A DNA stretch of 64,000 bases, taken from assembly GCA_964017185.1 (NCBI GenBank), contig OZ024874.1, positions 52,914,856 to 52,978,855 on the forward strand. The letters are read 5' to 3'. The position numbers were made by a program, and so were the translations under genes. Source of the DNA: Rugalucina vietnamica (taxonomy: Eukaryota > Mollusca > Bivalvia > Lucinida > Lucinidae). The first letter of the stretch is position 1, and every line of letters begins with the position of its first letter. Of the stretch, positions 1 through 64,000 are shown in pieces. A model generated the notes under the pieces. That model was given only the letters and a program-made list of their open reading frames with translations, did not search any database and was not told the origin of the DNA.

Positions 1-98
1 GTACCCAGCATTGCACATAGCGATTGATGTTCCGGCATAAACGGTGTCATCGTATCCCGGTTCTAACTGACCATTGGGGATATCAGGAGTTCCACAGT
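1..98 (-). CDS. G1 exon: CCP domain, cut by window edge
   Basis: First 33 codons of a CCP exon starting D-C-G-T-P-D-I-P-N-G in phase 1 after an AG complementary to 99-100. The second Cys (AMCNAGY) is reached before the window edge. The rest of the domain lies outside. Confidence 0.9.
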
Positions 99-3000
99 CT
101 GTAATCAGATATGCATATAAAACCAACAAAAACAAGATATGAAGGACCAGAATATACTATCGACACCATGTAAAGTGAACGATGAAAGTTGACGAGGAAT
201 GTACTGCATATAACAGACAAATATGTATCATTAAAAGAAGAGCAAATGAGAAAATGGTTATACGGTGAGTATATGAGAGAAACTGCTTCTAACATTCTAT
301 CTATCTCTATATATTGCCATACGCCCTCGCGGACATTCTAGGCAGGGTAAACATAAATGTGCATGTATTTGTGAAAAGGTACAAGTAGGCAATGATCAGA
401 AAATGGCGCAATCACAAAGAAATTTCCACTCCACAAACCGAGGGGTGGGAAAAAACTAAAATGACACTTAGGTACTTATACCAAGAAAACATATCGTAAG
501 CCGAGTGAGCAGATATTTCCCAATAGGCAGCCACTCTGTTACCCGAACTTAATTAAAATATGAAAACGTACATAAGGCTTAAACAGCACAAAAATTCGAC
601 TCCAAAGCACAAAACAATTAGAACCACAACAGAAGTATCGCCTTGGAACAAAGCTTGCATTATATTTGCGAAGGGTAGGAATAATAGCTCGCCAAATATG
701 TGTTTGTTATATTCGCACAATTTACCTCATCAAAATGTCCGAATTTTATTTCAAAACTTACCAATTGGTGCACATGATGGCAACGGCATCCGCCAATTCC
801 CATTTGTCTCACAAAAAGCGTCCCCTCCACCTACATACCCCGTGTTGCAGACGACATTTGCAAGTTCGCCGTAAAGTGTGGAACCGGTCATGACGCCATT
901 GGTGATGGTTTCTGTCCCACAGTCTGAATATTTCAGGACATTATATTTAACATGACGCCATTACTCAAACCAAAATTAATGGTTTTGATTTTGATGAAAA
1001 AAACATCAGTAAATGATAAATAAAAATAACAAGCAAATGTGGAAAAGATGAAAAACGCATCTTTGAAAAATAACTAAATTTAAATAACTGAGCAATAGTA
1101 ATTTTCAAAGTATACATAAGTATATATATGGATGAATAATTATTAAACACAATGTAAAATTGGATGGATAATTAATGCAAACATGCATTGCCTAAACTAG
1201 TGTTAACTAGTGTTAAGACCAGGGTCCAAACTTACATTCCTCAAAGTTAAGATCAGTAGGGGTGAGTTGAGTAACATTAAATGACATAAATGTTATTTAC
1301 ATTTCATAATTTTGATATAAAATTCGTCCTTAAATTTAAGGACGCGTTTAAGTTCGAGTGCCAGTATATTTATTTGACTACTTTTCAACATTGGCTTACA
1401 TGTTGGCTGCTGTCACGCCCAGTTGAAAACAGTATGTCTGAATGAATCTTCATAATTCATTATACTTATTTTCACTTTTCATTAATTTGATTTTTCTCGA
1501 GTTGGTTATTCATGACAAGTGTCTTTCATAGTTGTATAAGTTTCTGATAATTTCTAACCTCTTGGATCACAACTAACGTTTATCTCCCAGCTACCATCCG
1601 CCTGACAAGTTAGAGCTGGGCCACCTCCGATATAACCCGTTACACAACTAATAAACGGCGATCCTCCGTAATCTGTGTCCCCTAAACTCACCCCATTGTC
1701 GACATTTGGATTGCCGCAATCTGAAAACGATTTGTAAAAGCCAGACTAGACGATACGACCTTTGCTGTATCTAGCATGAAATATACGAATATATCAAGAT
1801 ATACCGTGTAGTCCATGTTGTATGCAACTTTTTCAAGCTTTATCAACCAATTTTTAAGATAGAACATGTCCTATTCCATCCACCTTGCTAGATGCAACTT
1901 TTGCGTTTTCCCAATGGCTCACTGATTTGTAGCCAATAAAATTCCAGGGTCTAGGAGCATACATTCAGACAGAAGCAGGACTGGAGCAGACACAAAGGTC
2001 TTAATCAGGCATGTATGCACTGTGCAGCTGATCTGTGTTTTTGCTTTCACAAACGGTTTTTATTTTTATTTATGATGCGGCACACAATCATAATGGTCAT
2101 GTTAATTTCATGGTAGGAAATTATTTGTTTCCTGTTCACTGGGTGCTTCCTTCGTCCCGATATAAAAAGGTTTTGTTTGACTTTTACTATAGGTCCCGCT
2201 AGGATTTTGTTTTGTTTGATTCCGGTATAAAAATTTTTTTTTTTCTACAATAATTCCTAGAATTTGGTCAAAGATTTGATTTGATTCTTATTTATGACGT
2301 CATTGAAAGAATTTCAAATCATAATATGGTGCTATGAATGCAATTTTATAGTAAGATTCCTTTTGATTCGTTAAAAAGTGAAGTAAATTAAGCAATTTAT
2401 GTTATTATCGACTCTGTTTTGTTGAGTTTTACTGTGTTAAAGAAGTAGAACAAAATCCGTTACCAAAAAGTCAAACAAAACCTTTTTATATCGGGACCAA
2501 GGAAGCACCCAGTGCTGTTGGGAACAGCAAAAGCAAAGGCAATTTTGTGCACCTGTGCAGTCTAATTATTACTTTTCTTTCATTACATTGACTTTGTTGG
2601 GTTTATGGGTTTATGATAAGTGCAAGTTTGATCATGCTATACCGTGTAGTTGATGAAGCATAAGTTAGATACAACTAGTTGCATCGTGTTGCTCATCTCT
2701 AATTATTTAAAATTAGGTAGGTTTTGATCTTAGACGGTTCAAACGTCAGACGCGTAGTAGCACGTCAAATGTGAAAGTGGAATAACGTTGTGCCACAGTA
2801 GTACATATATCTTAATTGCAAATTTAACATTGTACAATTTTCACATTGTGAATTATTGATACGAGGGTCACCCAATAAGTTCTGACAATGGTCTCATATC
2901 TCTTTAACGATGTATAAAATGAGAATAAGTTTGCTTATTAATGGTAGCCAAGGATGATACCTACCAGTGTGTGAAATATGAAATCTGTATATAACAATCT

Positions 3001-4711
3001 GACCTGATGTTGTAATCCTTGCATGTAACACTCTGAGAGCTCATGGTCGGCAAAAATTGCGATTTTTATTTTACTGGGAAAGCAAATTCTTCACTGTTGT
3101 TCTTTGATTAGTCATATTAGTGCTGTGTGTGTTTTTTTCTGAATACCCAACTGCTCCACGAAAGCAGCTATTGCAATAATGTTGACTTTGTTGCTTTCGG
3201 TATGCACTGTTGCTAGGCAACAAAAGAAAATTGATAAGTTGCCTCGCCGTCGTTGTCATTGTATATTTTGAACACTTCCGTAAGCTGTACCAAACAACTA
3301 TTGGACACACGAATGTATACATGCTTTGATAAAGCTGCTGTAAGGTCTTCTTAACACAAGTAATCATAATGGGTGGCGTTATGTTGTACAATGGCTTTCG
3401 CAAGATACAATAATCAGCTTTATCAGACCTGTGAAAATGCGCATGTAGTCAATCTTCATCTAGTATGCTTCTTGCGAGATACACTAACTCACTTAACTAT
3501 TGGTAAATATCCAGGAAGTGCTCACTCCGTCCCGACATAACTGGAAAACTATTTAATGAAATTTTAGCCACAAAAGAAACTACAAGTACGAACCACGCCA
3601 CGCATATCATTTGAGTTTGTGCGTGAGAAAACCAACAATTTGGGGTCCGACCAGGTCTGACACACTTGAACCGGTCTGTACTGTCACAGAAGAACGCTAG
3701 AAGCTTGAAACTTTGAATATAAGCAGCAGAGGAATGGTACTATCCGTGAAGCGAAAACAAAGGCGCTGATTAGCTTCGCAGTTACTGCGAAGCTGATCTG
3801 CGCCTGTGTTTTCGCCTATGCAGATTGTAGGTTTTCGCATGCGGCGGCTCATTTATGCTAAAGATCGCGGAGTTTCGCAGCCACGCCGTAGCAAAAATCG
3901 TGATTCATACCTCTAGCATTGCAGGCAGGTAGATTTGTCCACCAGGCGGCTGATCCACAAGTGGCTCGTCCCCCACCTGTATAACCTTCATTACACGTAA
4001 CTACTGCATTTCCTTGGTAGAAAGTTTCTCCCTCTAAAAACCCGTTCTGGATGTTGTTTGGTTGGCCACAATCTTAAATGAAAAAGAAAAGAAAAGAGAA
4101 CACAGTAAATGAGCCGCCGAATGAGAAAGCCAACAATTTGCATATGCGAAAACAAAGACGCAGACCAGCTTCGCGGTAACCGCGAAGCTGATCAGCGCCT
4201 TTGCTTTCGTGACATGGATAGTACAATTCCTCTACATTCTAATTCTGTGACTGTACAGACCGGTTTGTGTCGAACCTGGTCGGAACCCAAATAGTTGGTG
4301 AAAACGACTGGCGCTCATAATCCTGTCTTAAGTCTGTCTCCTTTGGCCAAGATAACTTTGAATTAGCTTTGGATTATTTAAAATGCATGACTGTGGCTTC
4401 TCAACATCGCCATGGATTCTATAAATTGTACAGCCCAACAGAAGGTCAAATGCACACTTTCTTGTGTGGCTTATCCGACACATGCTGATCTAAGTTAAAC
4501 AAAAGCTGGAAAATGTAAGTTTTTGATTAATTTGAATCGTTGTCTATACCTTTAGGGCCGCATGTAGGTAGGACGGTCCAGACCCCTCCAGAACAAACAG
4601 CTGTTGGATCACCGCCATGCACATATCCGGTATTACATATAACAGCGGCTGCCCCGCCCTCGGTCACGTCTCCAACATGGATTCCATTGGGTATGGTCGG
4701 TCTTGTACAAT
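1..4711 (-). CDS. G1: CCP/sushi-repeat protein gene, partial (5 exons seen)
   Basis: Spliced gene on the minus strand. Reading order of exons: 4711-4550, 4072-3911, 1720-1559, 923-762, 98-1 (runs off the window). Each complete exon is exactly 162 nt, starts after AG in phase 1 with Asp-Cys (split GAY codon), carries four Cys plus the CCP Trp, and ends one base into a codon before GT. The domains are of a short CCP type with a GY-x-GGG or similar core. No signal peptide, transmembrane segment or first exon was found between 4712 and 13770, so the 5' end is unknown; the 3' end lies outside the window. It is head to head with G2. A secreted or membrane recognition protein is inferred from the domains; complement-type function is not shown. 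Confidence 0.85.
375..652 (-). mobile_element. Penelope-like element 3'-end fragment
   Basis: Shares the terminal sequence GGTACAAGTAGGCAATGATC and about 280 bp of following sequence with 44316-44604, 48453-48740 and 63179-63450. Only the copy at 48453-49903 retains coding sequence, which shows that this is the 3' end of that element, in minus orientation. Truncated at the 5' side near 652. Lies in a G1 intron. Confidence 0.7.
762..923 (-). CDS. G1 exon: CCP domain (DCGTETITNGVM...)
   Basis: Phase 1-1, 54 codons. Core GYVGGG, four Cys, Trp in NGNWRMPLPSCAPI. Donor GTAAGT is a strong consensus site. A Penelope-like 3' fragment (375-652) lies about 110 nt downstream in the intron. Confidence 0.92.
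1559..1720 (-). CDS. G1 exon: CCP domain (DCGNPNVDNGVS...)
   Basis: Phase 1-1, 54 codons. Core GYIGGG, four Cys, Trp in GSWEINVSCDPR, which also contains an N-V-S glycosylation sequon next to the last Cys. Donor reads GTTAGA, a weaker but acceptable site. Confidence 0.9.
2137..2514. mobile_element. 378-bp MITE with 49-bp terminal inverted repeats
   Basis: The left end CACTGGGTGCTTCCTT (2137-2185) is inverted at 2466-2514 over 49 bp with one clear mismatch. Both ends are flanked by CTGTT (2132-2136 and 2515-2519), a 5-bp target-site duplication. No coding capacity. Lies in a G1 intron. The superfamily is not assigned. Confidence 0.85.
3612..3852 (-). mobile_element. Hairpin MITE family A, copy A1
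   Basis: About 240 bp with TIRs of the form TGAGCC(K)GYRTGAGAAAACC and a central palindrome (arms TTCGCAGT / ACTGCGAA). I call plus the orientation in which GCGAAAACAAAGRCGCAG precedes the palindrome; this copy is minus. Non-coding; short open frames in the family are fortuitous. Confidence 0.88.
3911..4072 (-). CDS. G1 exon: CCP domain (DCGQPNNIQNG...)
   Basis: Phase 1-1, 54 codons, core GYTGGG, four Cys, WW in SAAWWTNLPAC. The exon is bracketed by two hairpin MITEs in opposite orientation: one 36 nt beyond its acceptor side (4109-4319, plus) and one 58 nt beyond its donor side (3612-3852, minus). Confidence 0.9.
4109..4319 (+). mobile_element. Hairpin MITE family A, copy A2
   Basis: Plus-orientation copy with the GCGGTAACCGC palindrome centre at about 4174. 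Slightly shortened: the stretch between the palindrome and the 3' TIR lacks some 30 bp relative to other copies. It starts 36 nt from a G1 CCP exon and faces copy A1 across it. Confidence 0.87.
4550..4711 (-). CDS. G1 exon: CCP domain (DCTRPTIPNG...)
   Basis: Phase 1-1 exon of 54 codons. Begins D-C-T-R-P rather than the usual D-C-G. Four Cys (first at residue 2; then VIC, AVC, PTC), core GYVHGG, Trp in GGVWTVLPTC. Acceptor AG is complementary to 4712-4713, donor GT to 4548-4549. This is the most upstream G1 exon that I can identify. Confidence 0.88.
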
Positions 4712-4781
4712 CTTAAACATTAATAACGCTGCATTTTATCGACAAAGACAAAAAATACGTCCACAAATGAATATTACAATT

Positions 4782-6201
4782 TATGCCTAGGTCACACTAA
4801 CACTTACGGTCGCTGCGGACGCTGCGGATAGGGCTTCCGTATTTGTCCGTCCTGTCCGTAACGATTCGTATCATATCCGTAAAAGCCCGTATCTGTACGT
4901 GCATTATTTACAGGGCACGGAAGATCCGCAGCCAAGCTTTGATAATTGTCAAAAATCAGGCACGGATGAAAAATCCGTAATTGTCCGTATCTAATCGGTA
5001 TCAAGAACCGTATCTATTCAGTAACTAAACGTATCTTGTCGTAAGCATTTGTTGCGGATCGATACTGTTTCATATGTGCTATTTTGTTCGGTTACGGTCT
5101 TTGTCGGCGTACAGTTATGTGAGCTTACTCACTGAATCGCCCGTGCGTCCAATGCTCACAAATATGCACGTGCTTTCAATGCATTCCTTTAGCCAGTATG
5201 AAAAATATGGATTCCTCAAAAGAAGACTTTGCATTGCTTTTACTAGCTGAGAAGCAGGCTGCAATATCTAAGAAAAATTGAAGAACCAACAAAGGAACAA
5301 GCAAACACACAAATGTTACTCAAATTATACTATAATGAGAAGTTATTTCCGTTGTTTTACGACTATCACTCGATTGATCAATCACTCGATCGATCCGTCA
5401 AGATTAAATCAATCGATCGATCGCAATCGATCAATCACTCGCTAGATCGATCGCAAGAACGATCACTCAATCGATCTATCACCCAATCGGTCTTGATCGA
5501 TCACTCGAAGTTTCGATCAGTTAATCACTCGATCAATTGACACTCGATCAATCAATTGATCGATCATCGATCAATCAGTTTATCGATCGACCGAGACATC
5601 GATCGCGATCGAGCAATCAATCGATCGATCAATTGATCAAGCAATCAATCTATCAAAGCATATTATGTTCTATAATTTCTTCACATGCAGATACGGATGT
5701 TTCGTCCGTATCGAAATTTTGACTTTTTTCAAAATTTGGGCGCGGATTCTACGGACCCTGCGGATAAAACACGTACAGATACGGTCATATACGCATACGA
5801 TGCGAATCGTTACGGATATAACGGATAGATACGTATGACTTGTCCGTAGCGTCCGTCGCATCCGTATGTGCTAGTGTGACTGTACTTTGATAATAAACAG
5901 CGGTTACTTACATCACATTGCAGCGTTTTATACGCAAGAGAGCGCAACAAATGCGTATCTGAAGGTGCATGTCCGTGTCTAAACGTAACAGATGGTATCG
6001 AAAGGTATGTAGACAAGTTACTTTCCGTATTTATCCGAATATATCCGTAACTATACCGTATGAATTCGTATTTAAAGGTAACTATAATTACGTAAATTCA
6101 TTAAGAACAGTTAGCCCCGCCCACTAGTTCCTGCGGATTGCTACGTTTAGTATCCGCAACTATCCGCAGCGTACGTAATTGCTAGTGTGACCTAGGCATA
6201 A
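4782..6201. mobile_element. 1.4-kb TIR element filled with TCCGTA-type motifs
   Basis: The ends TGCCTAGGTCACACTA and its inverse face each other (4782-4800, 6182-6201), with TTA / TAA outside. Both subterminal regions are dense in short CG motifs (TCCGTA, CCGTAT, TACGGA): the left ~400 bp in one polarity, the right ~550 bp in the other. The middle is a GATC/ATCG-rich array (5366-5660). I see no transposase coding, so it looks non-autonomous. The terminus GCCTAGGTYACA is shared with the element at 60103-63034. Confidence 0.8.
5366..5660. repeat. GATC / CGATCAAT low-complexity array
   Basis: About 295 bp made of permutations of CGATCGAT, CAATCACT and GATCAATC. It encodes Ser/Asp/Arg-rich open frames on both strands that are by-products of the repeat. 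It forms the core of the surrounding TIR element. Confidence 0.9.
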
Positions 6202-6784
6202 CACGTACAACGTCCAAAAATGTTTGAATTGATGCTTTACGCCCCAGTCAACAGCAATGGTCATGTCGGGACGTTGCCTCCATTTTATGGGACTTTTACC
6301 CAACATTAGGGTGTCATGACACCCAAAATGTGCTTCATAAATATAACCACCTAACTAAGCCAATAAGGTTTATATGTATGGGTGGTTTGACTGAACCACT
6401 TATCTGGGCAGGCTCAGACATGAGCGGTTAACCAGTAATCAGATGGTCTGTCAGTAGATATGGGACATTGAAACATTATCTAGAAAATTCATCACTTCTG
6501 TGTCAGAAGTGTGAATCATCTTTCCGTCTGTCCGTCATTACAAGGTTCCGTGATTCCGTGAACATTTCGTTTCTGCTTTAATTTACAGAATCGGACAAAT
6601 TGTATATGCACATCAATTAATATCCTGGGAATGAATGAACAAAATCTGACCAAACTTTGTATGCACATCTATGTACGTACATTGATTAGATCTAGGTTGG
6701 TGCTGTTACCCGTCATTTTTCATAAAATTTTGACGGAGTTACGACCCTTGTATATATCCCCTTCAATGACAATTTAACAGTTTA

Positions 6785-7551
6785 CTGTATACGCGACCTA
6801 AGATGACCTTGCTGTTAAATAGGTCAAGGTCATCACAGGGCCATTGTTTGTGTACACTTTGTAGTAATTTATGTACAGTTTGTAGTATTCTAGACCCCGA
6901 TGCTACATACCATGTTTTGTTGAAATCAGTCTACCGGTTCCAGAAAAGAAAATTTTATAGGGATTTTTCCATATATGGGCATGGTGGCCATCGCTGTCAT
7001 GTGACCTGGATTATTTATGTACATATTGGTTCCCCCTTCACATACATACATGCTTTATGCTTTACAGACAAGCCCCTGGGGTCCATTTTTTTATTTTAGA
7101 TTTTTTCATAAATCTTCAGTCCATTTGCCCATTTCCTTCAATTTTATTTTCTTCATTCAAATGCATGTGTGACCTATGTTGACCTTGCCGTAAAATAGGT
7201 CAAGGTCATCCCAAGGTCATGATTTATATAAACTTGTAGAGCTCATCTCCCTGAAGTTTCATGTCAAGTTTGAAAACCATAGGCATTCTGGTTCTAGAGA
7301 AGAAGATTTTTAAAACGTTTTTGCTATTTATAGCCATGACGACCATCTTTGTCATGTGACCTGGACCGATATAATATAAACTTTCGTTCCCCTTCCTAAG
7401 GATGCTCTACATGAAGTTTGATTTTGATTCGTTAAGCGGTTTCAGAGGGGAAGATCTCTGAAATTGTGGACGACGGACGGATGGACGGACGCTAGAGCAT
7501 GTGTGTGTGACACCGGAGTTCACGTTATGAGTCCTCGGCTCAGGTGAGCTA
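6785..7551 (+). repeat. Bivalve-type dispersed repeat (GACCTTG units)
   Basis: Two diverged units (about 6790-7080 and 7166-7480), each with TGACCTTGC..AAATAGGTCAAGGTCATC, then GGCCATC..GTCATGTGACCTGGA. They run into GGACGACGGACGGA and end with GGCTCAGGTGAGCT at 7538-7550. The same order is seen at 47574-50468. Interspersed non-coding repeat; the left boundary is not certain. 6202-6784 upstream holds degraded repeat sequence (a SINE-like CCAGTCAAC..GTCGGGACG segment near 6244) and nothing else that I recognise. Confidence 0.75.
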
Positions 7552-8226
7552 AAAAGTAATATTTTCAATGAAATAATAAGGATTTTTTTCTCATGTTATT
7601 GATGACAACCGAAGTTCACTGTAGAAGTTTGGATTATTTCTGAAGTTATCATATACTTGACGTCATTTAACGAAAACACAAAATGTGGGTATTCATTTTC
7701 TTATTTAGAACGTAAGGGAAAGTTTGGTACCTAAACTATTTGTGTTGTCATCCAGATGATCCAGATGATGTTTTTCCGCCTAAAAAAAATTAAAAGAAAA
7801 TTTGCTTTTATTTCGGTGTATACCTAATTAGACGGAATATTTCCATCGATATTCCGTTAGACCTCTCCATGTCATGGAAGTGGAACGAGGTACCAAAGTG
7901 GAGCGGAGTGATAGTTAGCCAGCTGATCTAATAACTTAATATATTTCTTCTTGTATGTTGTCAACATCGAAATTTTAACGAGTGCGCACTCGTGAAATTC
8001 AAATGCTGGCAGTACGCTTGATAACATATTTTCTCATTAAAGAAGTAAATATTTTCCATATGAATTTAAATATATTTGATATACTAACCCTGGGTGTAGA
8101 CTTTCTCGACCAAAAACAGTCCCAAAAGATGAAAAATTGTTATTTTACCCATTTTTGCTTTTAAGTTTTGTGGTTTTTCAAGACTCTGAAAATAATGATG
8201 TTCAGAGACAGTTGTGAATGCAATAA

Positions 8227-8463
8227 ATGAGCCGCCTCGTGGGAAAACCAACAATGTGGTTTCCGACCAGGTCTGACACAAACCGAGCTGTACAGGCACA
8301 GAAGATGGCTGGAGACGGGAAATTTTGGATTTAGACAGAAGAGGAATTGTACTATCTATGTAGCGAAAACAAAGGCGCTGATCAGCTTCGCAGTTACTGC
8401 GAAGCTGATCTGCGCCTTTGTTTTCGCCTATGCAGATTGTTGGTTTTCCCACGGGGTGGCTCA
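8227..8463 (-). mobile_element. Hairpin MITE family A, copy A3
   Basis: Full-length minus copy, ATGAGCCGCC to GGCTCA, with the palindrome arms TTCGCAGT / ACTGCGAA. Non-coding. Confidence 0.9.
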
Positions 8464-8682
8464 AATTTTAGTTTGGTTTATGTGACTATTGATCTCCATT
8501 GAAGTTGATTGTTGTACAAAACATTGTGTAATAATTACATTATTTCCTAACAATTTATCTAATATGTCCATTGAAAACGCACCATTTGTTAGTTTTGCTT
8601 ATTTTTGGGAAATCAAATTTATGGTAAATACTTTTGTTGTCTCCGGGAAATACATTATTTCCAACCATTCCAAATAAACCAT

Positions 8683-8709
8683 TACTTACTTACTTACTTA
8701 CTTACTTAC
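8683..8709. repeat. (ACTT)n microsatellite
   Basis: Tetranucleotide run following AAATAAACC; a second one at 14431-14448 also follows an AATAAA-like stretch. In both cases it may be the tail of a retroposon 3' end; that origin is an inference. Confidence 0.85.
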
Positions 8710-9253
8710 ATTATTTCCACGCCTACTCCGCTGTCGTCAGTACACGACGTTACGTAAGCCTACAAATTACATTTTTCAGTTTTACGTAAATTAATTATGT
8801 TCTAGGAATTTCAAAAACGTGTTTTCGATCTGCGAGTACGGCCACTGTCATTACGCGCTGACCTCCAAACATTGATATTTAAACAATACTGAAATGCCAA
8901 TAAAAAATCGACGATTTTTACACTTTTGTAGATGGTGCGTTTTCATTGGACATAGTCAATCTTTCTTCCAATTTTCGACCTTTTGGTCTTTCTCAAGAAA
9001 CAATACAATCTTCCTGTTATTTACAGCATTATGTAACAAGCATGTTTAGAACGTTTATATGGCTCAATGTGAATGGAATAGAATAGAAAAGAAAAGAATA
9101 CTATTATTTCAACCAGTGCAGGGTCATTTTTGGCATATATAATAATTGTCGTGATACATTGTGAATAACGACAAAACAATATGACACAATGAAAAAACAA
9201 AATATCATTAATGCGGAAACTATTGGCGATATATCCATTCATATTCAACAATA

Positions 9254-9500
9254 TATGAGCCGCCTAATGGGAAAACCAACGATTTGCATTTGCGAAAACA
9301 AAGACGCAGATCAGCTGATCAGCTTCGCGGTAACCGCGAAGCTGATCAGCGCCTTTGTTTCGCTACACGGACAGTACACTTCCTCTTCTTCTTAAATCCG
9401 AAATTTCAAGCTTGTATTCTGCTTATGTGACTGTACAGCCTGATTTGTGTCGGACCTGTTCGGAAACCACATTGTTGGTTTTCCCATGAGGCGGCTCATA
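9254..9500 (+). mobile_element. Hairpin MITE family A, copy A4
   Basis: Full-length plus copy, TATGAGCCGCC to GGCGGCTCATA. The arm sequence GATCAGCT is duplicated just before the palindrome, so the left arm is 8 bp longer than usual. Its TTCTTCTTAAATCCGAAA segment is a useful reference for the interrupted copy A7. Confidence 0.92.
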
Positions 9501-9522
9501 TGTACTTAATTATCTACCTCTA

Positions 9523-9600
9523 TGCGAGCGGCATCATGAAATAACCAACAATCTAGGCAGTTTCCGACCAGGTCAGACACAAATCGGCCTGTATTATCAA
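9523..9600 (-). mobile_element. Hairpin MITE family A, fragment A5
   Basis: About 75 bp of the right part of the family in minus orientation (GAGCGGCATCATGAAATAACC to CGGCCTGTA), directly downstream of copy A4. The rest is missing. Confidence 0.7.
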
Positions 9601-9689
9601 CTACTTATGTGTTAATACTGAGTAAATTGTCTTCCACATGCCTGTTTGTGTATACCAGAACATCCAGGTATAATTCGGCAAATAGGTTA

Positions 9690-9757
9690 CTGTTAAAAGT
9701 TAAAAGTAGGCAACGATCAGGAAATGACACAATCAGAAAGAAATTCCCCTCCAAAGG
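9690..9757 (-). mobile_element. Penelope-like 3' fragment (short)
   Basis: Diverged match to the terminal ~65 bp of the Penelope-like family (AAAAGTAGGCAACGATCAGG onward). It is preceded at 9667-9688 by a fragment resembling the GGTATAATTCGGCAAATAGG end of the MITE at 29911-30252. Confidence 0.55.
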
Positions 9758-9830
9758 CAGATATTGTTAAATTATTATTATTATTGTGATTCAAAATTTT
9801 GTTTTCAACATTCGAGTGATAAATCCTTAA

Positions 9831-9884
9831 AAGGTTGCATAGTGGTAGAGCATCTGATTCCGAATTGAGAGGTCATGAGTAGTC
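9831..9884 (+). repeat. SINE head fragment (tRNA-like A-box region)
   Basis: GTTGCATAGTGGTAGAGCATCTGATTCCG followed by GAGAGGTCATGAGT resembles the tRNA-derived head of the SINE at 17299-17502. No acceptor stem or complete cloverleaf, so it is not called as a tRNA gene. Confidence 0.5.
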
Positions 9885-10027
9885 ATGGGCGGCGTTATAG
9901 CGCCTTTTTCTGAAAACTTATAGCGCCTGTTTATAGCACAGTTTCTAATAAGCACAGCGAGAGAAACGGCGATATATTAATGGCGCTTTATTTTCAGAAA
10001 AAGTGGCCATACCGCGCACCCTGGGTG

Positions 10028-10200
10028 TGGCAGATGTGCAGATATGTATATGTGTAGATGTGCAGAGGTGTAGATGTGCAGAAGTGCAAATTGGTAGATG
10101 TGCATATGTGTAGATGTGCATATGTGTAGATGTGCATATGTGTAGATGTGCAGACGGGTAGATGTGCAGAAGTGGATATGTGTAGATGTGCAGAAGTGAA
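10028..10200. repeat. 16-bp minisatellite
   Basis: Roughly ten imperfect copies of TAGATGTGCATATGTG, with CAGAAGTG variants. On the minus strand all frames yield His/Thr/Cys-rich open frames, which are artefacts of the repeat. It sits just after an inverted TTTTTCTGAAAA / TTTTCAGAAAAA pair (about 9900 and 9993). Confidence 0.9.
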
Positions 10201-10279
10201 GTCCATTTCTACTAACATAAAGCACAACGTCTTACTGATACCAAAGTTCGACGAAACTGATTTTTGAAATGAAATAAAC

Positions 10280-10560
10280 AGCTGCCGAAGTATCTAGGGT
10301 CCGAAGTAACTAGGGTCCGAAGTGACTATGGTATTTTTCTAAAGTGGCTGGAGCCGATTTGACTAGGGTCCGATTTGTCAAGGTGCCGAATTCGTAGTGG
10401 TGCCGAAGTGTCCGATTACCTCGCTCGCGATGGTGCTGCCGAAGGCTTAGAAAATCTCCTGATGGCCATACGATGGGTAAAGATGCACTCACGAATGGTC
10501 CGATGTCTTCACGATCTGTGCCGATCTTGAAAATTTTCATAATCGAGTGTCCATCGTGTG
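10280..10560. repeat. GGTCCGA / GTGCCGA-rich stretch
   Basis: Irregular repeats of GGGTCCGAAGT, GTGCCGAA and GATGGTGC variants over about 280 bp. No open frame of note. It resembles the CG-motif arrays of the TIR elements in this window, but no matching terminal repeats were found. Confidence 0.5.
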
Positions 10561-10596
10561 TCATAATCGGCTAGGTGTGACCTGGTGACGCCTACA

Positions 10597-10712
10597 TAAA
10601 TCCGAAATTGGGTTCAAGCATCTAGACCTCTTCTGTAGCTACACAGACCGGTTTGTGTCAGACATGGTCGGAAACACGAAGACCGGTTTTCTTGCGTCGC
10701 AGCTCATATACA
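10597..10712 (+). mobile_element. Hairpin MITE family A, fragment A6
   Basis: The 3' ~115 bp of the family in plus orientation (TCTAGACCTCTTCTGTAGCTA to CGTCGCAGCTCATA). The palindrome half is missing. Confidence 0.7.
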
Positions 10713-10868
10713 AAGAAGATAACTGGCCCAAGGAGTCAGAAGAACAAACAGACAGTCAGATTTATCATCAAGGACGCTACTTGATGTGAGTCTCTGTTAT
10801 TGGTGAAAAAGTGATCAGAGAACACTAATTATTAGAATAATTATATACTTATGTTAGAATACTTGATG

Positions 10869-13106
10869 TCGCAAACATCAAGACTGGTTTGATGAGAATG
10901 ATGACGAAATTCAGAGGCTTCTTGAAGAAAAGCACCGATTGCACAAGGCACATCAAGATGATACTAGCTCAGTATCAAAGAAAGCAGCCTACAGCAACAT
11001 TTGTAAGACAGTCCAGACCAAGCTTAGGGACATGCAAGATTCCTGGCTGAGGAAGAAAACAGAAGAAATTCAGTCTTTTGCGGATAGAAAGGACATGAAG
11101 AAATTTCATGATGCACTGAAAACCATTTATGGTCCAAAGAGTTCTGGAGCCACCACATTGCTCAGTGCAGATGGAAACACTCTTCTCACAGATAAAGAAG
11201 CTATCTTGGAAAGGTGGGCAGAACACTTCAATAGTGTGCTTAATCGACCATCAAGCATCAATGAGGATGCAATCGACAGACTTCCACAGATAGAGTGCAA
11301 TGTTCTGTTAGATGAATTTCCTACCGTTACGGAAACAAGAAAAGCAGTTCAACAACTATCATCTGGCTGGCAAAGCCCCAGGTGCAGATGCAATTCCTGC
11401 CGAAGTTTACAAGGCTGGGGGGCTACCCATGGCAGAGAAACTGACAGAGTTGTTTCACTGTATGTGGAGAAAGGAGGCTATCCCACAAGAATTTAAGGAT
11501 GCATCCATAATCCACCTATACAAGCGGAAAGGAAATCCTCAAGTCTGTGACAATCACAGAGGCATCTCCCTCCTATCAATTGCTGGGAAGATACTTGCAA
11601 AAATTCTGTTGAATCGTCTGAATGTTCATCTTGATCAGACGGGACTTATCCCAGAAAGTCAATGTGGATTCAGAAAAGACAGAGGGACAATAAACATGAT
11701 ATTCACAGCAAGACAGCTTCAGGAGAAATGCCAAGAACAGAATGTAGATCTATACATGACGTTTGTTGACCTCACCAAAGCTTTTGACACTGTTAGTCGT
11801 GATGGACTCTGGAAAATCATGGCCAAGTTTGGCTGTCCACCCAGATTCATAGCAACGGTGCGGCAGTTTCATGATGGCATGCAGGCACGTGTGCAAAATG
11901 ATGGAGAGTTCTCTGAACCATTTGAAGTAACAAATGGGGTCAAACAAGGCTGCAGCATGATGTTTTCTGCCATGCTTATGGATGCTTTTCAGGACAGTGA
12001 CACTGGTTTTCCAATCAGGTACCGTTTTGATGGCAACATATTCAACCTCAGAAGGTTGCAAGCCAAAACTAAGGTCCAGACTGATGTGCTAGATGAGCTC
12101 CTCTATGCAGATGATATGGATAAGAATGCCAGCACAGAGGCAAAAATGCAAAGAGCCATGGATCAAGTCTCACAGTCATGTGATAACTATGATCTCACAA
12201 TCAGCACAAAAAAGACAGAGGTTGTACACCAACCAGCGCCCGGAAAGCCATATAATGAACCAACCATCACTGTGAATGGGCAAAAACTGAAAGTTGTTGA
12301 CAAGTTCACCTACCTGGGAAGCACTCTCTCCAGAGCAGTGCATATTGATGATGAGATCACTGCCAGAATTGCAAAGGCTAGTGTGGCATTCGGACGACTC
12401 CGTGCAAATGTCTGGGAGCGAAATGGAATCAAGCTTGACACCAAGCTGAAAGTCTACAAGGCTGTGGTACTGCCAACCCTCTTGTATGCATGTGAGACCT
12501 GGACAGTATACCAACGCCATGCAAAGAGACTTAACCATTTCCACTTAAGCTGTTTGAGAAAGTTGTTAAAAATCAAGTGGCAGGACAAGATTCCAGACAC
12601 AGAGGTCCTGACGAAAGCAGGGATGCAAAGCATGCATACAGTCTTAAAGCTAGCACAGCTAAGATGGACTGGCCATGTTATAAGAATGCCTGATGCGCGA
12701 CTTCCAAAGAAAGTTTTCTATGGAGAACTACAGGAGGGAAAGCGCTCTCAAGGTGGCCAGAAGAAACGCTACAAAGACACCCTCAAAGCCTCTCTGAAGG
12801 ATTTCGAAATACCAATGGGGTCCTGGGAACAGACTGCACAGGAGCGATCAAAGTGGCGAGGTCTCATCAACAAAGGAGCAGCTCTTTATGAAAAGAAGAG
12901 AATCTGTGAAGCTGAAAGAAAGCGAAGAGAGCGCAAAGCCAAAACAAATGTGCCACCATCAGACTCTATGACACTGACTTGCTCTACTTGCAACCGACAG
13001 TTTAGAGCCAGAATTGGCCTAGTCAGCCATCAAAGAACTCACCAACACACATCAGCACTATTCAAGAAATAATGATGGTCTTTCTCATTAGTGAGAGGCG
13101 AACTAT
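10869..13106 (+). pseudogene. Non-LTR retrotransposon, 5'-truncated and broken (copy 1)
   Basis: Starts abruptly at TCGCAAACATCAAGACTGG, inside the part that links the endonuclease and reverse transcriptase domains in copy 2, so it is 5'-truncated as is usual for LINEs. The RT domain is recognisable (AFDTVS, NGVKQGC, YADD), followed by a Lys/Arg-rich region and a C-terminal C2H2 finger (C-x2-C-x12-H-x3-H, near 12981-13043). It is dead: a duplicated TGGC at about 11364-11371 shifts the frame, and a 21-nt deletion at 11952/11953 removes seven residues just after QGC, a core RT block. The closest type by memory is the RTE/CFDP2-like group; the clade is not certain. The 3' end GCGAACTAT matches copy 2. 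Confidence 0.9.
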
Positions 13107-13774
13107 TAGAACAGTACTAGACTAGAAACATGATTTTTCATAATGTTTTGATTTTAATGTCATATTTGACCAAAAAATAAAGCATGGTCTTTTATTGCAC
13201 AATTTGTATTTACTATATATTGACAACAATTAGCAACAGTATGCATGCATGGATTGATGTGAAGATATACTTCTTTAGACACTTAGGAAAGGTTGAACAG
13301 ATAGACGTTTACAGCTTTGCCTTTAAAAATGGCTTTTTCATATATATCCACGCTGCCGCATCAGTGATTTAGCGGATCGCTTTTTCAGAAAGAATAATAC
13401 ATGCAATTACTATATTATATTTGAGGACCGCGAATAGCGCCTGTGACTGCACAAACCGGTTTGTGCCCGTGACTGTAATACCAATATGTTTTTTCTTGCC
13501 CGAGAGCATTTTATTCTTCTTTTTCAATTTGAAATAATAGCATTTACGAGGTCAATCATCTACAAACACAGTTGTAATATTGAATAGAATTAAAAAGATT
13601 GTTTGATATTGTTTTAAATGTGTAGAATAATTTTGGCTCATTTAAAACAATTAGACGCAATATATCTCCCCCAAGTGAGAAACATCTGAGGCATTTTGTT
13701 TATGTGAAACCTTTTCGGAACTTTAACTGTACCCAATGGCAGAATCGTAGTTTTTGGGTTTCTATTTTCGCAAC

Positions 13775-13862
13775 ATGCAGAGCATGGCTGATCGGAATAC
13801 ACGGACAGTTGTTGTCACCGTGGTGGCTGTGATTGCTTTGATTGGAAACGTCAAATCCCAGG
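13775..13862 (+). CDS. G2 exon 1: signal peptide
   Basis: ATG at 13775 (or the in-frame ATG at 13784) opens a basic start followed by a hydrophobic core VVVTVVAVIALIG and a likely cleavage site near VKSQ. Ends in phase 1 before GTACGT, which matches the phase-1 acceptors downstream. Upstream in-frame codons lack an ATG near the start. No clear TATA box seen. Confidence 0.82.
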
Positions 13863-16800
13863 GTACGTACCCGTTAGGTTTTAACAGTTTGGTTGGCATT
13901 AAATCTATCTACATGCTATGCTACCTACATCGTTGTTCCCAACAAAATCAAACAACCAGTTTAATGCAGCTTTTCTGAATAGCATAACAATTCGATAAAT
14001 ATTCCCAATTCTATTTCCAATTACACAAACGATGAAAGGTGATAGAACTTCTTTGTACTTTAAACGTACCTCCGTCGCCATTGCATCATATCAGTAATTT
14101 CAATACTTATGAATATCCTTTTTTATTGTTTAGCGTATGCCATGTTTTCAAATGTTGTCAAGTTGGGTCGCGTTGAGGGAAAACCTGATGGTTTTGATGT
14201 GTATATTGAAGTGCCTGACTGGCGTTTGTAGTTGTTTGCGTTTCACCAGCCTGAGGTCGGAATCTATGCGCTCCTGGCAATATGTTTTCCCATGACGAAG
14301 ATCACATTTTGATTTGCTTTATGTACATGTATATTGTTTTATGTATCTTGTTTGTACATGTTTAGAGGGCCTCGGGGAAGATTGGCTATGCCAACCGAGC
14401 TACCCTCTTTAAATAAAGAAATTATTTATATACTTACTTACTTACTTGCATATTATCTTCAAAAAATTGATAATGAAACGTTCAGAGAATGGACTGAAAG
14501 ACTTTTAAAAAACAACATCATGGCATGTTCATGGCGTGGCGTGAGTGTCGTTTCACTTACCATGTTTACGGGTAGCACGGCTCCGGTTGACATCCCAACC
14601 ATGCTCTGAAACTATGTACATAGAAAATCGAAAGAATATTTTATTTGAGTCGCCGCATAAGAAAACCAACAACATGTATACGCAAAAGCAAAGACGCAGA
14701 TCAGCTGTGCAGTAACTGCACAGCTGATCAGCGTCTTTGTTTTCGCTACACAAATAGTACAAATCCGCCTTCTTCTTAAGCCCGTCTCACACAGAACACA
14801 CGGTTTACACGGTTGGTCACCCGTGTAAACCGTACATACAACCGAATAAACCGTGGCCTTATCCGACTTGCACTCGGGCCATTCGAGTGTATCCGTGTAA
14901 GCCGTGTATGATTTTTAAAACTTTTAAAAAACTAGCACGGGTGCGATGTCCGTGTATAATCGTATAAGCGATCGTACAAGACCGTGAGAGACCGTGTGAG
15001 CCCGTACGAGACCGTATATACAACCGTACATGAAGCACAAAGCACGAGTAAGCTCAACCGTGTCAAAATCGTATATAAATCGTATGGAATCGACCGTATA
15101 TAAACCCTGTAAACGTCGTGTTTAATCGTACTAGGCCGTAACAGATCGAACTAGACCGTACTTGGAACCGTAAAACAATCGTATGAAAATCGTTGGCAAA
15201 TCGTGTTCAAACCGTGACAAACATTGCTTGATCGAGTATACCCGTGCTTTGATCGTACTCACTCTTGCTACATTCGAGTCTAAATCGTACCTCAGGCACG
15301 GTTGGAGCTCAATACTCGTACCACTCAATCCGTGTGTAACCGAGTAAACCGTATTGGAACCGTGTGCCCAACCGTGTTCTGTGTGAGACGGCCTTTACGT
15401 CCGAAATCTCTACCTTCTAGCTTTTTCTGTGCCAGTACAGGCCGGATTGTGTCAGACCTGGTTGGCAGCCCAAATCATTAGCTTTCTAATGCAGCGGCTC
15501 ATGTTTTTCCTTCCCGCTACAGTTATCACTGACGCGTGTACTGATGTTGGGGAATGTGGTGGGATCACTAATGTGGAGTGTCGAGATGACGGCCCTGGCC
15601 TACAATGTCTCTGTTTGACCGGATACAGTGCTACAGGTGCCACGAACTGTGATCCAGTAGGTATGTACCTTGTGCGTGAGAAACAAAACAATATGGGTTC
15701 CGACCAGGTCCGACACAAACCGGCCTGTACAGTCACAGAAGACGGTGAGAGGCTGGAAATTTTGGACTTAGAAAGTAGAGGAATTGTACTATCCGTGTAG
15801 CGAAAACAAAGGCGCTGATCAGCTTCGCAGTTACTGCGAAGCTGATCTGCACCTTTATGTTCGCCTATGCAGATTTTTGGTTCTCCCATGCGGCGGCGTA
15901 TGTAACTTGTGCTCTGATGATGCCTCTAATCTGAACATTTATATTTTCATTGCAATCGCCAAAAGCGTCGTTACTTTCTGTTCTTCATTTTCTCGATGAC
16001 AACATTGAGAAATCGCGTGACCGTAGTCCACGCCCATGGGCGGAACGACGTCATAGTCAGCCAGTAAACAGCGAGGTTTAAAAAGGTTCGGAAGCGTCAT
16101 GTCAGTTAATTAATCGAATAAGTGAGTGCTGCGTGCTGCATGTGGGTTAGTTTAATTTACGTAAATCAATCATTGTCAATTCAGATTGCGGGGGTTTGAC
16201 AGACCCTGCGGACGGGTCAATAACATTTACCGATGGCTCCCTTTACAACTCGGTGGCAAGTTTCAATTGTGACCCAGGATTTCGCCTTACTGGTTCTGCC
16301 ATTCGACTATGTCAAGCCGACGGATTCTGGAGTGGTACCGCAGATCAAGCTTGTGAAGCAATCAGTGAGTAAGAATGATGAGTTTGGGTTAGCAGAGGTC
16401 ATGCAGAGGTCGGACCTCCATGACACGATATATATAGTGTCAAGTGACCTGCAGCATACTTTAATGCGCACATTGCTTATGTTAGGATCAAAAATTGTAT
16501 TTGTTTATTTTGTTTATCTCCAAAGATAGCATGAAAAATAAATAAAGTAATTTCATGATGAAATTTTAAATATTGCACTTTCGTTCTATTTCCATTTTTG
16601 CTTTCATTTTCTTTTACTTCATTGTAAGTTATAAACATTGGTTGTTTCAATTAATCCGTGGTCTCTTGAACTTCCAAGAAATTAATCTAACATATAAGCC
16701 TGGTGTACTTTTAGTGGGGCAAAGGTAAATAGTATAGCCCCAGATATGACGCATCAGAACGCGGCGTCCCATCTGGGGCTATTCTGTTTGCTTAGAGGAA

Positions 16801-19800
16801 TTTCATAAAAAATGAATCAAAAATTCAAAATCACTCCTGGTGCCTCTTAAAAGGACTCACGCAAATGATAATGATGGGCAAGTCCATTTGTCTTATATGG
16901 GTTAATGACTAATTCTCACTGCTCTGAATTCCAGTCATTGGAATCACGTGTACTGACGTTAACGACTGCACTGGTATCAGTAACGTCGAATGTCGTGATG
17001 ACGGCGGTGGTAATCAATGTCTCTGTCAGAACGGGTACAGCGCTTCTGACGATACAACCTGTGACATCGTTGGTGAGTTGTGAGAACTGGTATTCGCACT
17101 CGCTAAAATATTTCTTTATTCGCACTCGCTAAAATATTTCTTTAGTAATTTACTGATTTTATCAATGTTGATTGAAACGGAACACAGCAACAAGTAGGTA
17201 GGTTGAGTCTCTCTGTACCGCTATCATGATCGACGATCAAGTACAGCCATCGCACTTGCTTAAAGTCGTTTTTTTTTTCTGAAATTACCTTTGGCGTTTG
17301 TTTGTTTGTGTTGAGGCTTAACGTCCCAGTCAACAATTTTTCAGTCATGTCGGGACGGAGCCAACGCTTCCTGGGTTTAACCAGTACTGTAGGGAGTAGA
17401 TGTGCCTTGCTCAAGGACACAACACGGTGACGCTTGTGGGGTTCGAACCCAGGACCTCTCGATTCGGAGTCCGTACTCTACCACTACGCCACCGCGCTCC
17501 CTTTACCTTTGGCGTTGTCATCGAGATAGAAACACATTATACTTCAAAGATAATGTGAAGAGAACGAGCATCTATTGAAAGTTCAATATACTCTTATGTG
17601 AAATCAGCACAATTGTCTTTAAATCTCGTTGGTCTACAATGTCTCTGTCTTTAAATCTCGTTGGTCTACAATGTCTCTGTTTGACCGGCTATAGTGCTAC
17701 AGACACCACGACATGTGACCCAGTAGGTATGTAACTTGTGCTCTGATAGCTTTGCGAGAATTCGTGATGCTTTCATCTGAATATTTCTATTTTCCTTGCA
17801 ATCGCCTTGGATGAAAGTGTCTTTCTTTGGTGTTCTTCATTTCGCGATGACAACATTGAGAAATCGCGTGACCGTAGTCCATGCCCATGGGCGGAGCGAC
17901 GTCAATGTCACAATGTCAGCCAGTCGGGCTTCACAGACATTAAAACAAAAACACAAGATTTTTCCTAATCCAATAGCAGCTAAAAATCTGAATTTTAATC
18001 CTTAATTGTTCGTCGAGATAAGTATTCAGGTTGACTGTAGAACCTCATCGTACAATCTGTGAGAAGCAGAAACATTGTTATGGATAAATGTTATGTTGTT
18101 AAATGTTATGGATATCGCAATTGTAATGTTAGCCAAGGTATTACTTACCTGAGAATGTCGAAACAGTCAAGTGTTTCTGTAGAAACCGAGCGTCAACCTG
18201 TGAGCCTGTAGGGAAGCGATTTGTACTGTGATGCTGCTTTTGCATCTCTGACGCGGATTCAGGATTAAAGTGTTTCTTTCGATAGCAGGTTACAAGCAGT
18301 GAGGTTTAATTAATCGAATCACTGAGTGCTGTGCGCTACACGTGGGTTAGTTTTAGTAAATCCTTTATTGTCAATTCAGATTGCGGGGGGTTGACAGACC
18401 CTCCTGACGGGTCAATAACATTCAGCGATGGCTCCCTTTACAACTCGGTGGCAACTTTCAATTGTGACCCAGGATTTCGCCTTACTGGTTCTGCCATTCG
18501 ACTATGTCAAGCCGACGGATTCTGGAGTGGTACCGCAGATCAAGCTTGTGAAGCAATCAGTGAGTTTGAATGATGAGTTTGGGTTAGTTTTTTAGAATGT
18601 CACGTCCCACAAGCAACAGCGGTCATGCAGAGGCCGGACCTCCATGACACGATATATATGTATATAATTTGAGTGTGACCGGCGGCATACAGTAATGCGC
18701 TTCTTGCTAATTGTTTTGGATCAAAAATTGTATTTGTTTATTTTGTTTATCCGAGTCCATAGATAGCACGTACAAATGAATAAACTAAAAGCATGATGAG
18801 ATTTTGTTAATTGCATTTTTTTTTGTTATATACTCATCAAAAGAAGTTATTCACCATTTAGTTTTTTTCATATTTTTAGGTGACATTTTGACTAACAAAT
18901 TTCAAACCTAGCTTTTTGACTTTGCACAGTCTGAAAGAGTTTGATAATGTGTGTGATGAGACCAAAAAACGTTGCAGAAACGATTTTAAGAAAAACTGAA
19001 AATTTCCTTTTTCTGTAAATACTGAAAATTGGAAAATCGAAAAAAATCCACCAAAAATGCCACCGTGTTACGAACACATTTTTGCTTCCAAATTTACACA
19101 CAAGAGCTCCAAAGCAAATGATTTAGCCAAAAAACAAATTAAAAAATCTCAAAATTTGGGTAAAATTGCATTTTTGACAAACTTGCAATTTTTGAGAAAA
19201 AGTCATAAATATTGGAGTAAATGAGTAAAATCTAAATTCATTACAATCTTTGATAACTATAAGATGTTTTGACATCAAAATCCACCGCATACTTTCTTTC
19301 TGTTAAAGGCGATCTCATGTCAAAGATATTGCATGAGTATGTTTTTGATATGCAGCTTTTTAAAAAAATCGGAATTTGGATGGGTTGAAAACCAGTACTT
19401 CTCGTTAAACATCAAGGGGTGTTGCATGTTGTGCTTGTTGGAAAAACAACCAATTTTATTGGAGAGATGAAGATGAGTTACTAAGCTTGATGTGAGAATT
19501 TAAACAAAATCTCAAAAATCATTATTTTTGGTCTAAATTAGCGTTTTTTTGTCCTAAAAATTCAATTTTTTTTTATACTCTAAATGATTGATTTCAGTAT
19601 CTCGAGTGAGGATGTGAAACAAATTCAGGTTTGGAAGCCCAGAAATAAAGATGTTGGCTTTTTGCTGCATCCCAAATTTTGGTGTTTTCAAAAACATGCA
19701 TTTTTGCACATTTTAACTTAATCTTTTCAAGACAACATTGGTGCTTTGTTATTCACGAAGTCCAGCCCTTAAGATGGTATTAAGTTTTAAAAGTTTATTT

Positions 19801-22800
19801 GAAAAAGATCTATACTAAACATCATTTTAAAATAAAAAAAATAATTGGTGCAAAACTTCTTTTGTTCTTTTTGTTTTACTTTCTTGTGCGTTATAGACGT
19901 TGTTTTGTCGATTTCAGTACAATCATTGGCTCTTGAAATTCAAAGAAAGTAGTATAATGACTAAACATAATCTTTTATTTCTGCCTTTTGTGAATTCCAG
20001 TCATTGGAAGCACATGTACTGACGTCAACGACTGCACAGCTGCTGGTATCAGTAACGTCGAATGTCGTGATGACGGCGGTGGTAATCAATGTCTCTGTCA
20101 GAACGGGTACAGCGCTTCTGACGATACAACCTGTGATATAGTTGGTAAGTTGTGAGAACTGATGGCCCCGGCTTCGCGCTCGTAAAATAATGGTCATAGT
20201 GGCGGCAATCGGAACAGATACGGCGCGTGTTTTACAACACAACCTGTGACGTCGTTGTTTGAAACCTCTATGATGATGAAAAAAAATGTTTGTGGCAGTT
20301 TTCGCTCGCTAATACTAGGAAAAGTAAAGCGTAAAGAACACATGATCCTATTTGTAGTTTTATGTGTTCCTATGACCTATGTAGGTGTATAATTCCATAT
20401 AGTGGTTCCTGGTCATGTTTTACTTTTACCTTTTCCAGTCAATAATTTTTCAATTATGTCGGTACGAATCCATCCCTTTGTTGGACATTAATCAGTAATA
20501 AGAAATAGCTAATTACATGTACATGTAAAGTAACAACACGTCGGTATGGTTCGATTCCCCCGATCTGGGATCTGACGCCCTGTCAGTAGACCACCACTTT
20601 ATTCCAGACTGTGGAGATTTGACAGCCCCTACGGACGGATCAGTTTCATTTTCCAGTGGCACAACGTGGAACTCAGTGGCTACATTCAACTGTGACACGG
20701 GTCACACTCGGAGCGGTTCATCTATTCGGATGTGTGGTCCAGATGGCACTTGGAGTGGTGCTAATCCGACATGTCCAATAGACGGTTAGTCTCGATATAG
20801 AATATTTCTATTTATTATATGGCAAGTGATGAAATATAGAGAAATATGTATTAAAATATAACCAATATTTGAAAAAGTTATATTTTCACATGTGAAAATA
20901 TAAAAAAGTTATATTTTCACATGTGAAAATATAAGATTTGGGAATACGCAAATTACGATTCCACCGTTTCATTTCTAATTTATACATAACTAAATTTTAT
21001 AATCTATGCTATTGTTGACGCAATGAACGTTCACACACAATAGCGACGTAATGACGTCATTTAAGATTTTGACGTCATATGCTTTAGCGCGCAACGTTAC
21101 AATGACTACATGCAATATAATAAAAAGAAAATTCAAGTTTTTGTCGTGAATATGACTTTTATTTCATCTCGTGAAGTGAAAAATTATTTCATTCGTGCCT
21201 TCGGCACTCATGAAATATAAAAAATTTTCACTTCACTCAATGAAATAAAACTCATATTCACTCCAAAAACTTGAATATCCTCTATGTAGCCTCTTGCTGG
21301 TGGGTAAGCTGTCATGTAGGATCTCACATGTGGAAGTTAGCTATCACACTTTCCAAAAGTAAAAGAAAAGTACGCATACATATGCATCAAAATTGACAAA
21401 CAGACTTAGATCTACAATATGAAACACGCAGGTACATAAAATGTACTTTACGAAACCGTATTTGCGAATACCTATTTGAGGTGATAATAGTTAGTCTCAT
21501 TGGATAAAAACGAGATATGATAATAGATGAAATTATTTCAAATTATATAATAAAAACGACTACACTCATCACATGTTTCTCGAAAACATTTTCATCACCC
21601 TTATCATCATTTAGACTGTGGTGTTCTGAACAACCCTACCAGCGGCGCTGTGGATACATCAGCAGGAACCACATACGGTCAGACAGCAACTTACACATGT
21701 GACACTGGCTATAATATGATTGGTAACTCCCAGGTCCAGTGTCAGGCCGGAGGAACATGGGAAGCTGCCCCAACCTGCCAGATAGTGAGTAAGTGTAAAC
21801 CATTTTATTCTCGACAAACAAAACAAAATGTGAATTTTTACTGCTTTAGTATAATAACATACTATAATGACATACCTTTACATTTGTGATTACAGCAACT
21901 GGCGTTGTTTCGTGTGGCGACCGTAAAATGTTTCCCCGTACACCAGCCATATTCCAAATTATATATATTCTTTTGGTCCTATATGACCCTTACCTATAGT
22001 GTAAATGTTGTGCTGCTTCCAAAGGTCATACTTTTATGTCTTTCGAAAACATAATTAAGAAGAACTTATATCGTGTAACCTTTATTTGTTTTGAACATAA
22101 AAAATAAACATCATCTTCTGTCAAATTCCCATAGAAAAATTTCTGAGCCCTCATATTAAAGGTAAAACAGACCATATACAATGTACATTTAATTAAGTCC
22201 TTTAACACCGGTATGAACATTTTGAAATGCACCTTGTGATAATATGTACCACATTCTTAACGATAAAATATTTATTTTAAGCTGTTTTTGGCTATTGATG
22301 TCTTAGATTTAGACTCCTCTGACTAGAATTCTCTAAAATTACTGAATTAGTGTGTTTCCTAGTATCTGATAATGTCTTTACGCAGATATTCTGCAACTTT
22401 TTAAATCTAAATGAAATATTTTCATGGAACAACTGAGCATTTAGCTTGACGCAAAATGAGCTGCAAAAATTTTGAAATGGGTTGACAAACAAAAAAGTTC
22501 TGGTCAAAAACATTTTTAAAGAAATTTTCTGTACAAAATCTCATGAAAGAAATGTAGATATTTTCCCGCAAAAATTTAAAATTCTTTGTATTTCACTATG
22601 ATTGCCCAAAATCTTTACAAATGACACAAATGACTTACCTGAGACAAAATGTTCATGATAAATCAAAACTTTTCGAAAAGTACCCATTTTCATGATCATA
22701 TTCTAAATTCATTCTGGCCATTTAAACTTTATATGTTGACCGATTTTCAAATATTTTGCAGGTCTTATTAGGACAAACTAAGATCAAGATTTTGACATAA

Positions 22801-25800
22801 AAATAATTCCTATCGCCATCCACACAAAACTTTTCTGTGAAAAACTATTATCAGAGGCAAGTTTTAAACTTTAGTTTCTGACTTTCTTTTCAGCTTGTTA
22901 AAGTGTCACTAAAAAGGTTCATTGCCTAAAACTGCGCACTGCAGCCCACCTTATTTCTTGTGAATGATTTACTGCTTCCAAAGGACATGCAATTATATTT
23001 TACTTCTTACCTTGATAGATGTATGAACTGTTCTTACCTCCAACGTATGTTTTCTTTGTGATTTGTCATATGTACAATTTCATCTTTGGATTCAGCCTGC
23101 CCAGTGATAAACAACCCGGCTGCCGGTACTGTCTCGCTGTCAGACGGAACCAACTACCAGTCAGTGGCTACATTCAGCTGTAACACGGGGTATAACCTAA
23201 ATGGAGGCACAACAAGAACGTGTCAGGACAGTGGCGATTGGAGTGGGACTGCAGACCCAACCTGTGAGATAGTCGGTAAGTAATGCATAAGTTATGACGG
23301 TTTAAGGAAACCTATGCAATAATTTGATAATGATCTTATCCATATATTCGTCTCCGCTTTCCCGTTACTTCCCCGACTACTGGTTCAAAGATTCTCTGCA
23401 AAATGCCAGTATACAACATAACCACGTTTTATGATTTGTAAACATTTAACAAGAACTCTGATAATCATAATTTTGGCTAGGAACTATATTATCTAAACAT
23501 CTAGCTAAGCAGCTCCTCAATACCCCGATGTTATGATGTATCTTAATTTTGTCAGCGTTTGATCTACATACAGGGTGATCAGGAATATCTGATATACCAT
23601 TTTAAGCTTACATAATTTTGTTCCACAAACACATAACATAATAAACCTTAAATCACAATGGGCTGTGATAATTCAAATTTTGTTTGGTACGTAATAATAA
23701 GTAGTTCAAGTAATGGCATTTCGAATAATAGGGATCAAAAAATTTGATAGTTTTTGCATAATTCGTTTTTTACGTCAAATTAATTTTATTACGATGTCGC
23801 GTTCAGTCCGCGTGTGAATGTTTGCTACTACTGATGCACGAATGTGTGGCTTTATTTTCAAAACATTTTTGATTAGAGCTTTTCAGCTTTCAAAAAATAT
23901 TTGATTAAGGTGAATATGCATTTTCATTTTATTCTCCTCACAAGAAAAGGCGAGCTATCAAAACAAGCTTGACGCCATTGTAATGCAATATGGACGTCAT
24001 AAAAGGCTTATATGTAAATTTTATGAAATTGTTTGAACAGTTCTATTTTACATGTTAGTGGTGTATATATCTAATGTTTTATACTGAACTAAATTTGAAT
24101 CTTTGTAGATTATTTTGATATACGTGGGTTGGGATTTAAGTTCGTAGACTTTCTTTGTAAAAGATCAGATGTCTGTCACACAGACATTAAAATGTTATAA
24201 TCTGAAAATACATTCTTTTACCTATCATATAAGGTATAAAGCATTGTTCTACTCAAAATGGTATTCGCACAACAATGAATTAAACACAATGACCTTTCAT
24301 CACCCGGGGCACGTCGTGGAAATTCTGACGTCAAAACTACGTCAAATTTCAATAAGTGTCAGCATTAAAACGCTTTGTCTGTAACCGAACAACAAATCAT
24401 GCCTTTACTTATTTGCAAAGTTTCCTTCAGGGATTTTGGAATTATTATTGTGGAAATACTGCGATCATTAGATATTATAGTTCTTATACATAACTTTCTA
24501 TGCGTTTCATGCATATCAGTGTTTTAAATCAAGAATGTTGGCCGTAGCTGTAGACGAGAGCATTTCTCATCGTTAAAATTCAAGTACCTCCATTCTGAAA
24601 TCCCACATACCATTTTAAAATACCACTGCACGATCTGTTTCACAACTGTACAACACATCCCTATCATTTTGAATATTTCTGTGGGTATTTTGGCTAATCA
24701 AACATAAAATTTGATCAATGCTGTTGTTTTGACGTTGCCTGTTAACGCCATTCTTCTTTTCCAAGCAGGGCGACTGGCAATATATGAGCCGCATCATGAG
24801 AAAACAGGACTTTTTCTTATGCGAAAACAAAGACGCAGATCAGCTGTGCAGTAACTGCACAGCTGATCTGCGTCTTTGTTTTTGCTACTCGGATAGTACA
24901 ATTCCTCTTTAACTTAAAGCCAAAATCCCAAGCCTCTAGCCTGCTTCTGTGACTGTACAGGCCGGTTTATGTCAGACCTGGTCGGAAACCCCGAAGACCG
25001 GTTTTCTCGCGTCGCGGCTCATATTATCTCCAATAACAAATCAAGTCGTCGACATTTAAACTGAGATAACACTATGATACTGCAATGCCTTAAACTGATT
25101 TAGCTCAAGTTTTGGTTTGCAATATGATAATTATGGGTGTGTTCTTCAACGCCACATAACTTCAGAATTGTTAAAAATTCGACGTGTCCCGGGTAGCGAA
25201 ACGTAGGTTGCTATGGAGACCATTTTATGAGCACTGCGCAAAGTGTCTTGAAAAATATTGTTAACACGAAACAAGGAGACGTTGTTTATTTATAATAATG
25301 CATCAAATATCGGATAAATGCTGTTATATTCAATCAGTAGCCAAAGTCTACGAACTTAAATCCCAACCCTCGTAGATTTGAATAATTTATGTGCTGCTGA
25401 AACAAAATTATTAAAGGTCGTAATGGTATCACATATTCTGGATCACCCTGAAGATGCGCTGATTATAGAATGAGTTTAAGATGTTTAAGCCTGGCGCTTC
25501 ATTAATGGGTTACAGATGAAAAAATAGCGTCTAATTAATGTGTTTTAAAATGAAAGTATTCGCATCCAGTTGACGGGGAAGGAACATACCATTTTTCATA
25601 AATGGGTAATAAGTGATATTTTCCAGATTGTGGTGACCCTGGTATTGCTCAGTCCTCCGGCTTCACTCCGACAGATACGACGTACAGCCAACAGACTTTT
25701 GTTTCGTGTAACACAGGGTACTCCGGTGGAGGTCTAACGACATGCCAAGCATCTGGTGCTTGGGATCCCGTGCTTACCTGTGATCCTAAGGGTAGGTATA

Positions 25801-28800
25801 CTACTGCATAGAAGACACCGAACATCAGAACCCCATTTTCGTGATCCCTAGGGATATTCGCTTTCAGTGTACGACCAGAAACACAGAGCACTGACCTACG
25901 CGTTAAGACTACTTATTAGGATCGCAATGCTGCTGATATACGTACTTTCGAACTGTTCTTTTTTTTAAAACATCGATAATTGAAAAGATATATAAGTAGC
26001 CGAAACCGTGGTATGGTCCATCCCTTTTCTCATTAATATGCTCACTACTCTTAAAGGATGTCAGTTTTATTTCTGTTCAGTGTTAATTTGGTAATTTCAA
26101 GTACTTTGACAGTGTTAATATTTACGACGTCAGGTACATGTTATATCACTCTGCAAATAGGTCACTGTATGGGCGTTACCTCATGAATACGTTATTGGGT
26201 ATGGTCTACCTTTGACTTAGGTAAAAGCTACAGGTATACAGTTAAAAGATTCAACTCACATGTTTTCCGTTAAAAATAAGAATGAAATACGAGTTTGTCT
26301 AATTCACTGCATTGGACAAAATACAGGTAGCTGATTTCTAACGGTAAATATGTGACAGCGGTCTAGGCTGACTGAGTACGAGTTTTCAATAATCTCCCTA
26401 CTTGAACACATGGACTAGCCGACCACGCCCAGATATGAATATTAAAGTTGCCGCCTATACAGTAACCTATTTGCCCAATTACACCATTATAAATTATTGA
26501 GATGTAGTGGTTTTCTTTTCGTATCATAAATCTATCCAGATTGTGGTTCTCTGGCGCCCCCTACCGACGGTACGGTTAATGCCCCTGTTACCACGTATCA
26601 GTCGGAGGCCACTTTCTCATGCAACACTGGCTACACGCTCCAGGGGTCCCCCACTCTCACCTGTCAGTCTGATGCTACATGGGATAATGCGCCGCCAACC
26701 TGTTTAATAAATGGTATGGAATTAATTATTACTTTATTTAAAAACGTCACATACAAGGCCGAGAGACATTGATGATTACCTCTAGTGGCAATCTTAGGAA
26801 TCTACTGCATATACAGTCCCGCTTGCGTAAATGTACTCATTGATTACGCGTAACGTACGCGCGTATTACGCACGTAATACGCACCTTATTTATACGCGTA
26901 TGTTTCAATAGCCAATCATAATTCAATTCCTCTTACACGTATGATGCGCATAACGTGCGTACATTACGCGTAATGATTTTAACCAATAAGCTGGCAATTC
27001 ATAAAGCCAGTCATTACGAATATTTGAGTATATACGCGTATTTTTGTAACCAATCGGGAGTGAAACAGTCTTACGCAAAGAATACGCGTAACATACGCGT
27101 AATGAATCAGCCAATAATGTTGAATTTGTATGGTTAAAGCAAAAAACCGGATTTTGCTTTAGACTAAAACAATAGATCTATCTAATCTTTGCTCAAACTG
27201 AGTCCTGCGGTATAAATTAATTGCCTCGAACGAATAACATGTCCGTGATCGCCCCCATGAGAAATATGTTCAGTGCATCTGTTCATCCCTGGATCGGTTC
27301 CTGATCTGACACCGAGTTTCTGTAGTGTTCGCTTGCTTTTGGATGCAGTTGAGATAATTAAAAAAAAAAAAAGATATACAAGAAGGAGAAAGAAACGTGG
27401 AAGAAAAACAAGTACAAACCTTACACCGTATAGTGGTGCTTCTACAAAATAGAGGAGGAACTCTACGACTATTAAAGATTAATGTCTGACTTATCTGTCC
27501 ACTTGTTTTCCCGAGACGCTTCAAATCTAAAATAATATTCCTCACTTCGATGTTCATTTTTGTTCCTTTCGCCATCTTGGTTACAAAGAAATTTCGATTT
27601 ATTTTGAACGAAATCTTAACTCATTCGGAAACTAGTTATAATCTGATATTAGGGTCAGAGACACATAAAAGGATTTCACAATATACTTGAATATATTCAC
27701 GTCATTAATTTTCATCAATAAAATCCATTATACTTGCGCATTCTTTACTTTCGATGTTATAATAAAATCAACCGTTAGGTACTTAAGCTTTTGTATCCCT
27801 TATGATACGCGTAAATACGCGTAAACGTATTGACAATCTGACTGGCCGATCATTTATACGCGCAATGTCTGAAGCTTACGCGTATCGACGCTTTAATCAC
27901 TGCTTATGAATATTTATTAGATACGTTAAATGCGCGTATGTTACGCGTGAATGCGCGTAAATAGCATTACGTGCGTAACACGCGCGTTATACGCGTATGA
28001 TACGCGTAAATGGAGTACATTTACGCGAGCGGGAGTGTACATGCAGGAATTACATGCGATTTTATTTTAGATGTTTTCTCCTCTTAAAAGAATTGACGTT
28101 GCTTTTGTTTGCCCATGGTTTTCATGAAATTGGTATGTATGTAGCTCAGGTTGTATAAACAATTAAGTTTTATACAACTTTAGATAGAATTTCACTTTTT
28201 GTCAGATTGTGGTACTTTGGCTGACCCTCCAAATGGCGTCGCCGATTATTCTGGAGGAACCACGTACAATTCTGTGGCGACATTTACCTGCAATACCGGG
28301 TACACAATGGTCGGTAGTGCCACAAGTACATGCCAGGCGAACGAACAGTGGGATAATGCAGACCCTGATTGTCAGATAAACGGTATGTACTAAAAAGACT
28401 GAAGTCTTATGCACAAAATCCATTTTTGGACCGTGATGAGGCTGGTAGTTGGTCGATCAAACCATAAAAAAAGACCAACTGGTCCGAAAATAATGCTGTG
28501 TATTGAATAGGCAAATATGTTAAAATGAATGTATATTTGTGGCTTTCCTTCTGAGCTTTATTGTAACTTTTCGATCCCAATATTCGCGTATATGACCACT
28601 GTCATTATTATTGTCGATACGAAGATAAAAGTAACTAATCGTCTTCAAAATCAAGGTTCTTGCCACCATTGCTACTGTGGCTTCACATCCCGTATTGTTT
28701 CGGGTTTGCTCTAGACACAAATGTCATTTTATAATGCAGTGCATAGGGTCCCTTAAACCTGAAAATAAACAGGAACTTGGTTTATATCTTATTGATTCAT

Positions 28801-30869
28801 TATGCAGATTGTGGAACCTTGGCCAACCCTCCAAACGGTGTTGCCGACAATTCAGGAGGAACAACCTACTTGTCTGAGGTTACTTTCACCTGTGATATGG
28901 GATATTACATGGCAGGAACGGGTACCAGTACATGTCAGGCGAACGAACAGTGGGACAATACGGACCCGCAGTGCACAATATATGGTAAATGACCAGGGCC
29001 CAGAATTACAATGCTCCTTTAACGTTAAGGTAGACCTTAGTTAAGGTGGCGAATTTCAGCATCCAAAAAGATGCATATAAAACTTACTGAAATCAAACTT
29101 ATAGGTTTTATTATGTAAATAACATTTATTCTGCACACTTGTATATTTTCGTAAATACAGTTATTGATTTAAACGGTACAATATCGTGTCAAAATTTGAC
29201 ACCTTAACTAAGGTGGGCCTTAACTTTAAGGAAGCATTGTAATTCTGGGCCCTGTAATCAATATTTGGTCAAACGAATGATAAGTCTCAAAAAGGTCATA
29301 TACCATGGTTATTATACGAAAAATAAATATAAATAATTTATGGTTATTGTTATACATTGCAAAAATTGTTGACATCTAGGTGTCTCCAAATTTAAGATGA
29401 ATGTCTATGTTCAGTGATGTTTGTGATCTTTATTTCAAATCTAATCGAATAAATGGTAAATGTGACATTGGCAGGCAACCTTATGACGTCTATATTTGTT
29501 TTATCACTGTCTTTGTTAAAGTTGGTTAATATGGTTCAAATATAATATGGTAAACGTCTATTCAAATGATAACTACAGTATCTATGGTGATAAACGCCTA
29601 CAAGTCAAGTAAATGGTACCTATGGTTGAAATATACTAAAGGACTTCGAAAACGCCTCACTTCTTTTATTGATTCTTACTTACTAGTCTATCAGAATACA
29701 GAACAAATGGGTAATTTTTTTTAAACTGAAAAGTATAGTCAGTCTGCTTAACTTCAATACCAAAAGAGAAACGTCAACGCCAGTTATAAACGTCATACAC
29801 AATGAATTCATATTGTGTCAAGCAAACCCAGAATTCAACAAAATCACATTCTGGGGACATTTTGAAAACAAATTTGTCTTTTGTCTAAAGCCTATATCTC
29901 AAATGACATGATATATAATTCGGCAAATAGGTCATTGTATGGGCGTTACCTCATGAATTCGTTATTGGGTATGGTCTACATTCGACTTAGGTAAAAGCTA
30001 AAGGTATACAGTTAAAAGATTCAACTCACATGTTTTCCGTTAGAAAATAAGAATGAAATACGAGTTTGTCTAATTCGCTGGATTGGACGAAATAAAGGTA
30101 GCTGATTTCTAACGGTATATATGTGACAGCTGTCCGGGCTGAGTTCGACTTTTCTATAATCTACCCATTCGAACAGATGGACTAGCCGACCACGCCCAGA
30201 TATGAATATTAAAGTTACCGCCCATACAGTGACCGATTTGCCCAATTATACCACATTGTTATTCTATCTATCGCCTGAGGGTTTTAATAATTTTTGCTAG
30301 AAAATTCTGAGCCTGAGTACTTTTTGGACAAGAGTTTTAAAAAGTGTCGAAAATAACTTTTTCAAACTAGTGACCTTATCTTTTTTCATTCAGTATCTAA
30401 CTAACTGCCGATTTTGAATCCGTAAAAGTCCTGATTGTTTCCACCCTAACCATGACATCGAATAGGGACAATTGTGTCGAAATATTTATTCACTGGGATT
30501 AGTTCTAACCAGATATTTTTGTCTCCTTTCACACAAATAACTAGAAAAAGTGCCTTGAGAGGCACGTATACCCCCGGCTGGTAGCCACCAACCCCACTCC
30601 CTACCCCCTCCCTAACCACCCAGCATATGTTCACCCCTGACACTGAATCTCAAATCCCCAATGAAAGACAGTATCCTTATCAAGTACATTTTAGAAATGT
30701 GCTTTAATAATAAAAGCAATTGGCCGACAAACATGGGGGAGTGCAGTTTTAGAATGACACTACTTTAAAGCAGTATACAGAGCTGACTTGTATACTCAAT
30801 CTAGGACTTAATCGCGGACATTGTGGGTCAGGTCCTCAGTCCTAGATGGAAATGATAAAAGAATGTCAT

Positions 30870-30927
<58 letters not shown>

Positions 30928-33900
30928 CGTCCCGGATCTTGACCTTTAGCCCCACCCCCAGCCTTGGTCCCTAGGGTCCAAACCCTACATGGTACCTGTG
31001 GTCTAAGTTTGAATGCTTTCTGATACATGGTTGTCAAGAAATAAACCTATGTACACATAATATTTATCTTGGTGGCTCATATTATACAGATGTGTCCTAC
31101 ATTTTGACCTCCAGCCCCACCCCTGGGCTTTGGTGCTATGAATATAAAAGTCAACCCTAAAGGGTATCCATGAACCAAATAGAAATACATTCCTTATTTG
31201 TTAAGATATTAACGTAGAGAAAGAAAAACACTGTAAATAGGACATTTCAAGGTGACCTGGATTTTGAACTCTAGCCGCACCCCTGGGCATAGACTCTGGG
31301 GTCCGAACTCACCGAAACAAAGCAAACACTATAGGATAACTAAAGTCCAAATATGAATGATTTCTGATAATTGGATTATGAGACATACACCATTAGAGAA
31401 ACTTTAACCAAAACTTTGACGCAAATTAAAGGTGACCTAGATTTTGAACTCTAGCCCCACCCCCAGGCATGGACCCTGGGGTCCGAACTCATGGAATCAA
31501 AGCAAACCCAATAGGGTACCTAAAGTCCAAATATGAATGATTTCTGATAAATGGTCCTTGAGATATACACCACTAGAGAAACTTTAACCAAAACTTTGTC
31601 GCAAATTAAAGGTGTCCTAGATTTTGATCTCTAGCCCCACCCCCGGGCAAGGACCCTGGGGTGCGAACTCATGGAAACAAAGCAAACCCTATAGGGTACC
31701 TATGGTCCAAATATGAATGGTGTCTGCATGAGATATACACCACTAGAGAAACTTTACCCAAAACTTTGACGCAAATTCTACTGAACTAACGAACGAACGA
31801 ACGAACAAACGAACTAACGAACATACGAACGGACGAATGGACAAACGGAAAAGCGAAAACTATATACCCGTCGGCATAAATGCCGGGGGTATAATTATGC
31901 TAAACTTTTGACGAAGAGTATATAATGGTATTAATATAATAGTCATGATACTGTCTATATTTCTCGAACCAATCTGGTATGTTATAGACTGCGGTACACT
32001 TGGTCCTCCTGCCAACGGCGGCGTGACGTTTCCGAGTGGGACGGAGTACGGCGGGTCCGCTGATTTCACATGTGACCCGGGGTACGATCTAAATGGCGTG
32101 CCGTCACGGACCTGTCAGGATGGTGGTAGCTGGAGTGATGCTGATCCAACCTGTGATATAAAAGGTGAGATTGGAGACTCCCAAACTGAATGTATTTCTT
32201 TATTTGTAAATGCGATCACAAGAAGTAATTGTTGCCTCTTTCAGAGTCACAGCAACTGAAGACATCAACCTTCTACACCATATTTTAACAGTATAACCTG
32301 CATAAAACTGGATTTATTCTGTTTACATTTTTCTTACTGGCTATTTGTTGTTATTTTGTTCCTAGCTATATTTTGTGGCCAAATAGTGCAATACTTGCCT
32401 ATATTTTCTCATGCAGACTGTGGGCAACTAGTAGCCCCTGACAACGGCGGCGTGACATATACGAACAACGGAGCCACCACATACCAGGAGGTTGCCACTT
32501 TCACCTGTGATCCAGGCTACGATTTGACGGGGGATACTACCCGGACTTGTGAGGCTAGCGGGAGCTGGGGAGGGGCTTCTCCAACATGCATAATTAAAGG
32601 TATGAAATTAATTGGATACGGCCGTTTTTCTTTCCATATATTAGATCTTCAAATTCAAAATCTAAAAAAAGTATGAATTTCGCCAGCAACTTTGTTAGAT
32701 GCCAGGTGCCAAATATTTCTCTATCCGTGCTACAGGGGAAAATGTGTTTCTCTCAAGTGCACATTCAAAATCAGGGCCCATAGAATGGGGCTTTTACATG
32801 CTGGCACCAATCAACCACGCTATCCTAAAATAGCGATCACGAGTTTTACTGATAAATATTAAATCTTGAAATTCCAGACTGTGGTTCGCTGACTGCTCCT
32901 ACTGATGGCACCGTGGACACGACGTCAGGAACAACCTTCGGGGAAACGGCCACCTATACTTGTAATACTGGATACAGTCTTATTGGGGATAACTCCAGGC
33001 TGTGTCAGGCTGATGGAACCTGGGCAGGGGCTCCACCGGCTTGCCAAATACTGGGTAAATAGTATTTGGTCACATTAAAATGAGTTTCATTGATTCTCAA
33101 TTATTCACAACCTTATTGATGTTTAAAAATGAAAATTATAAAAATATATAGATAAATAAATGAATAGATAAATGTTGTCATATTAAAAAACACATATTAA
33201 GCTAAAATCGTTTGAGTTTTATGATTCAACTTCATGAAAGCCAAAAAAAAAAAAATACGAAACATTTATTTGCAATAGCATAAGTTGCATTCACGAACAG
33301 TTGACTGTCACTACAGCATACTACTTTGTCAACCCATTTTGTGTGTGTCCGAGTCTGAAAAAATAACATATTCTGAATATGATATTATTTCATAAACACC
33401 TTAGTGACTTTATATTCAGACTGTATGACCCTGACCAGCCCTACTAACGGTCAGGTATCAGTTGGTGCCACCACCTACAACTCTGTGGCTACCTATACTT
33501 GTGACAGTGGCTACGATATTGTTGGGGTTGCTAGCCGGACGTGCCAGCCTGATGGACTCTGGAGCGGGGAACCACCGACATGTCAACTCAAAGGTACCAT
33601 TTGCTAAATGCAACATAAACCAAAACAGAATATTTTGAAGCTAATAGTCCGTTACATTTTGAAATATAGCGTTTCTGAAGGGCCGTTGACCAGTATAGCA
33701 CCGTATATCATGGAACTTCCCCCGCATCATGGTAGTATCATTCTGGGTATTTTTAAGTCAGGTCAGTTTAACTGCTACTGTAACATGTAATCAGTACTAC
33801 CTGTTGTCATGCGGTGCAGATGGGGCTCGTTAGCCTTGGAAGGCAACTCATCTAGGAGTTAAGCTAGTTCTCTACACAAAAATCTAGCTGGGCAGGGGGA

Positions 33901-36900
33901 ACTCATTAGTCTTGGTTGACAGCCCTCCTAGGAGTTTACAGGTCTCTAAACAAAACCTAAGAAAGGGTAGATGGAGCTCTTCAGCTGTGGCCAGCAATTC
34001 ATCTAGGAGAAGGAAACTCCAAAATCAAACCTGTGTGTCTGGATATGCCTAGTCCAGATATGCAAAGACTGTTTCGGTAGATGGAGCGGAAGAAATCATC
34101 TGATTCAACGGTTCAGAAAGCGATACAGCAACATGTTGTGGAACATGCAGAGCGTGACAAGGCACTAAAGATGTTACGGTCATCCACTGCATCCAAACCC
34201 AACTCCAGACGTCTTGACCTGTGTCTTGCCTCTGGGCGCAGCTGGGCGAGGACTAGAGAGTGAGGTTGACGTTGCGCACCTCTTCCTCACTATAATCCAA
34301 TTTCATAGCGCATGTCATCTTATTTCCCAACACACAAGCACTTGCATACACAACAATTTCATCACACTTGCACCCACATACCTACAAAGTCCTGTGGCGA
34401 TGGGCGAGTGGCGAAGCAGCAGGTGTAGGACACACTGGGAGCTGTAGTTGCAGACCTGCACACAGGCGGCTCAGTTCTAATGGTCGCTTTCTGTGAGGAG
34501 AAGCAGTAAGCAGAATTCGGCAGTCGGCTGAGTGACTGAGCAGACCTATTTAGGACCGCACTGCTCACCCCCGTAGCATGGGGAAGGGGCTAGAAAAGGT
34601 GCCCTAAACAATTGCCTGCTTCAAACCCCTGGCTGGTTAACCGCGATCAGCGGGGATCCCCTTAAGCGGTCGAAATACAAAGAAAAAAGCTAGAGTAATC
34701 CCCTTACGGATTGGCGCATAGAATGTGCGCACTTTAATGGATAGTGCTGGGTCAGATAGACCACAGCGTAGAACGGCCCTTGTGGGCAGAGAACTTGGGA
34801 GGTATGATATACAGATAACTGCATTGAGTGAGACTCGGTTCGCAGATGTTGGGGAGATCAAAGAAGTTGGTGCTGGATACACCTTCTTCTGGAGTGGACG
34901 CAAAAGTGAAGAGAGGCGTGAAGCAGGAGTTGGCTTTGCCATCAAAACAGAACTTGTTGGTAAGCTGTCAGGATTGCCAAAAGGCATTAATGACCGTCTA
35001 ATGACATTGAGACTTCCTCTGTCAGGCAATAAACATGCAACTATTGTCAGTGCTTATGCACCCACAATGACCAATCCAGATGAGGTCAAGGGCAAGTTCT
35101 ATGATGACCTAGACAATGTTATTTCTGCAACACCCCGCACAGACAAGCTTATCCTTCTTGGCGACTTTAATGCCAGAGTGGGTACAGACCACCAGACCTG
35201 GGAAGGAGTTATAGGTCCAGAAGGGGTTGGAAAGTGCAACAGCAATGGTCTCTTGCTTCTCAGGAAGTGTGCTGAACATGATCTTCTAATCACCAACACA
35301 GTCTTCCGTCTACCTAATAGGAACAAAACATCCTGGATGCATCCCCGTTCCAAACACTGGCATCTCATAGACTATGTCATAGTGCGGAGAACAGACAGGC
35401 AGGATGTTAAAGTGACAAAGACTATGTGTGGTGCAGACTGCTGGACAGATCATAGACTGGTTGTCAGCAAACTCAACCTAAGAATACAGCCTGCGAGGCG
35501 ACCTCAAGGCAAGAAAGCTCCTAAGAGACTGGATGTCTCAAAGCTGAATAAAGACAGCATGAGACAAGATTTCTTAACAGACATTTGCAACCAACTGGAT
35601 GCAATGAATCTCAGTTCAGAGGACCCCGAAGAAAACTGGTCAGTTTTCCATAAAACAGTTCTTTCTTCAGCTGCAAGCACCTTAGGCCATCCATCTCGCA
35701 AACATCAAGACTGGTTTGATGAGAATGATGATGAAATTCAGAGGCTTCTTGAAGAAAAGCACCGTTTGCTCAAGGCACATCAAGATGATACTAGCTCAGT
35801 ATCAAAGAAAGCAGCCTACAGCAACATTTGTAAGACAGTCCAGACCAAGCTTAGGGACATGCAAGATTCCTGGCTGAGGAAGAAAACAGAAGAAATTCAG
35901 TATTTTGCGGACAGAAAGGACATGAAGAAATTTCATGATGCACTGAAAACCATTTATGGTCCAAAGAGTTCTGGAGCCACCACATTGCTCAGTGCAGATG
36001 GAAACACTCTTCTCATAGATAAAGAAGCTATCTTGGAAAGGTGGGCAGAACACTTCAATAGTGTGCTTAATCGACCATCAAGCATCAATCAGGATGCAAT
36101 CGACAGACTTCCACAGATAGAGTGCAATGTTCTGTTAGATGAATTTCCTACCGTTACGGAAACAAGAAAAGCAGTTCAACAACTATCATCTGGCAAAGCC
36201 CCAGGTGCAGATGCAATTCCTGCCGAAGTTTACAAGGCTGGGGGGCTACCCATGGCAGAGAAACTGACAGAGTTGTTTCACTGTATGTGGAGGAAGGAGG
36301 CTATCCCACAAGAATTTAAGGATGCATCCATAATCCACCTATACAAGCGGAAAGGAAATACTCAAGTCTGTGACAATCACAGAGGCATCTCCCTCCTATC
36401 AATTGCTGGGAAGATACTTGCAAAAATTCTGTTAAATCGTCTGAATGCTCATCTTGATCAGACGGGACTTATCCCAGAAAGTCAATGTGGATTCAGAAAA
36501 AAACAGAGGGACAATAGACATGATCTTCACAGCAAGACAGCTTCAGGAGAAATGCCAAGAACAGAATGTAGATCTATACATGACGTTTGTTGACCTCACC
36601 AAAGCTTTTGACACTGTTAGTCGTGATGGACTCTGGAAAATCATGGCCAAGTTTGGCTGTCCACCCAGATTCATAGCTATGGTGCGGCAGTTTCATGATG
36701 GCATGCAGGCACGTGTGCAAAATGATGGAGAGTTCTCTGAACCATTTGAAGTAACTAATGGGGTCAAACAAGGCTGTGTTCTGGCACCAACACTGTTCAG
36801 CATGATGTTTTCTGCCATGCTTATGGATGCTTTTCAGGACAGTGACACTGGTTTTCCAATCAGGTACCGTTTTGATGGCAACATATTCAACCTCAGAAGG

Positions 36901-39900
36901 TTGCAAGCCAAAACTAAGGTCAAGACTGATGTGCTAGATGAGCTCCTCTATGCAGATGATATGGATAAGAATGCCAACACAGAGGCAAAAATGCAAAGAG
37001 CCATGGATCAAGTCTCACAGTCATGTGATAACTATGATCTCACAATCAGCACAAAAAAGACAGAGGTTGTACACCAACCAGCCCCCGGAAAACCATATAA
37101 TGAACCAACCATCACTGTGAATGGGCAAAAACTGAAAGTTGTTGACAAGTTCACCTACCTGGGAAGCACTCTCTCCAGAGCAGTGCATATTGATGATGAG
37201 ATCACTGCCAGAATTGCAAAAGCTAGTGTGGCATTCGGAAGACTCCGTGCAAATGTCTGGGAGCGAAATGGAATCAAGCTTGACACCAAGCTGAAAGTCT
37301 ACAAGGCTGTGGTGCTGCCAACCCTCTTGTATGCATGTGAGACCTGGACAGTATACCAACGCCATGCAAAGAGACTTAACCATTTCCACTTAAGCTGTTT
37401 GAGAAAGTTGTTAAAAATCAAGTGGCAGGACAAGATTCCAGACACAGAGGTCCTGAGGAAAGCAGGGATGCAAAGCATGCATACAGTCTTAAAGCTAGCA
37501 CAGCTAAGATGGACTGGCCATGTTATAAGAATGCCTGATGCGCGACTTCCAAAGAAAGTTTTCTATGGAGAACTACAGGAGGGAAAGCGCTCTCAAGGTG
37601 GCCAGAAGAAACGCTACAAAGACACCCTCAAAGCCTCTCTGAAGGATTTCGAAATACCAATGGGGTCCTGGGAACAGACTGCACAGGAGCGATCAAAGTG
37701 GCGAGGTCTCATCAACAAAGGGGCAGCTCTCTATGAAAAGAAGAGAATCTGTGAAGCTGAAAGAAAGCGAAGAGAGCGCAAAGCCAAAACAAATGTGCCA
37801 CCAGCAGACTCTATGACATTGACTTGCTCTACTTGCAACCGACAGTTTAGAGCCAGAATTGGCCTAGTCAGCCATCAAAGAACTCACCAGCACACATCAG
37901 CACTATTCAAGAAATAATGATGGTCTTTCTCATTAGTGAGAGACGAACTATCATTTTCGTGAAACATATTTGTGAAATGAAGATCTAATTAAAAATAACT
38001 TAAAGACAGGGTTTCTGTGCCCCGGGGGTCAAAATACAGGTGAAACACAGGTAATCAATTATTGATTTTTTGGTGACAGGAATAAGCCATTCACATTACT
38101 GTATTTAGGACTATATATCATCTATTGGCTGATATTTGATGTGAATGGTCTGAAGTATAGTGAGAAAATGACAACTGAATGCTAATCCCCTTTATATAGT
38201 CCAGCCCTTATAGTCCAGCCCTGTCTTTAAGCTTATGAATTTTGAAGAACATTTTAATAGGACATTGATTTAGTTTTTCTACGCTCAACAGTGTCGCTTT
38301 TATATTTAAAACTATTGTACTCACCATTATAATTCTGCTAGTTCCGATCTTCAGAATGTGGAACTCCGCCCTTCTTGCTTAACGGTGATTTTACCTTGCC
38401 CACTGGGACACAATATGGAGCCACCGCAGTCTACACCTGTACCACAGGGTTCGGTCTTGTCGGCTCGGCCACTGTCGTGTGCCTGGAAACTGGAGATTGG
38501 GACACTTTGCCAAGCTGCAGCGCAGGTAAGGCATTTTAACCATGATTTCAACCGATGAAATCGAAAATTAAAAGGTCATCAGTTAAAGACAAAACACATT
38601 CCCACACTCCCAATTATCTTATTTTGAAGCAGCATGTGTAACAATACAAATATCCAACTGTCTCGTTGTGTTGTTCCTAATGTGTTATTTATGTTTTGTT
38701 TTACCTCTTTACTGCAAGTGTATGATATCTCCTTTAATTTGAATGTAGATTGTGGTACACCAGCAAGCATTGAGAATGGGGTTTATACCAACCCCACCAG
38801 CACTTTGGTAGGCTCTGAAGTGACATACTCCTGTAACTCTGGCTACTCTATCGTTGGCAAGGCAACGGTCACGTGTCAGAGCGATACAGGCACCTGGACT
38901 ACAGCACCTGGCTGTCAGCTAAGTATGCCATCATACAACTATGATTTTGGTTAAAGCATAGTTAAAGGTTAAATAATACTACAAACAATGCTACTTTAAT
39001 TGTATCACATTTTCCCCGAGTACCCCAACGTCCAATCAATTTTCAGAACAACCCTTGCATTTGTCCAATAAGAAATTTTTCAACCAAAATTCAAACTTTT
39101 GGAGACAGCATGTCATTCCAAGCCATATTGTACTACAGTGTTTAGCGGTACCGTAGCAAGCTTTCAAAGACGTATTGCTCAAACAAACTGCACTGTGACC
39201 TCAAAGTACAATCTCTCTGAATCTAGAAAGAGCCAAGTAACCAATACGAATTACATTTTATACATACAATGGATATTTTACTTGACTAGTGCCTGTGGCC
39301 ATGGGCCAGAGTTGTTTCATCGACAGCCAGTGTATCACTGATAAAGCCACATGTAGGTCGAACGGCCTCGGAGACACAACATGTCAGTGTGCCGCCACGG
39401 GACAAATATACGACTCGGACACAGATGCTTGTCTGGCAGGTTGGTCATCCTTTCAGAGTTTGTTTATTCAGAGCTAGAGTTACTAGCTACATACAAAAGT
39501 AAAGTAGGAATAGTATTTACTGGCAGTAAAAATCAGGAGCTTTTAGGCTATAATTCCAAAATGATATTATTTTGTAAATATGTTTAATTGATATAGCGTT
39601 TCAGATTCTTATAGACTTTAAAACTGATGTTTAAACATATTTTACTTTTGAAAATACAATATATTGTGTACTGATAAAATGGACTCGCTACTTTGTGCGA
39701 TGCCTTTTTTTTTTTTTTATCTCACAGAAGCATAATGTAGTATTCATTTTTACGTTTTGGCACTTTTATAAAGATTGTGGATTGTTGACAAGTCCGACCA
39801 ATGGGAAAGTAACTCTTCCTGAAGTGACGTCTGAAGGTCAGACAGCCGTCTATTCTTGCAATGTGGGATTCGCACTGAATGACGTCACTAAAGAAATCAG

Positions 39901-42900
39901 AGAATGTTTGTCTACTGGAGAATGGAGTTTGTCTGCACCCCTTTGTGTTGTCGGTGGGTATACATTTCTTTTTTCTTATCATTATCAAGTCGAGATGGCT
40001 ATATGTAAATAATTTTAAATAAAAATTGTGCTAAAACGGCAATCGTATTTTTTGTCGAGGATATACTTTGTGGGCGCAAAGCTGTATTTTTCGTACAGCC
40101 AGTGTCAAATGCATGTGCAACTCAGATATCTTAACTTTATCTTAAGTAGTGTAACCGTTAAGTAATCAATGTTTGCAGGTTGCCCCGACCCTATGCCCCC
40201 CGTCCACGGAACAGCCGACGTCAGTGCGGGTCGGGCTGCTGGGGACACAGTGACATACGGTTGTGATGCGGGATATCGGCTTGTCGGAGAACTAACACGG
40301 GAATGTCGGGATGATACCGTCTGGAGCGGGAACGATCCAGTTTGCCATATTGGTAAGGCTTTATATGGAACACCAGATTAGACTGCCTGTACAATGTACA
40401 TTTACTTCGGGTACCGAGGAAATAACGAAAACGAATGAAAAGTTCTTGCCTTATCTTAATCGATTGTCTGTGCAATTCAACTGTGTTACTCCCTTTACTG
40501 ACACTTTTTCAACTGGCGCCGTTGTCGTTTGATTACTGTTGATGGTGGTAGCGACTACATCGGTATTTAGCCTGACAGAACAACATGTCAGTTAAGTCCC
40601 GGTCCCACTGCGCTTAAGATTGCTTAAGATCGGTATATACGATTGTCTTAATATTAATTTAGGGGTCATTTCTTTGACCCCGATATGCAAATTAAGAAAG
40701 TAGAGACACGTTCGAAAACTGTTTTACAAATTTTGCATACGCAGTCTTATCAATAACCTTATGAATAGACAGTCGAGGTTGTCCATAATACACTAGTTTA
40801 ATGGGAATGGATGCATGAAGGAATTACTGATTTACAAGCTGAAAATCGAGTAGGAAATTAAGAAGTTATTGAAATTTTAGTTTTTGACTGGCAAAGTCAA
40901 ACAAATTCAACTAAACTGTAACACAAGAACCATTATCAAATTCTATTATTTGAGCCTGTGCATGAGAAAACCAACAATTTGCATAGGCGAAAACAAAGCC
41001 GCAGATCAGCTTCGCGGTAACCGCGAAGCTGATCAGCGCCTTTGTTTTCGCTACACGGATAGAACAATCCCTCTCCTACTTAAATACAAAATTTCAAGCC
41101 TCTAACCATCTTCTGTGACTGAACAGGCCAGTTTTTGTCGGACCTGTTCGGAACCCAAATTGTTGGTTTTCTCATGCACAGGCTCGTAATTATTCCCAAC
41201 TCATTTCAGAATGTCCGATACTATCCTCAATAGAGGACGGCAAAGTTGACCTATCCGGTGGTTACTGGGAGGGCTCCATTGCTACCTACATCTGTGACAA
41301 GGACTATGCCTTGGTCGGGACCTCTACTAGAACTTGCCAGAGTACGGGGAAATGGAACGGTGTGGTGCCTACATGCATATTTGGTAGGTATTCGTGATAA
41401 CGATCACTCGAGATGTTTGATTCTCGATTTTCGTCGCCGATATTTGGGCAATTTCCCCCGCCACCCCGTTGGCCGTTATAGGAATGCTAATACTCAGTGT
41501 TATTTTGGACTTCCTTATAATTTGCATCTAAATCTATAAGCTAAATGTCCATTTATATTGTCTGTTTGTCGTTGATATTCCCGGCTGCCTTAGACTGCTG
41601 ATTTTGATAGTGATCGTGGACATCCTGATTATTGACTTCTGTATCTATTGGCCCTATTTGAATATGAAATCTTCTGTATTTTAGGTATTTTTCAGCAATA
41701 TTTCTCGCTGTCCCACCCGCCGTGATAGGACTGCCATTTTTAATTTGTGTGGTCACCATTTGATAAATGGCTTTTGTGTCAACCTGCCCCGATTGATCGT
41801 AAAACTCCGCGTTTTCTGTATTTTTCAGCAATATTCCCTGCAGCCCTACTGGCCGTTATAGGATTGCTGATATTCATTGTGATTGTCGACATCCTGATAA
41901 TTGGCTTCTGTATCTACCTGAGATACAAAAAGAACAAAAAGAAGAAGAACGTAAGTGGTCATTTGCCTATTATGTAAAATATACTATCATTATATTAGAT
42001 AAACGTTATAGAGAGCAATCTTCATCATAAATAGTTTAGGAGATCAAGAGTAAGAATTATAGTAATGTTGAAATAAATAAAGATTATAGATACAGTACCT
42101 CTAATTTATGTGTCTTTGAGATTAATGCGGGGAACTTTTTACACAATTTCTACGTTTGAATTCATTTTTTTTTTTTTGTTTTTATTGGGTCCATCTTAAT
42201 TTCGTCGACAATTTGGTCAATGTTTTACATTTCAATATCCAATTCTTGCTCTCGTTCGTCAGGTTATTTTAAGATTTTATGTCAAAACATTCCTGTTTCG
42301 TAGCCTGTTCCATTTCCCGAATACATACGTATGTTCAGGTGGGACACAAGATAAGGTATTATATGCATATCTGTATGTTTATAGCGCCAACAAGAGCAAG
42401 ACTTTGATGACATAGGAGAGCAGCATGATGAAGAGAAATATCCAATGACAGACTATGACGACGAAAAACCCCTTGAGAAAATGGAAAACGGAATCCCACC
42501 TTCATCCCTAATAACCTCCGGTCCAATGAGAGCCTCTTTCAAGAAACAGAGAAACTCTAAAGTCGCTCCCGAAGACGCCAATAAGAAAATGGCACAGATG
42601 CAACCCAAGAAACCCCCGGTCCCGAAGTTGGATAAGTCAGGGGTAAATATCAGCAAAGGTGGTGTCCCAAAACCGAAGCCACTACCGAAGGGCGCTTACA
42701 AGAACACGAAACCATTTGGACCGAAAGTGTATGGACCCGAGCCGATAAAGTTTAAGAATGAGACGATCCCCTTTGTGCCGCTGGAGACATCTGAACCCCC
42801 ACCTAGCACTCTCCAACAGCAGATTGCTGATGAACTGAAAGAGGAAAAGGTCGCGGACGTTGATAAACTTCTGAAAGAGGGAGGCTACACTTCTGAAACT

Positions 42901-43215
42901 AGCGATCGCAAGAATACCAAAAAGCCGATCGAAGAAGATCTAATATCCATTGATCACCTGACCAACCCGGTTTTTAACATGGATGAAAAAGTCGTCATGA
43001 TGGACTACGATGCGCATAACCGGAAGCCGATCACAAAGCTAGAGGATACGGAAGACACGTTTAAAGGCCGGATACAGTTGCCGAAAGGACCGGAGAAATC
43101 TATGGTATCCGAGAGCGAGGGCGAACAACGGAATATGTCAGAAGAGGCGCGCAAACACATGAAAACGACGATGTCAGCATATTCACCGGCACCCGTTCCA
43201 AAATGGAACTACTAA
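13775..43215 (+). CDS. G2: type I membrane receptor with EGF and 18 CCP domains
   Basis: 25 exons: 13775-13862, 15523-15660, 16185-16364, 16935-17072, 18380-18559, 20001-20144, 20608-20784, 21615-21788, 23096-23275, 25627-25791, 26540-26713, 28206-28382, 28808-28984, 31988-32164, 32417-32599, 32878-33054, 33420-33593, 38355-38525, 38749-38922, 39290-39439, 39774-39953, 40179-40352, 41210-41383, 41829-41950, 42385-43215. They sum to 4779 nt, an open 1592-residue frame. Order: signal peptide; EGF-CCP-EGF-CCP-EGF; 13 CCPs; a six-Cys module; 3 CCPs; transmembrane helix; 276-residue tail. All extracellular junctions are phase 1; only the last intron is phase 0. Known CCP/EGF membrane proteins act in complement control, adhesion or recognition; a recognition receptor is inferred. 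Alternative splicing could change the domain number. The model is read by eye without transcripts, so skipped or missed exons are possible. Confidence 0.85.
14318..14448 (+). repeat. Possible LINE 3' tail ending in (ACTT)n
   Basis: GAGGGCCTCGGGGAAGATTGG..CTCTTTAAATAAAGAAATTATTT followed by an ACTT run resembles the 3' end of a non-LTR element: a conserved GC-rich block, an A/T-rich end and a simple tail. No coding part is present here. Low certainty on family. Confidence 0.5.
14646..15503 (+). mobile_element. Hairpin MITE family A, copy A7, split by an insertion
   Basis: Left part 14646-14778, right part 15397-15503. The palindrome arms are of the TGTGCAGT / ACTGCACA type. The two parts join to a normal-length copy when 14779-15396 is removed together with one TTA. 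The right end lies only 20 nt from the acceptor of G2 exon 2. Confidence 0.88.
14779..15396. mobile_element. 618-bp TIR element nested in MITE A7, TTA duplication
   Basis: Ends AGCCCGTCTCACACAGAACA and, inverted, AGGCCGTCTCACACAGAACA (one mismatch in 20). TTA flanks both ends, and removing the element plus one TTA restores the MITE at consensus length. The inside is packed with CCGTATA, CCGTGTA and ATCGTA variants. A 3-bp TTA duplication points to PIF/Harbinger-type insertion; no transposase is present, so it is non-autonomous. Confidence 0.85.
15523..15660 (+). CDS. G2 exon 2: EGF-like domain
   Basis: Phase 1-1, 46 codons. Six Cys spaced C-x5-C-x7-C-x8-C-x-C-x11-C, typical of EGF-like domains (CTDVGEC, VEC, QCLC, TNC). 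The exon is bracketed by MITE A7 (plus) 20 nt upstream and MITE A8 (minus) a few nt past the donor GTATGT. Confidence 0.88.
15668..15900 (-). mobile_element. Hairpin MITE family A, copy A8
   Basis: Minus copy inserted a few nt behind the donor of exon 2. The paralogous, uninterrupted site at 17727-17750 (GTATGTAACTTGTGCTCTGAT) shows the empty state; TATGTA occurs on both sides of the insert, consistent with a short target duplication. Confidence 0.9.
16185..16364 (+). CDS. G2 exon 3: CCP domain
   Basis: Phase 1-1, 60 codons, DCGGLTDPADG start, four Cys, core FNCDPGFRLTG, Trp in GFWSG. Near-identical to exon 5 (three residue differences), a product of the local segmental duplication. Confidence 0.93.
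16733..16786. repeat. ATAGCCCCAGAT hairpin
   Basis: Inverted pair ATAGCCCCAGAT / ATCTGGGGCTAT separated by about 28 nt in intron 3. Not seen in the duplicated intron at 18560-20000. Probably a small MITE remnant. Confidence 0.55.
16935..17072 (+). CDS. G2 exon 4: EGF-like domain
   Basis: Phase 1-1, 46 codons; first codon completed by the A left by exon 3. Six Cys (ITCTDVNDC, VEC, QCLC, TTC). Paralogue of exon 6, which has two extra residues (Ala-Ala). A 26-bp direct repeat (ATTCGCACTCGCTAAAATAT..) lies just downstream at about 17090-17142. Confidence 0.88.
17299..17502 (-). mobile_element. tRNA-derived SINE with 14-bp target duplication
   Basis: On the minus strand: head with A-box TGGCGTAGTGG (near 17481-17491) and B-box GGTTCGAACCC (near 17440), body with GTGTCCTTGAGCAAGGCAC, tail GTTAAGCCTCAACACAAAC then CAAACAAA. 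TTACCTTTGGCGTT occurs directly at 17285-17298 and 17503-17516. By memory the body resembles the conserved central domain of bivalve SINEs. It lies in intron 4. Confidence 0.88.
17663..17726 (+). pseudogene. G2 relic exon: 3' half of an EGF-like domain
   Basis: Matches the last 21 codons of exon 2 (GLQCLCLTGYSAT..TCDPV) with an intact GTATGT donor, but the 5' half with the first three Cys and the acceptor is gone. Its upstream edge carries a 32-bp direct duplication (TCTTTAAATCTCGTTGG.. at about 17619 and 17648). Left out of the gene model. Confidence 0.8.
18380..18559 (+). CDS. G2 exon 5: CCP domain (duplicate of exon 3)
   Basis: Phase 1-1, 60 codons, DCGGLTDPPDG start, core FNCDPGFRLTG. Near-identical to exon 3, which suggests recent duplication or gene conversion. 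Confidence 0.93.
18834..19868. mobile_element. 1.0-kb AT-rich TIR element in intron 5
   Basis: Ends TCAAAAGAAGTTATTCACCA (from 18836) and, inverted, ACAAAAGAAGTTTTGCACCA (19845-19866). The paralogous intron 3 runs straight from the TTGCA..TTT context to TTTTACTT..GTTATA..GTTG without it, giving an empty site. No transposase open frame; class II non-autonomous by structure. Confidence 0.72.
20001..20144 (+). CDS. G2 exon 6: EGF-like domain
   Basis: Phase 1-1, 48 codons. Six Cys (STCTDVNDC, VEC, QCLC, TTC). Same as exon 4 except two inserted Ala and two other changes. Donor GTAAGT. Confidence 0.88.
20430..20606 (-). repeat. Decayed SINE abutting G2 exon 7
   Basis: Diverged match to the SINE at 17299-17502: CCAGTCAATAATTTTTCAA..GTCGGTACG, then GGTTCGATTCCC (B-box, inverted) and GTCAGTAGACCACCAC. 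Its tRNA end runs up to the acceptor of exon 7, so the polypyrimidine and acceptor region of that exon may derive from the SINE. Confidence 0.6.
20608..20784 (+). CDS. G2 exon 7: CCP domain
   Basis: Phase 1-1, 59 codons. DCGDLTAPTDG start, core FNCDTGHTRSG, Trp in GTWSGANPTC. Donor GTTAGT. Confidence 0.92.
20881..20931. repeat. Twin perfect 20-bp palindromes
   Basis: TATTTTCACATGTGAAAATA occurs at 20881-20900 and again at 20912-20931, period 31. Each is a perfect palindrome around CACATGTG. In intron 7. Function unknown. Confidence 0.9.
21131..21276. repeat. 146-bp near-palindrome (foldback MITE)
   Basis: ATTCAAGTTTTTG..GTGAATATGA..TTTATTTCAT..GTGAAGTGAAAAA is mirrored by TTTTTCACTTCAC..ATGAAATAAA..TCATATTCAC..CAAAAACTTGAAT around GTGCCTTCGGCAC. 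Foldback-type repeat in intron 7, no coding. Confidence 0.85.
21615..21788 (+). CDS. G2 exon 8: CCP domain
   Basis: Phase 1-1, 58 codons. DCGVLNNPTSG start, core YTCDTGYNMIG, Trp in GTWEAAPTC. Ends with A before GTAAGT, so exon 9 begins with Thr. Intron 8 (21789-23095) is AT-rich with no recognisable element. Confidence 0.93.
23096..23275 (+). CDS. G2 exon 9: CCP domain
   Basis: Phase 1-1, 60 codons. Starts TCPVINNPAAG (Thr in place of the usual Asp, no Gly after Cys), core FSCNTGYNLNG, Trp in GDWSGTADPTC. Confidence 0.92.
24123..25373. mobile_element. 1.25-kb TIR-bounded element in intron 9
   Basis: GGGTTGGGATTTAAGTTCGT..AGACTTT (24126-24153) is inverted at 25343-25370, about 28 bp with at most one mismatch; the ends extend to ACG(T/A)GGG. 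It contains MITE A9. No clean target duplication and no transposase seen. The rest of intron 9 holds nothing that I recognise. Confidence 0.7.
24786..25023 (+). mobile_element. Hairpin MITE family A, copy A9
   Basis: Full-length plus copy, TATGAGCCGC to GCGGCTCATA. The palindrome arms are of the TGTGCAGT / ACTGCACA type, as in A7. Nested in the TIR element at 24123-25373. Confidence 0.92.
25627..25791 (+). CDS. G2 exon 10: CCP domain of the short GYSGGG type
   Basis: Phase 1-1, 55 codons. DCGDPGIAQSSG start, VSCNTGYSGGG core, Trp in GAWDPVLTC. It resembles G1 and G3 exons more than its G2 neighbours: shorter, with GGG in place of the xxG-x-R-x-C pattern. Confidence 0.9.
26141..26486. mobile_element. 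340-bp TIR MITE family B, copy B1
   Basis: Left end GCAAATAGGTCACTGTATGG and the inverse of CATACAGTAACCTATTTGCC at the right. About 90 % alike by eye to 29911-30252 over the whole length. Non-coding, in intron 10. Confidence 0.82.
26540..26713 (+). CDS. G2 exon 11: CCP domain
   Basis: Phase 1-1, 58 codons. DCGSLAPPTDG start, core FSCNTGYTLQG, Trp in ATWDNAPPTC. The acceptor lies about 50 nt past MITE B1. Confidence 0.93.
26815..28046. mobile_element. 1.2-kb TIR element filled with TACGCGTA motifs
   Basis: Ends CTGCATATACAGTCCCGCTT..GCGTAAATGTACTC and, inverted, CTGCATGTACACTCCCGCTC..GCGTAAATGTACTC. The left 300 bp and right 260 bp are crowded with TACGCGTA, ACGCGTAA and TACGTGCG. The middle has no transposase. 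Non-autonomous by structure, in intron 11. GGAAT lies near both ends but does not give a clean target duplication. Confidence 0.8.
28206..28382 (+). CDS. G2 exon 12: CCP domain
   Basis: Phase 1-1, 59 codons. DCGTLADPPNG start, core FTCNTGYTMVG, Trp in EQWDNADPDC. Tandem twin of exon 13. Confidence 0.94.
28808..28984 (+). CDS. G2 exon 13: CCP domain (twin of exon 12)
   Basis: Phase 1-1, 59 codons. DCGTLANPPNG start, core FTCDMGYYMAG, Trp in EQWDNTDPQC. The TSTCQANEQWDN block is identical to that of exon 12. A 261-bp MITE begins 9 nt beyond the exon end. Confidence 0.94.
28994..29254. mobile_element. 261-bp MITE with ~52-bp inverted ends
   Basis: CAGGGCCCAGAATTACAATG (28994 on) is inverted at 29235-29254; the pairing continues through CTTAAC..AAGGT..CCTTAGTTAAGGTG. 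It can fold into one long hairpin. It starts 9 nt after the exon 13 splice donor, so intron 13 begins with it. No clean target duplication. Confidence 0.85.
29911..30252. mobile_element. 340-bp TIR MITE family B, copy B2
   Basis: ATAATTCGGCAAATAGGTCA to the inverse of TGACCGATTTGCCCAATTAT; second full copy of the family at 26141-26486, same orientation, in intron 13. Confidence 0.85.
30567..31893. mobile_element. 1.3-kb element with TATACCCCCGGC inverted ends and ~185-bp tandem units
   Basis: TATACCCCCGGC (30567-30578) is inverted at 31882-31893. Inside: a 52-nt poly(A) tract, then about four units of roughly 185 bp between 31070 and 31790 (GGTGACCTAGATTTTGAACT.., CTAGCCCCACCCC.., GGGGTCCGAACTC..), then an AACG-rich run (about 31790-31850). 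Non-coding dispersed repeat in intron 13. Confidence 0.75.
30874..30925. repeat. 52-nt poly(A) tract
   Basis: Uninterrupted run of A within the element at 30567-31893. Its length may be unreliable in assembly. Confidence 0.95.
31988..32164 (+). CDS. G2 exon 14: CCP domain
   Basis: Phase 1-1, 59 codons. DCGTLGPPANGG start, core FTCDPGYDLNG, Trp in GSWSDADPTC. Confidence 0.94.
32417..32599 (+). CDS. G2 exon 15: CCP domain
   Basis: Phase 1-1, 61 codons, the longest CCP in the gene. DCGQLVAPDNGG start, core FTCDPGYDLTG, Trp in GSWGGASPTC. Confidence 0.94.
32878..33054 (+). CDS. G2 exon 16: CCP domain
   Basis: Phase 1-1, 59 codons. DCGSLTAPTDG start, core YTCNTGYSLIG, Trp in GTWAGAPPAC. It contains no Met codon, so a Met-initiated open-frame scan would miss it. 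Splice sites are consensus (CCAG / GTAAAT). Confidence 0.93.
33420..33593 (+). CDS. G2 exon 17: CCP domain
   Basis: Phase 1-1, 58 codons. DCMTLTSPTNG start (Met replaces the usual Gly), core YTCDSGYDIVG, Trp in GLWSGEPPTC. Followed by the intron that holds the large LINE. Confidence 0.93.
33815..37951 (+). pseudogene. Non-LTR retrotransposon, near full length but inactivated (copy 2)
   Basis: About 900 bp of 5' sequence with a short upstream open frame (34081-34263), then an APE-type endonuclease (LLGDFNARVG, HLIDYVIV, DHRLVVS), linker, reverse transcriptase (AFDTVS, NGVKQGC, YADD near 36953-36964), basic tail and a C2H2 finger ending at 37917. Two lesions: the conserved Trp before NVRTL is TAG (34719-34721), and an A7 run at 36497-36503 adds one base, shifting the RT frame. 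The 21 nt and the reading frame lost in copy 1 are intact here. Clade RTE/CFDP2-like by resemblance, not certain. Inserted in the sense direction in G2 intron 17. No target duplication recognised. Confidence 0.9.
38355..38525 (+). CDS. G2 exon 18: CCP domain
   Basis: Phase 1-1, 57 codons. Starts ECGTPPFLLNG, core YTCTTGFGLVG, Trp in GDWDTLPSC. First exon after the LINE-bearing intron. Confidence 0.92.
38749..38922 (+). CDS. G2 exon 19: CCP domain
   Basis: Phase 1-1, 58 codons. DCGTPASIENG start, core YSCNSGYSIVG, Trp in GTWTTAPGC. Ends with A before GTATGC, so the next exon opens with an internal Met. Confidence 0.93.
39290..39439 (+). CDS. G2 exon 20: six-cysteine EGF/EB-like module
   Basis: Phase 1-1, 50 codons. 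Cys pattern C-x5-C-x6-C-x9-C-x-C-x13-C (GQSC, SQC, ATC, TCQC, DAC). Not a CCP and different in spacing from exons 2, 4 and 6. Closest to EB or EGF-like modules. The acceptor ACTAG/TGCC is less pyrimidine-rich than usual, so inclusion may be regulated. Confidence 0.75.
39774..39953 (+). CDS. G2 exon 21: CCP domain
   Basis: Phase 1-1, 60 codons. DCGLLTSPTNG start, core YSCNVGFALND, Trp in GEWSLSAPLC. The third Cys follows an unusual REC. Donor GTGGGT is weaker. Confidence 0.91.
40179..40352 (+). CDS. G2 exon 22: CCP domain
   Basis: Phase 1-1, 58 codons. Starts GCPDPMPPVHG, core YGCDAGYRLVG, Trp in TVWSGNDPVC. Higher GC than neighbouring exons. Confidence 0.93.
40951..41185 (+). mobile_element. 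Hairpin MITE family A, copy A10
   Basis: Full-length plus copy, TGAGCCTGTGCATGAG to CTCATGCACAGGCTC, palindrome arms TTCGCGGT / ACCGCGAA. Its end lies 24 nt before exon 23, so the branch site of intron 22 probably lies in or next to the MITE. Confidence 0.92.
41210..41383 (+). CDS. G2 exon 23: membrane-proximal CCP domain
   Basis: Phase 1-1, 58 codons. Starts ECPILSSIEDG, core YICDKDYALVG (Asp replaces the usual Gly before Tyr), Trp in GKWNGVVPTC. Joins directly to the transmembrane exon. Confidence 0.93.
41445..41790 (+). pseudogene. Three decayed tandem copies of the G2 transmembrane exon
   Basis: Units begin near 41449, 41574 and 41696 and align with exon 24 (41829) at spacings of about 125, 122 and 133 bp. 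Shared landmarks: CAATRTTYCC, GCCGTTATAGGA / GCCGTGATAGGA, GTSGACATCCTGAT and GCTTYTGTRTCWACCTG. Copy 3 keeps the TTTTTCAG acceptor but reaches a stop in frame after 20-odd codons and has no donor; copies 1 and 2 carry stops or indels and lack acceptors. Confidence 0.82.
41829..41950 (+). CDS. G2 exon 24: transmembrane segment
   Basis: Phase 1 to 0, 122 nt. About 27 hydrophobic residues from AALLAVIGLLIF to IIGFCIYL with an Asp in the middle (VIVDILI), followed by RYKKNKKKKKN, a typical basic stop-transfer. This orients the protein as type I, with the tail in the cytosol. A buried Asp is unusual and could pair with a basic residue of a partner protein. Confidence 0.93.
42385..43215 (+). CDS. 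G2 exon 25: cytoplasmic tail and stop
   Basis: Phase 0 acceptor TTTATAG, 276 codons plus TAA. Opens with an acidic stretch (QDFDDIGEQHDEEK), then Pro/Lys-rich segments (KKPPVPKLDK, PKPKPLPKG), an acidic Glu/Lys part that may be helical (ADELKEEKVADVDKLLKEGG), NPVF, DYDAHNRKP and a C-terminal PVPKWNY. No kinase, TIR, death or ITIM/ITAM motif recognised. The Pro-rich segments could bind SH3-type partners. No known family recognised. Confidence 0.9.
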   Translation, partial: RQQEQDFDDIGEQHDEEKYPMTDYDDEKPLEKMENGIPPSSLITSGPMRASFKKQRNSKVAPEDANKKMAQMQPKKPPVPKLDKSGVNISKGGVPKPKPLPKGAYKNTKPFGPKVYGPEPIKFKNETIPFVPLETSEPPPSTLQQQIADELKEEKVADVDKLLKEGGYTSETSDRKNTKKPIEEDLISIDHLTNPVFNMDEKVVMMDYDAHNRKPITKLEDTEDTFKGRIQLPKGPEKSMVSESEGEQRNMSEEARKHMKTTMSAYSPAPVPKWNY

Positions 43216-43366
43216 GAGCAGTTAAACTCTTCATAAATTGATTTATAAATTAGTTATAAAGATATGTTTTTGAATCACTACTTCTTTGTGGAAAATATAT
43301 TCACTTCTCATGATATAATTGTGTCAACTATATTATGTCAAGTCGTAATACTAAAGACGTGCTGAC

Positions 43367-43505
43367 AATAAATGACTCCGTTGGCACAGTCAGTGGCTCA
43401 CAATGACTTAGTATGCAAGACTATGCCTATGATATTGAAGCGTGTTACACAGAGGAAATATGCCCTAATCCGTAACACTCATCCTGATACATGAACGACA
43501 ATAAA
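43367..43505 (+). other. Candidate poly(A) signals of G2
   Basis: AATAAA at 43367-43372 and at 43500-43505, 152 and 285 nt after the stop. Either could end the transcript. 43506-44315 is AT-rich and shows nothing further that I recognise. Confidence 0.55.
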
Positions 43506-44315
43506 GGTTGCTATTGCAAATGTAACTAAGCATGCAGTATACATACATAAACTGAATGATTCTGCAAAATGTTTCTACATGTAAAGGGAGAACTAATCGT
43601 AGGGGAGTGTGGAGTACGAATGTATATGACTGTCATGGATGTCACTGTGTAGCATCACGAACCTTAACGCAGTGACGATCATACTTGGATGAATACAGCA
43701 CTGAATTTTTCTTCAAGAACAAAAAACTTTTTCTTTATGTTACTTTAACGTCCGTCCATGTTTTGTAATTTGGTGATTATCACTGTGCTTACATTGGATT
43801 TATATTCCTAAATGCTCAAAATAAGACGAATGATCTTTAACTTTGATGGACTCTTTGTAAATGTGCTTTATTGTTATTTAATTGAAATGTTTTTTGTTTT
43901 TTGTTTTTTTTCACATGTAAGGTTTTGTCTTTGTTAGAAGGACGTCTTGCTTATTTCAAATTGACTGTATTAATATGTTGGCTGGCTCTTTCATATATAT
44001 TTTACATTTGTACTTTGTTTCACTGTTTTGATTTTATTCCATTACAATGCATGTCGGTATTGTAATTGGTCAACGAGTTTGTTCTTGGTCTAAACACCCG
44101 CCTCGTAGTTTATACTACGTACAGATAACCATAGCAGGTTGAAAAGCTGGAATTATAGAAAATGATTAAGACGACCAGGAATAATCAGAGCCTTACCACA
44201 TACAAAAAGAAGTTGTTAAAATTGTGTTAATCGTAAAGAAAACTTGTCACAAATTGAACAAACAACTAATTGTCTTTGACAAAAATATACCGATAAGTAC
44301 ACAGCCAATATATAA

Positions 44316-44604
44316 AGGTACAAGTAGGCAATGATCAGGAAAAGGCGCAATCAGAAAGAAATTCCCACTCCAAAAACCGAGGTGGGAAAAAAACTAAATT
44401 CACATTTAGGTACTTGTACTTAAAACATATCGTAAGCCGAATGAGCAGCTATTTCCCAGTAGGCGGCCACTCAGTAACTTAAATAAAAAGTATGAAAACG
44501 TACATAAGGTTCAACCAGCACGAAAATTCGACTCCAAAACATCAAACAAATGGAACCACAACAGAAGCATCGCCTTGGAACGATTAGTAATATAAAATTA
44601 CAAG
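44316..44604 (-). mobile_element. Penelope-like element 3'-end fragment
   Basis: Same 3' terminus (AGGTACAAGTAGGCAATGATC) and body as 375-652 and 48453-48740, minus orientation, 5'-truncated near 44604. 44605-45930 beyond it is AT-rich with no feature that I can support. Confidence 0.72.
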
Positions 44605-45930
44605 TATCTATACAAAAAGAGATACGTGTGTTAGCTGCACTAATGAAATCAATACTGACGACACACTAGCACAACGGTGCTGGTCTTGCACACCGTCTCG
44701 CAGTAGTTTCAAACATCTGCATCAAGATGAGTGCATAGGTCAAATGTCAGCCATTAACCTTCCAACACGCAACAAATCATCAAAGCAAACACACATGTGC
44801 GAAGATTTTATTAGCCTAAAACGAAACCAGAAATCACGATTTTTTAAATAAAATAAGCTAGAGAAAAACACCAACAATATACCATATTAATATGGAATAA
44901 CGTGCACACAACACTTTAGTATACAGCAATGAACTTCCATTAACAATAAGTCATTTGGTGATTTTGAAAAAATACACACCAAATGTTAAAACGATGCCTA
45001 AACCGATTTTCATAATATACAATTCGGCGACAGTGAAAAAAATAGATATAAACATGGTGATAACTGAGATATAGACTATAACTGTTTTTGCAATCCTTAT
45101 TTTACGCTAGAGTGTAAAGCTGCATTCAAAGACGTTACCAGGGAGATTAAGGATGTTCCCTACCAATAAAAAAATATTTAAAGAAAAATAACTATATACT
45201 TCACTGCGGATAGTGTGGATTTTTCAAGCTACTTGCCTCTGAATGAGACCACTTAAAAATGTTCAAAATTTAAAAAGATTCATTTTTTTTTTATTTTCTT
45301 CATATATAAATGTCCTTAACACAAATACTATCCAAATGCTTTCAAATATCATTTTATTTCGCTATTTAGGACCACAACACACAACAATGTGCATCTTGAA
45401 GTCGATTATAAAATTTTACGTATAGTTTAACAACCCTTCCGCCTAACTATTGTGTAGAACTAATATCTGTTAAACGTTTTCTTGTATTTGCATATTGCAT
45501 TATGTAGAACTGGAATAGATTGTTGGAATAAAAGAATAAAATATATTGGGTAGTATGCATCAAAAGAGACAAAGATACTTGAAAATAAAAATATGCTTTT
45601 CGGCTATTTTATTTCTTCGACTCCAGTTCACAAAAGCATCCAAAATTTCTAACAATGACACCTAAAGAAGAAAGACAGGCATATAATCCATTGTATTCAT
45701 CTATTACTATTGCTGCTTGAAACATTGTATTTGGGGATGCGTTATATACCCTAACCCTTAATATCTATTGACAACGAAACATTTCAGAAAAATATCAAAA
45801 AGAGGTCAAAAATGAAGTTCTTTCGATCCATGTCCGATATATACTATCAATTAGTATCAGAAAAACATCTGCAGTCATTTAATTCAACAAAATAAAAAAC
45901 CGGAATTTCAATATTGTCAAATGTTAAATA

Positions 45931-47454
45931 GCAGTCACACATTAGCGTATAAGTAAAACGCACAGGCGTGTTGAAAAAAAAATCAAAATACAACATTCAT
46001 GTACGCCAGAAGCACATCGAAGATACGTTCAAAACGCGTTACGAGTGCGTTGGGTACACTTGATGTACGCCCGGTGTGCGTAATTTTAAGTCGATGCGCG
46101 TTTGGGCTCAAAAACATGCTTAAAATCTTTCTTGCATTTCGGCATGTCCCGGGCGTGTGTCTTTTACATGTACGTTTCGAATAAATTCACGCGCGGTACA
46201 GGTGCTTTGAATATGCTTTGAATGCGTTTGGTGCACGTTTTAGGCACGCCAGTGTACGAAACATGCGCGTTCCGATTTTACGAGATATTGCCGCAGTTAC
46301 GTGAGCCAAGCGTGTATGAATCGCGCGTTAACGTGTGATGCGCGACCCAGTAGATCGTGTTTAGGACGTCGCGCACGCTTTTGGTGACTTTTTATATATG
46401 GCAACTAAAAACTTACAAGATAAAGCCGGTTTGCTTGTTTTTCTTTTAAATAATGAATTTTGGAGTATCTTTGGATAGTCTTTGACAATAGTAATGGTAT
46501 AAAAATACCATATTTTGATCGCATTTTAGGCAATATATTTTAAGAAAATGCCGATTTTTAATGAAAAATCGCTTGTTAATTTGTAACAAAAGTACACAGT
46601 AGCTCTTTAGAAAATGACAATAACTCAATGGTTTCGACGCCAAAACATGTCAAAGACATCTTATGTTTAACTGAAATTGTCACAGTTTAACACCATGCCA
46701 CTTATTTTGCTTTCCCAGCTTAAATTAACGCATTACCGACCATCACGAGAACAGGAAAATGTGTTAACTTTGCGGAAAATTGCGTCAAATTTCACGGAAG
46801 GTATTTTCTGTTACGCCATAGCAACTAGGATGCTTATTTTATATGTTGCAAATGCACATTGTCTAAGGATTACAAAACACAAAACGATAATCGATTATCA
46901 TTTCAAAATTCGAAATTGCAATTCTTACAAAATGTCCTAAGTTTGTTCTACAACAGACAGTCTGAGACTAATGTTTGTCCTATATTTGTCATAAATATGA
47001 TGTAACGATACAAAAAATATTATATTGATGATAATATGCACATAGCCTAAAATACTTTGTCTGAAAATTTCAAGTAAATGCGCTAATGGACTGAGCCGCA
47101 ATTCAAATTTTCGAAAGTCTTACAAAGCGTCCCACGACGCAAAACCTAGCGCCGACGTCAGACTAAATTCATCATAACGCAACGCCCAAATGACATTTTT
47201 ACGTTACGAATATTTCCCCAATATCGTGCAATTTGTCTTAGCGTGTCTGGAACGTAACATAAATGTACTACACAAAGCGGCTTCAGATTTTTATACGTCC
47301 ATCAACGTCTCAGTCACGCGATAATGCGCGACTGCTAAAACGAGTTAAATGAACAAATATATTTTTATACGTCCAAAATCTTCAGCGTGTTGAGATTTTT
47401 CTTACGCCCGGCGCGCGTTTGGGTTATACGCTAATGTATGACTGCTCTTTAAGC
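45931..47454. mobile_element. 1.5-kb TIR element with TTAA duplication and CG-motif flanks
   Basis: AGCAGTCACACATTAGCGTA (from 45931) is inverted at 47435-47454 (one mismatch). TTAA lies two bases outside each end, consistent with a TTAA target duplication as used by piggyBac/Kolobok-type transposons. The left 400 bp and right 350 bp are rich in TACGC, GCGCG and ACGTNC motifs; the middle is AT-rich and has no transposase. Confidence 0.8.
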
Positions 47455-47573
47455 TGTTGGATGTACTAGAAATATTATCCCAACATTAAGGTGAAAAATA
47501 TGCTACCAATAGTTCTAAGGCGTCAATTTTGGTTAAATTATTTCTAAAATAGAGGACCAATGGTCCTGTAAAC

Positions 47574-50468
47574 GCTCACCTGAGATCTGCTGCATATACC
47601 AATAAACATGTTTGAATATTATGGCATTTAACCCCAGTGCAGGGACAGATGAAGCCCTTGGGCCATTTTTATTTTCAAAATAATCAATATTCTGTCTATT
47701 TGCCAATTTCCTGCTGGCTTTTCCCTTCAAATAACATTTGAACAGTTTTCCCCATTCAAATGCATAGGTAACGCATGTTGACCTTGCTATAAACTTGGCC
47801 AAGGTCATCACAGGGTCATGATTTATATATACATTGTAGTACTTCAGCCATCGATACTTCACACCAAGTTCCGTTGAAATCAGTCTATTGGTTTCAGAGA
47901 AGAAGATTTTTGAAGGGTTTTTACCATATATGGGCATGACGGGCATCTTGGTCACGCCCGGTGACCTAAATTATTAATATACACATTGGTTCCCCCATCC
48001 TATGGATACTTCACATAAAATTTCGTTTTAATTGGCAAAGCGGTTTAAGAAATATTACGGTGATATACTAGTATATTGTCCCGGGATGGGGCCATATAAG
48101 CCCTTGGGTCCAACTGTTTTCAGAATCATTAATATTTAGTCCTACCACCCATTTCCTGCAAGATTTTCACCTCAAATGACTTTTTAAAAGTTTTCCCCAT
48201 TCAAATACATAGGGGACCTATGTTGACCTTGTCGTGAAATAGGTCAAGGTCACTACAGGGTCATGATTTATATATACATTGTAGTACTTGCGCCATCAAT
48301 ACTTCATGCCAAGTTTCATTGAAATCGGTTCACCGGTTCCGGAGAAGAAGGGATTTTACCATATATGGGCATGGCGGCCATCTTGGTCATGTGACCTGGA
48401 TTATTTATATACACATTGGTAACCCCTTCCTATTGATGCTTTACATAAAAAAGTACAAGTAGGCAAAGATCAGGAAAAGGCGCAATCAGAAAAAGACTCC
48501 CACTCCAAAAACCAAGGTGGGAAAAAACCAAACTAACAATCAGGCACTTATACCATGAAAACACTTCGTAAGCCGAATGAGCAGCTATTTTCCCAATAGG
48601 TGGCCACTCAGTTATCTTAACTTAACTAAAAATATGCAAACATACATAAGGCGCCAACAGCACAAAAATATTTTAAACACCAAGACATAAAACAAAAAGA
48701 ACCACCACAGAAGTATCGACTTGGAACGATCAGTAACACAAAGTTACTGGTGGGTTTAAATCGATTTTACACGGCCGTAACCTCACCCTTAGCTTCTGCA
48801 GTGGTTCATAACATTTAGTTAGTTCTTCGGTCCTCGTGGTGAATCTCTAACTAGTAAATGAATCATCAAGAACAAACGAATAAATCATGATAAACATCCT
48901 GATGAATCAAAAACCAGGACTCACAGATTCAGTAAGCTGCCCGACGATGGAGATCCCTGGGCGCCAAATAACTTACTAACTCCGGAGCAAAAGAAAAACA
49001 TCAGTTGGACCCCGGTGGGCCAAGCAACAGACAAGAAGCTCCGGCCCCAACCGACTAAAATGAATAGCTTTAAGTCGGGGCCATCATAGAGTCTGACGCC
49101 CGACCCACCGGCGTGCAATTAAAGAAGGCAGCATAGTTATCAACCGTGATTGGGTTAAAAACTAAGCATGCAGACTGTCGCATAACATTCAAGTTATAAC
49201 CTATACGTCCGTAACGTGTTATGATTTTTCTAAACTGAAAAGAAAAATCATTACTTCCTATAAGTTTCTTAAATTTGTAAACCAAGTCACCATAAAATTC
49301 TGGTTCCGAAAGACCCTCACTTAAAAGCGTCTTTAACCCAACATTATATTTGGAAATCAATTCATAGTGTCTACGATAAAATTTAGAAAAGGTTTTTCGA
49401 AGTTTATGATACCGATAGCCCTGTTGGAGAAGTTTGGCCGTTAAAGATTTATTTCGAGCGTTGAAGTCTGTAACATGATTGCAGACTCTAGCAAACCTAA
49501 TAAGTTGCGAAATGTATACACCATAAGAAGCACGACGAGGAACGTCACCATCCAAAAACGGAAAATTTACTGTATCAAAATCAAAATCGCGCTTATCATA
49601 AATTTTAGAAGAAACAAATCCATTTGCAACAGAAAGATGTAGATCTAAAAAGGGGCCTTCGGTATCCGAGATATTGGCTTTGTTCAACTGTAGTTCAGAT
49701 GGATAAATTTGATTGACCATACCTTCAAAATAAGGGTTGTCAATGTTCAAAAGGTCATCGAGGTACCTAGAAGTGGAATTAAAAGCCTCGATAACATCAG
49801 CTTGATTATCATGGTTAAGAGAATCTATGAAATCTCTTTCATAGCAGTATAAAAATAAATCAGCTACGAGAGGTGCGCAATTTGTACCCATCGGAATTCC
49901 AACAATTTGGCTTTGATTGGCCATGCGGTTTCAGAGATGATGTTTGAATATTATGGTAATGTACGTGTATATTGCCCCGGGGTGGGGGTATATTAGCCCC
50001 TGGGGTCCAGTTGTTTTTTTCAGAATCATTAATATTCAGTCCTACTGCCCATTTCCTGCAAGACTTTCACTTTAAATGACATTTTAAAAGTTTTCCCCAT
50101 TCAAATGCATTGGCGACCTATGTTGACCTTGCCGTAAAATAGATCAAGGTCATCACAGGGTCATGATTTATATATACATTGTAGTGCTTGAGCCATCAAT
50201 GATTCATGCCAAGTTTCGTTGAAATCGGTTCACCGATTCTATTTTTGAAGGGTTTTTACCATAAATGGGCATGGCGGCCATCTTGGTCACGTGACCTAGA
50301 TTTCTTATATACACATTGGTTCCCCCTTCCTATATATGCTTCCTATAAAATTTGGCTTTCGTTGGCCAAGCGGTTTCAGAGAAGTCTTTGAAAATGATGG
50401 ACGACGGACGGACGCCGGATGCCTGCCTATCCTATAAACTCACCTGTGAGCCTTCGGCTCAGGTGAGC
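47574..50468. mobile_element. Bivalve-type repeat with GCTCACCTGAG ends and internal tandem units
   Basis: GCTCACCTGAG at 47574-47584 faces CTCAGGTGAGC at 50458-50468. Inside are three units of about 430 bp (near 47600-48055, 48060-48452, 49904-50400), each with a CCCCGGG-x-GGGG..CCATAT/TATT motif, TTTTCCCCATTCAAATGCAT, TGACCTTG..AAGGTCATC and GGCATG-x-CGGCCATCTTGGTCA. The second/third junction is interrupted by the Penelope-like fragment. 50469-51190 downstream, the G3 promoter side, shows nothing that I recognise. Confidence 0.8.
48453..49903 (-). pseudogene. Penelope-like reverse transcriptase fragment, 5'-truncated
   Basis: The minus-strand frame (49903 to 49070) starts within the RT catalytic region: GIPMGTNCAPLVADLF, then STSRYLDDLL (DD catalytic pair) and a long C-terminal part to SDSMMAPT, about 278 residues. 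The first seven residues of the apparent open frame (49924-49904) are the host repeat read through, not element sequence. It is followed on the minus strand by about 600 bp of 3' region ending at AAGTACAAGTAGGC (48453). Upstream RT blocks and any endonuclease are missing. Assignment to the Penelope-like group is from motif resemblance. Confidence 0.75.
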
Positions 50469-51190
50469 TAAAACGTAGATCAGGGCAGACTGAATGTTAT
50501 GTCTTGTTTTACTAATGCTTATTCTATTATATCCGAATAACGACGGAGAGTTATTTGTACGCTTGTATATAGCATTTGTTTTTTTTCCCTCGCTTTGGAA
50601 AGTGTAAATGCAAAGTTTTCTTTATCATTATTTCCAACATCATTTTCGTACTTTTTTCTCCCAGGAAAAAAGCTACCTGAACTATTTTAACATGATATGG
50701 CAGACATCGAGTTTAGTTTCACACCGTGTCAAAATGAATTAGGTGTGTGGTGTTATTAAGCAACGACCCAACACCAAATGTTTGTAACTATTTTGGATCG
50801 AAACGGGTTGGTTTTGGACATTCGCATGCCCCATGACATCTTTGCGCATACCTTCAATAACTCCTTAAACATATTTATTCCAAGATAAAGTGATAGGCTT
50901 ATTTAAAAATCAATTTATTGTTCTTGATCCAATTAATCAAATCATCTTTTTCATGCGTTGAATCGACCGTATTCTTTACTAAATTTAAAGCTACACACCT
51001 TTGACACTCTTTAACATGTTTAACAGAAGAACAATAGATGTAGACAACACTACATGGTGTAAAAATTGCGTATGACCTTACCAAAGCAATTTAAAAATCA
51101 ACATGCTAATTTTTATGACAAAATAATGCTAGTCCAAAATGGTTTTAATTTATCTTTCGAATTAATGAAAACCAAACTTTCGTTTGTATT

Positions 51191-51272
51191 ATGATCTCAC
51201 CAAAGTTTTGGAACTCATTATTACATTGTCTTTCAATTATTCTGGTTTTAAGTACGAATGTTCTAGCTCAAG
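51191..51272 (+). CDS. G3 exon 1: signal peptide
   Basis: ATG at 51191; MISPKFWNSLLH then hydrophobic CLSIILVLS and a likely cleavage after NVLA. Ends in phase 1 before GTAAGC. The same layout as exon 1 of G2. Confidence 0.85.
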
Positions 51273-54200
51273 GTAAGCTTTTGTTCTTTTCTTAATTGTA
51301 GATATATATGGTTCCGATGAGACTATTAATTCCTTATTTTTAAGCAATAATTCTTAACAGTCTTGTAAAATTTAAAAACAAAATCTCAATTTTAATACTT
51401 TTGTGCATGATCCTTTTCAGTTTAAAAGTATCTTTCGTGCACTGACAGAAAAAATGTAATTTAAAATGAACACAATATTTAAGATGGCATATGTCTTTGA
51501 AATTATTGACCTAATATCATAAGACTTCTTTTCTATTCATTGTAGATTGTGGTGCCCCCGGTGATGTGCAATACGGAGAGTTTGCCGGCAGTACGCTGTT
51601 TAATGGCGATGCCCAGATAGTATGTTGGTATGGGTTTACGGGTAGCACCGCAATAACATGCCCGGCAGGTGTTTGGGACCCACTTCCCACTTGCGCTGCA
51701 ATTGGTGAGTATTCGTTCTGTCCCCTTGGTACCTAACCCATATGTCAGAAGCCAATGATCTCATTCAAACTAAATCACCACTGATGATTTAAGTTTTCTA
51801 TAGGTGACGAATACTTTTAAAAACTCCATATGCCAAAAGCAGGGATAATTGAATTTTATATCACTAGTAAATTTTACCCGTCTCGACGTAGCAGTAAGAT
51901 GATTGCGGCGATGAAAACAAATAAGACAAAAAACATGACCAACAGAAAAAAAACATAAATTTGACCTTTGACCTCGATGACCTTTGACCCAATTGGACCC
52001 ATAAATCTTAATCAGGGATCAACCTGTATACACTCACCAAGTTTCATGCAAATCGGACCAAGGACTGCCGAGATACAGAAATTTGACCTTTGACCTCGAT
52101 AACATTGACCTTTAAAAAATGAACCCCTCGAGCTAATATCCAGGGCCGCCCTCAACCTTCCCACCAAGTTTGGTGAAGATCGGCCCAAGGACCTGAGAGA
52201 AGTAGGGGAACAACAAAAAAACACACATAAATTTGACCTTTGACCTCAATACTCGATGACCTTTGACCCAATTGGACCAATAAATCTTAATCAGGGATCA
52301 ACCTGTATACACTCACCAAGTTTCATGCAAATCGGACCAAGGACTGCCGAGATACAGAAATTTGACCTTTGACCTCGATGACCTTGACCTTTAAAAAATG
52401 AACACCTCAAGCTAATATCCGGGGCCGCCCTCAACCTTCCCACCAAGTTTGGTGAAGATCGGTCCAAGGACCTGGGAGAAGTAGGGGAACAAACAGAAAA
52501 AAAAACATAAATTTGATCTTTGACCTCGATGACTTTGACCTTTCAAAAAATGAAGGACCTGGGAGAAGTAGGGGAACAAACAGAAAAAAAACACATACAT
52601 TTGACCTTTGACCTCGATGACCTTGACCTTTTAAAAAATGAACCCCTCAAGCTAATCTCCGAGGCCGCCCTCCACCTTCCCTCCAGGTTTGGTGAAGATC
52701 GGCCCAAGGACCTTGGAGGAAACAGAAAAAAACACATAAATTTGACCTTTGACCTCGATACTCGACAATCTTTGACCCAATTGGACCCATAAATCTTAAT
52801 CAGGGATCAACCTGTATACACTCACCAAGTTTCATGCAAATCGGACCAAGGACTGCCAAGATACAGACATTTGACCTTTGACCTCGATGACCGAGATACA
52901 GAAATTTGACCTTTGACCTCGATGACCTTGACCTTTAAAAAATGAACCACTCGAGCTAATATCCGGGGCCGCCCTCAACCTTCCCATCAAGTTTGGTGAA
53001 GATCGGTCCAAGGATCTTGGAGAAGTAGGGGAACAAACAGAAAAAAACACACAAATTTGACTTTGACCTCGATGACCTTGACCTTTTAAAAATGAAGGAC
53101 CTGAACAATCAGAAAAAAACATAAATTTGACCTTTGACCTCGATGACCTTGACCTTTCAAAAAATGAACCCCTCAAGCTAATATCCGGGGCCGCCTTCCA
53201 CCTTCCCTCCAAGTTTCGTGAAGATCGGCCCAAGGACCTTGGAGGAAACAGAAAAAAACAAATTTGACCTTTGACCTCGATACTCTATGGCCTTTGACCC
53301 AATTGGACCCATAAATCTTAATCAGGGATCAACCTGTATACACTCACCAAGTTTCATGCAAATCGGACCAAGGACTGCCGAGATACAGAAATTTGACCTT
53401 TGACCTCGATGACCTTGACCTTTAAAAATTGAACCCCTCGAGCTAATATCCGGGGCCGCCTTCAACCTTCCCACCAAGTTTGGTGAAGATCGGCCCAAGG
53501 ACCTGGGAGAAGTAGGGGAACAAACAGAAAAAAAACATAAATTTGACCTTTGACCTCGATGACCTTGACCTTTCAAAAAATAAACCCCTCAAGCTAATAT
53601 CCGGGGCCGCCCTCCACCTTCCCTCCAAGTTTGGTGAAGATCGGCCCAATGACCTGGGAGGAGTAGGGGAACAAACAAACAAACAAACAGACAAACGTTG
53701 CTCAAATTATAGTATGATATGATACACCAGACATTCCATAAAGATGATTTGGTTGGTGGTAGATATGCGGTCAAAGATGATTTCATATGCTGGTATATAT
53801 GTATCTTGCAGCGTTTATGATTTTATTTTTAAACGTCCCACCAACAATAAAAATAAAATGGAAAGTACCTTAATCATATAGACTCGAGAAAATCGGGATC
53901 GAACTCATAATCACTTATTCACATGGTAAAGTCGCTCTGAACAACTACCCAACGGTAATTTCTGAGAATGGATCTTCGAACGCATGCCATTTTGGTCGTT
54001 TGACCTCATACTTTCCACTTCGCTGTTTCACTGTTTCAGACTGTGGCTCACCGGCTATACCCAGTGGTACCATTAGTACTGATACAGCATATAACGACAC
54101 AACTTTGGTAACCTGCAATACAGGATATCAGGGCGGGGGACGTGCATATTGCCTTACATCGGGGGACTGGTACTCGCCACCTTTCCCACAATGTGAACCT

Positions 54201-56843
54201 GTAGGTAAGTCGTCGCCCGTGCTATGGGCATGCATTTGTGTAAGCTTCTTTCATGGACAACTATATTTCCCTTCAAAATATAATGTTAAATAGAACATTA
54301 GCTCCTTCAAATTGGGTTAAAATGATTCAGCATCATGCTAGTAAGTCATCGTTTCCACACACAGGCTTGCAATATCATGCTTAATTTTGGGTCCAACCTG
54401 CGTTGCACTAAACGTATTCAAAAGTTATATGTCCAAATGGATTCTCTAGTACTGGGAGGATAACATTATTTTTCAAAACAGATTGCATTATATTCCAACG
54501 ATGTCGTATTTCTGCTTCGTAAATAATTAAGTACAATGTTTGTACGCATATTCAATTGCAACTTATTCAATTCACACTAGAATGTTGGGATCCTGACATA
54601 CCTAATGGACGCCTGACTACCGACAGTGACACGGTGTTTGACGGAAGCGCCACTGTGGAGTGTGACCCGGGGTTTGAAGTCATAGGCAGCAATGTCGCCA
54701 CTTGCTTGTTTGATGGAAACTGGGATACTTTACCTACATGTCAACCGAAAGGTATATATAAACATATTTGAATGTACAGTTTCAAACATTAGTTTGTGCG
54801 TTAAATACTTCTGTATAAAATCAACTTATTTCTTGATTTTGTCTTAAGGGTTTAGAATTGCATTTTTTTTGACTTCCGGTCATTTAAAATTTATCAGCCT
54901 TTCATCTGTAATCCGTCTATTAAATCAGTTTCCGAAAACCTCATTGCTTTGTCAATAAGACGAAAGAGAGCACCGTATTCTAAATTGAACCACTGCATAA
55001 GAAAACCAACAAAATGCTTGGGCGAAAACAAAGGCGCAGATCAGCTTCGCGCTAACCGCGAAGCTGATCAGCGCCTTTGTTTTCGCTTCACGGATAGTAC
55101 AATCCCTCTTCTACTTAAATACAAAATTTCCAGCCTCTAACCATCTTCTGTGGTTGTACAACCCGGTTTGTGTCAGCCCTGGTCGGAACCCCAAATTGTT
55201 GGTTTTCTCACGCACAGGCTCAAATTGTTTTATGCCTTCAGATTGCGGCACACCACCAATACTCCATGGATCATTGACTCCCGACAGTTCCATGCTGTAT
55301 GGCGGTAAAGCGGAGGTCGTGTGTGATACAGGGTATCTGGGTTATGGTTTCGCTACTTGCCTCACCACGGGCCTGTGGGACACTGCTGCCCTACCGATTT
55401 GCAGCCCGATAGGTAGGTGCTCTACAAATCATGACAGATTTCGTTTAAAAAGCCCTTGTGTCTGGAAGCTGGATGTTTATTTTCATAAAAGGTATTCGCT
55501 GTGTATTCTGTTGGAAAACGCAGTCTAAATAAGAAATCAGAAAACTTAATTGGAAATGGATCTTCAAAATTTTAAATTTCAGTAAAAGGCGGGTGGTGTG
55601 GGTAAGCTTTTGGGGACGTCAGTTTATACTAAACATGATAGGTAACATGATAGAATTGTTATATGCATTTAATTGTAGCATTTTCTTCACGACACAAAAT
55701 TCAAGTTATTTTATGGCGTTCACGAAAAAGTCCTCTTTTCTTCTCTTGAAAATCTCTCTTAGACTAGTGCTTTCGATATAAATTGCATACGCAACTATTG
55801 AATAATGGCTTCATAACTTCATCGTTGTTGTTTGTTTATAAATATAGATTGCGGAACACCCTTTGTCTACCATGGATTTCTGACCGGGACCATGGAGACA
55901 GTATATGACGGTAATACAACTATTGGTTGTGAACCTGGATACGAGTTTGGGGGCACAGCGACTTGCCTTGCAACTGGACTGTGGGACGAACTCACTATGC
56001 CGACCTGTGATCCCGTCGGTGAGTGTTTTGTGTTCTTACACTTTAAGATAGTTACTTCTTGTAAAAGTAACAGATCTGAAAGCATTGTAGAAAAATACTC
56101 CCTGAAACTGTTACCTTGAAATGACAACCTAATTGAACCACAAAACATCAATGACCAGTGGTGTATTTAGAGGGGGTTCGGGTGGTTTGCTTGTACCCCC
56201 CTCTGGGACCAAATTATTTCAATTTCATGGAAAAAAAAATATGAAAAATCATGTAAAATGTTGAAAACGAACCCCCTCTTGATGGATTTGAACCCCCTGC
56301 CAGAAATCCTTGATCCGCCCCTGATCACTATGTTTATCTTCTGACTCTCGATGGCTTTTTCATAATGTCTGTCGTACTGCCACGAAGGTGGCCTCGTAAA
56401 TCGACCTAGACCAGGTTGTCCAGACTATTTCATGAAATTATTTCAGATAAAAAGTAAAACTGAGTTCTTTTAAGAGCAGGGAAAACATTAATTATAAAGG
56501 GGATGTGCCATACCCCGGTTTCAGCTACTCAAGCCTCATCAGTGATCCTATACATCTGGTAACATGGAACCAGAGACAATTACTGCAATTTTACTAATTT
56601 CAATTTTTTAAATTGCTTCGTTTTGAATTCCGTAGATTGTGGTACTTCCGTAGACCCCAATGGCGTGCTTGAAGGAGATAGTTTCTTCGCTGGATTAGCC
56701 AAAATAACTTGCAACACGGGGTACACTGGTGGTGGAAAAATTACTTGTCAAGATACTGCTGTTTGGGACATGTCAGCAGCAACGGCATGCGCTCTTGTGG
56801 GTAAGTATGACTTAAGTAAGATACCAAGGCGTTGTTTTAGCAA

Positions 56844-56878
<35 letters not shown>

Positions 56879-58079
56879 TTTGGGCTGAATAACATGAATA
56901 ACAAAAAAAAATATTTTTCTTTCATATGCAAAGTTATTTTATTTTCGTTTATCTATATCGTTCTTTACTTATCTTCTCTGTTCATTTTTATATTTGTTCT
57001 TAAATGTGCAGAACAAAGGAACACTGTGACGAAATACTGTTAATGTCGTTTTAACGAACAGATACTTCAGTCATTAATGCACCATTCTGATCATCCAAAC
57101 TATAAACCATCACTCATTCTTTATCCAGCATTTCAAACTTTTAATAGGTTGTGTGACTGATGTATAACCAGGGTGTTCCTTATCTTGTTCGAAACCCTGG
57201 TTAATTGCAGACAATTATATATTACAGATTGTGGCAGCCCAGGCGACCCTAATGGAAATCTTGTCGGTGTCAGTACCTACGGCGGATCACCCTCTATGGA
57301 ATGTAATACAGGCTTTGTCGGTGGCGGACTGATAACGTGTTTACCGTCAGGAGAATGGGATAAATCGTCGGCGACTACTTGCGTTCTCGCAGGTATATGT
57401 CGCTTAGAATCTTTTTCTTGGCGAATTTAAGTCAATAGTTAGGTTAGCTGGTCATTGGATGTGCACCTAGCCTTTGCAAATCAATTGTACATTTATTATT
57501 TATTGACCCACACCATATGATGTTATATAAACAGAGTTGGAGAGATCAAGAAATTCATCGTCATAAAGGACGCAGTTAAGAAATAAACGACGTCATGTAT
57601 GACGTCGTTTATTTCTTATCATTTACAAGCAGCAATATTTGCTTCATACCTTCACGACTGAATTGTTCTAGTATAGTTAAGTGTGTGAACTTGGTGTGAG
57701 AGCAGTTTCAGTAGAGTGTGGAATTCGAAAAATATAGCCAACAGACAGGGTGCCCTAAAACAATTTTGTCGCTAACAATCATACTTTCGAATAAACAGTC
57801 TCAATTTCAAATACCGTATTCCAGATTCAAGACTCAAAGCAAATCTCGTGATTTGTAGAGAAATCCACTTAATTTAGTAAATTCACTGCATACTCTTCAT
57901 TACAGATTGTGGGTCCCTATCAGCCCCTTTATATGGAAATGTCGCTGTGACGACAACGACATATGGTAGTTCAGCGACCTTTACTTGTGAATCCCTGTAT
58001 GACATGAGTGGGAATAATGTACTGACATGTAATGCTGACGGGGTGTGGTCTTCAGCTCCGCCCACGTGTATAGATATTG
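51191..58079 (+). CDS. G3: secreted or membrane CCP-repeat protein gene (3' end not in window)
   Basis: Exons: 51191-51272, 51546-51704, 54040-54204, 54581-54751, 55242-55412, 55848-56018, 56636-56800, 57228-57392, 57906-58079. The joined frame is open: a 27-residue signal peptide followed by eight CCP domains of 53-58 residues, all in phase 1-1 exons. The last exon has a good donor (GTATGT), so at least one more exon is expected, but none is recognisable in 58080-64000. Most domains share the short YGG-x-A..GY-x-GGG type with G1. Tandem with G2 in the same direction; the three genes look like one expanded family. A role in recognition is inferred only. Confidence 0.85.
51546..51704 (+). CDS. 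G3 exon 2: CCP domain
   Basis: Phase 1-1, 53 codons. DCGAPGDVQYG start, core IVCWYGFTGS (Trp-Tyr in place of Asn-Thr), second Trp in GVWDPLPTC. The most divergent G3 domain. Confidence 0.9.
51930..53696. repeat. Tandem array of GACCTTTGACC repeat units
   Basis: About 1.77 kb of repeating modules: TTTGACCTTTGACCTCGATG, CCTCNAGCTAATATCCGGGG, CCAAGTTTGGTGAAGATCGG, GGACCTGGGAGAAGTAGGGG and, in alternate units, AATCAGGGATCAACCTGTAT with ATGCAAATCGGACC. Units come in a long (about 310 bp) and a short (about 120-190 bp) form. On the minus strand open frames occur by repeat effect; not genes. It fills most of G3 intron 2 and ends with ACAAACAAACA. Confidence 0.9.
53815..53972 (-). repeat. Decayed SINE-like sequence
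   Basis: AAACGTCCCACCAACAAT.., then GGGATCGAACTCATAATCAC and ATGGTAAAGTCGCTCTGAAC, echoes the inverted head and body of the SINE at 17299-17502. Highly diverged. Confidence 0.4.
54040..54204 (+). CDS. G3 exon 3: CCP domain
   Basis: Phase 1-1, 55 codons. DCGSPAIPSG start, core VTCNTGYQGGG, Trp in GDWYSPPFPQC, and an N-D-T sequon (AYNDTT). Confidence 0.92.
54581..54751 (+). CDS. G3 exon 4: CCP domain
   Basis: Phase 1-1, 57 codons. Starts ECWDPDIPNG (Trp replaces Gly), core VECDPGFEVIG, Trp in GNWDTLPTC. Closer to the long CCP type of G2. Confidence 0.92.
54987..55222 (+). mobile_element. Hairpin MITE family A, copy A11
   Basis: Plus copy with GCATAAGAAAACCAAC to CTCACGCACAGGCTCA. The palindrome arm has one mismatch (GCGCTAACCGC). 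It ends 19 nt before G3 exon 5. Confidence 0.9.
55242..55412 (+). CDS. G3 exon 5: CCP domain
   Basis: Phase 1-1, 57 codons. DCGTPPILHG start, VVCDTGYLGYG core, Trp in GLWDTAALPIC. Its acceptor lies 19 nt behind MITE A11. Confidence 0.92.
55848..56018 (+). CDS. G3 exon 6: CCP domain
   Basis: Phase 1-1, 57 codons. DCGTPFVYHG start, core IGCEPGYEFGG, Trp in GLWDELTMPTC, N-T-T sequon. Twin of exon 5 (same length and HGxLT layout). Confidence 0.92.
56152..56335. repeat. Short foldback repeat (AGAGGGGGTTCG)
   Basis: GTGGTGTATTTAGAGGGGGT..CGAACCCCCTCTT..AACCCCCTGCC..TCCTTGATCCGCCCCTGATCAC: several GGGGGTTC / GAACCCCC inverted pairs within 180 bp. Non-coding MITE-like repeat in G3 intron 6. Confidence 0.65.
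56636..56800 (+). CDS. G3 exon 7: CCP domain
   Basis: Phase 1-1, 55 codons. DCGTSVDPNG start, ITCNTGYTGGG core, Trp in AVWDMSAATAC. Twin of exon 8. A 31-nt poly(A) run follows at 56846-56876. Confidence 0.93.
57228..57392 (+). CDS. G3 exon 8: CCP domain
   Basis: Phase 1-1, 55 codons. DCGSPGDPNG start, MECNTGFVGGG core, Trp in GEWDKSSATTC. Same length and layout as exon 7. Confidence 0.93.
57577..57618. repeat. Perfect 42-bp palindrome with GACGTC arms
   Basis: TAAGAAATAAACGACGTCAT, two bases, then its exact reverse complement. It contains two ACGTCAT/ATGACGT (CRE-like) sites in intron 8 of G3. It may be a foldback remnant or a regulatory site; nothing here decides. Confidence 0.92.
57906..58079 (+). 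CDS. G3 exon 9: CCP domain
   Basis: Phase 1-1, 58 codons. DCGSLSAPLYG start, core FTCESLYDMSG (Leu in place of Gly before Tyr), Trp in GVWSSAPPTC. It is of the long G2 type, unlike the preceding G3 domains. A MITE starts 29 nt after the exon. Confidence 0.92.
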
Positions 58080-58108
58080 GTATGTTGCTTATTGTGCCAC
58101 CGCATCAT

Positions 58109-58346
58109 ATGAGCCGCCTCGTGGAAAACCAACAATGTGGTTTCCGAACAGGTCCGACACAAACGGGCCTGTACAAGCGCAGAAAAGAGCTAGAAGCTTG
58201 AAATTTCGGATTTAAGTAGAAGAGGAACTGTACTATCTGAGTAGCGAAAACAAAGGCGCTGATCAGCTTCGCGGTTACCGCGAAGCTGATCTGCGTCTTT
58301 GTTTTCGCCTATGCAGATTGTTGGTTTTCCCATGAGGCAGCTCATA
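58109..58346 (-). mobile_element. Hairpin MITE family A, copy A12
   Basis: Full-length minus copy, ATGAGCCGCCTCGTG to CATGAGGCAGCTCAT, arms TTCGCGGT / ACCGCGAA. Lies just inside the intron after G3 exon 9. 58347-59694 beyond it shows no feature that I can support. Confidence 0.92.
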
Positions 58347-59694
58347 TTAATATTATTGGAGTTTTCACTGTACTAAACTTGTTTCTGTACTGCAAAACTG
58401 TATGCAAATAAGAGGTCTCAAACAGAATCAGGATGAGTAGACATTAATGAAAATGAAATCAAAACGTATTGACGTGTGTGAGGCGACTAAGTAGGAAATG
58501 CGCTTAAATAGGGAAAAACCGCCCAGGTGAAGAAAAACAATTGCGCTTATCTCGGAAATTCGTTCACTGCGCTTAAGTAGGAAACGCTAGAAAACTAATG
58601 GCAATTTCTTCCAGTGCTTCTTATGAGCAGCGTCATGAGAAAACTGACTAAAGGCATCCGCATACATCACCCGTAGTGCAGATTATATTTTCCTTTTGGT
58701 CCTTAGAGGTCTGCGAGGGTATTCTGAGAAATCTGAAAATTATTGTTGGTTTTGATTAATTTTCTGACTGGAGTTTAACATATTTGGCCCCATTTGGATT
58801 ATACTAGTCTTTGTATCGAATACCATGGTGCAAAATTACAGTAATCCTCTTTGACTTCATGTTGCCAAATCTAAAGGGTCACTGAAGAGGCTTAAGAAGC
58901 TGAAACAGTGGTATGGCCCAAACCCTTTCTCATTAAATTGTTCACTGCTCTTAAAGGATATCAGTTTTATTTTTATATTGTGCATGTATAATTATACGAC
59001 AATAATAGTTTAGATCAGCTGAGCAGCTGAGCAGTGCATGTATGTTACAATAAATTTCTCAGCCAAAAGTATCAATTGCTCAGTCATGTAACTGTGCAGC
59101 CAATTTTGTGCCTAACCTAATCGGATACCATGAATACATCTTTTAACGCTCGTGGCTTAAATCAAAATAATAGTCTTGTTATCAGCTTCTTTGCTATAAT
59201 TAAGCAAATGTGGTGCTCCCTTTCAGTCGTATTGGGTGATAATTGTATATTTTTATTTGTTCATTCACAGACTTAACCACACAATCTTGCTTGACTATCT
59301 CCTATGGCTGTTTTGCTTAGTTTAAATTTCGATCAAAATCTAAACACTTTCTGTCTCTATAATGATCCTTTATCAATTATATAATATATTTCCCGATTTG
59401 GTCTCTAAAAATGTCTTGATGGGTATTTTGAGTTCATGGTTGTTTGAAAATTGCTAGCAATCGTTCAGTCGTCGATCAGTTTTAGTTTCACAGTTTCAAA
59501 GTTTATTCGTAAAACATGAATGCCCCAGAGGAGCATAATACTATGAAAGTAACACAAATAACACAAGTTTGAGAAGAGAAACAAAATTAAAAAAAAAGTT
59601 AACAAAGTAATATATTTACATGTACCTCTGGCTCAATCTGCCGCAGTTAATACGCGTTATAAACTATGCATATTAAAGTGATGGTCTGTATACC

Positions 59695-59921
59695 TTTGAA
59701 ACACATCAGGAGAAAACAGGACTCGCTACGCCAGAACCAAGACACAGATCAGATGCACAGAACTGTACAACTGATCAATGTCTTGCCTTTCGCTACATTG
59801 ATAGTACAATGGTTCAGCTTCCTATAATCAAAACATCAAGCCTCTAACCATCTGTTGTACAGCTGGGTTTGCGTCAATCCTGTTCATAACTCAACAACCG
59901 GTTTTCTCGTGTCGTGGCTCA
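59695..59921 (+). mobile_element. Hairpin MITE family A, diverged copy A13
   Basis: Keeps the layout (AGGAGAAAACAGGAC.., GACACAGATCAG..CTGATCAATGTC, TAGTACAAT.., GGTTTTCTCGTGTCGTGGCTC), but the palindrome is decayed (ATGCACAGAACTGTACAA). The oldest-looking copy. Confidence 0.75.
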
Positions 59922-60102
59922 AAACACGCTGCGAGCCGGGTGTTTTTATTTATTTATTCATTTTTTTAGATTATACCAATAATAGATTAATCTGTCAAAA
60001 CAAACACACATTTAAATCTATCATTAAGAAAGCCTGGTCATCTACCCATGCAGTCTGACCAGAGTAGTCGACAAACTGCATAGTTCTGAACATAGCGCTA
60101 AA

Positions 60103-63034
60103 GCCTAGGTTACATTTGCCCCGATCACCGTACGATTTTTCGGTCTACGATTTTAGACATCGTAAGTGATCGTGGGCTACGACATATGTGTTTACAATTC
60201 ATACGGGCATCGTACGATTTCTTGATCTGCCTTTTTTCGACGTTCTGATACAAAAACGCAAGGCTATCGTACGGTAGCCGTAGGTCTCCGCAGATTTTTA
60301 GTCGATATCGTACGAAGCCCGTGCGATGTCCGTACGGAGTCCCTATATGTTCTCATAAAAAAACGCAAGGCGGTCGTATGGCAGTCGTAGGGTCTCCGCA
60401 GACTCTAAGTGGATATCGTACGGAGTCCCTTGGAATTCTGACTGATGCCTTGCTTACATTTGGCCTACGATTAGCTTGCGATGATCGTACGATGCCAATT
60501 TTTGCATTTTCGTGCGGTCTCCGCAGGGTGACCCTTCGATGTCTGTACGATTCTACGACTTCCTACGATCTTCGTAGCCTCTACGATTTTCTAATAGTCT
60601 GCACTTAAACAAATTTTTAAAAATCGTAAAACCGTAGCCCTGTGCGGGCGCAGTACGGAAACAGTACGATGATCGTGCGGTCACAACACGGTTTTTGTGA
60701 TAATTTGGAAACTAAAATTGTAAGATAATCGTGGACCTTTTATGTGATCGTACGGCATCAGTACGGCCATCGCAAGTTATCAAATCGTACGGTCATAATA
60801 CGGACATACGACGGCGTCAGCACGTTTATCGTGCGGCCGCCCTGTGATTGCTTTGCATTTTTGATGGGATATGGTTGCATTTCACCATAAGGTTTCAATA
60901 GGTGTCAGTGTTGACGTTTTGTCACCGATCATGCCTCATCTGAGCAGATTGAAACTACATTATCTACAGGTTTCCTATCTAAATTCAAAAATATGTTCGA
61001 AAGACGGACGAACACCTAACTTTGCACGGCTATCGTTGGGAGACCGCAAGGGCTCAGTCAGAAATTGTAGGTACTCCTCACGGACATCGCACGGACTCCA
61101 TATGATTTCAACTTTAAGTCCGCGGAGACCCTACGATTCTCTACGATCTCCGTACGGTTCTGACACAGAACATCGAAGAAAGCCAGAGCAGGAAATCGTA
61201 CGATGCCCGTATGAATTGTAAACATGTGTCGTAGCCCATGATCACGTGCGATGTATAAAAACGTAGGGAAATTGGCAGAACGAAAACACGTACAATGATC
61301 GGGGCAAATGTAACCTACCAGGCATGACCCCTTGCGGCCTCCCTACGATCGCTATACGATTACACTGAAAAAAAGTTATAAGAGGCCACCTCATATTTTT
61401 TCTTCTAGTTCAGAAAGTAAAATACGATCAATTAAAATTCATGATCATATGAATAAACCAATGTCTAACAGTGGCTCTGTGAGTTTCTGCATTCCAAAAT
61501 GCGTGATACTTCTCACACAGACGAAGCATGTGTAAAGGTACCCTATTTCAAAAAGTCACACTTTATTAACATCAAATTAAATGTCATATTATGACGTTCT
61601 GTTTTTACATTTTAATTTATTTTAAAGTGCTACTGACTGCCATGATGCAAGATAAAATTAAGTCAAAAGTGTTGCTGCAATAAGAATCTTCGTTTCTGTT
61701 TTGTACATGCAAGAAGACAACAACCTGAATAACAGGAATTCAGCTTTTGTATGCAATGTGCATACCAACTTTGTTCTTCTCCAGTTGCGTTATTATCAGC
61801 AGCACGGCATTGAAATTTTCAGCGATTATTTAGGTCAAATACTAGACTCTGATAAACTTTGAAAATTAAAAAAATCGTCCACAAATTTTGTTATTTTGTT
61901 CGTTAAAAATTGGCATTGAAACCGGAAGTGTGCGGCAGCCTTGACCTGTTGGTCCTCGAAAATGGATTAAAACAGTCCAGTCGAGTTATATCTCTCATTT
62001 CCAGGCCTCATCAAGTGAATTTAACAGGGGCCAACATGTTTAAGAGGCACATTTATGAATTTTCCAAAAAATCTCAAAATTGGCGATTTTTAAAAATGCA
62101 TAAAAATTCTACCAGTAGAGAAAATTCGAATATTTGATGTTTTTCCGAGCCGTAACGACCCCTTTGATGACACCCGTTCATAATTTCAATAAATGGTGTG
62201 CTGTATCCATTTTTTTATTTAAAAAAATTGATTTTTGCATTTTTACTCCAAAAACGCCTTTAGTAAAAGAAAATTATTTCTTAACACTTTAGAACTTTAT
62301 TTACTTGTAAGACACGTCGTTTGGCAAAAAATCGTGCAATTTTGAACATGGCTTAGAAATAAAAAATGAGTTTGAAAAGTGGCCTCTTATAACTTTTTTT
62401 CAGTGTATAATCGCCAAATTATCATACAAAATTCGTTCGGTCACCGCACAATCATCGCAGGGTCTCCGTATGGCGTCCGTACAATGCCCTAAGACATGTC
62501 TATGGGCTACGGTTTTACGATTTTTAAAAGTTTGTAAAAGTGCAGACTATTACACAATCGTAGAGGCTACGGAGATCGTAAAAAGTCGTAGCATCGTAGG
62601 GTCACAATGCGAAGACCGCACGAAAATGCACAAATTGGCATCGTACGATCATCGCAAGCTAATCGTAGGCCAAAAGTTATCGAGGCATCAGTCAGAAGCC
62701 CTAGTGACTCCATACGATATCCACTTGGGGAAAAATCGTAAGGCGATCGTAGGTAGACAGCAAGGGCTTAGTCAGAAATCGTAAGGACTTCTCACGGACA
62801 TCGCATGGGTTCGGTACGATTTCCACTTAAAGTGTGCGGATACACTACGATTTCCCTACGATCTGCGTACAGTTCTGACTCAGGACGTAGGCGAAAGCCA
62901 GAGCAAGAAATCGTACTATGCCCGTATGAATTGTAAACATTTACATCGTAGCCTATGATCACCTGCGATGTCTATAAATCATAGAGAAAATCACAGGCAG
63001 AAAAATACGATGATTGGAGTAAATGTAACCAAGG
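60103..63034. mobile_element. 2.9-kb TIR element filled with TCGTACGAT motifs, with nested insert
   Basis: Left end GCCTAGGTTACATTTGCCCC; right end (inverted) GCCTTGGTTACATTTACTCC. A further right-type end lies at 61298-61324 (GGGGCAAATGTAACCTACC). Roughly 60103-60660 is the inverse of 62490-63034, and 61060-61324 is a direct repeat of 62770-63034. It is dense in TCGTACGA, CCGTACG and CTACGAT. It is either one element with ~550-bp inverted arms carrying an internal end duplication, or two overlapping elements. No transposase seen. Confidence 0.75.
61363..62405. mobile_element. 1.04-kb TA-inserted TIR element, nested
   Basis: CACTGAAAAAAAGTTATAAG..AGGCCAC (61363-61389) is perfectly inverted at 62379-62405. 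TA flanks both ends (61361-61362, 62406-62407). TA duplication and a CACTG terminus fit Tc1/mariner-type insertion. AT-rich interior, no transposase, so non-autonomous. Confidence 0.85.
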
Positions 63035-63178
63035 CATTAATACAAAGCATTGTTGGGCGGATGCAATACGAGAATAGATATCATTTTCATTGTCCATCCT
63101 GTCCCGTGGTAACGAGCTGTTTATACGTGTAATAAAATCATGTGTGCTATGCAGAAATAAATTAACAGTCTAACAAAG

Positions 63179-63780
63179 AGGTACAAGTAGGCAATGACCA
63201 GGAAAAGGCGCAACCAGGAAGAAATTCCCCCTCTAAAAACCGAGGTGGAAAATCTAAACTTATACTTAGAAAACATATAGTAAGCGGCTATTCCCCAATA
63301 GGCGACCACTTATAGTTACCCGAACTTAAATAGAAATATGAAAACATACATAAGGTTCAAACAGCACAAATATTCAAATCCAAAACATAAAACAAATAGA
63401 ACCACCACAGAAGCAACGGCTTAGAACGATCAGTAATATAAATTACCGTGGAACTTACAGGCGCCTAACCTCACCCTAATCGTCTGCAGTGTTTCACAAC
63501 ATTTAGTTAGTTGTTCGGTCCTCGTAGTGAATCTTTACATAGTGAATGAATCATCATGGACGAACAAATAAATCATGATAACCAAGGACTCACAGATTCA
63601 GTAAGCTGCCCGAAGATGGCGATCCCTGTGCGCCGAATAACTTAATGAAACAGTGAGCAGAAAAAAAGTGGAGCCCAGGTGGGCCAAGCAAGAGACAAGA
63701 AGCTCCGGTCCCCAACCAACTTAAACGAATAGCTTTATGTCGGGACCATCATAGAGTCTGACGCCGGACCCAACGTTAAT
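63179..63780 (-). mobile_element. Penelope-like element 3' end, may run past the window
   Basis: GAGGTACAAGTAGGCAATGACC start, then the same ~600-bp 3' region as 48453-49100 (AAGCTCCGG.., GACCATCATAGAGTCTGACG). Beyond about 63780 the sequence no longer matches the 49.1-kb copy's coding part, and I recognise nothing in 63781-64000. Confidence 0.7.
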
Positions 63781-64000
63781 TAACGGCTTGTGCAACATTA
63801 AATGTTTACTGCTAGAGTAGCTGTGTAGGTTGTGCTTTTCGCTCGTGTGGTATAATGGCGAAAAGAAATCGTCGAAACTTTGAACACCCTTTGCAGCATG
63901 TACAGTGCAAATTGGTTTAAAATTAACCAGACTGAAACCCCGAATACAGAGTTTTGCTTGTTGCACACATATAACAATTCACAGGCGATAAGCCAGTGGT

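Follow-up and report, generated by a model that had tools for sequence, protein, structure and literature searches.

The stretch of DNA analysed here (64,000 nt, referred to as the window) holds neighbouring genes for long cell-surface proteins built from many CCP (sushi) domains. Judging from their sequences, these genes probably constitute a small tandem family of single-pass receptors, which diversified by duplication and yields one or a few main isoforms per gene. Their layout is real but ordinary, while their mosaic history is moderately interesting: neighbours share much of the membrane-side half and differ in their outer halves.

CCP exons were located with a profile that combined 25 of the window's CCP stretches and identified 26 on the plus strand (18 at 16187-41376 and eight at 51548-58069) and five on the minus strand (4709-1). 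From left to right, the locus comprises gene D (minus strand), gene A in the middle, gene B on the right and gene C (plus strand) further right; the gene models rest on genomic sequence alone, and the numbering of the window is continued into the flanks, with values below 1 on the left and above 64000 on the right. A preliminary description had listed three genes, G1, G2 and G3, with 5, 22 and 8 internal extracellular exons. These counts are borne out, provided that G1 is the minus-strand gene, i.e. gene D, with G2 corresponding to gene A and G3 to gene B. G1 had been placed within 13775-58079, however, and its actual site is 4709-1; moreover, G1 and G3 are only parts of genes that run beyond the window. 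A model in which G1 and G2 form a single gene was also considered and is ruled out by the exon counts, G1 being the minus-strand gene.

Gene A is complete and spans 13775-43215, with a signal peptide, 22 internal exons (18 CCP and four EGF/EB-like), a transmembrane (TM) exon and a tail. Its introns are of the GT-AG type throughout, and its exons, when joined, can be read as one uninterrupted frame of 1592 residues. The features of gene A are as follows:

13775..13862, plus strand: exon 1, start codon and signal peptide, phase 1 at its end
15523..15660, plus strand: exon 2, EGF/EB-like, phase 1-1, without Pfam match
16185..16364, plus strand: CCP 1, phase 1-1, near-copy of CCP 2
16935..17072, plus strand: EGF/EB-like module, phase 1-1, near-copy of 20001-20144, sub-threshold Pfam matches
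18380..18559, plus strand: CCP 2, phase 1-1
20001..20144, plus strand: EGF/EB-like module by cysteine pattern, phase 1-1
20608..20784, plus strand: CCP 3, phase 1-1
21615..21788, plus strand: CCP 4, phase 1-1, 83% identity with a gene D CCP
23096..23275, plus strand: CCP 5, phase 1-1, 91% identity with a gene D CCP
25627..25791, plus strand: CCP 6, phase 1-1
26540..26713, plus strand: CCP 7, phase 1-1
28206..28382, plus strand: CCP 8, phase 1-1
28808..28984, plus strand: CCP 9, phase 1-1, 76% identity with CCP 8
31988..32164, plus strand: CCP 10, phase 1-1
32417..32599, plus strand: CCP 11, phase 1-1, reciprocal best match B15
32878..33054, plus strand: CCP 12, phase 1-1, counterpart B16
33420..33593, plus strand: CCP 13, phase 1-1
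38355..38525, plus strand: CCP 14, phase 1-1, counterpart B18
38749..38922, plus strand: CCP 15, phase 1-1, counterpart B19
39290..39439, plus strand: EGF/EB-like module, phase 1-1, gene B counterpart at 72220; Pfam EB 22.0 bits, below the cut-off of 24.3
39774..39953, plus strand: CCP 16, phase 1-1, counterpart B20
40179..40352, plus strand: CCP 17, phase 1-1, tree partner B21 on a long branch (81/79), not a reciprocal best match
41210..41383, plus strand: CCP 18, membrane-proximal, phase 1-1, counterpart B22
41440..41763, plus strand: three degenerate copies of the TM exon (~41448, ~41562, ~41696), just upstream of the intact one
41829..41950, plus strand: TM exon, phase 1-0, matched in genes B and C
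42385..43215, plus strand: cytoplasmic tail exon and stop codon, homologous tails in genes B and C

Each internal exon encodes one cysteine-rich domain, as had been described, but the domains are not all CCPs: four are EGF/EB-like, a label given by their cysteine pattern. When three of these four were scanned singly against Pfam, one had no match and two had EGF/EB matches under the cut-off. The CCP assignment itself is supported by 17 stretches of Pfam Sushi (PF00084) in gene A (550.7 bits against a cut-off of 20.7, E 1.8e-169), while a Pfam HRM match (30.1 bits, residues 897-937) was set aside, as it falls inside the CCP array. Within the length, pyrimidine and donor thresholds applied to the plus strand at 13000-63600, no phase 1-1 exon with at least four cysteines was found beyond the 30 known ones. 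Of the degenerate TM-exon copies, the first two were detected by tblastn and blastn, and the third by hydrophobicity and eye alone; since this third copy (41696-41763) has an acceptor-like AG and an in-frame run to a stop codon, a tail-less form is conceivable.

Two further kinds of sequence were observed between these exons. Long LINE-like frames lie at 34722-37914, in the gene A intron between CCP 13 and CCP 14, and at 11312-13069, between genes D and A; we take their resemblance to be to a LINE endonuclease/reverse transcriptase. A dispersed element of ~240 bases with a palindromic core (unit 40947-41185) is present at 22 sites over 184 kb, several of them in introns of the genes described here, and might offer a substrate for unequal exchange.

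The remaining genes extend into the flanks, and those of their features that begin in the window are listed below:

4709-4560, 4070-3921, 1718-1569, 921-772 and 96 to -53 (within 1..4711), minus strand: gene D CCP 1-5, phase 1-1
8090..8152, minus strand: probable signal-peptide exon of gene D, resembling that of gene C
51191..51272, plus strand: gene B exon 1, signal peptide, phase 1 at its end
51546-51704, 54040-54204, 54581-54751 and 55242-55412, plus strand: gene B CCP 1-4, phase 1-1
55848-56018, 56636-56800, 57228-57392 and 57906-58079, plus strand: gene B CCP 5-8, phase 1-1

The fifth CCP of gene D is cut by the window edge and ends at -53; in all, this gene has nine CCPs, which run from 4709 to -8574, together with EGF-like exons at positions -1705 and -16429. 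A tblastn search of the flank examined did not find a TM exon, and gene D may therefore encode a secreted protein, or be a partial gene or a pseudogene. Gene B continues past the window with 14 more CCP exons (66016-73726, the end of B21 being unsure), which brings it to 22, and with an EGF-like exon at 72220, a TM exon at 74135-74257 and then a tail. Gene C has a signal peptide at 90750, at least 20 CCPs, a TM exon at C6:53070345 and a tail at C6:53072053. Besides those of genes C and D, a third signal-peptide exon of the same type was observed on the minus strand at L011:3079-3141, with no CCP exon found leftward of it within the flank examined.

The predicted topology of the gene A product is that of a secreted and anchored rod, with a secretion signal, a series of CCP and EGF-like modules and one TM segment, followed by a tail that is homologous in genes A, B and C; this topology suggests that the protein functions as a receptor. 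The tail of gene A comprises ~276 residues and matches no Pfam family. It has at least three matches in the genome (six candidates scored), namely those of genes A, B and C, all on C6 within ~116 kb. Likewise, the TM exon finds its matches in genes A, B and C and in one degenerate copy inside gene A, besides two weak ones at C6:57262959 (E 0.10, ~2 kb from another CCP match) and C9:31063788 (E 0.97). The three tails have in common the stretches GPxRxSF and P-x-T-(K/R)-L-E; for this comparison, tails B and C were delimited by the ends of open frames and not of proven exons. Apart from these, they contain generic motifs only (PxxP, di-leucine, YxxPhi, NPVF and a PDZ-like end). Regular expressions for ITIM, ITAM, ITSM, hemITAM and YxxM gave no match in the tails of A, B and C, which in this respect do not resemble ITIM/ITAM immune receptors.

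Given that the preliminary description had attached particular weight to the symmetric phase 1 exons, we examined how regular and how special they are. The rule was defined as an acceptor AG exactly two bases before the first cysteine codon and a phase 1 GT one to four codons after the last. It holds for all 26 plus-strand CCP exons of the window, each with one domain, and the 22 internal exons of gene A are without exception phase 1-1 and hence frame-neutral, so that the described symmetry is confirmed. The pattern is far from chance, because just 45 of 2152 plus-strand cysteine codons (2.1%; 1000-62000, for a fixed 162-base domain) satisfy the same rule, and this background includes some real exons. 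With 120 kb of flank added to the window, 65 of 69 CCP matches conform, including 9/9 of the minus-strand gene D; the four failures are all in gene C, three of them profile matches that fall short of a boundary cysteine and one with a GC donor.

The status of this symmetry as a special feature, by contrast, was not upheld. A genome-wide survey gave 1808 CCP candidates, of which 150 were scored; these form 44 clusters on 12 contigs, nine of them with at least five matches. Among 20 control matches hand-picked from the 150, about one per cluster, ten follow the exact rule and 13 do so if the acceptor may lie up to three codons further out, with L037, which is cut on its N-terminal side, counted as a failure; the other seven are in longer frames, have introns placed differently or are ambiguous. 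Furthermore, class 1-1 modules are described as a general metazoan rule (PMC8001218), although the available part of that source does not name sushi domains. The features of class 1-1 modular extracellular proteins are all present here, as each exon holds a single module flanked by phase 1 introns and the signal-peptide exon ends in phase 1. Exon symmetry is thus a common background property, though not a universal one in this genome, and since it is common both among CCP exons elsewhere and in metazoan modules, it is by itself uninformative on alternative splicing. Among the scored clusters, the densest is C10:17309319-17353433, with 21 matches in 44 kb, and at C5:45776172-45780923 tandem CCP domains lie within one open frame of 1731 codons, as opposed to the single-domain exons of the locus studied here.

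More can be learned from the relationships among the genes. Between genes A and B, there are ten reciprocal best CCP pairs, eight of which are in increasing order (permutation p 0.0011). On the membrane side these are A11-B15, A12-B16, A14-B18, A15-B19, A16-B20 and A18-B22, and the EGF-like exons pair as well. In a tree of the CCP domains, which are only ~55 residues long and leave 23 of 66 inner branches as open forks, A12-B16, A14-B18, A15-B19 and A16-B20 are starred pairs and A18-B22 is grouped at 94/96. The order is imperfect, in that A7-B17 and A13-B14 cross other pairs; in the tree, A11 groups with A10 and is not sister to B15, and A17-B21 is a weak pair on a long branch. A DNA comparison of A and B (E 1e-10) gave no match at any gene A CCP exon, with the matches lying mostly at dispersed repeats, which indicates that the A/B duplication is old.

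The distal domains have other affinities. When compared with the other genes, A1-A5 find their best match in gene D (52-91% identity), while B1-B10 find theirs in gene C. Gene D in turn is a mosaic, with D1-D5 matching gene C at 82-92% identity and D6-D9 matching gene A at 61-91%, as though a C-like distal block had been joined to an A-like block. Genes C and D are collinear (6/6 reciprocal pairs, p 0.0013, the sixth being weak), which is not the case for C and B (4/7 pairs, p 0.46), A and D (p 0.96) or A and C (p 0.83). In gene A, a CCP-EGF block has also been duplicated recently (15.5-17.1 kb versus 17.6-20.2 kb, the latter including a truncated EGF copy at 17663-17725), and the two copies are 95% identical in protein for the CCPs at 16187 and 18382 and 93% identical in DNA for their EGF-like partners.

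With regard to the proposal of an expanding, exon-shuffling family, these comparisons support a tandem family in which modules were gained by exon duplication, as in the CCPs at 16187 and 18382, and the best matches suggest that blocks were joined. They speak against free shuffling, since A and B still agree in much of their membrane-proximal order, even though synonymous sites have reached or almost reached saturation in the four A-B pairs tested. It appears likely that much of the proximal rod, the TM exon and the tail descended together, and that the distal block was replaced or duplicated gene by gene. On the level of the protein, the conserved proximal modules would form a stalk and the distal modules would bind an extracellular ligand, be it a cell-surface, matrix, microbial or complement-like partner, while the tail may recruit cytoplasmic partners via the short motifs conserved in it. 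It would be chiefly over evolutionary time that new specificities are gained, through duplication of genes and of exons, which phase 1-1 introns render frame-safe; each gene would produce a single main isoform or a few, and not millions of spliced variants. As it stands, the locus neatly illustrates how a receptor family with class 1-1 exons can expand through the duplication of modules and blocks. If its distal halves were found to vary between individuals or isoforms, it would become a candidate non-self recognition locus outside chordates.

Several other readings have to be weighed against this one. The 22 symmetric exons of gene A might be skipped combinatorially, which would allow many different recognition ectodomains to be made from a single gene. 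All of these exons are frame-neutral, symmetric modules are considered well suited to exon skipping (PMC8001218), and there are precedents in fester, where six of 11 exons are skipped (PMC3549757), and in a Ciona CCP protein, for which variability and splice variants are reported (PMC5465252). In addition, several gene A donors score low in an ad hoc matrix (0.1 at 33593, 1.1 at 16364 and 18559). Yet the same layout in ten of the 20 chosen CCP matches elsewhere (13 with slack) deprives it of evidential value by itself, and domain order is partly kept between the paralogues; we hold this reading to be distinctly unlikely. An extended version, in which a proximal stalk, TM segment and tail carry interchangeable distal CCP blocks, and block exchange acts together with skipping over 22 exons and possibly with tail-less forms, strikes us as very improbable. 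A complement-type receptor or regulator, which would bind C3-like fragments in the manner of vertebrate CR1/CR2, is suggested by a four-CCP stretch of gene A, whose best matches among solved structures are complement receptors 1 and 2 and factor H. However, the top three structures are also among the longest chains listed, so their rank may follow domain number, and we consider such a role to have a low probability. An ANATO search of the genome matched nothing, with its controls likewise remaining without match.

The genes might instead encode structural or adhesion proteins, acting in cell-matrix contacts, in neural tissue or in tissue that forms the shell, each with an invariable isoform and without a role in recognition. 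CCP domains are known from shell matrix proteins of molluscs (PMC8257504) and from synaptic proteins (PMC9083331), and both the partly conserved order and the pattern of selection speak for this reading. Of 16 hand-chosen pairs of paralogous exons, two have infinite dS and hence no ratio; among the other 14, dN/dS is 0.06-0.31 in 12, several of which have dS above 1. The two values near 1, for C1-D1 (1.19) and C3-D3 (1.03), depend on three and two synonymous changes, and the five C-D exons pooled give 0.42; as all these pairs are paralogues of one genome, they are silent on alleles. In our judgement, homologous cytoplasmic tails and distal turnover better suit a binding receptor, and a purely structural role appears unlikely. 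The explanation that we hold to be probable remains that of single-pass receptors in a tandem family, each gene having a single main isoform or a few.

Among known systems, gene A is nearer in kind to Ciona vCRL1 than to fester, as far as the available descriptions of these proteins go. vCRL1 is a complement-receptor-like protein with CCPs (PMC5465252, PMC8849226) and is reported to be polymorphic and to have splice variants. Gene A, with its CCP rod, one TM exon and a tail, and with CR1 and CR2 as its best PDB matches, resembles it in kind only. In Botryllus fester, by contrast, a single SCR exon is accompanied by three predicted TM exons (PMC3549757), as against 18 CCP exons and one intact TM exon in gene A, though fester is a membrane protein, as is the predicted gene A product. 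A closer parallel is offered by uncle fester, which has a 3' block in common with fester and unrelated 5' exons (PMC3549757), comparable to the shared proximal and different distal halves seen here. The tunicate precedents cited in the preliminary description thus hold for splice diversity, in fester and the Ciona CCP protein, but less so for the recognition role of vCRL1: in the available part of the source, its segregation and knock-down pointed to the blood system and not to self/nonself recognition (PMC8849226).

Vertebrate CR1 and CR2 are likewise long CCP rods with one TM segment, and their rods are not known to contain EGF/EB-like modules. As the best PDB sequence matches of gene A, they share its general build, while the gene A rod includes such modules and its tail is without Pfam match. 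In the open-licence literature, we found no published description of the gene A-D receptor family. An expansion of CCP genes in a bivalve is already known from Mercenaria mercenaria, for which a species-specific orthogroup of 14 Sushi/SCR/CCP genes is reported (PMC8905726). Genes A-D resemble this case as a family of expanded CCP genes, a likeness that refers to the published description only.

Finally, two observations concern the mitochondrial contig C47. A ~200-codon open stretch rich in Ser, Asp and Lys lies upstream of an ND4L-like frame and COX1 and is not an obvious mitochondrial gene. COX1 has a bivalve look, which fits the mollusc origin proposed in the preliminary description and makes a bivalve the probable host. 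It contains nine in-frame TGA codons, needs a mitochondrial code and is read with table 5, with the ND4L-like frame on the same strand.
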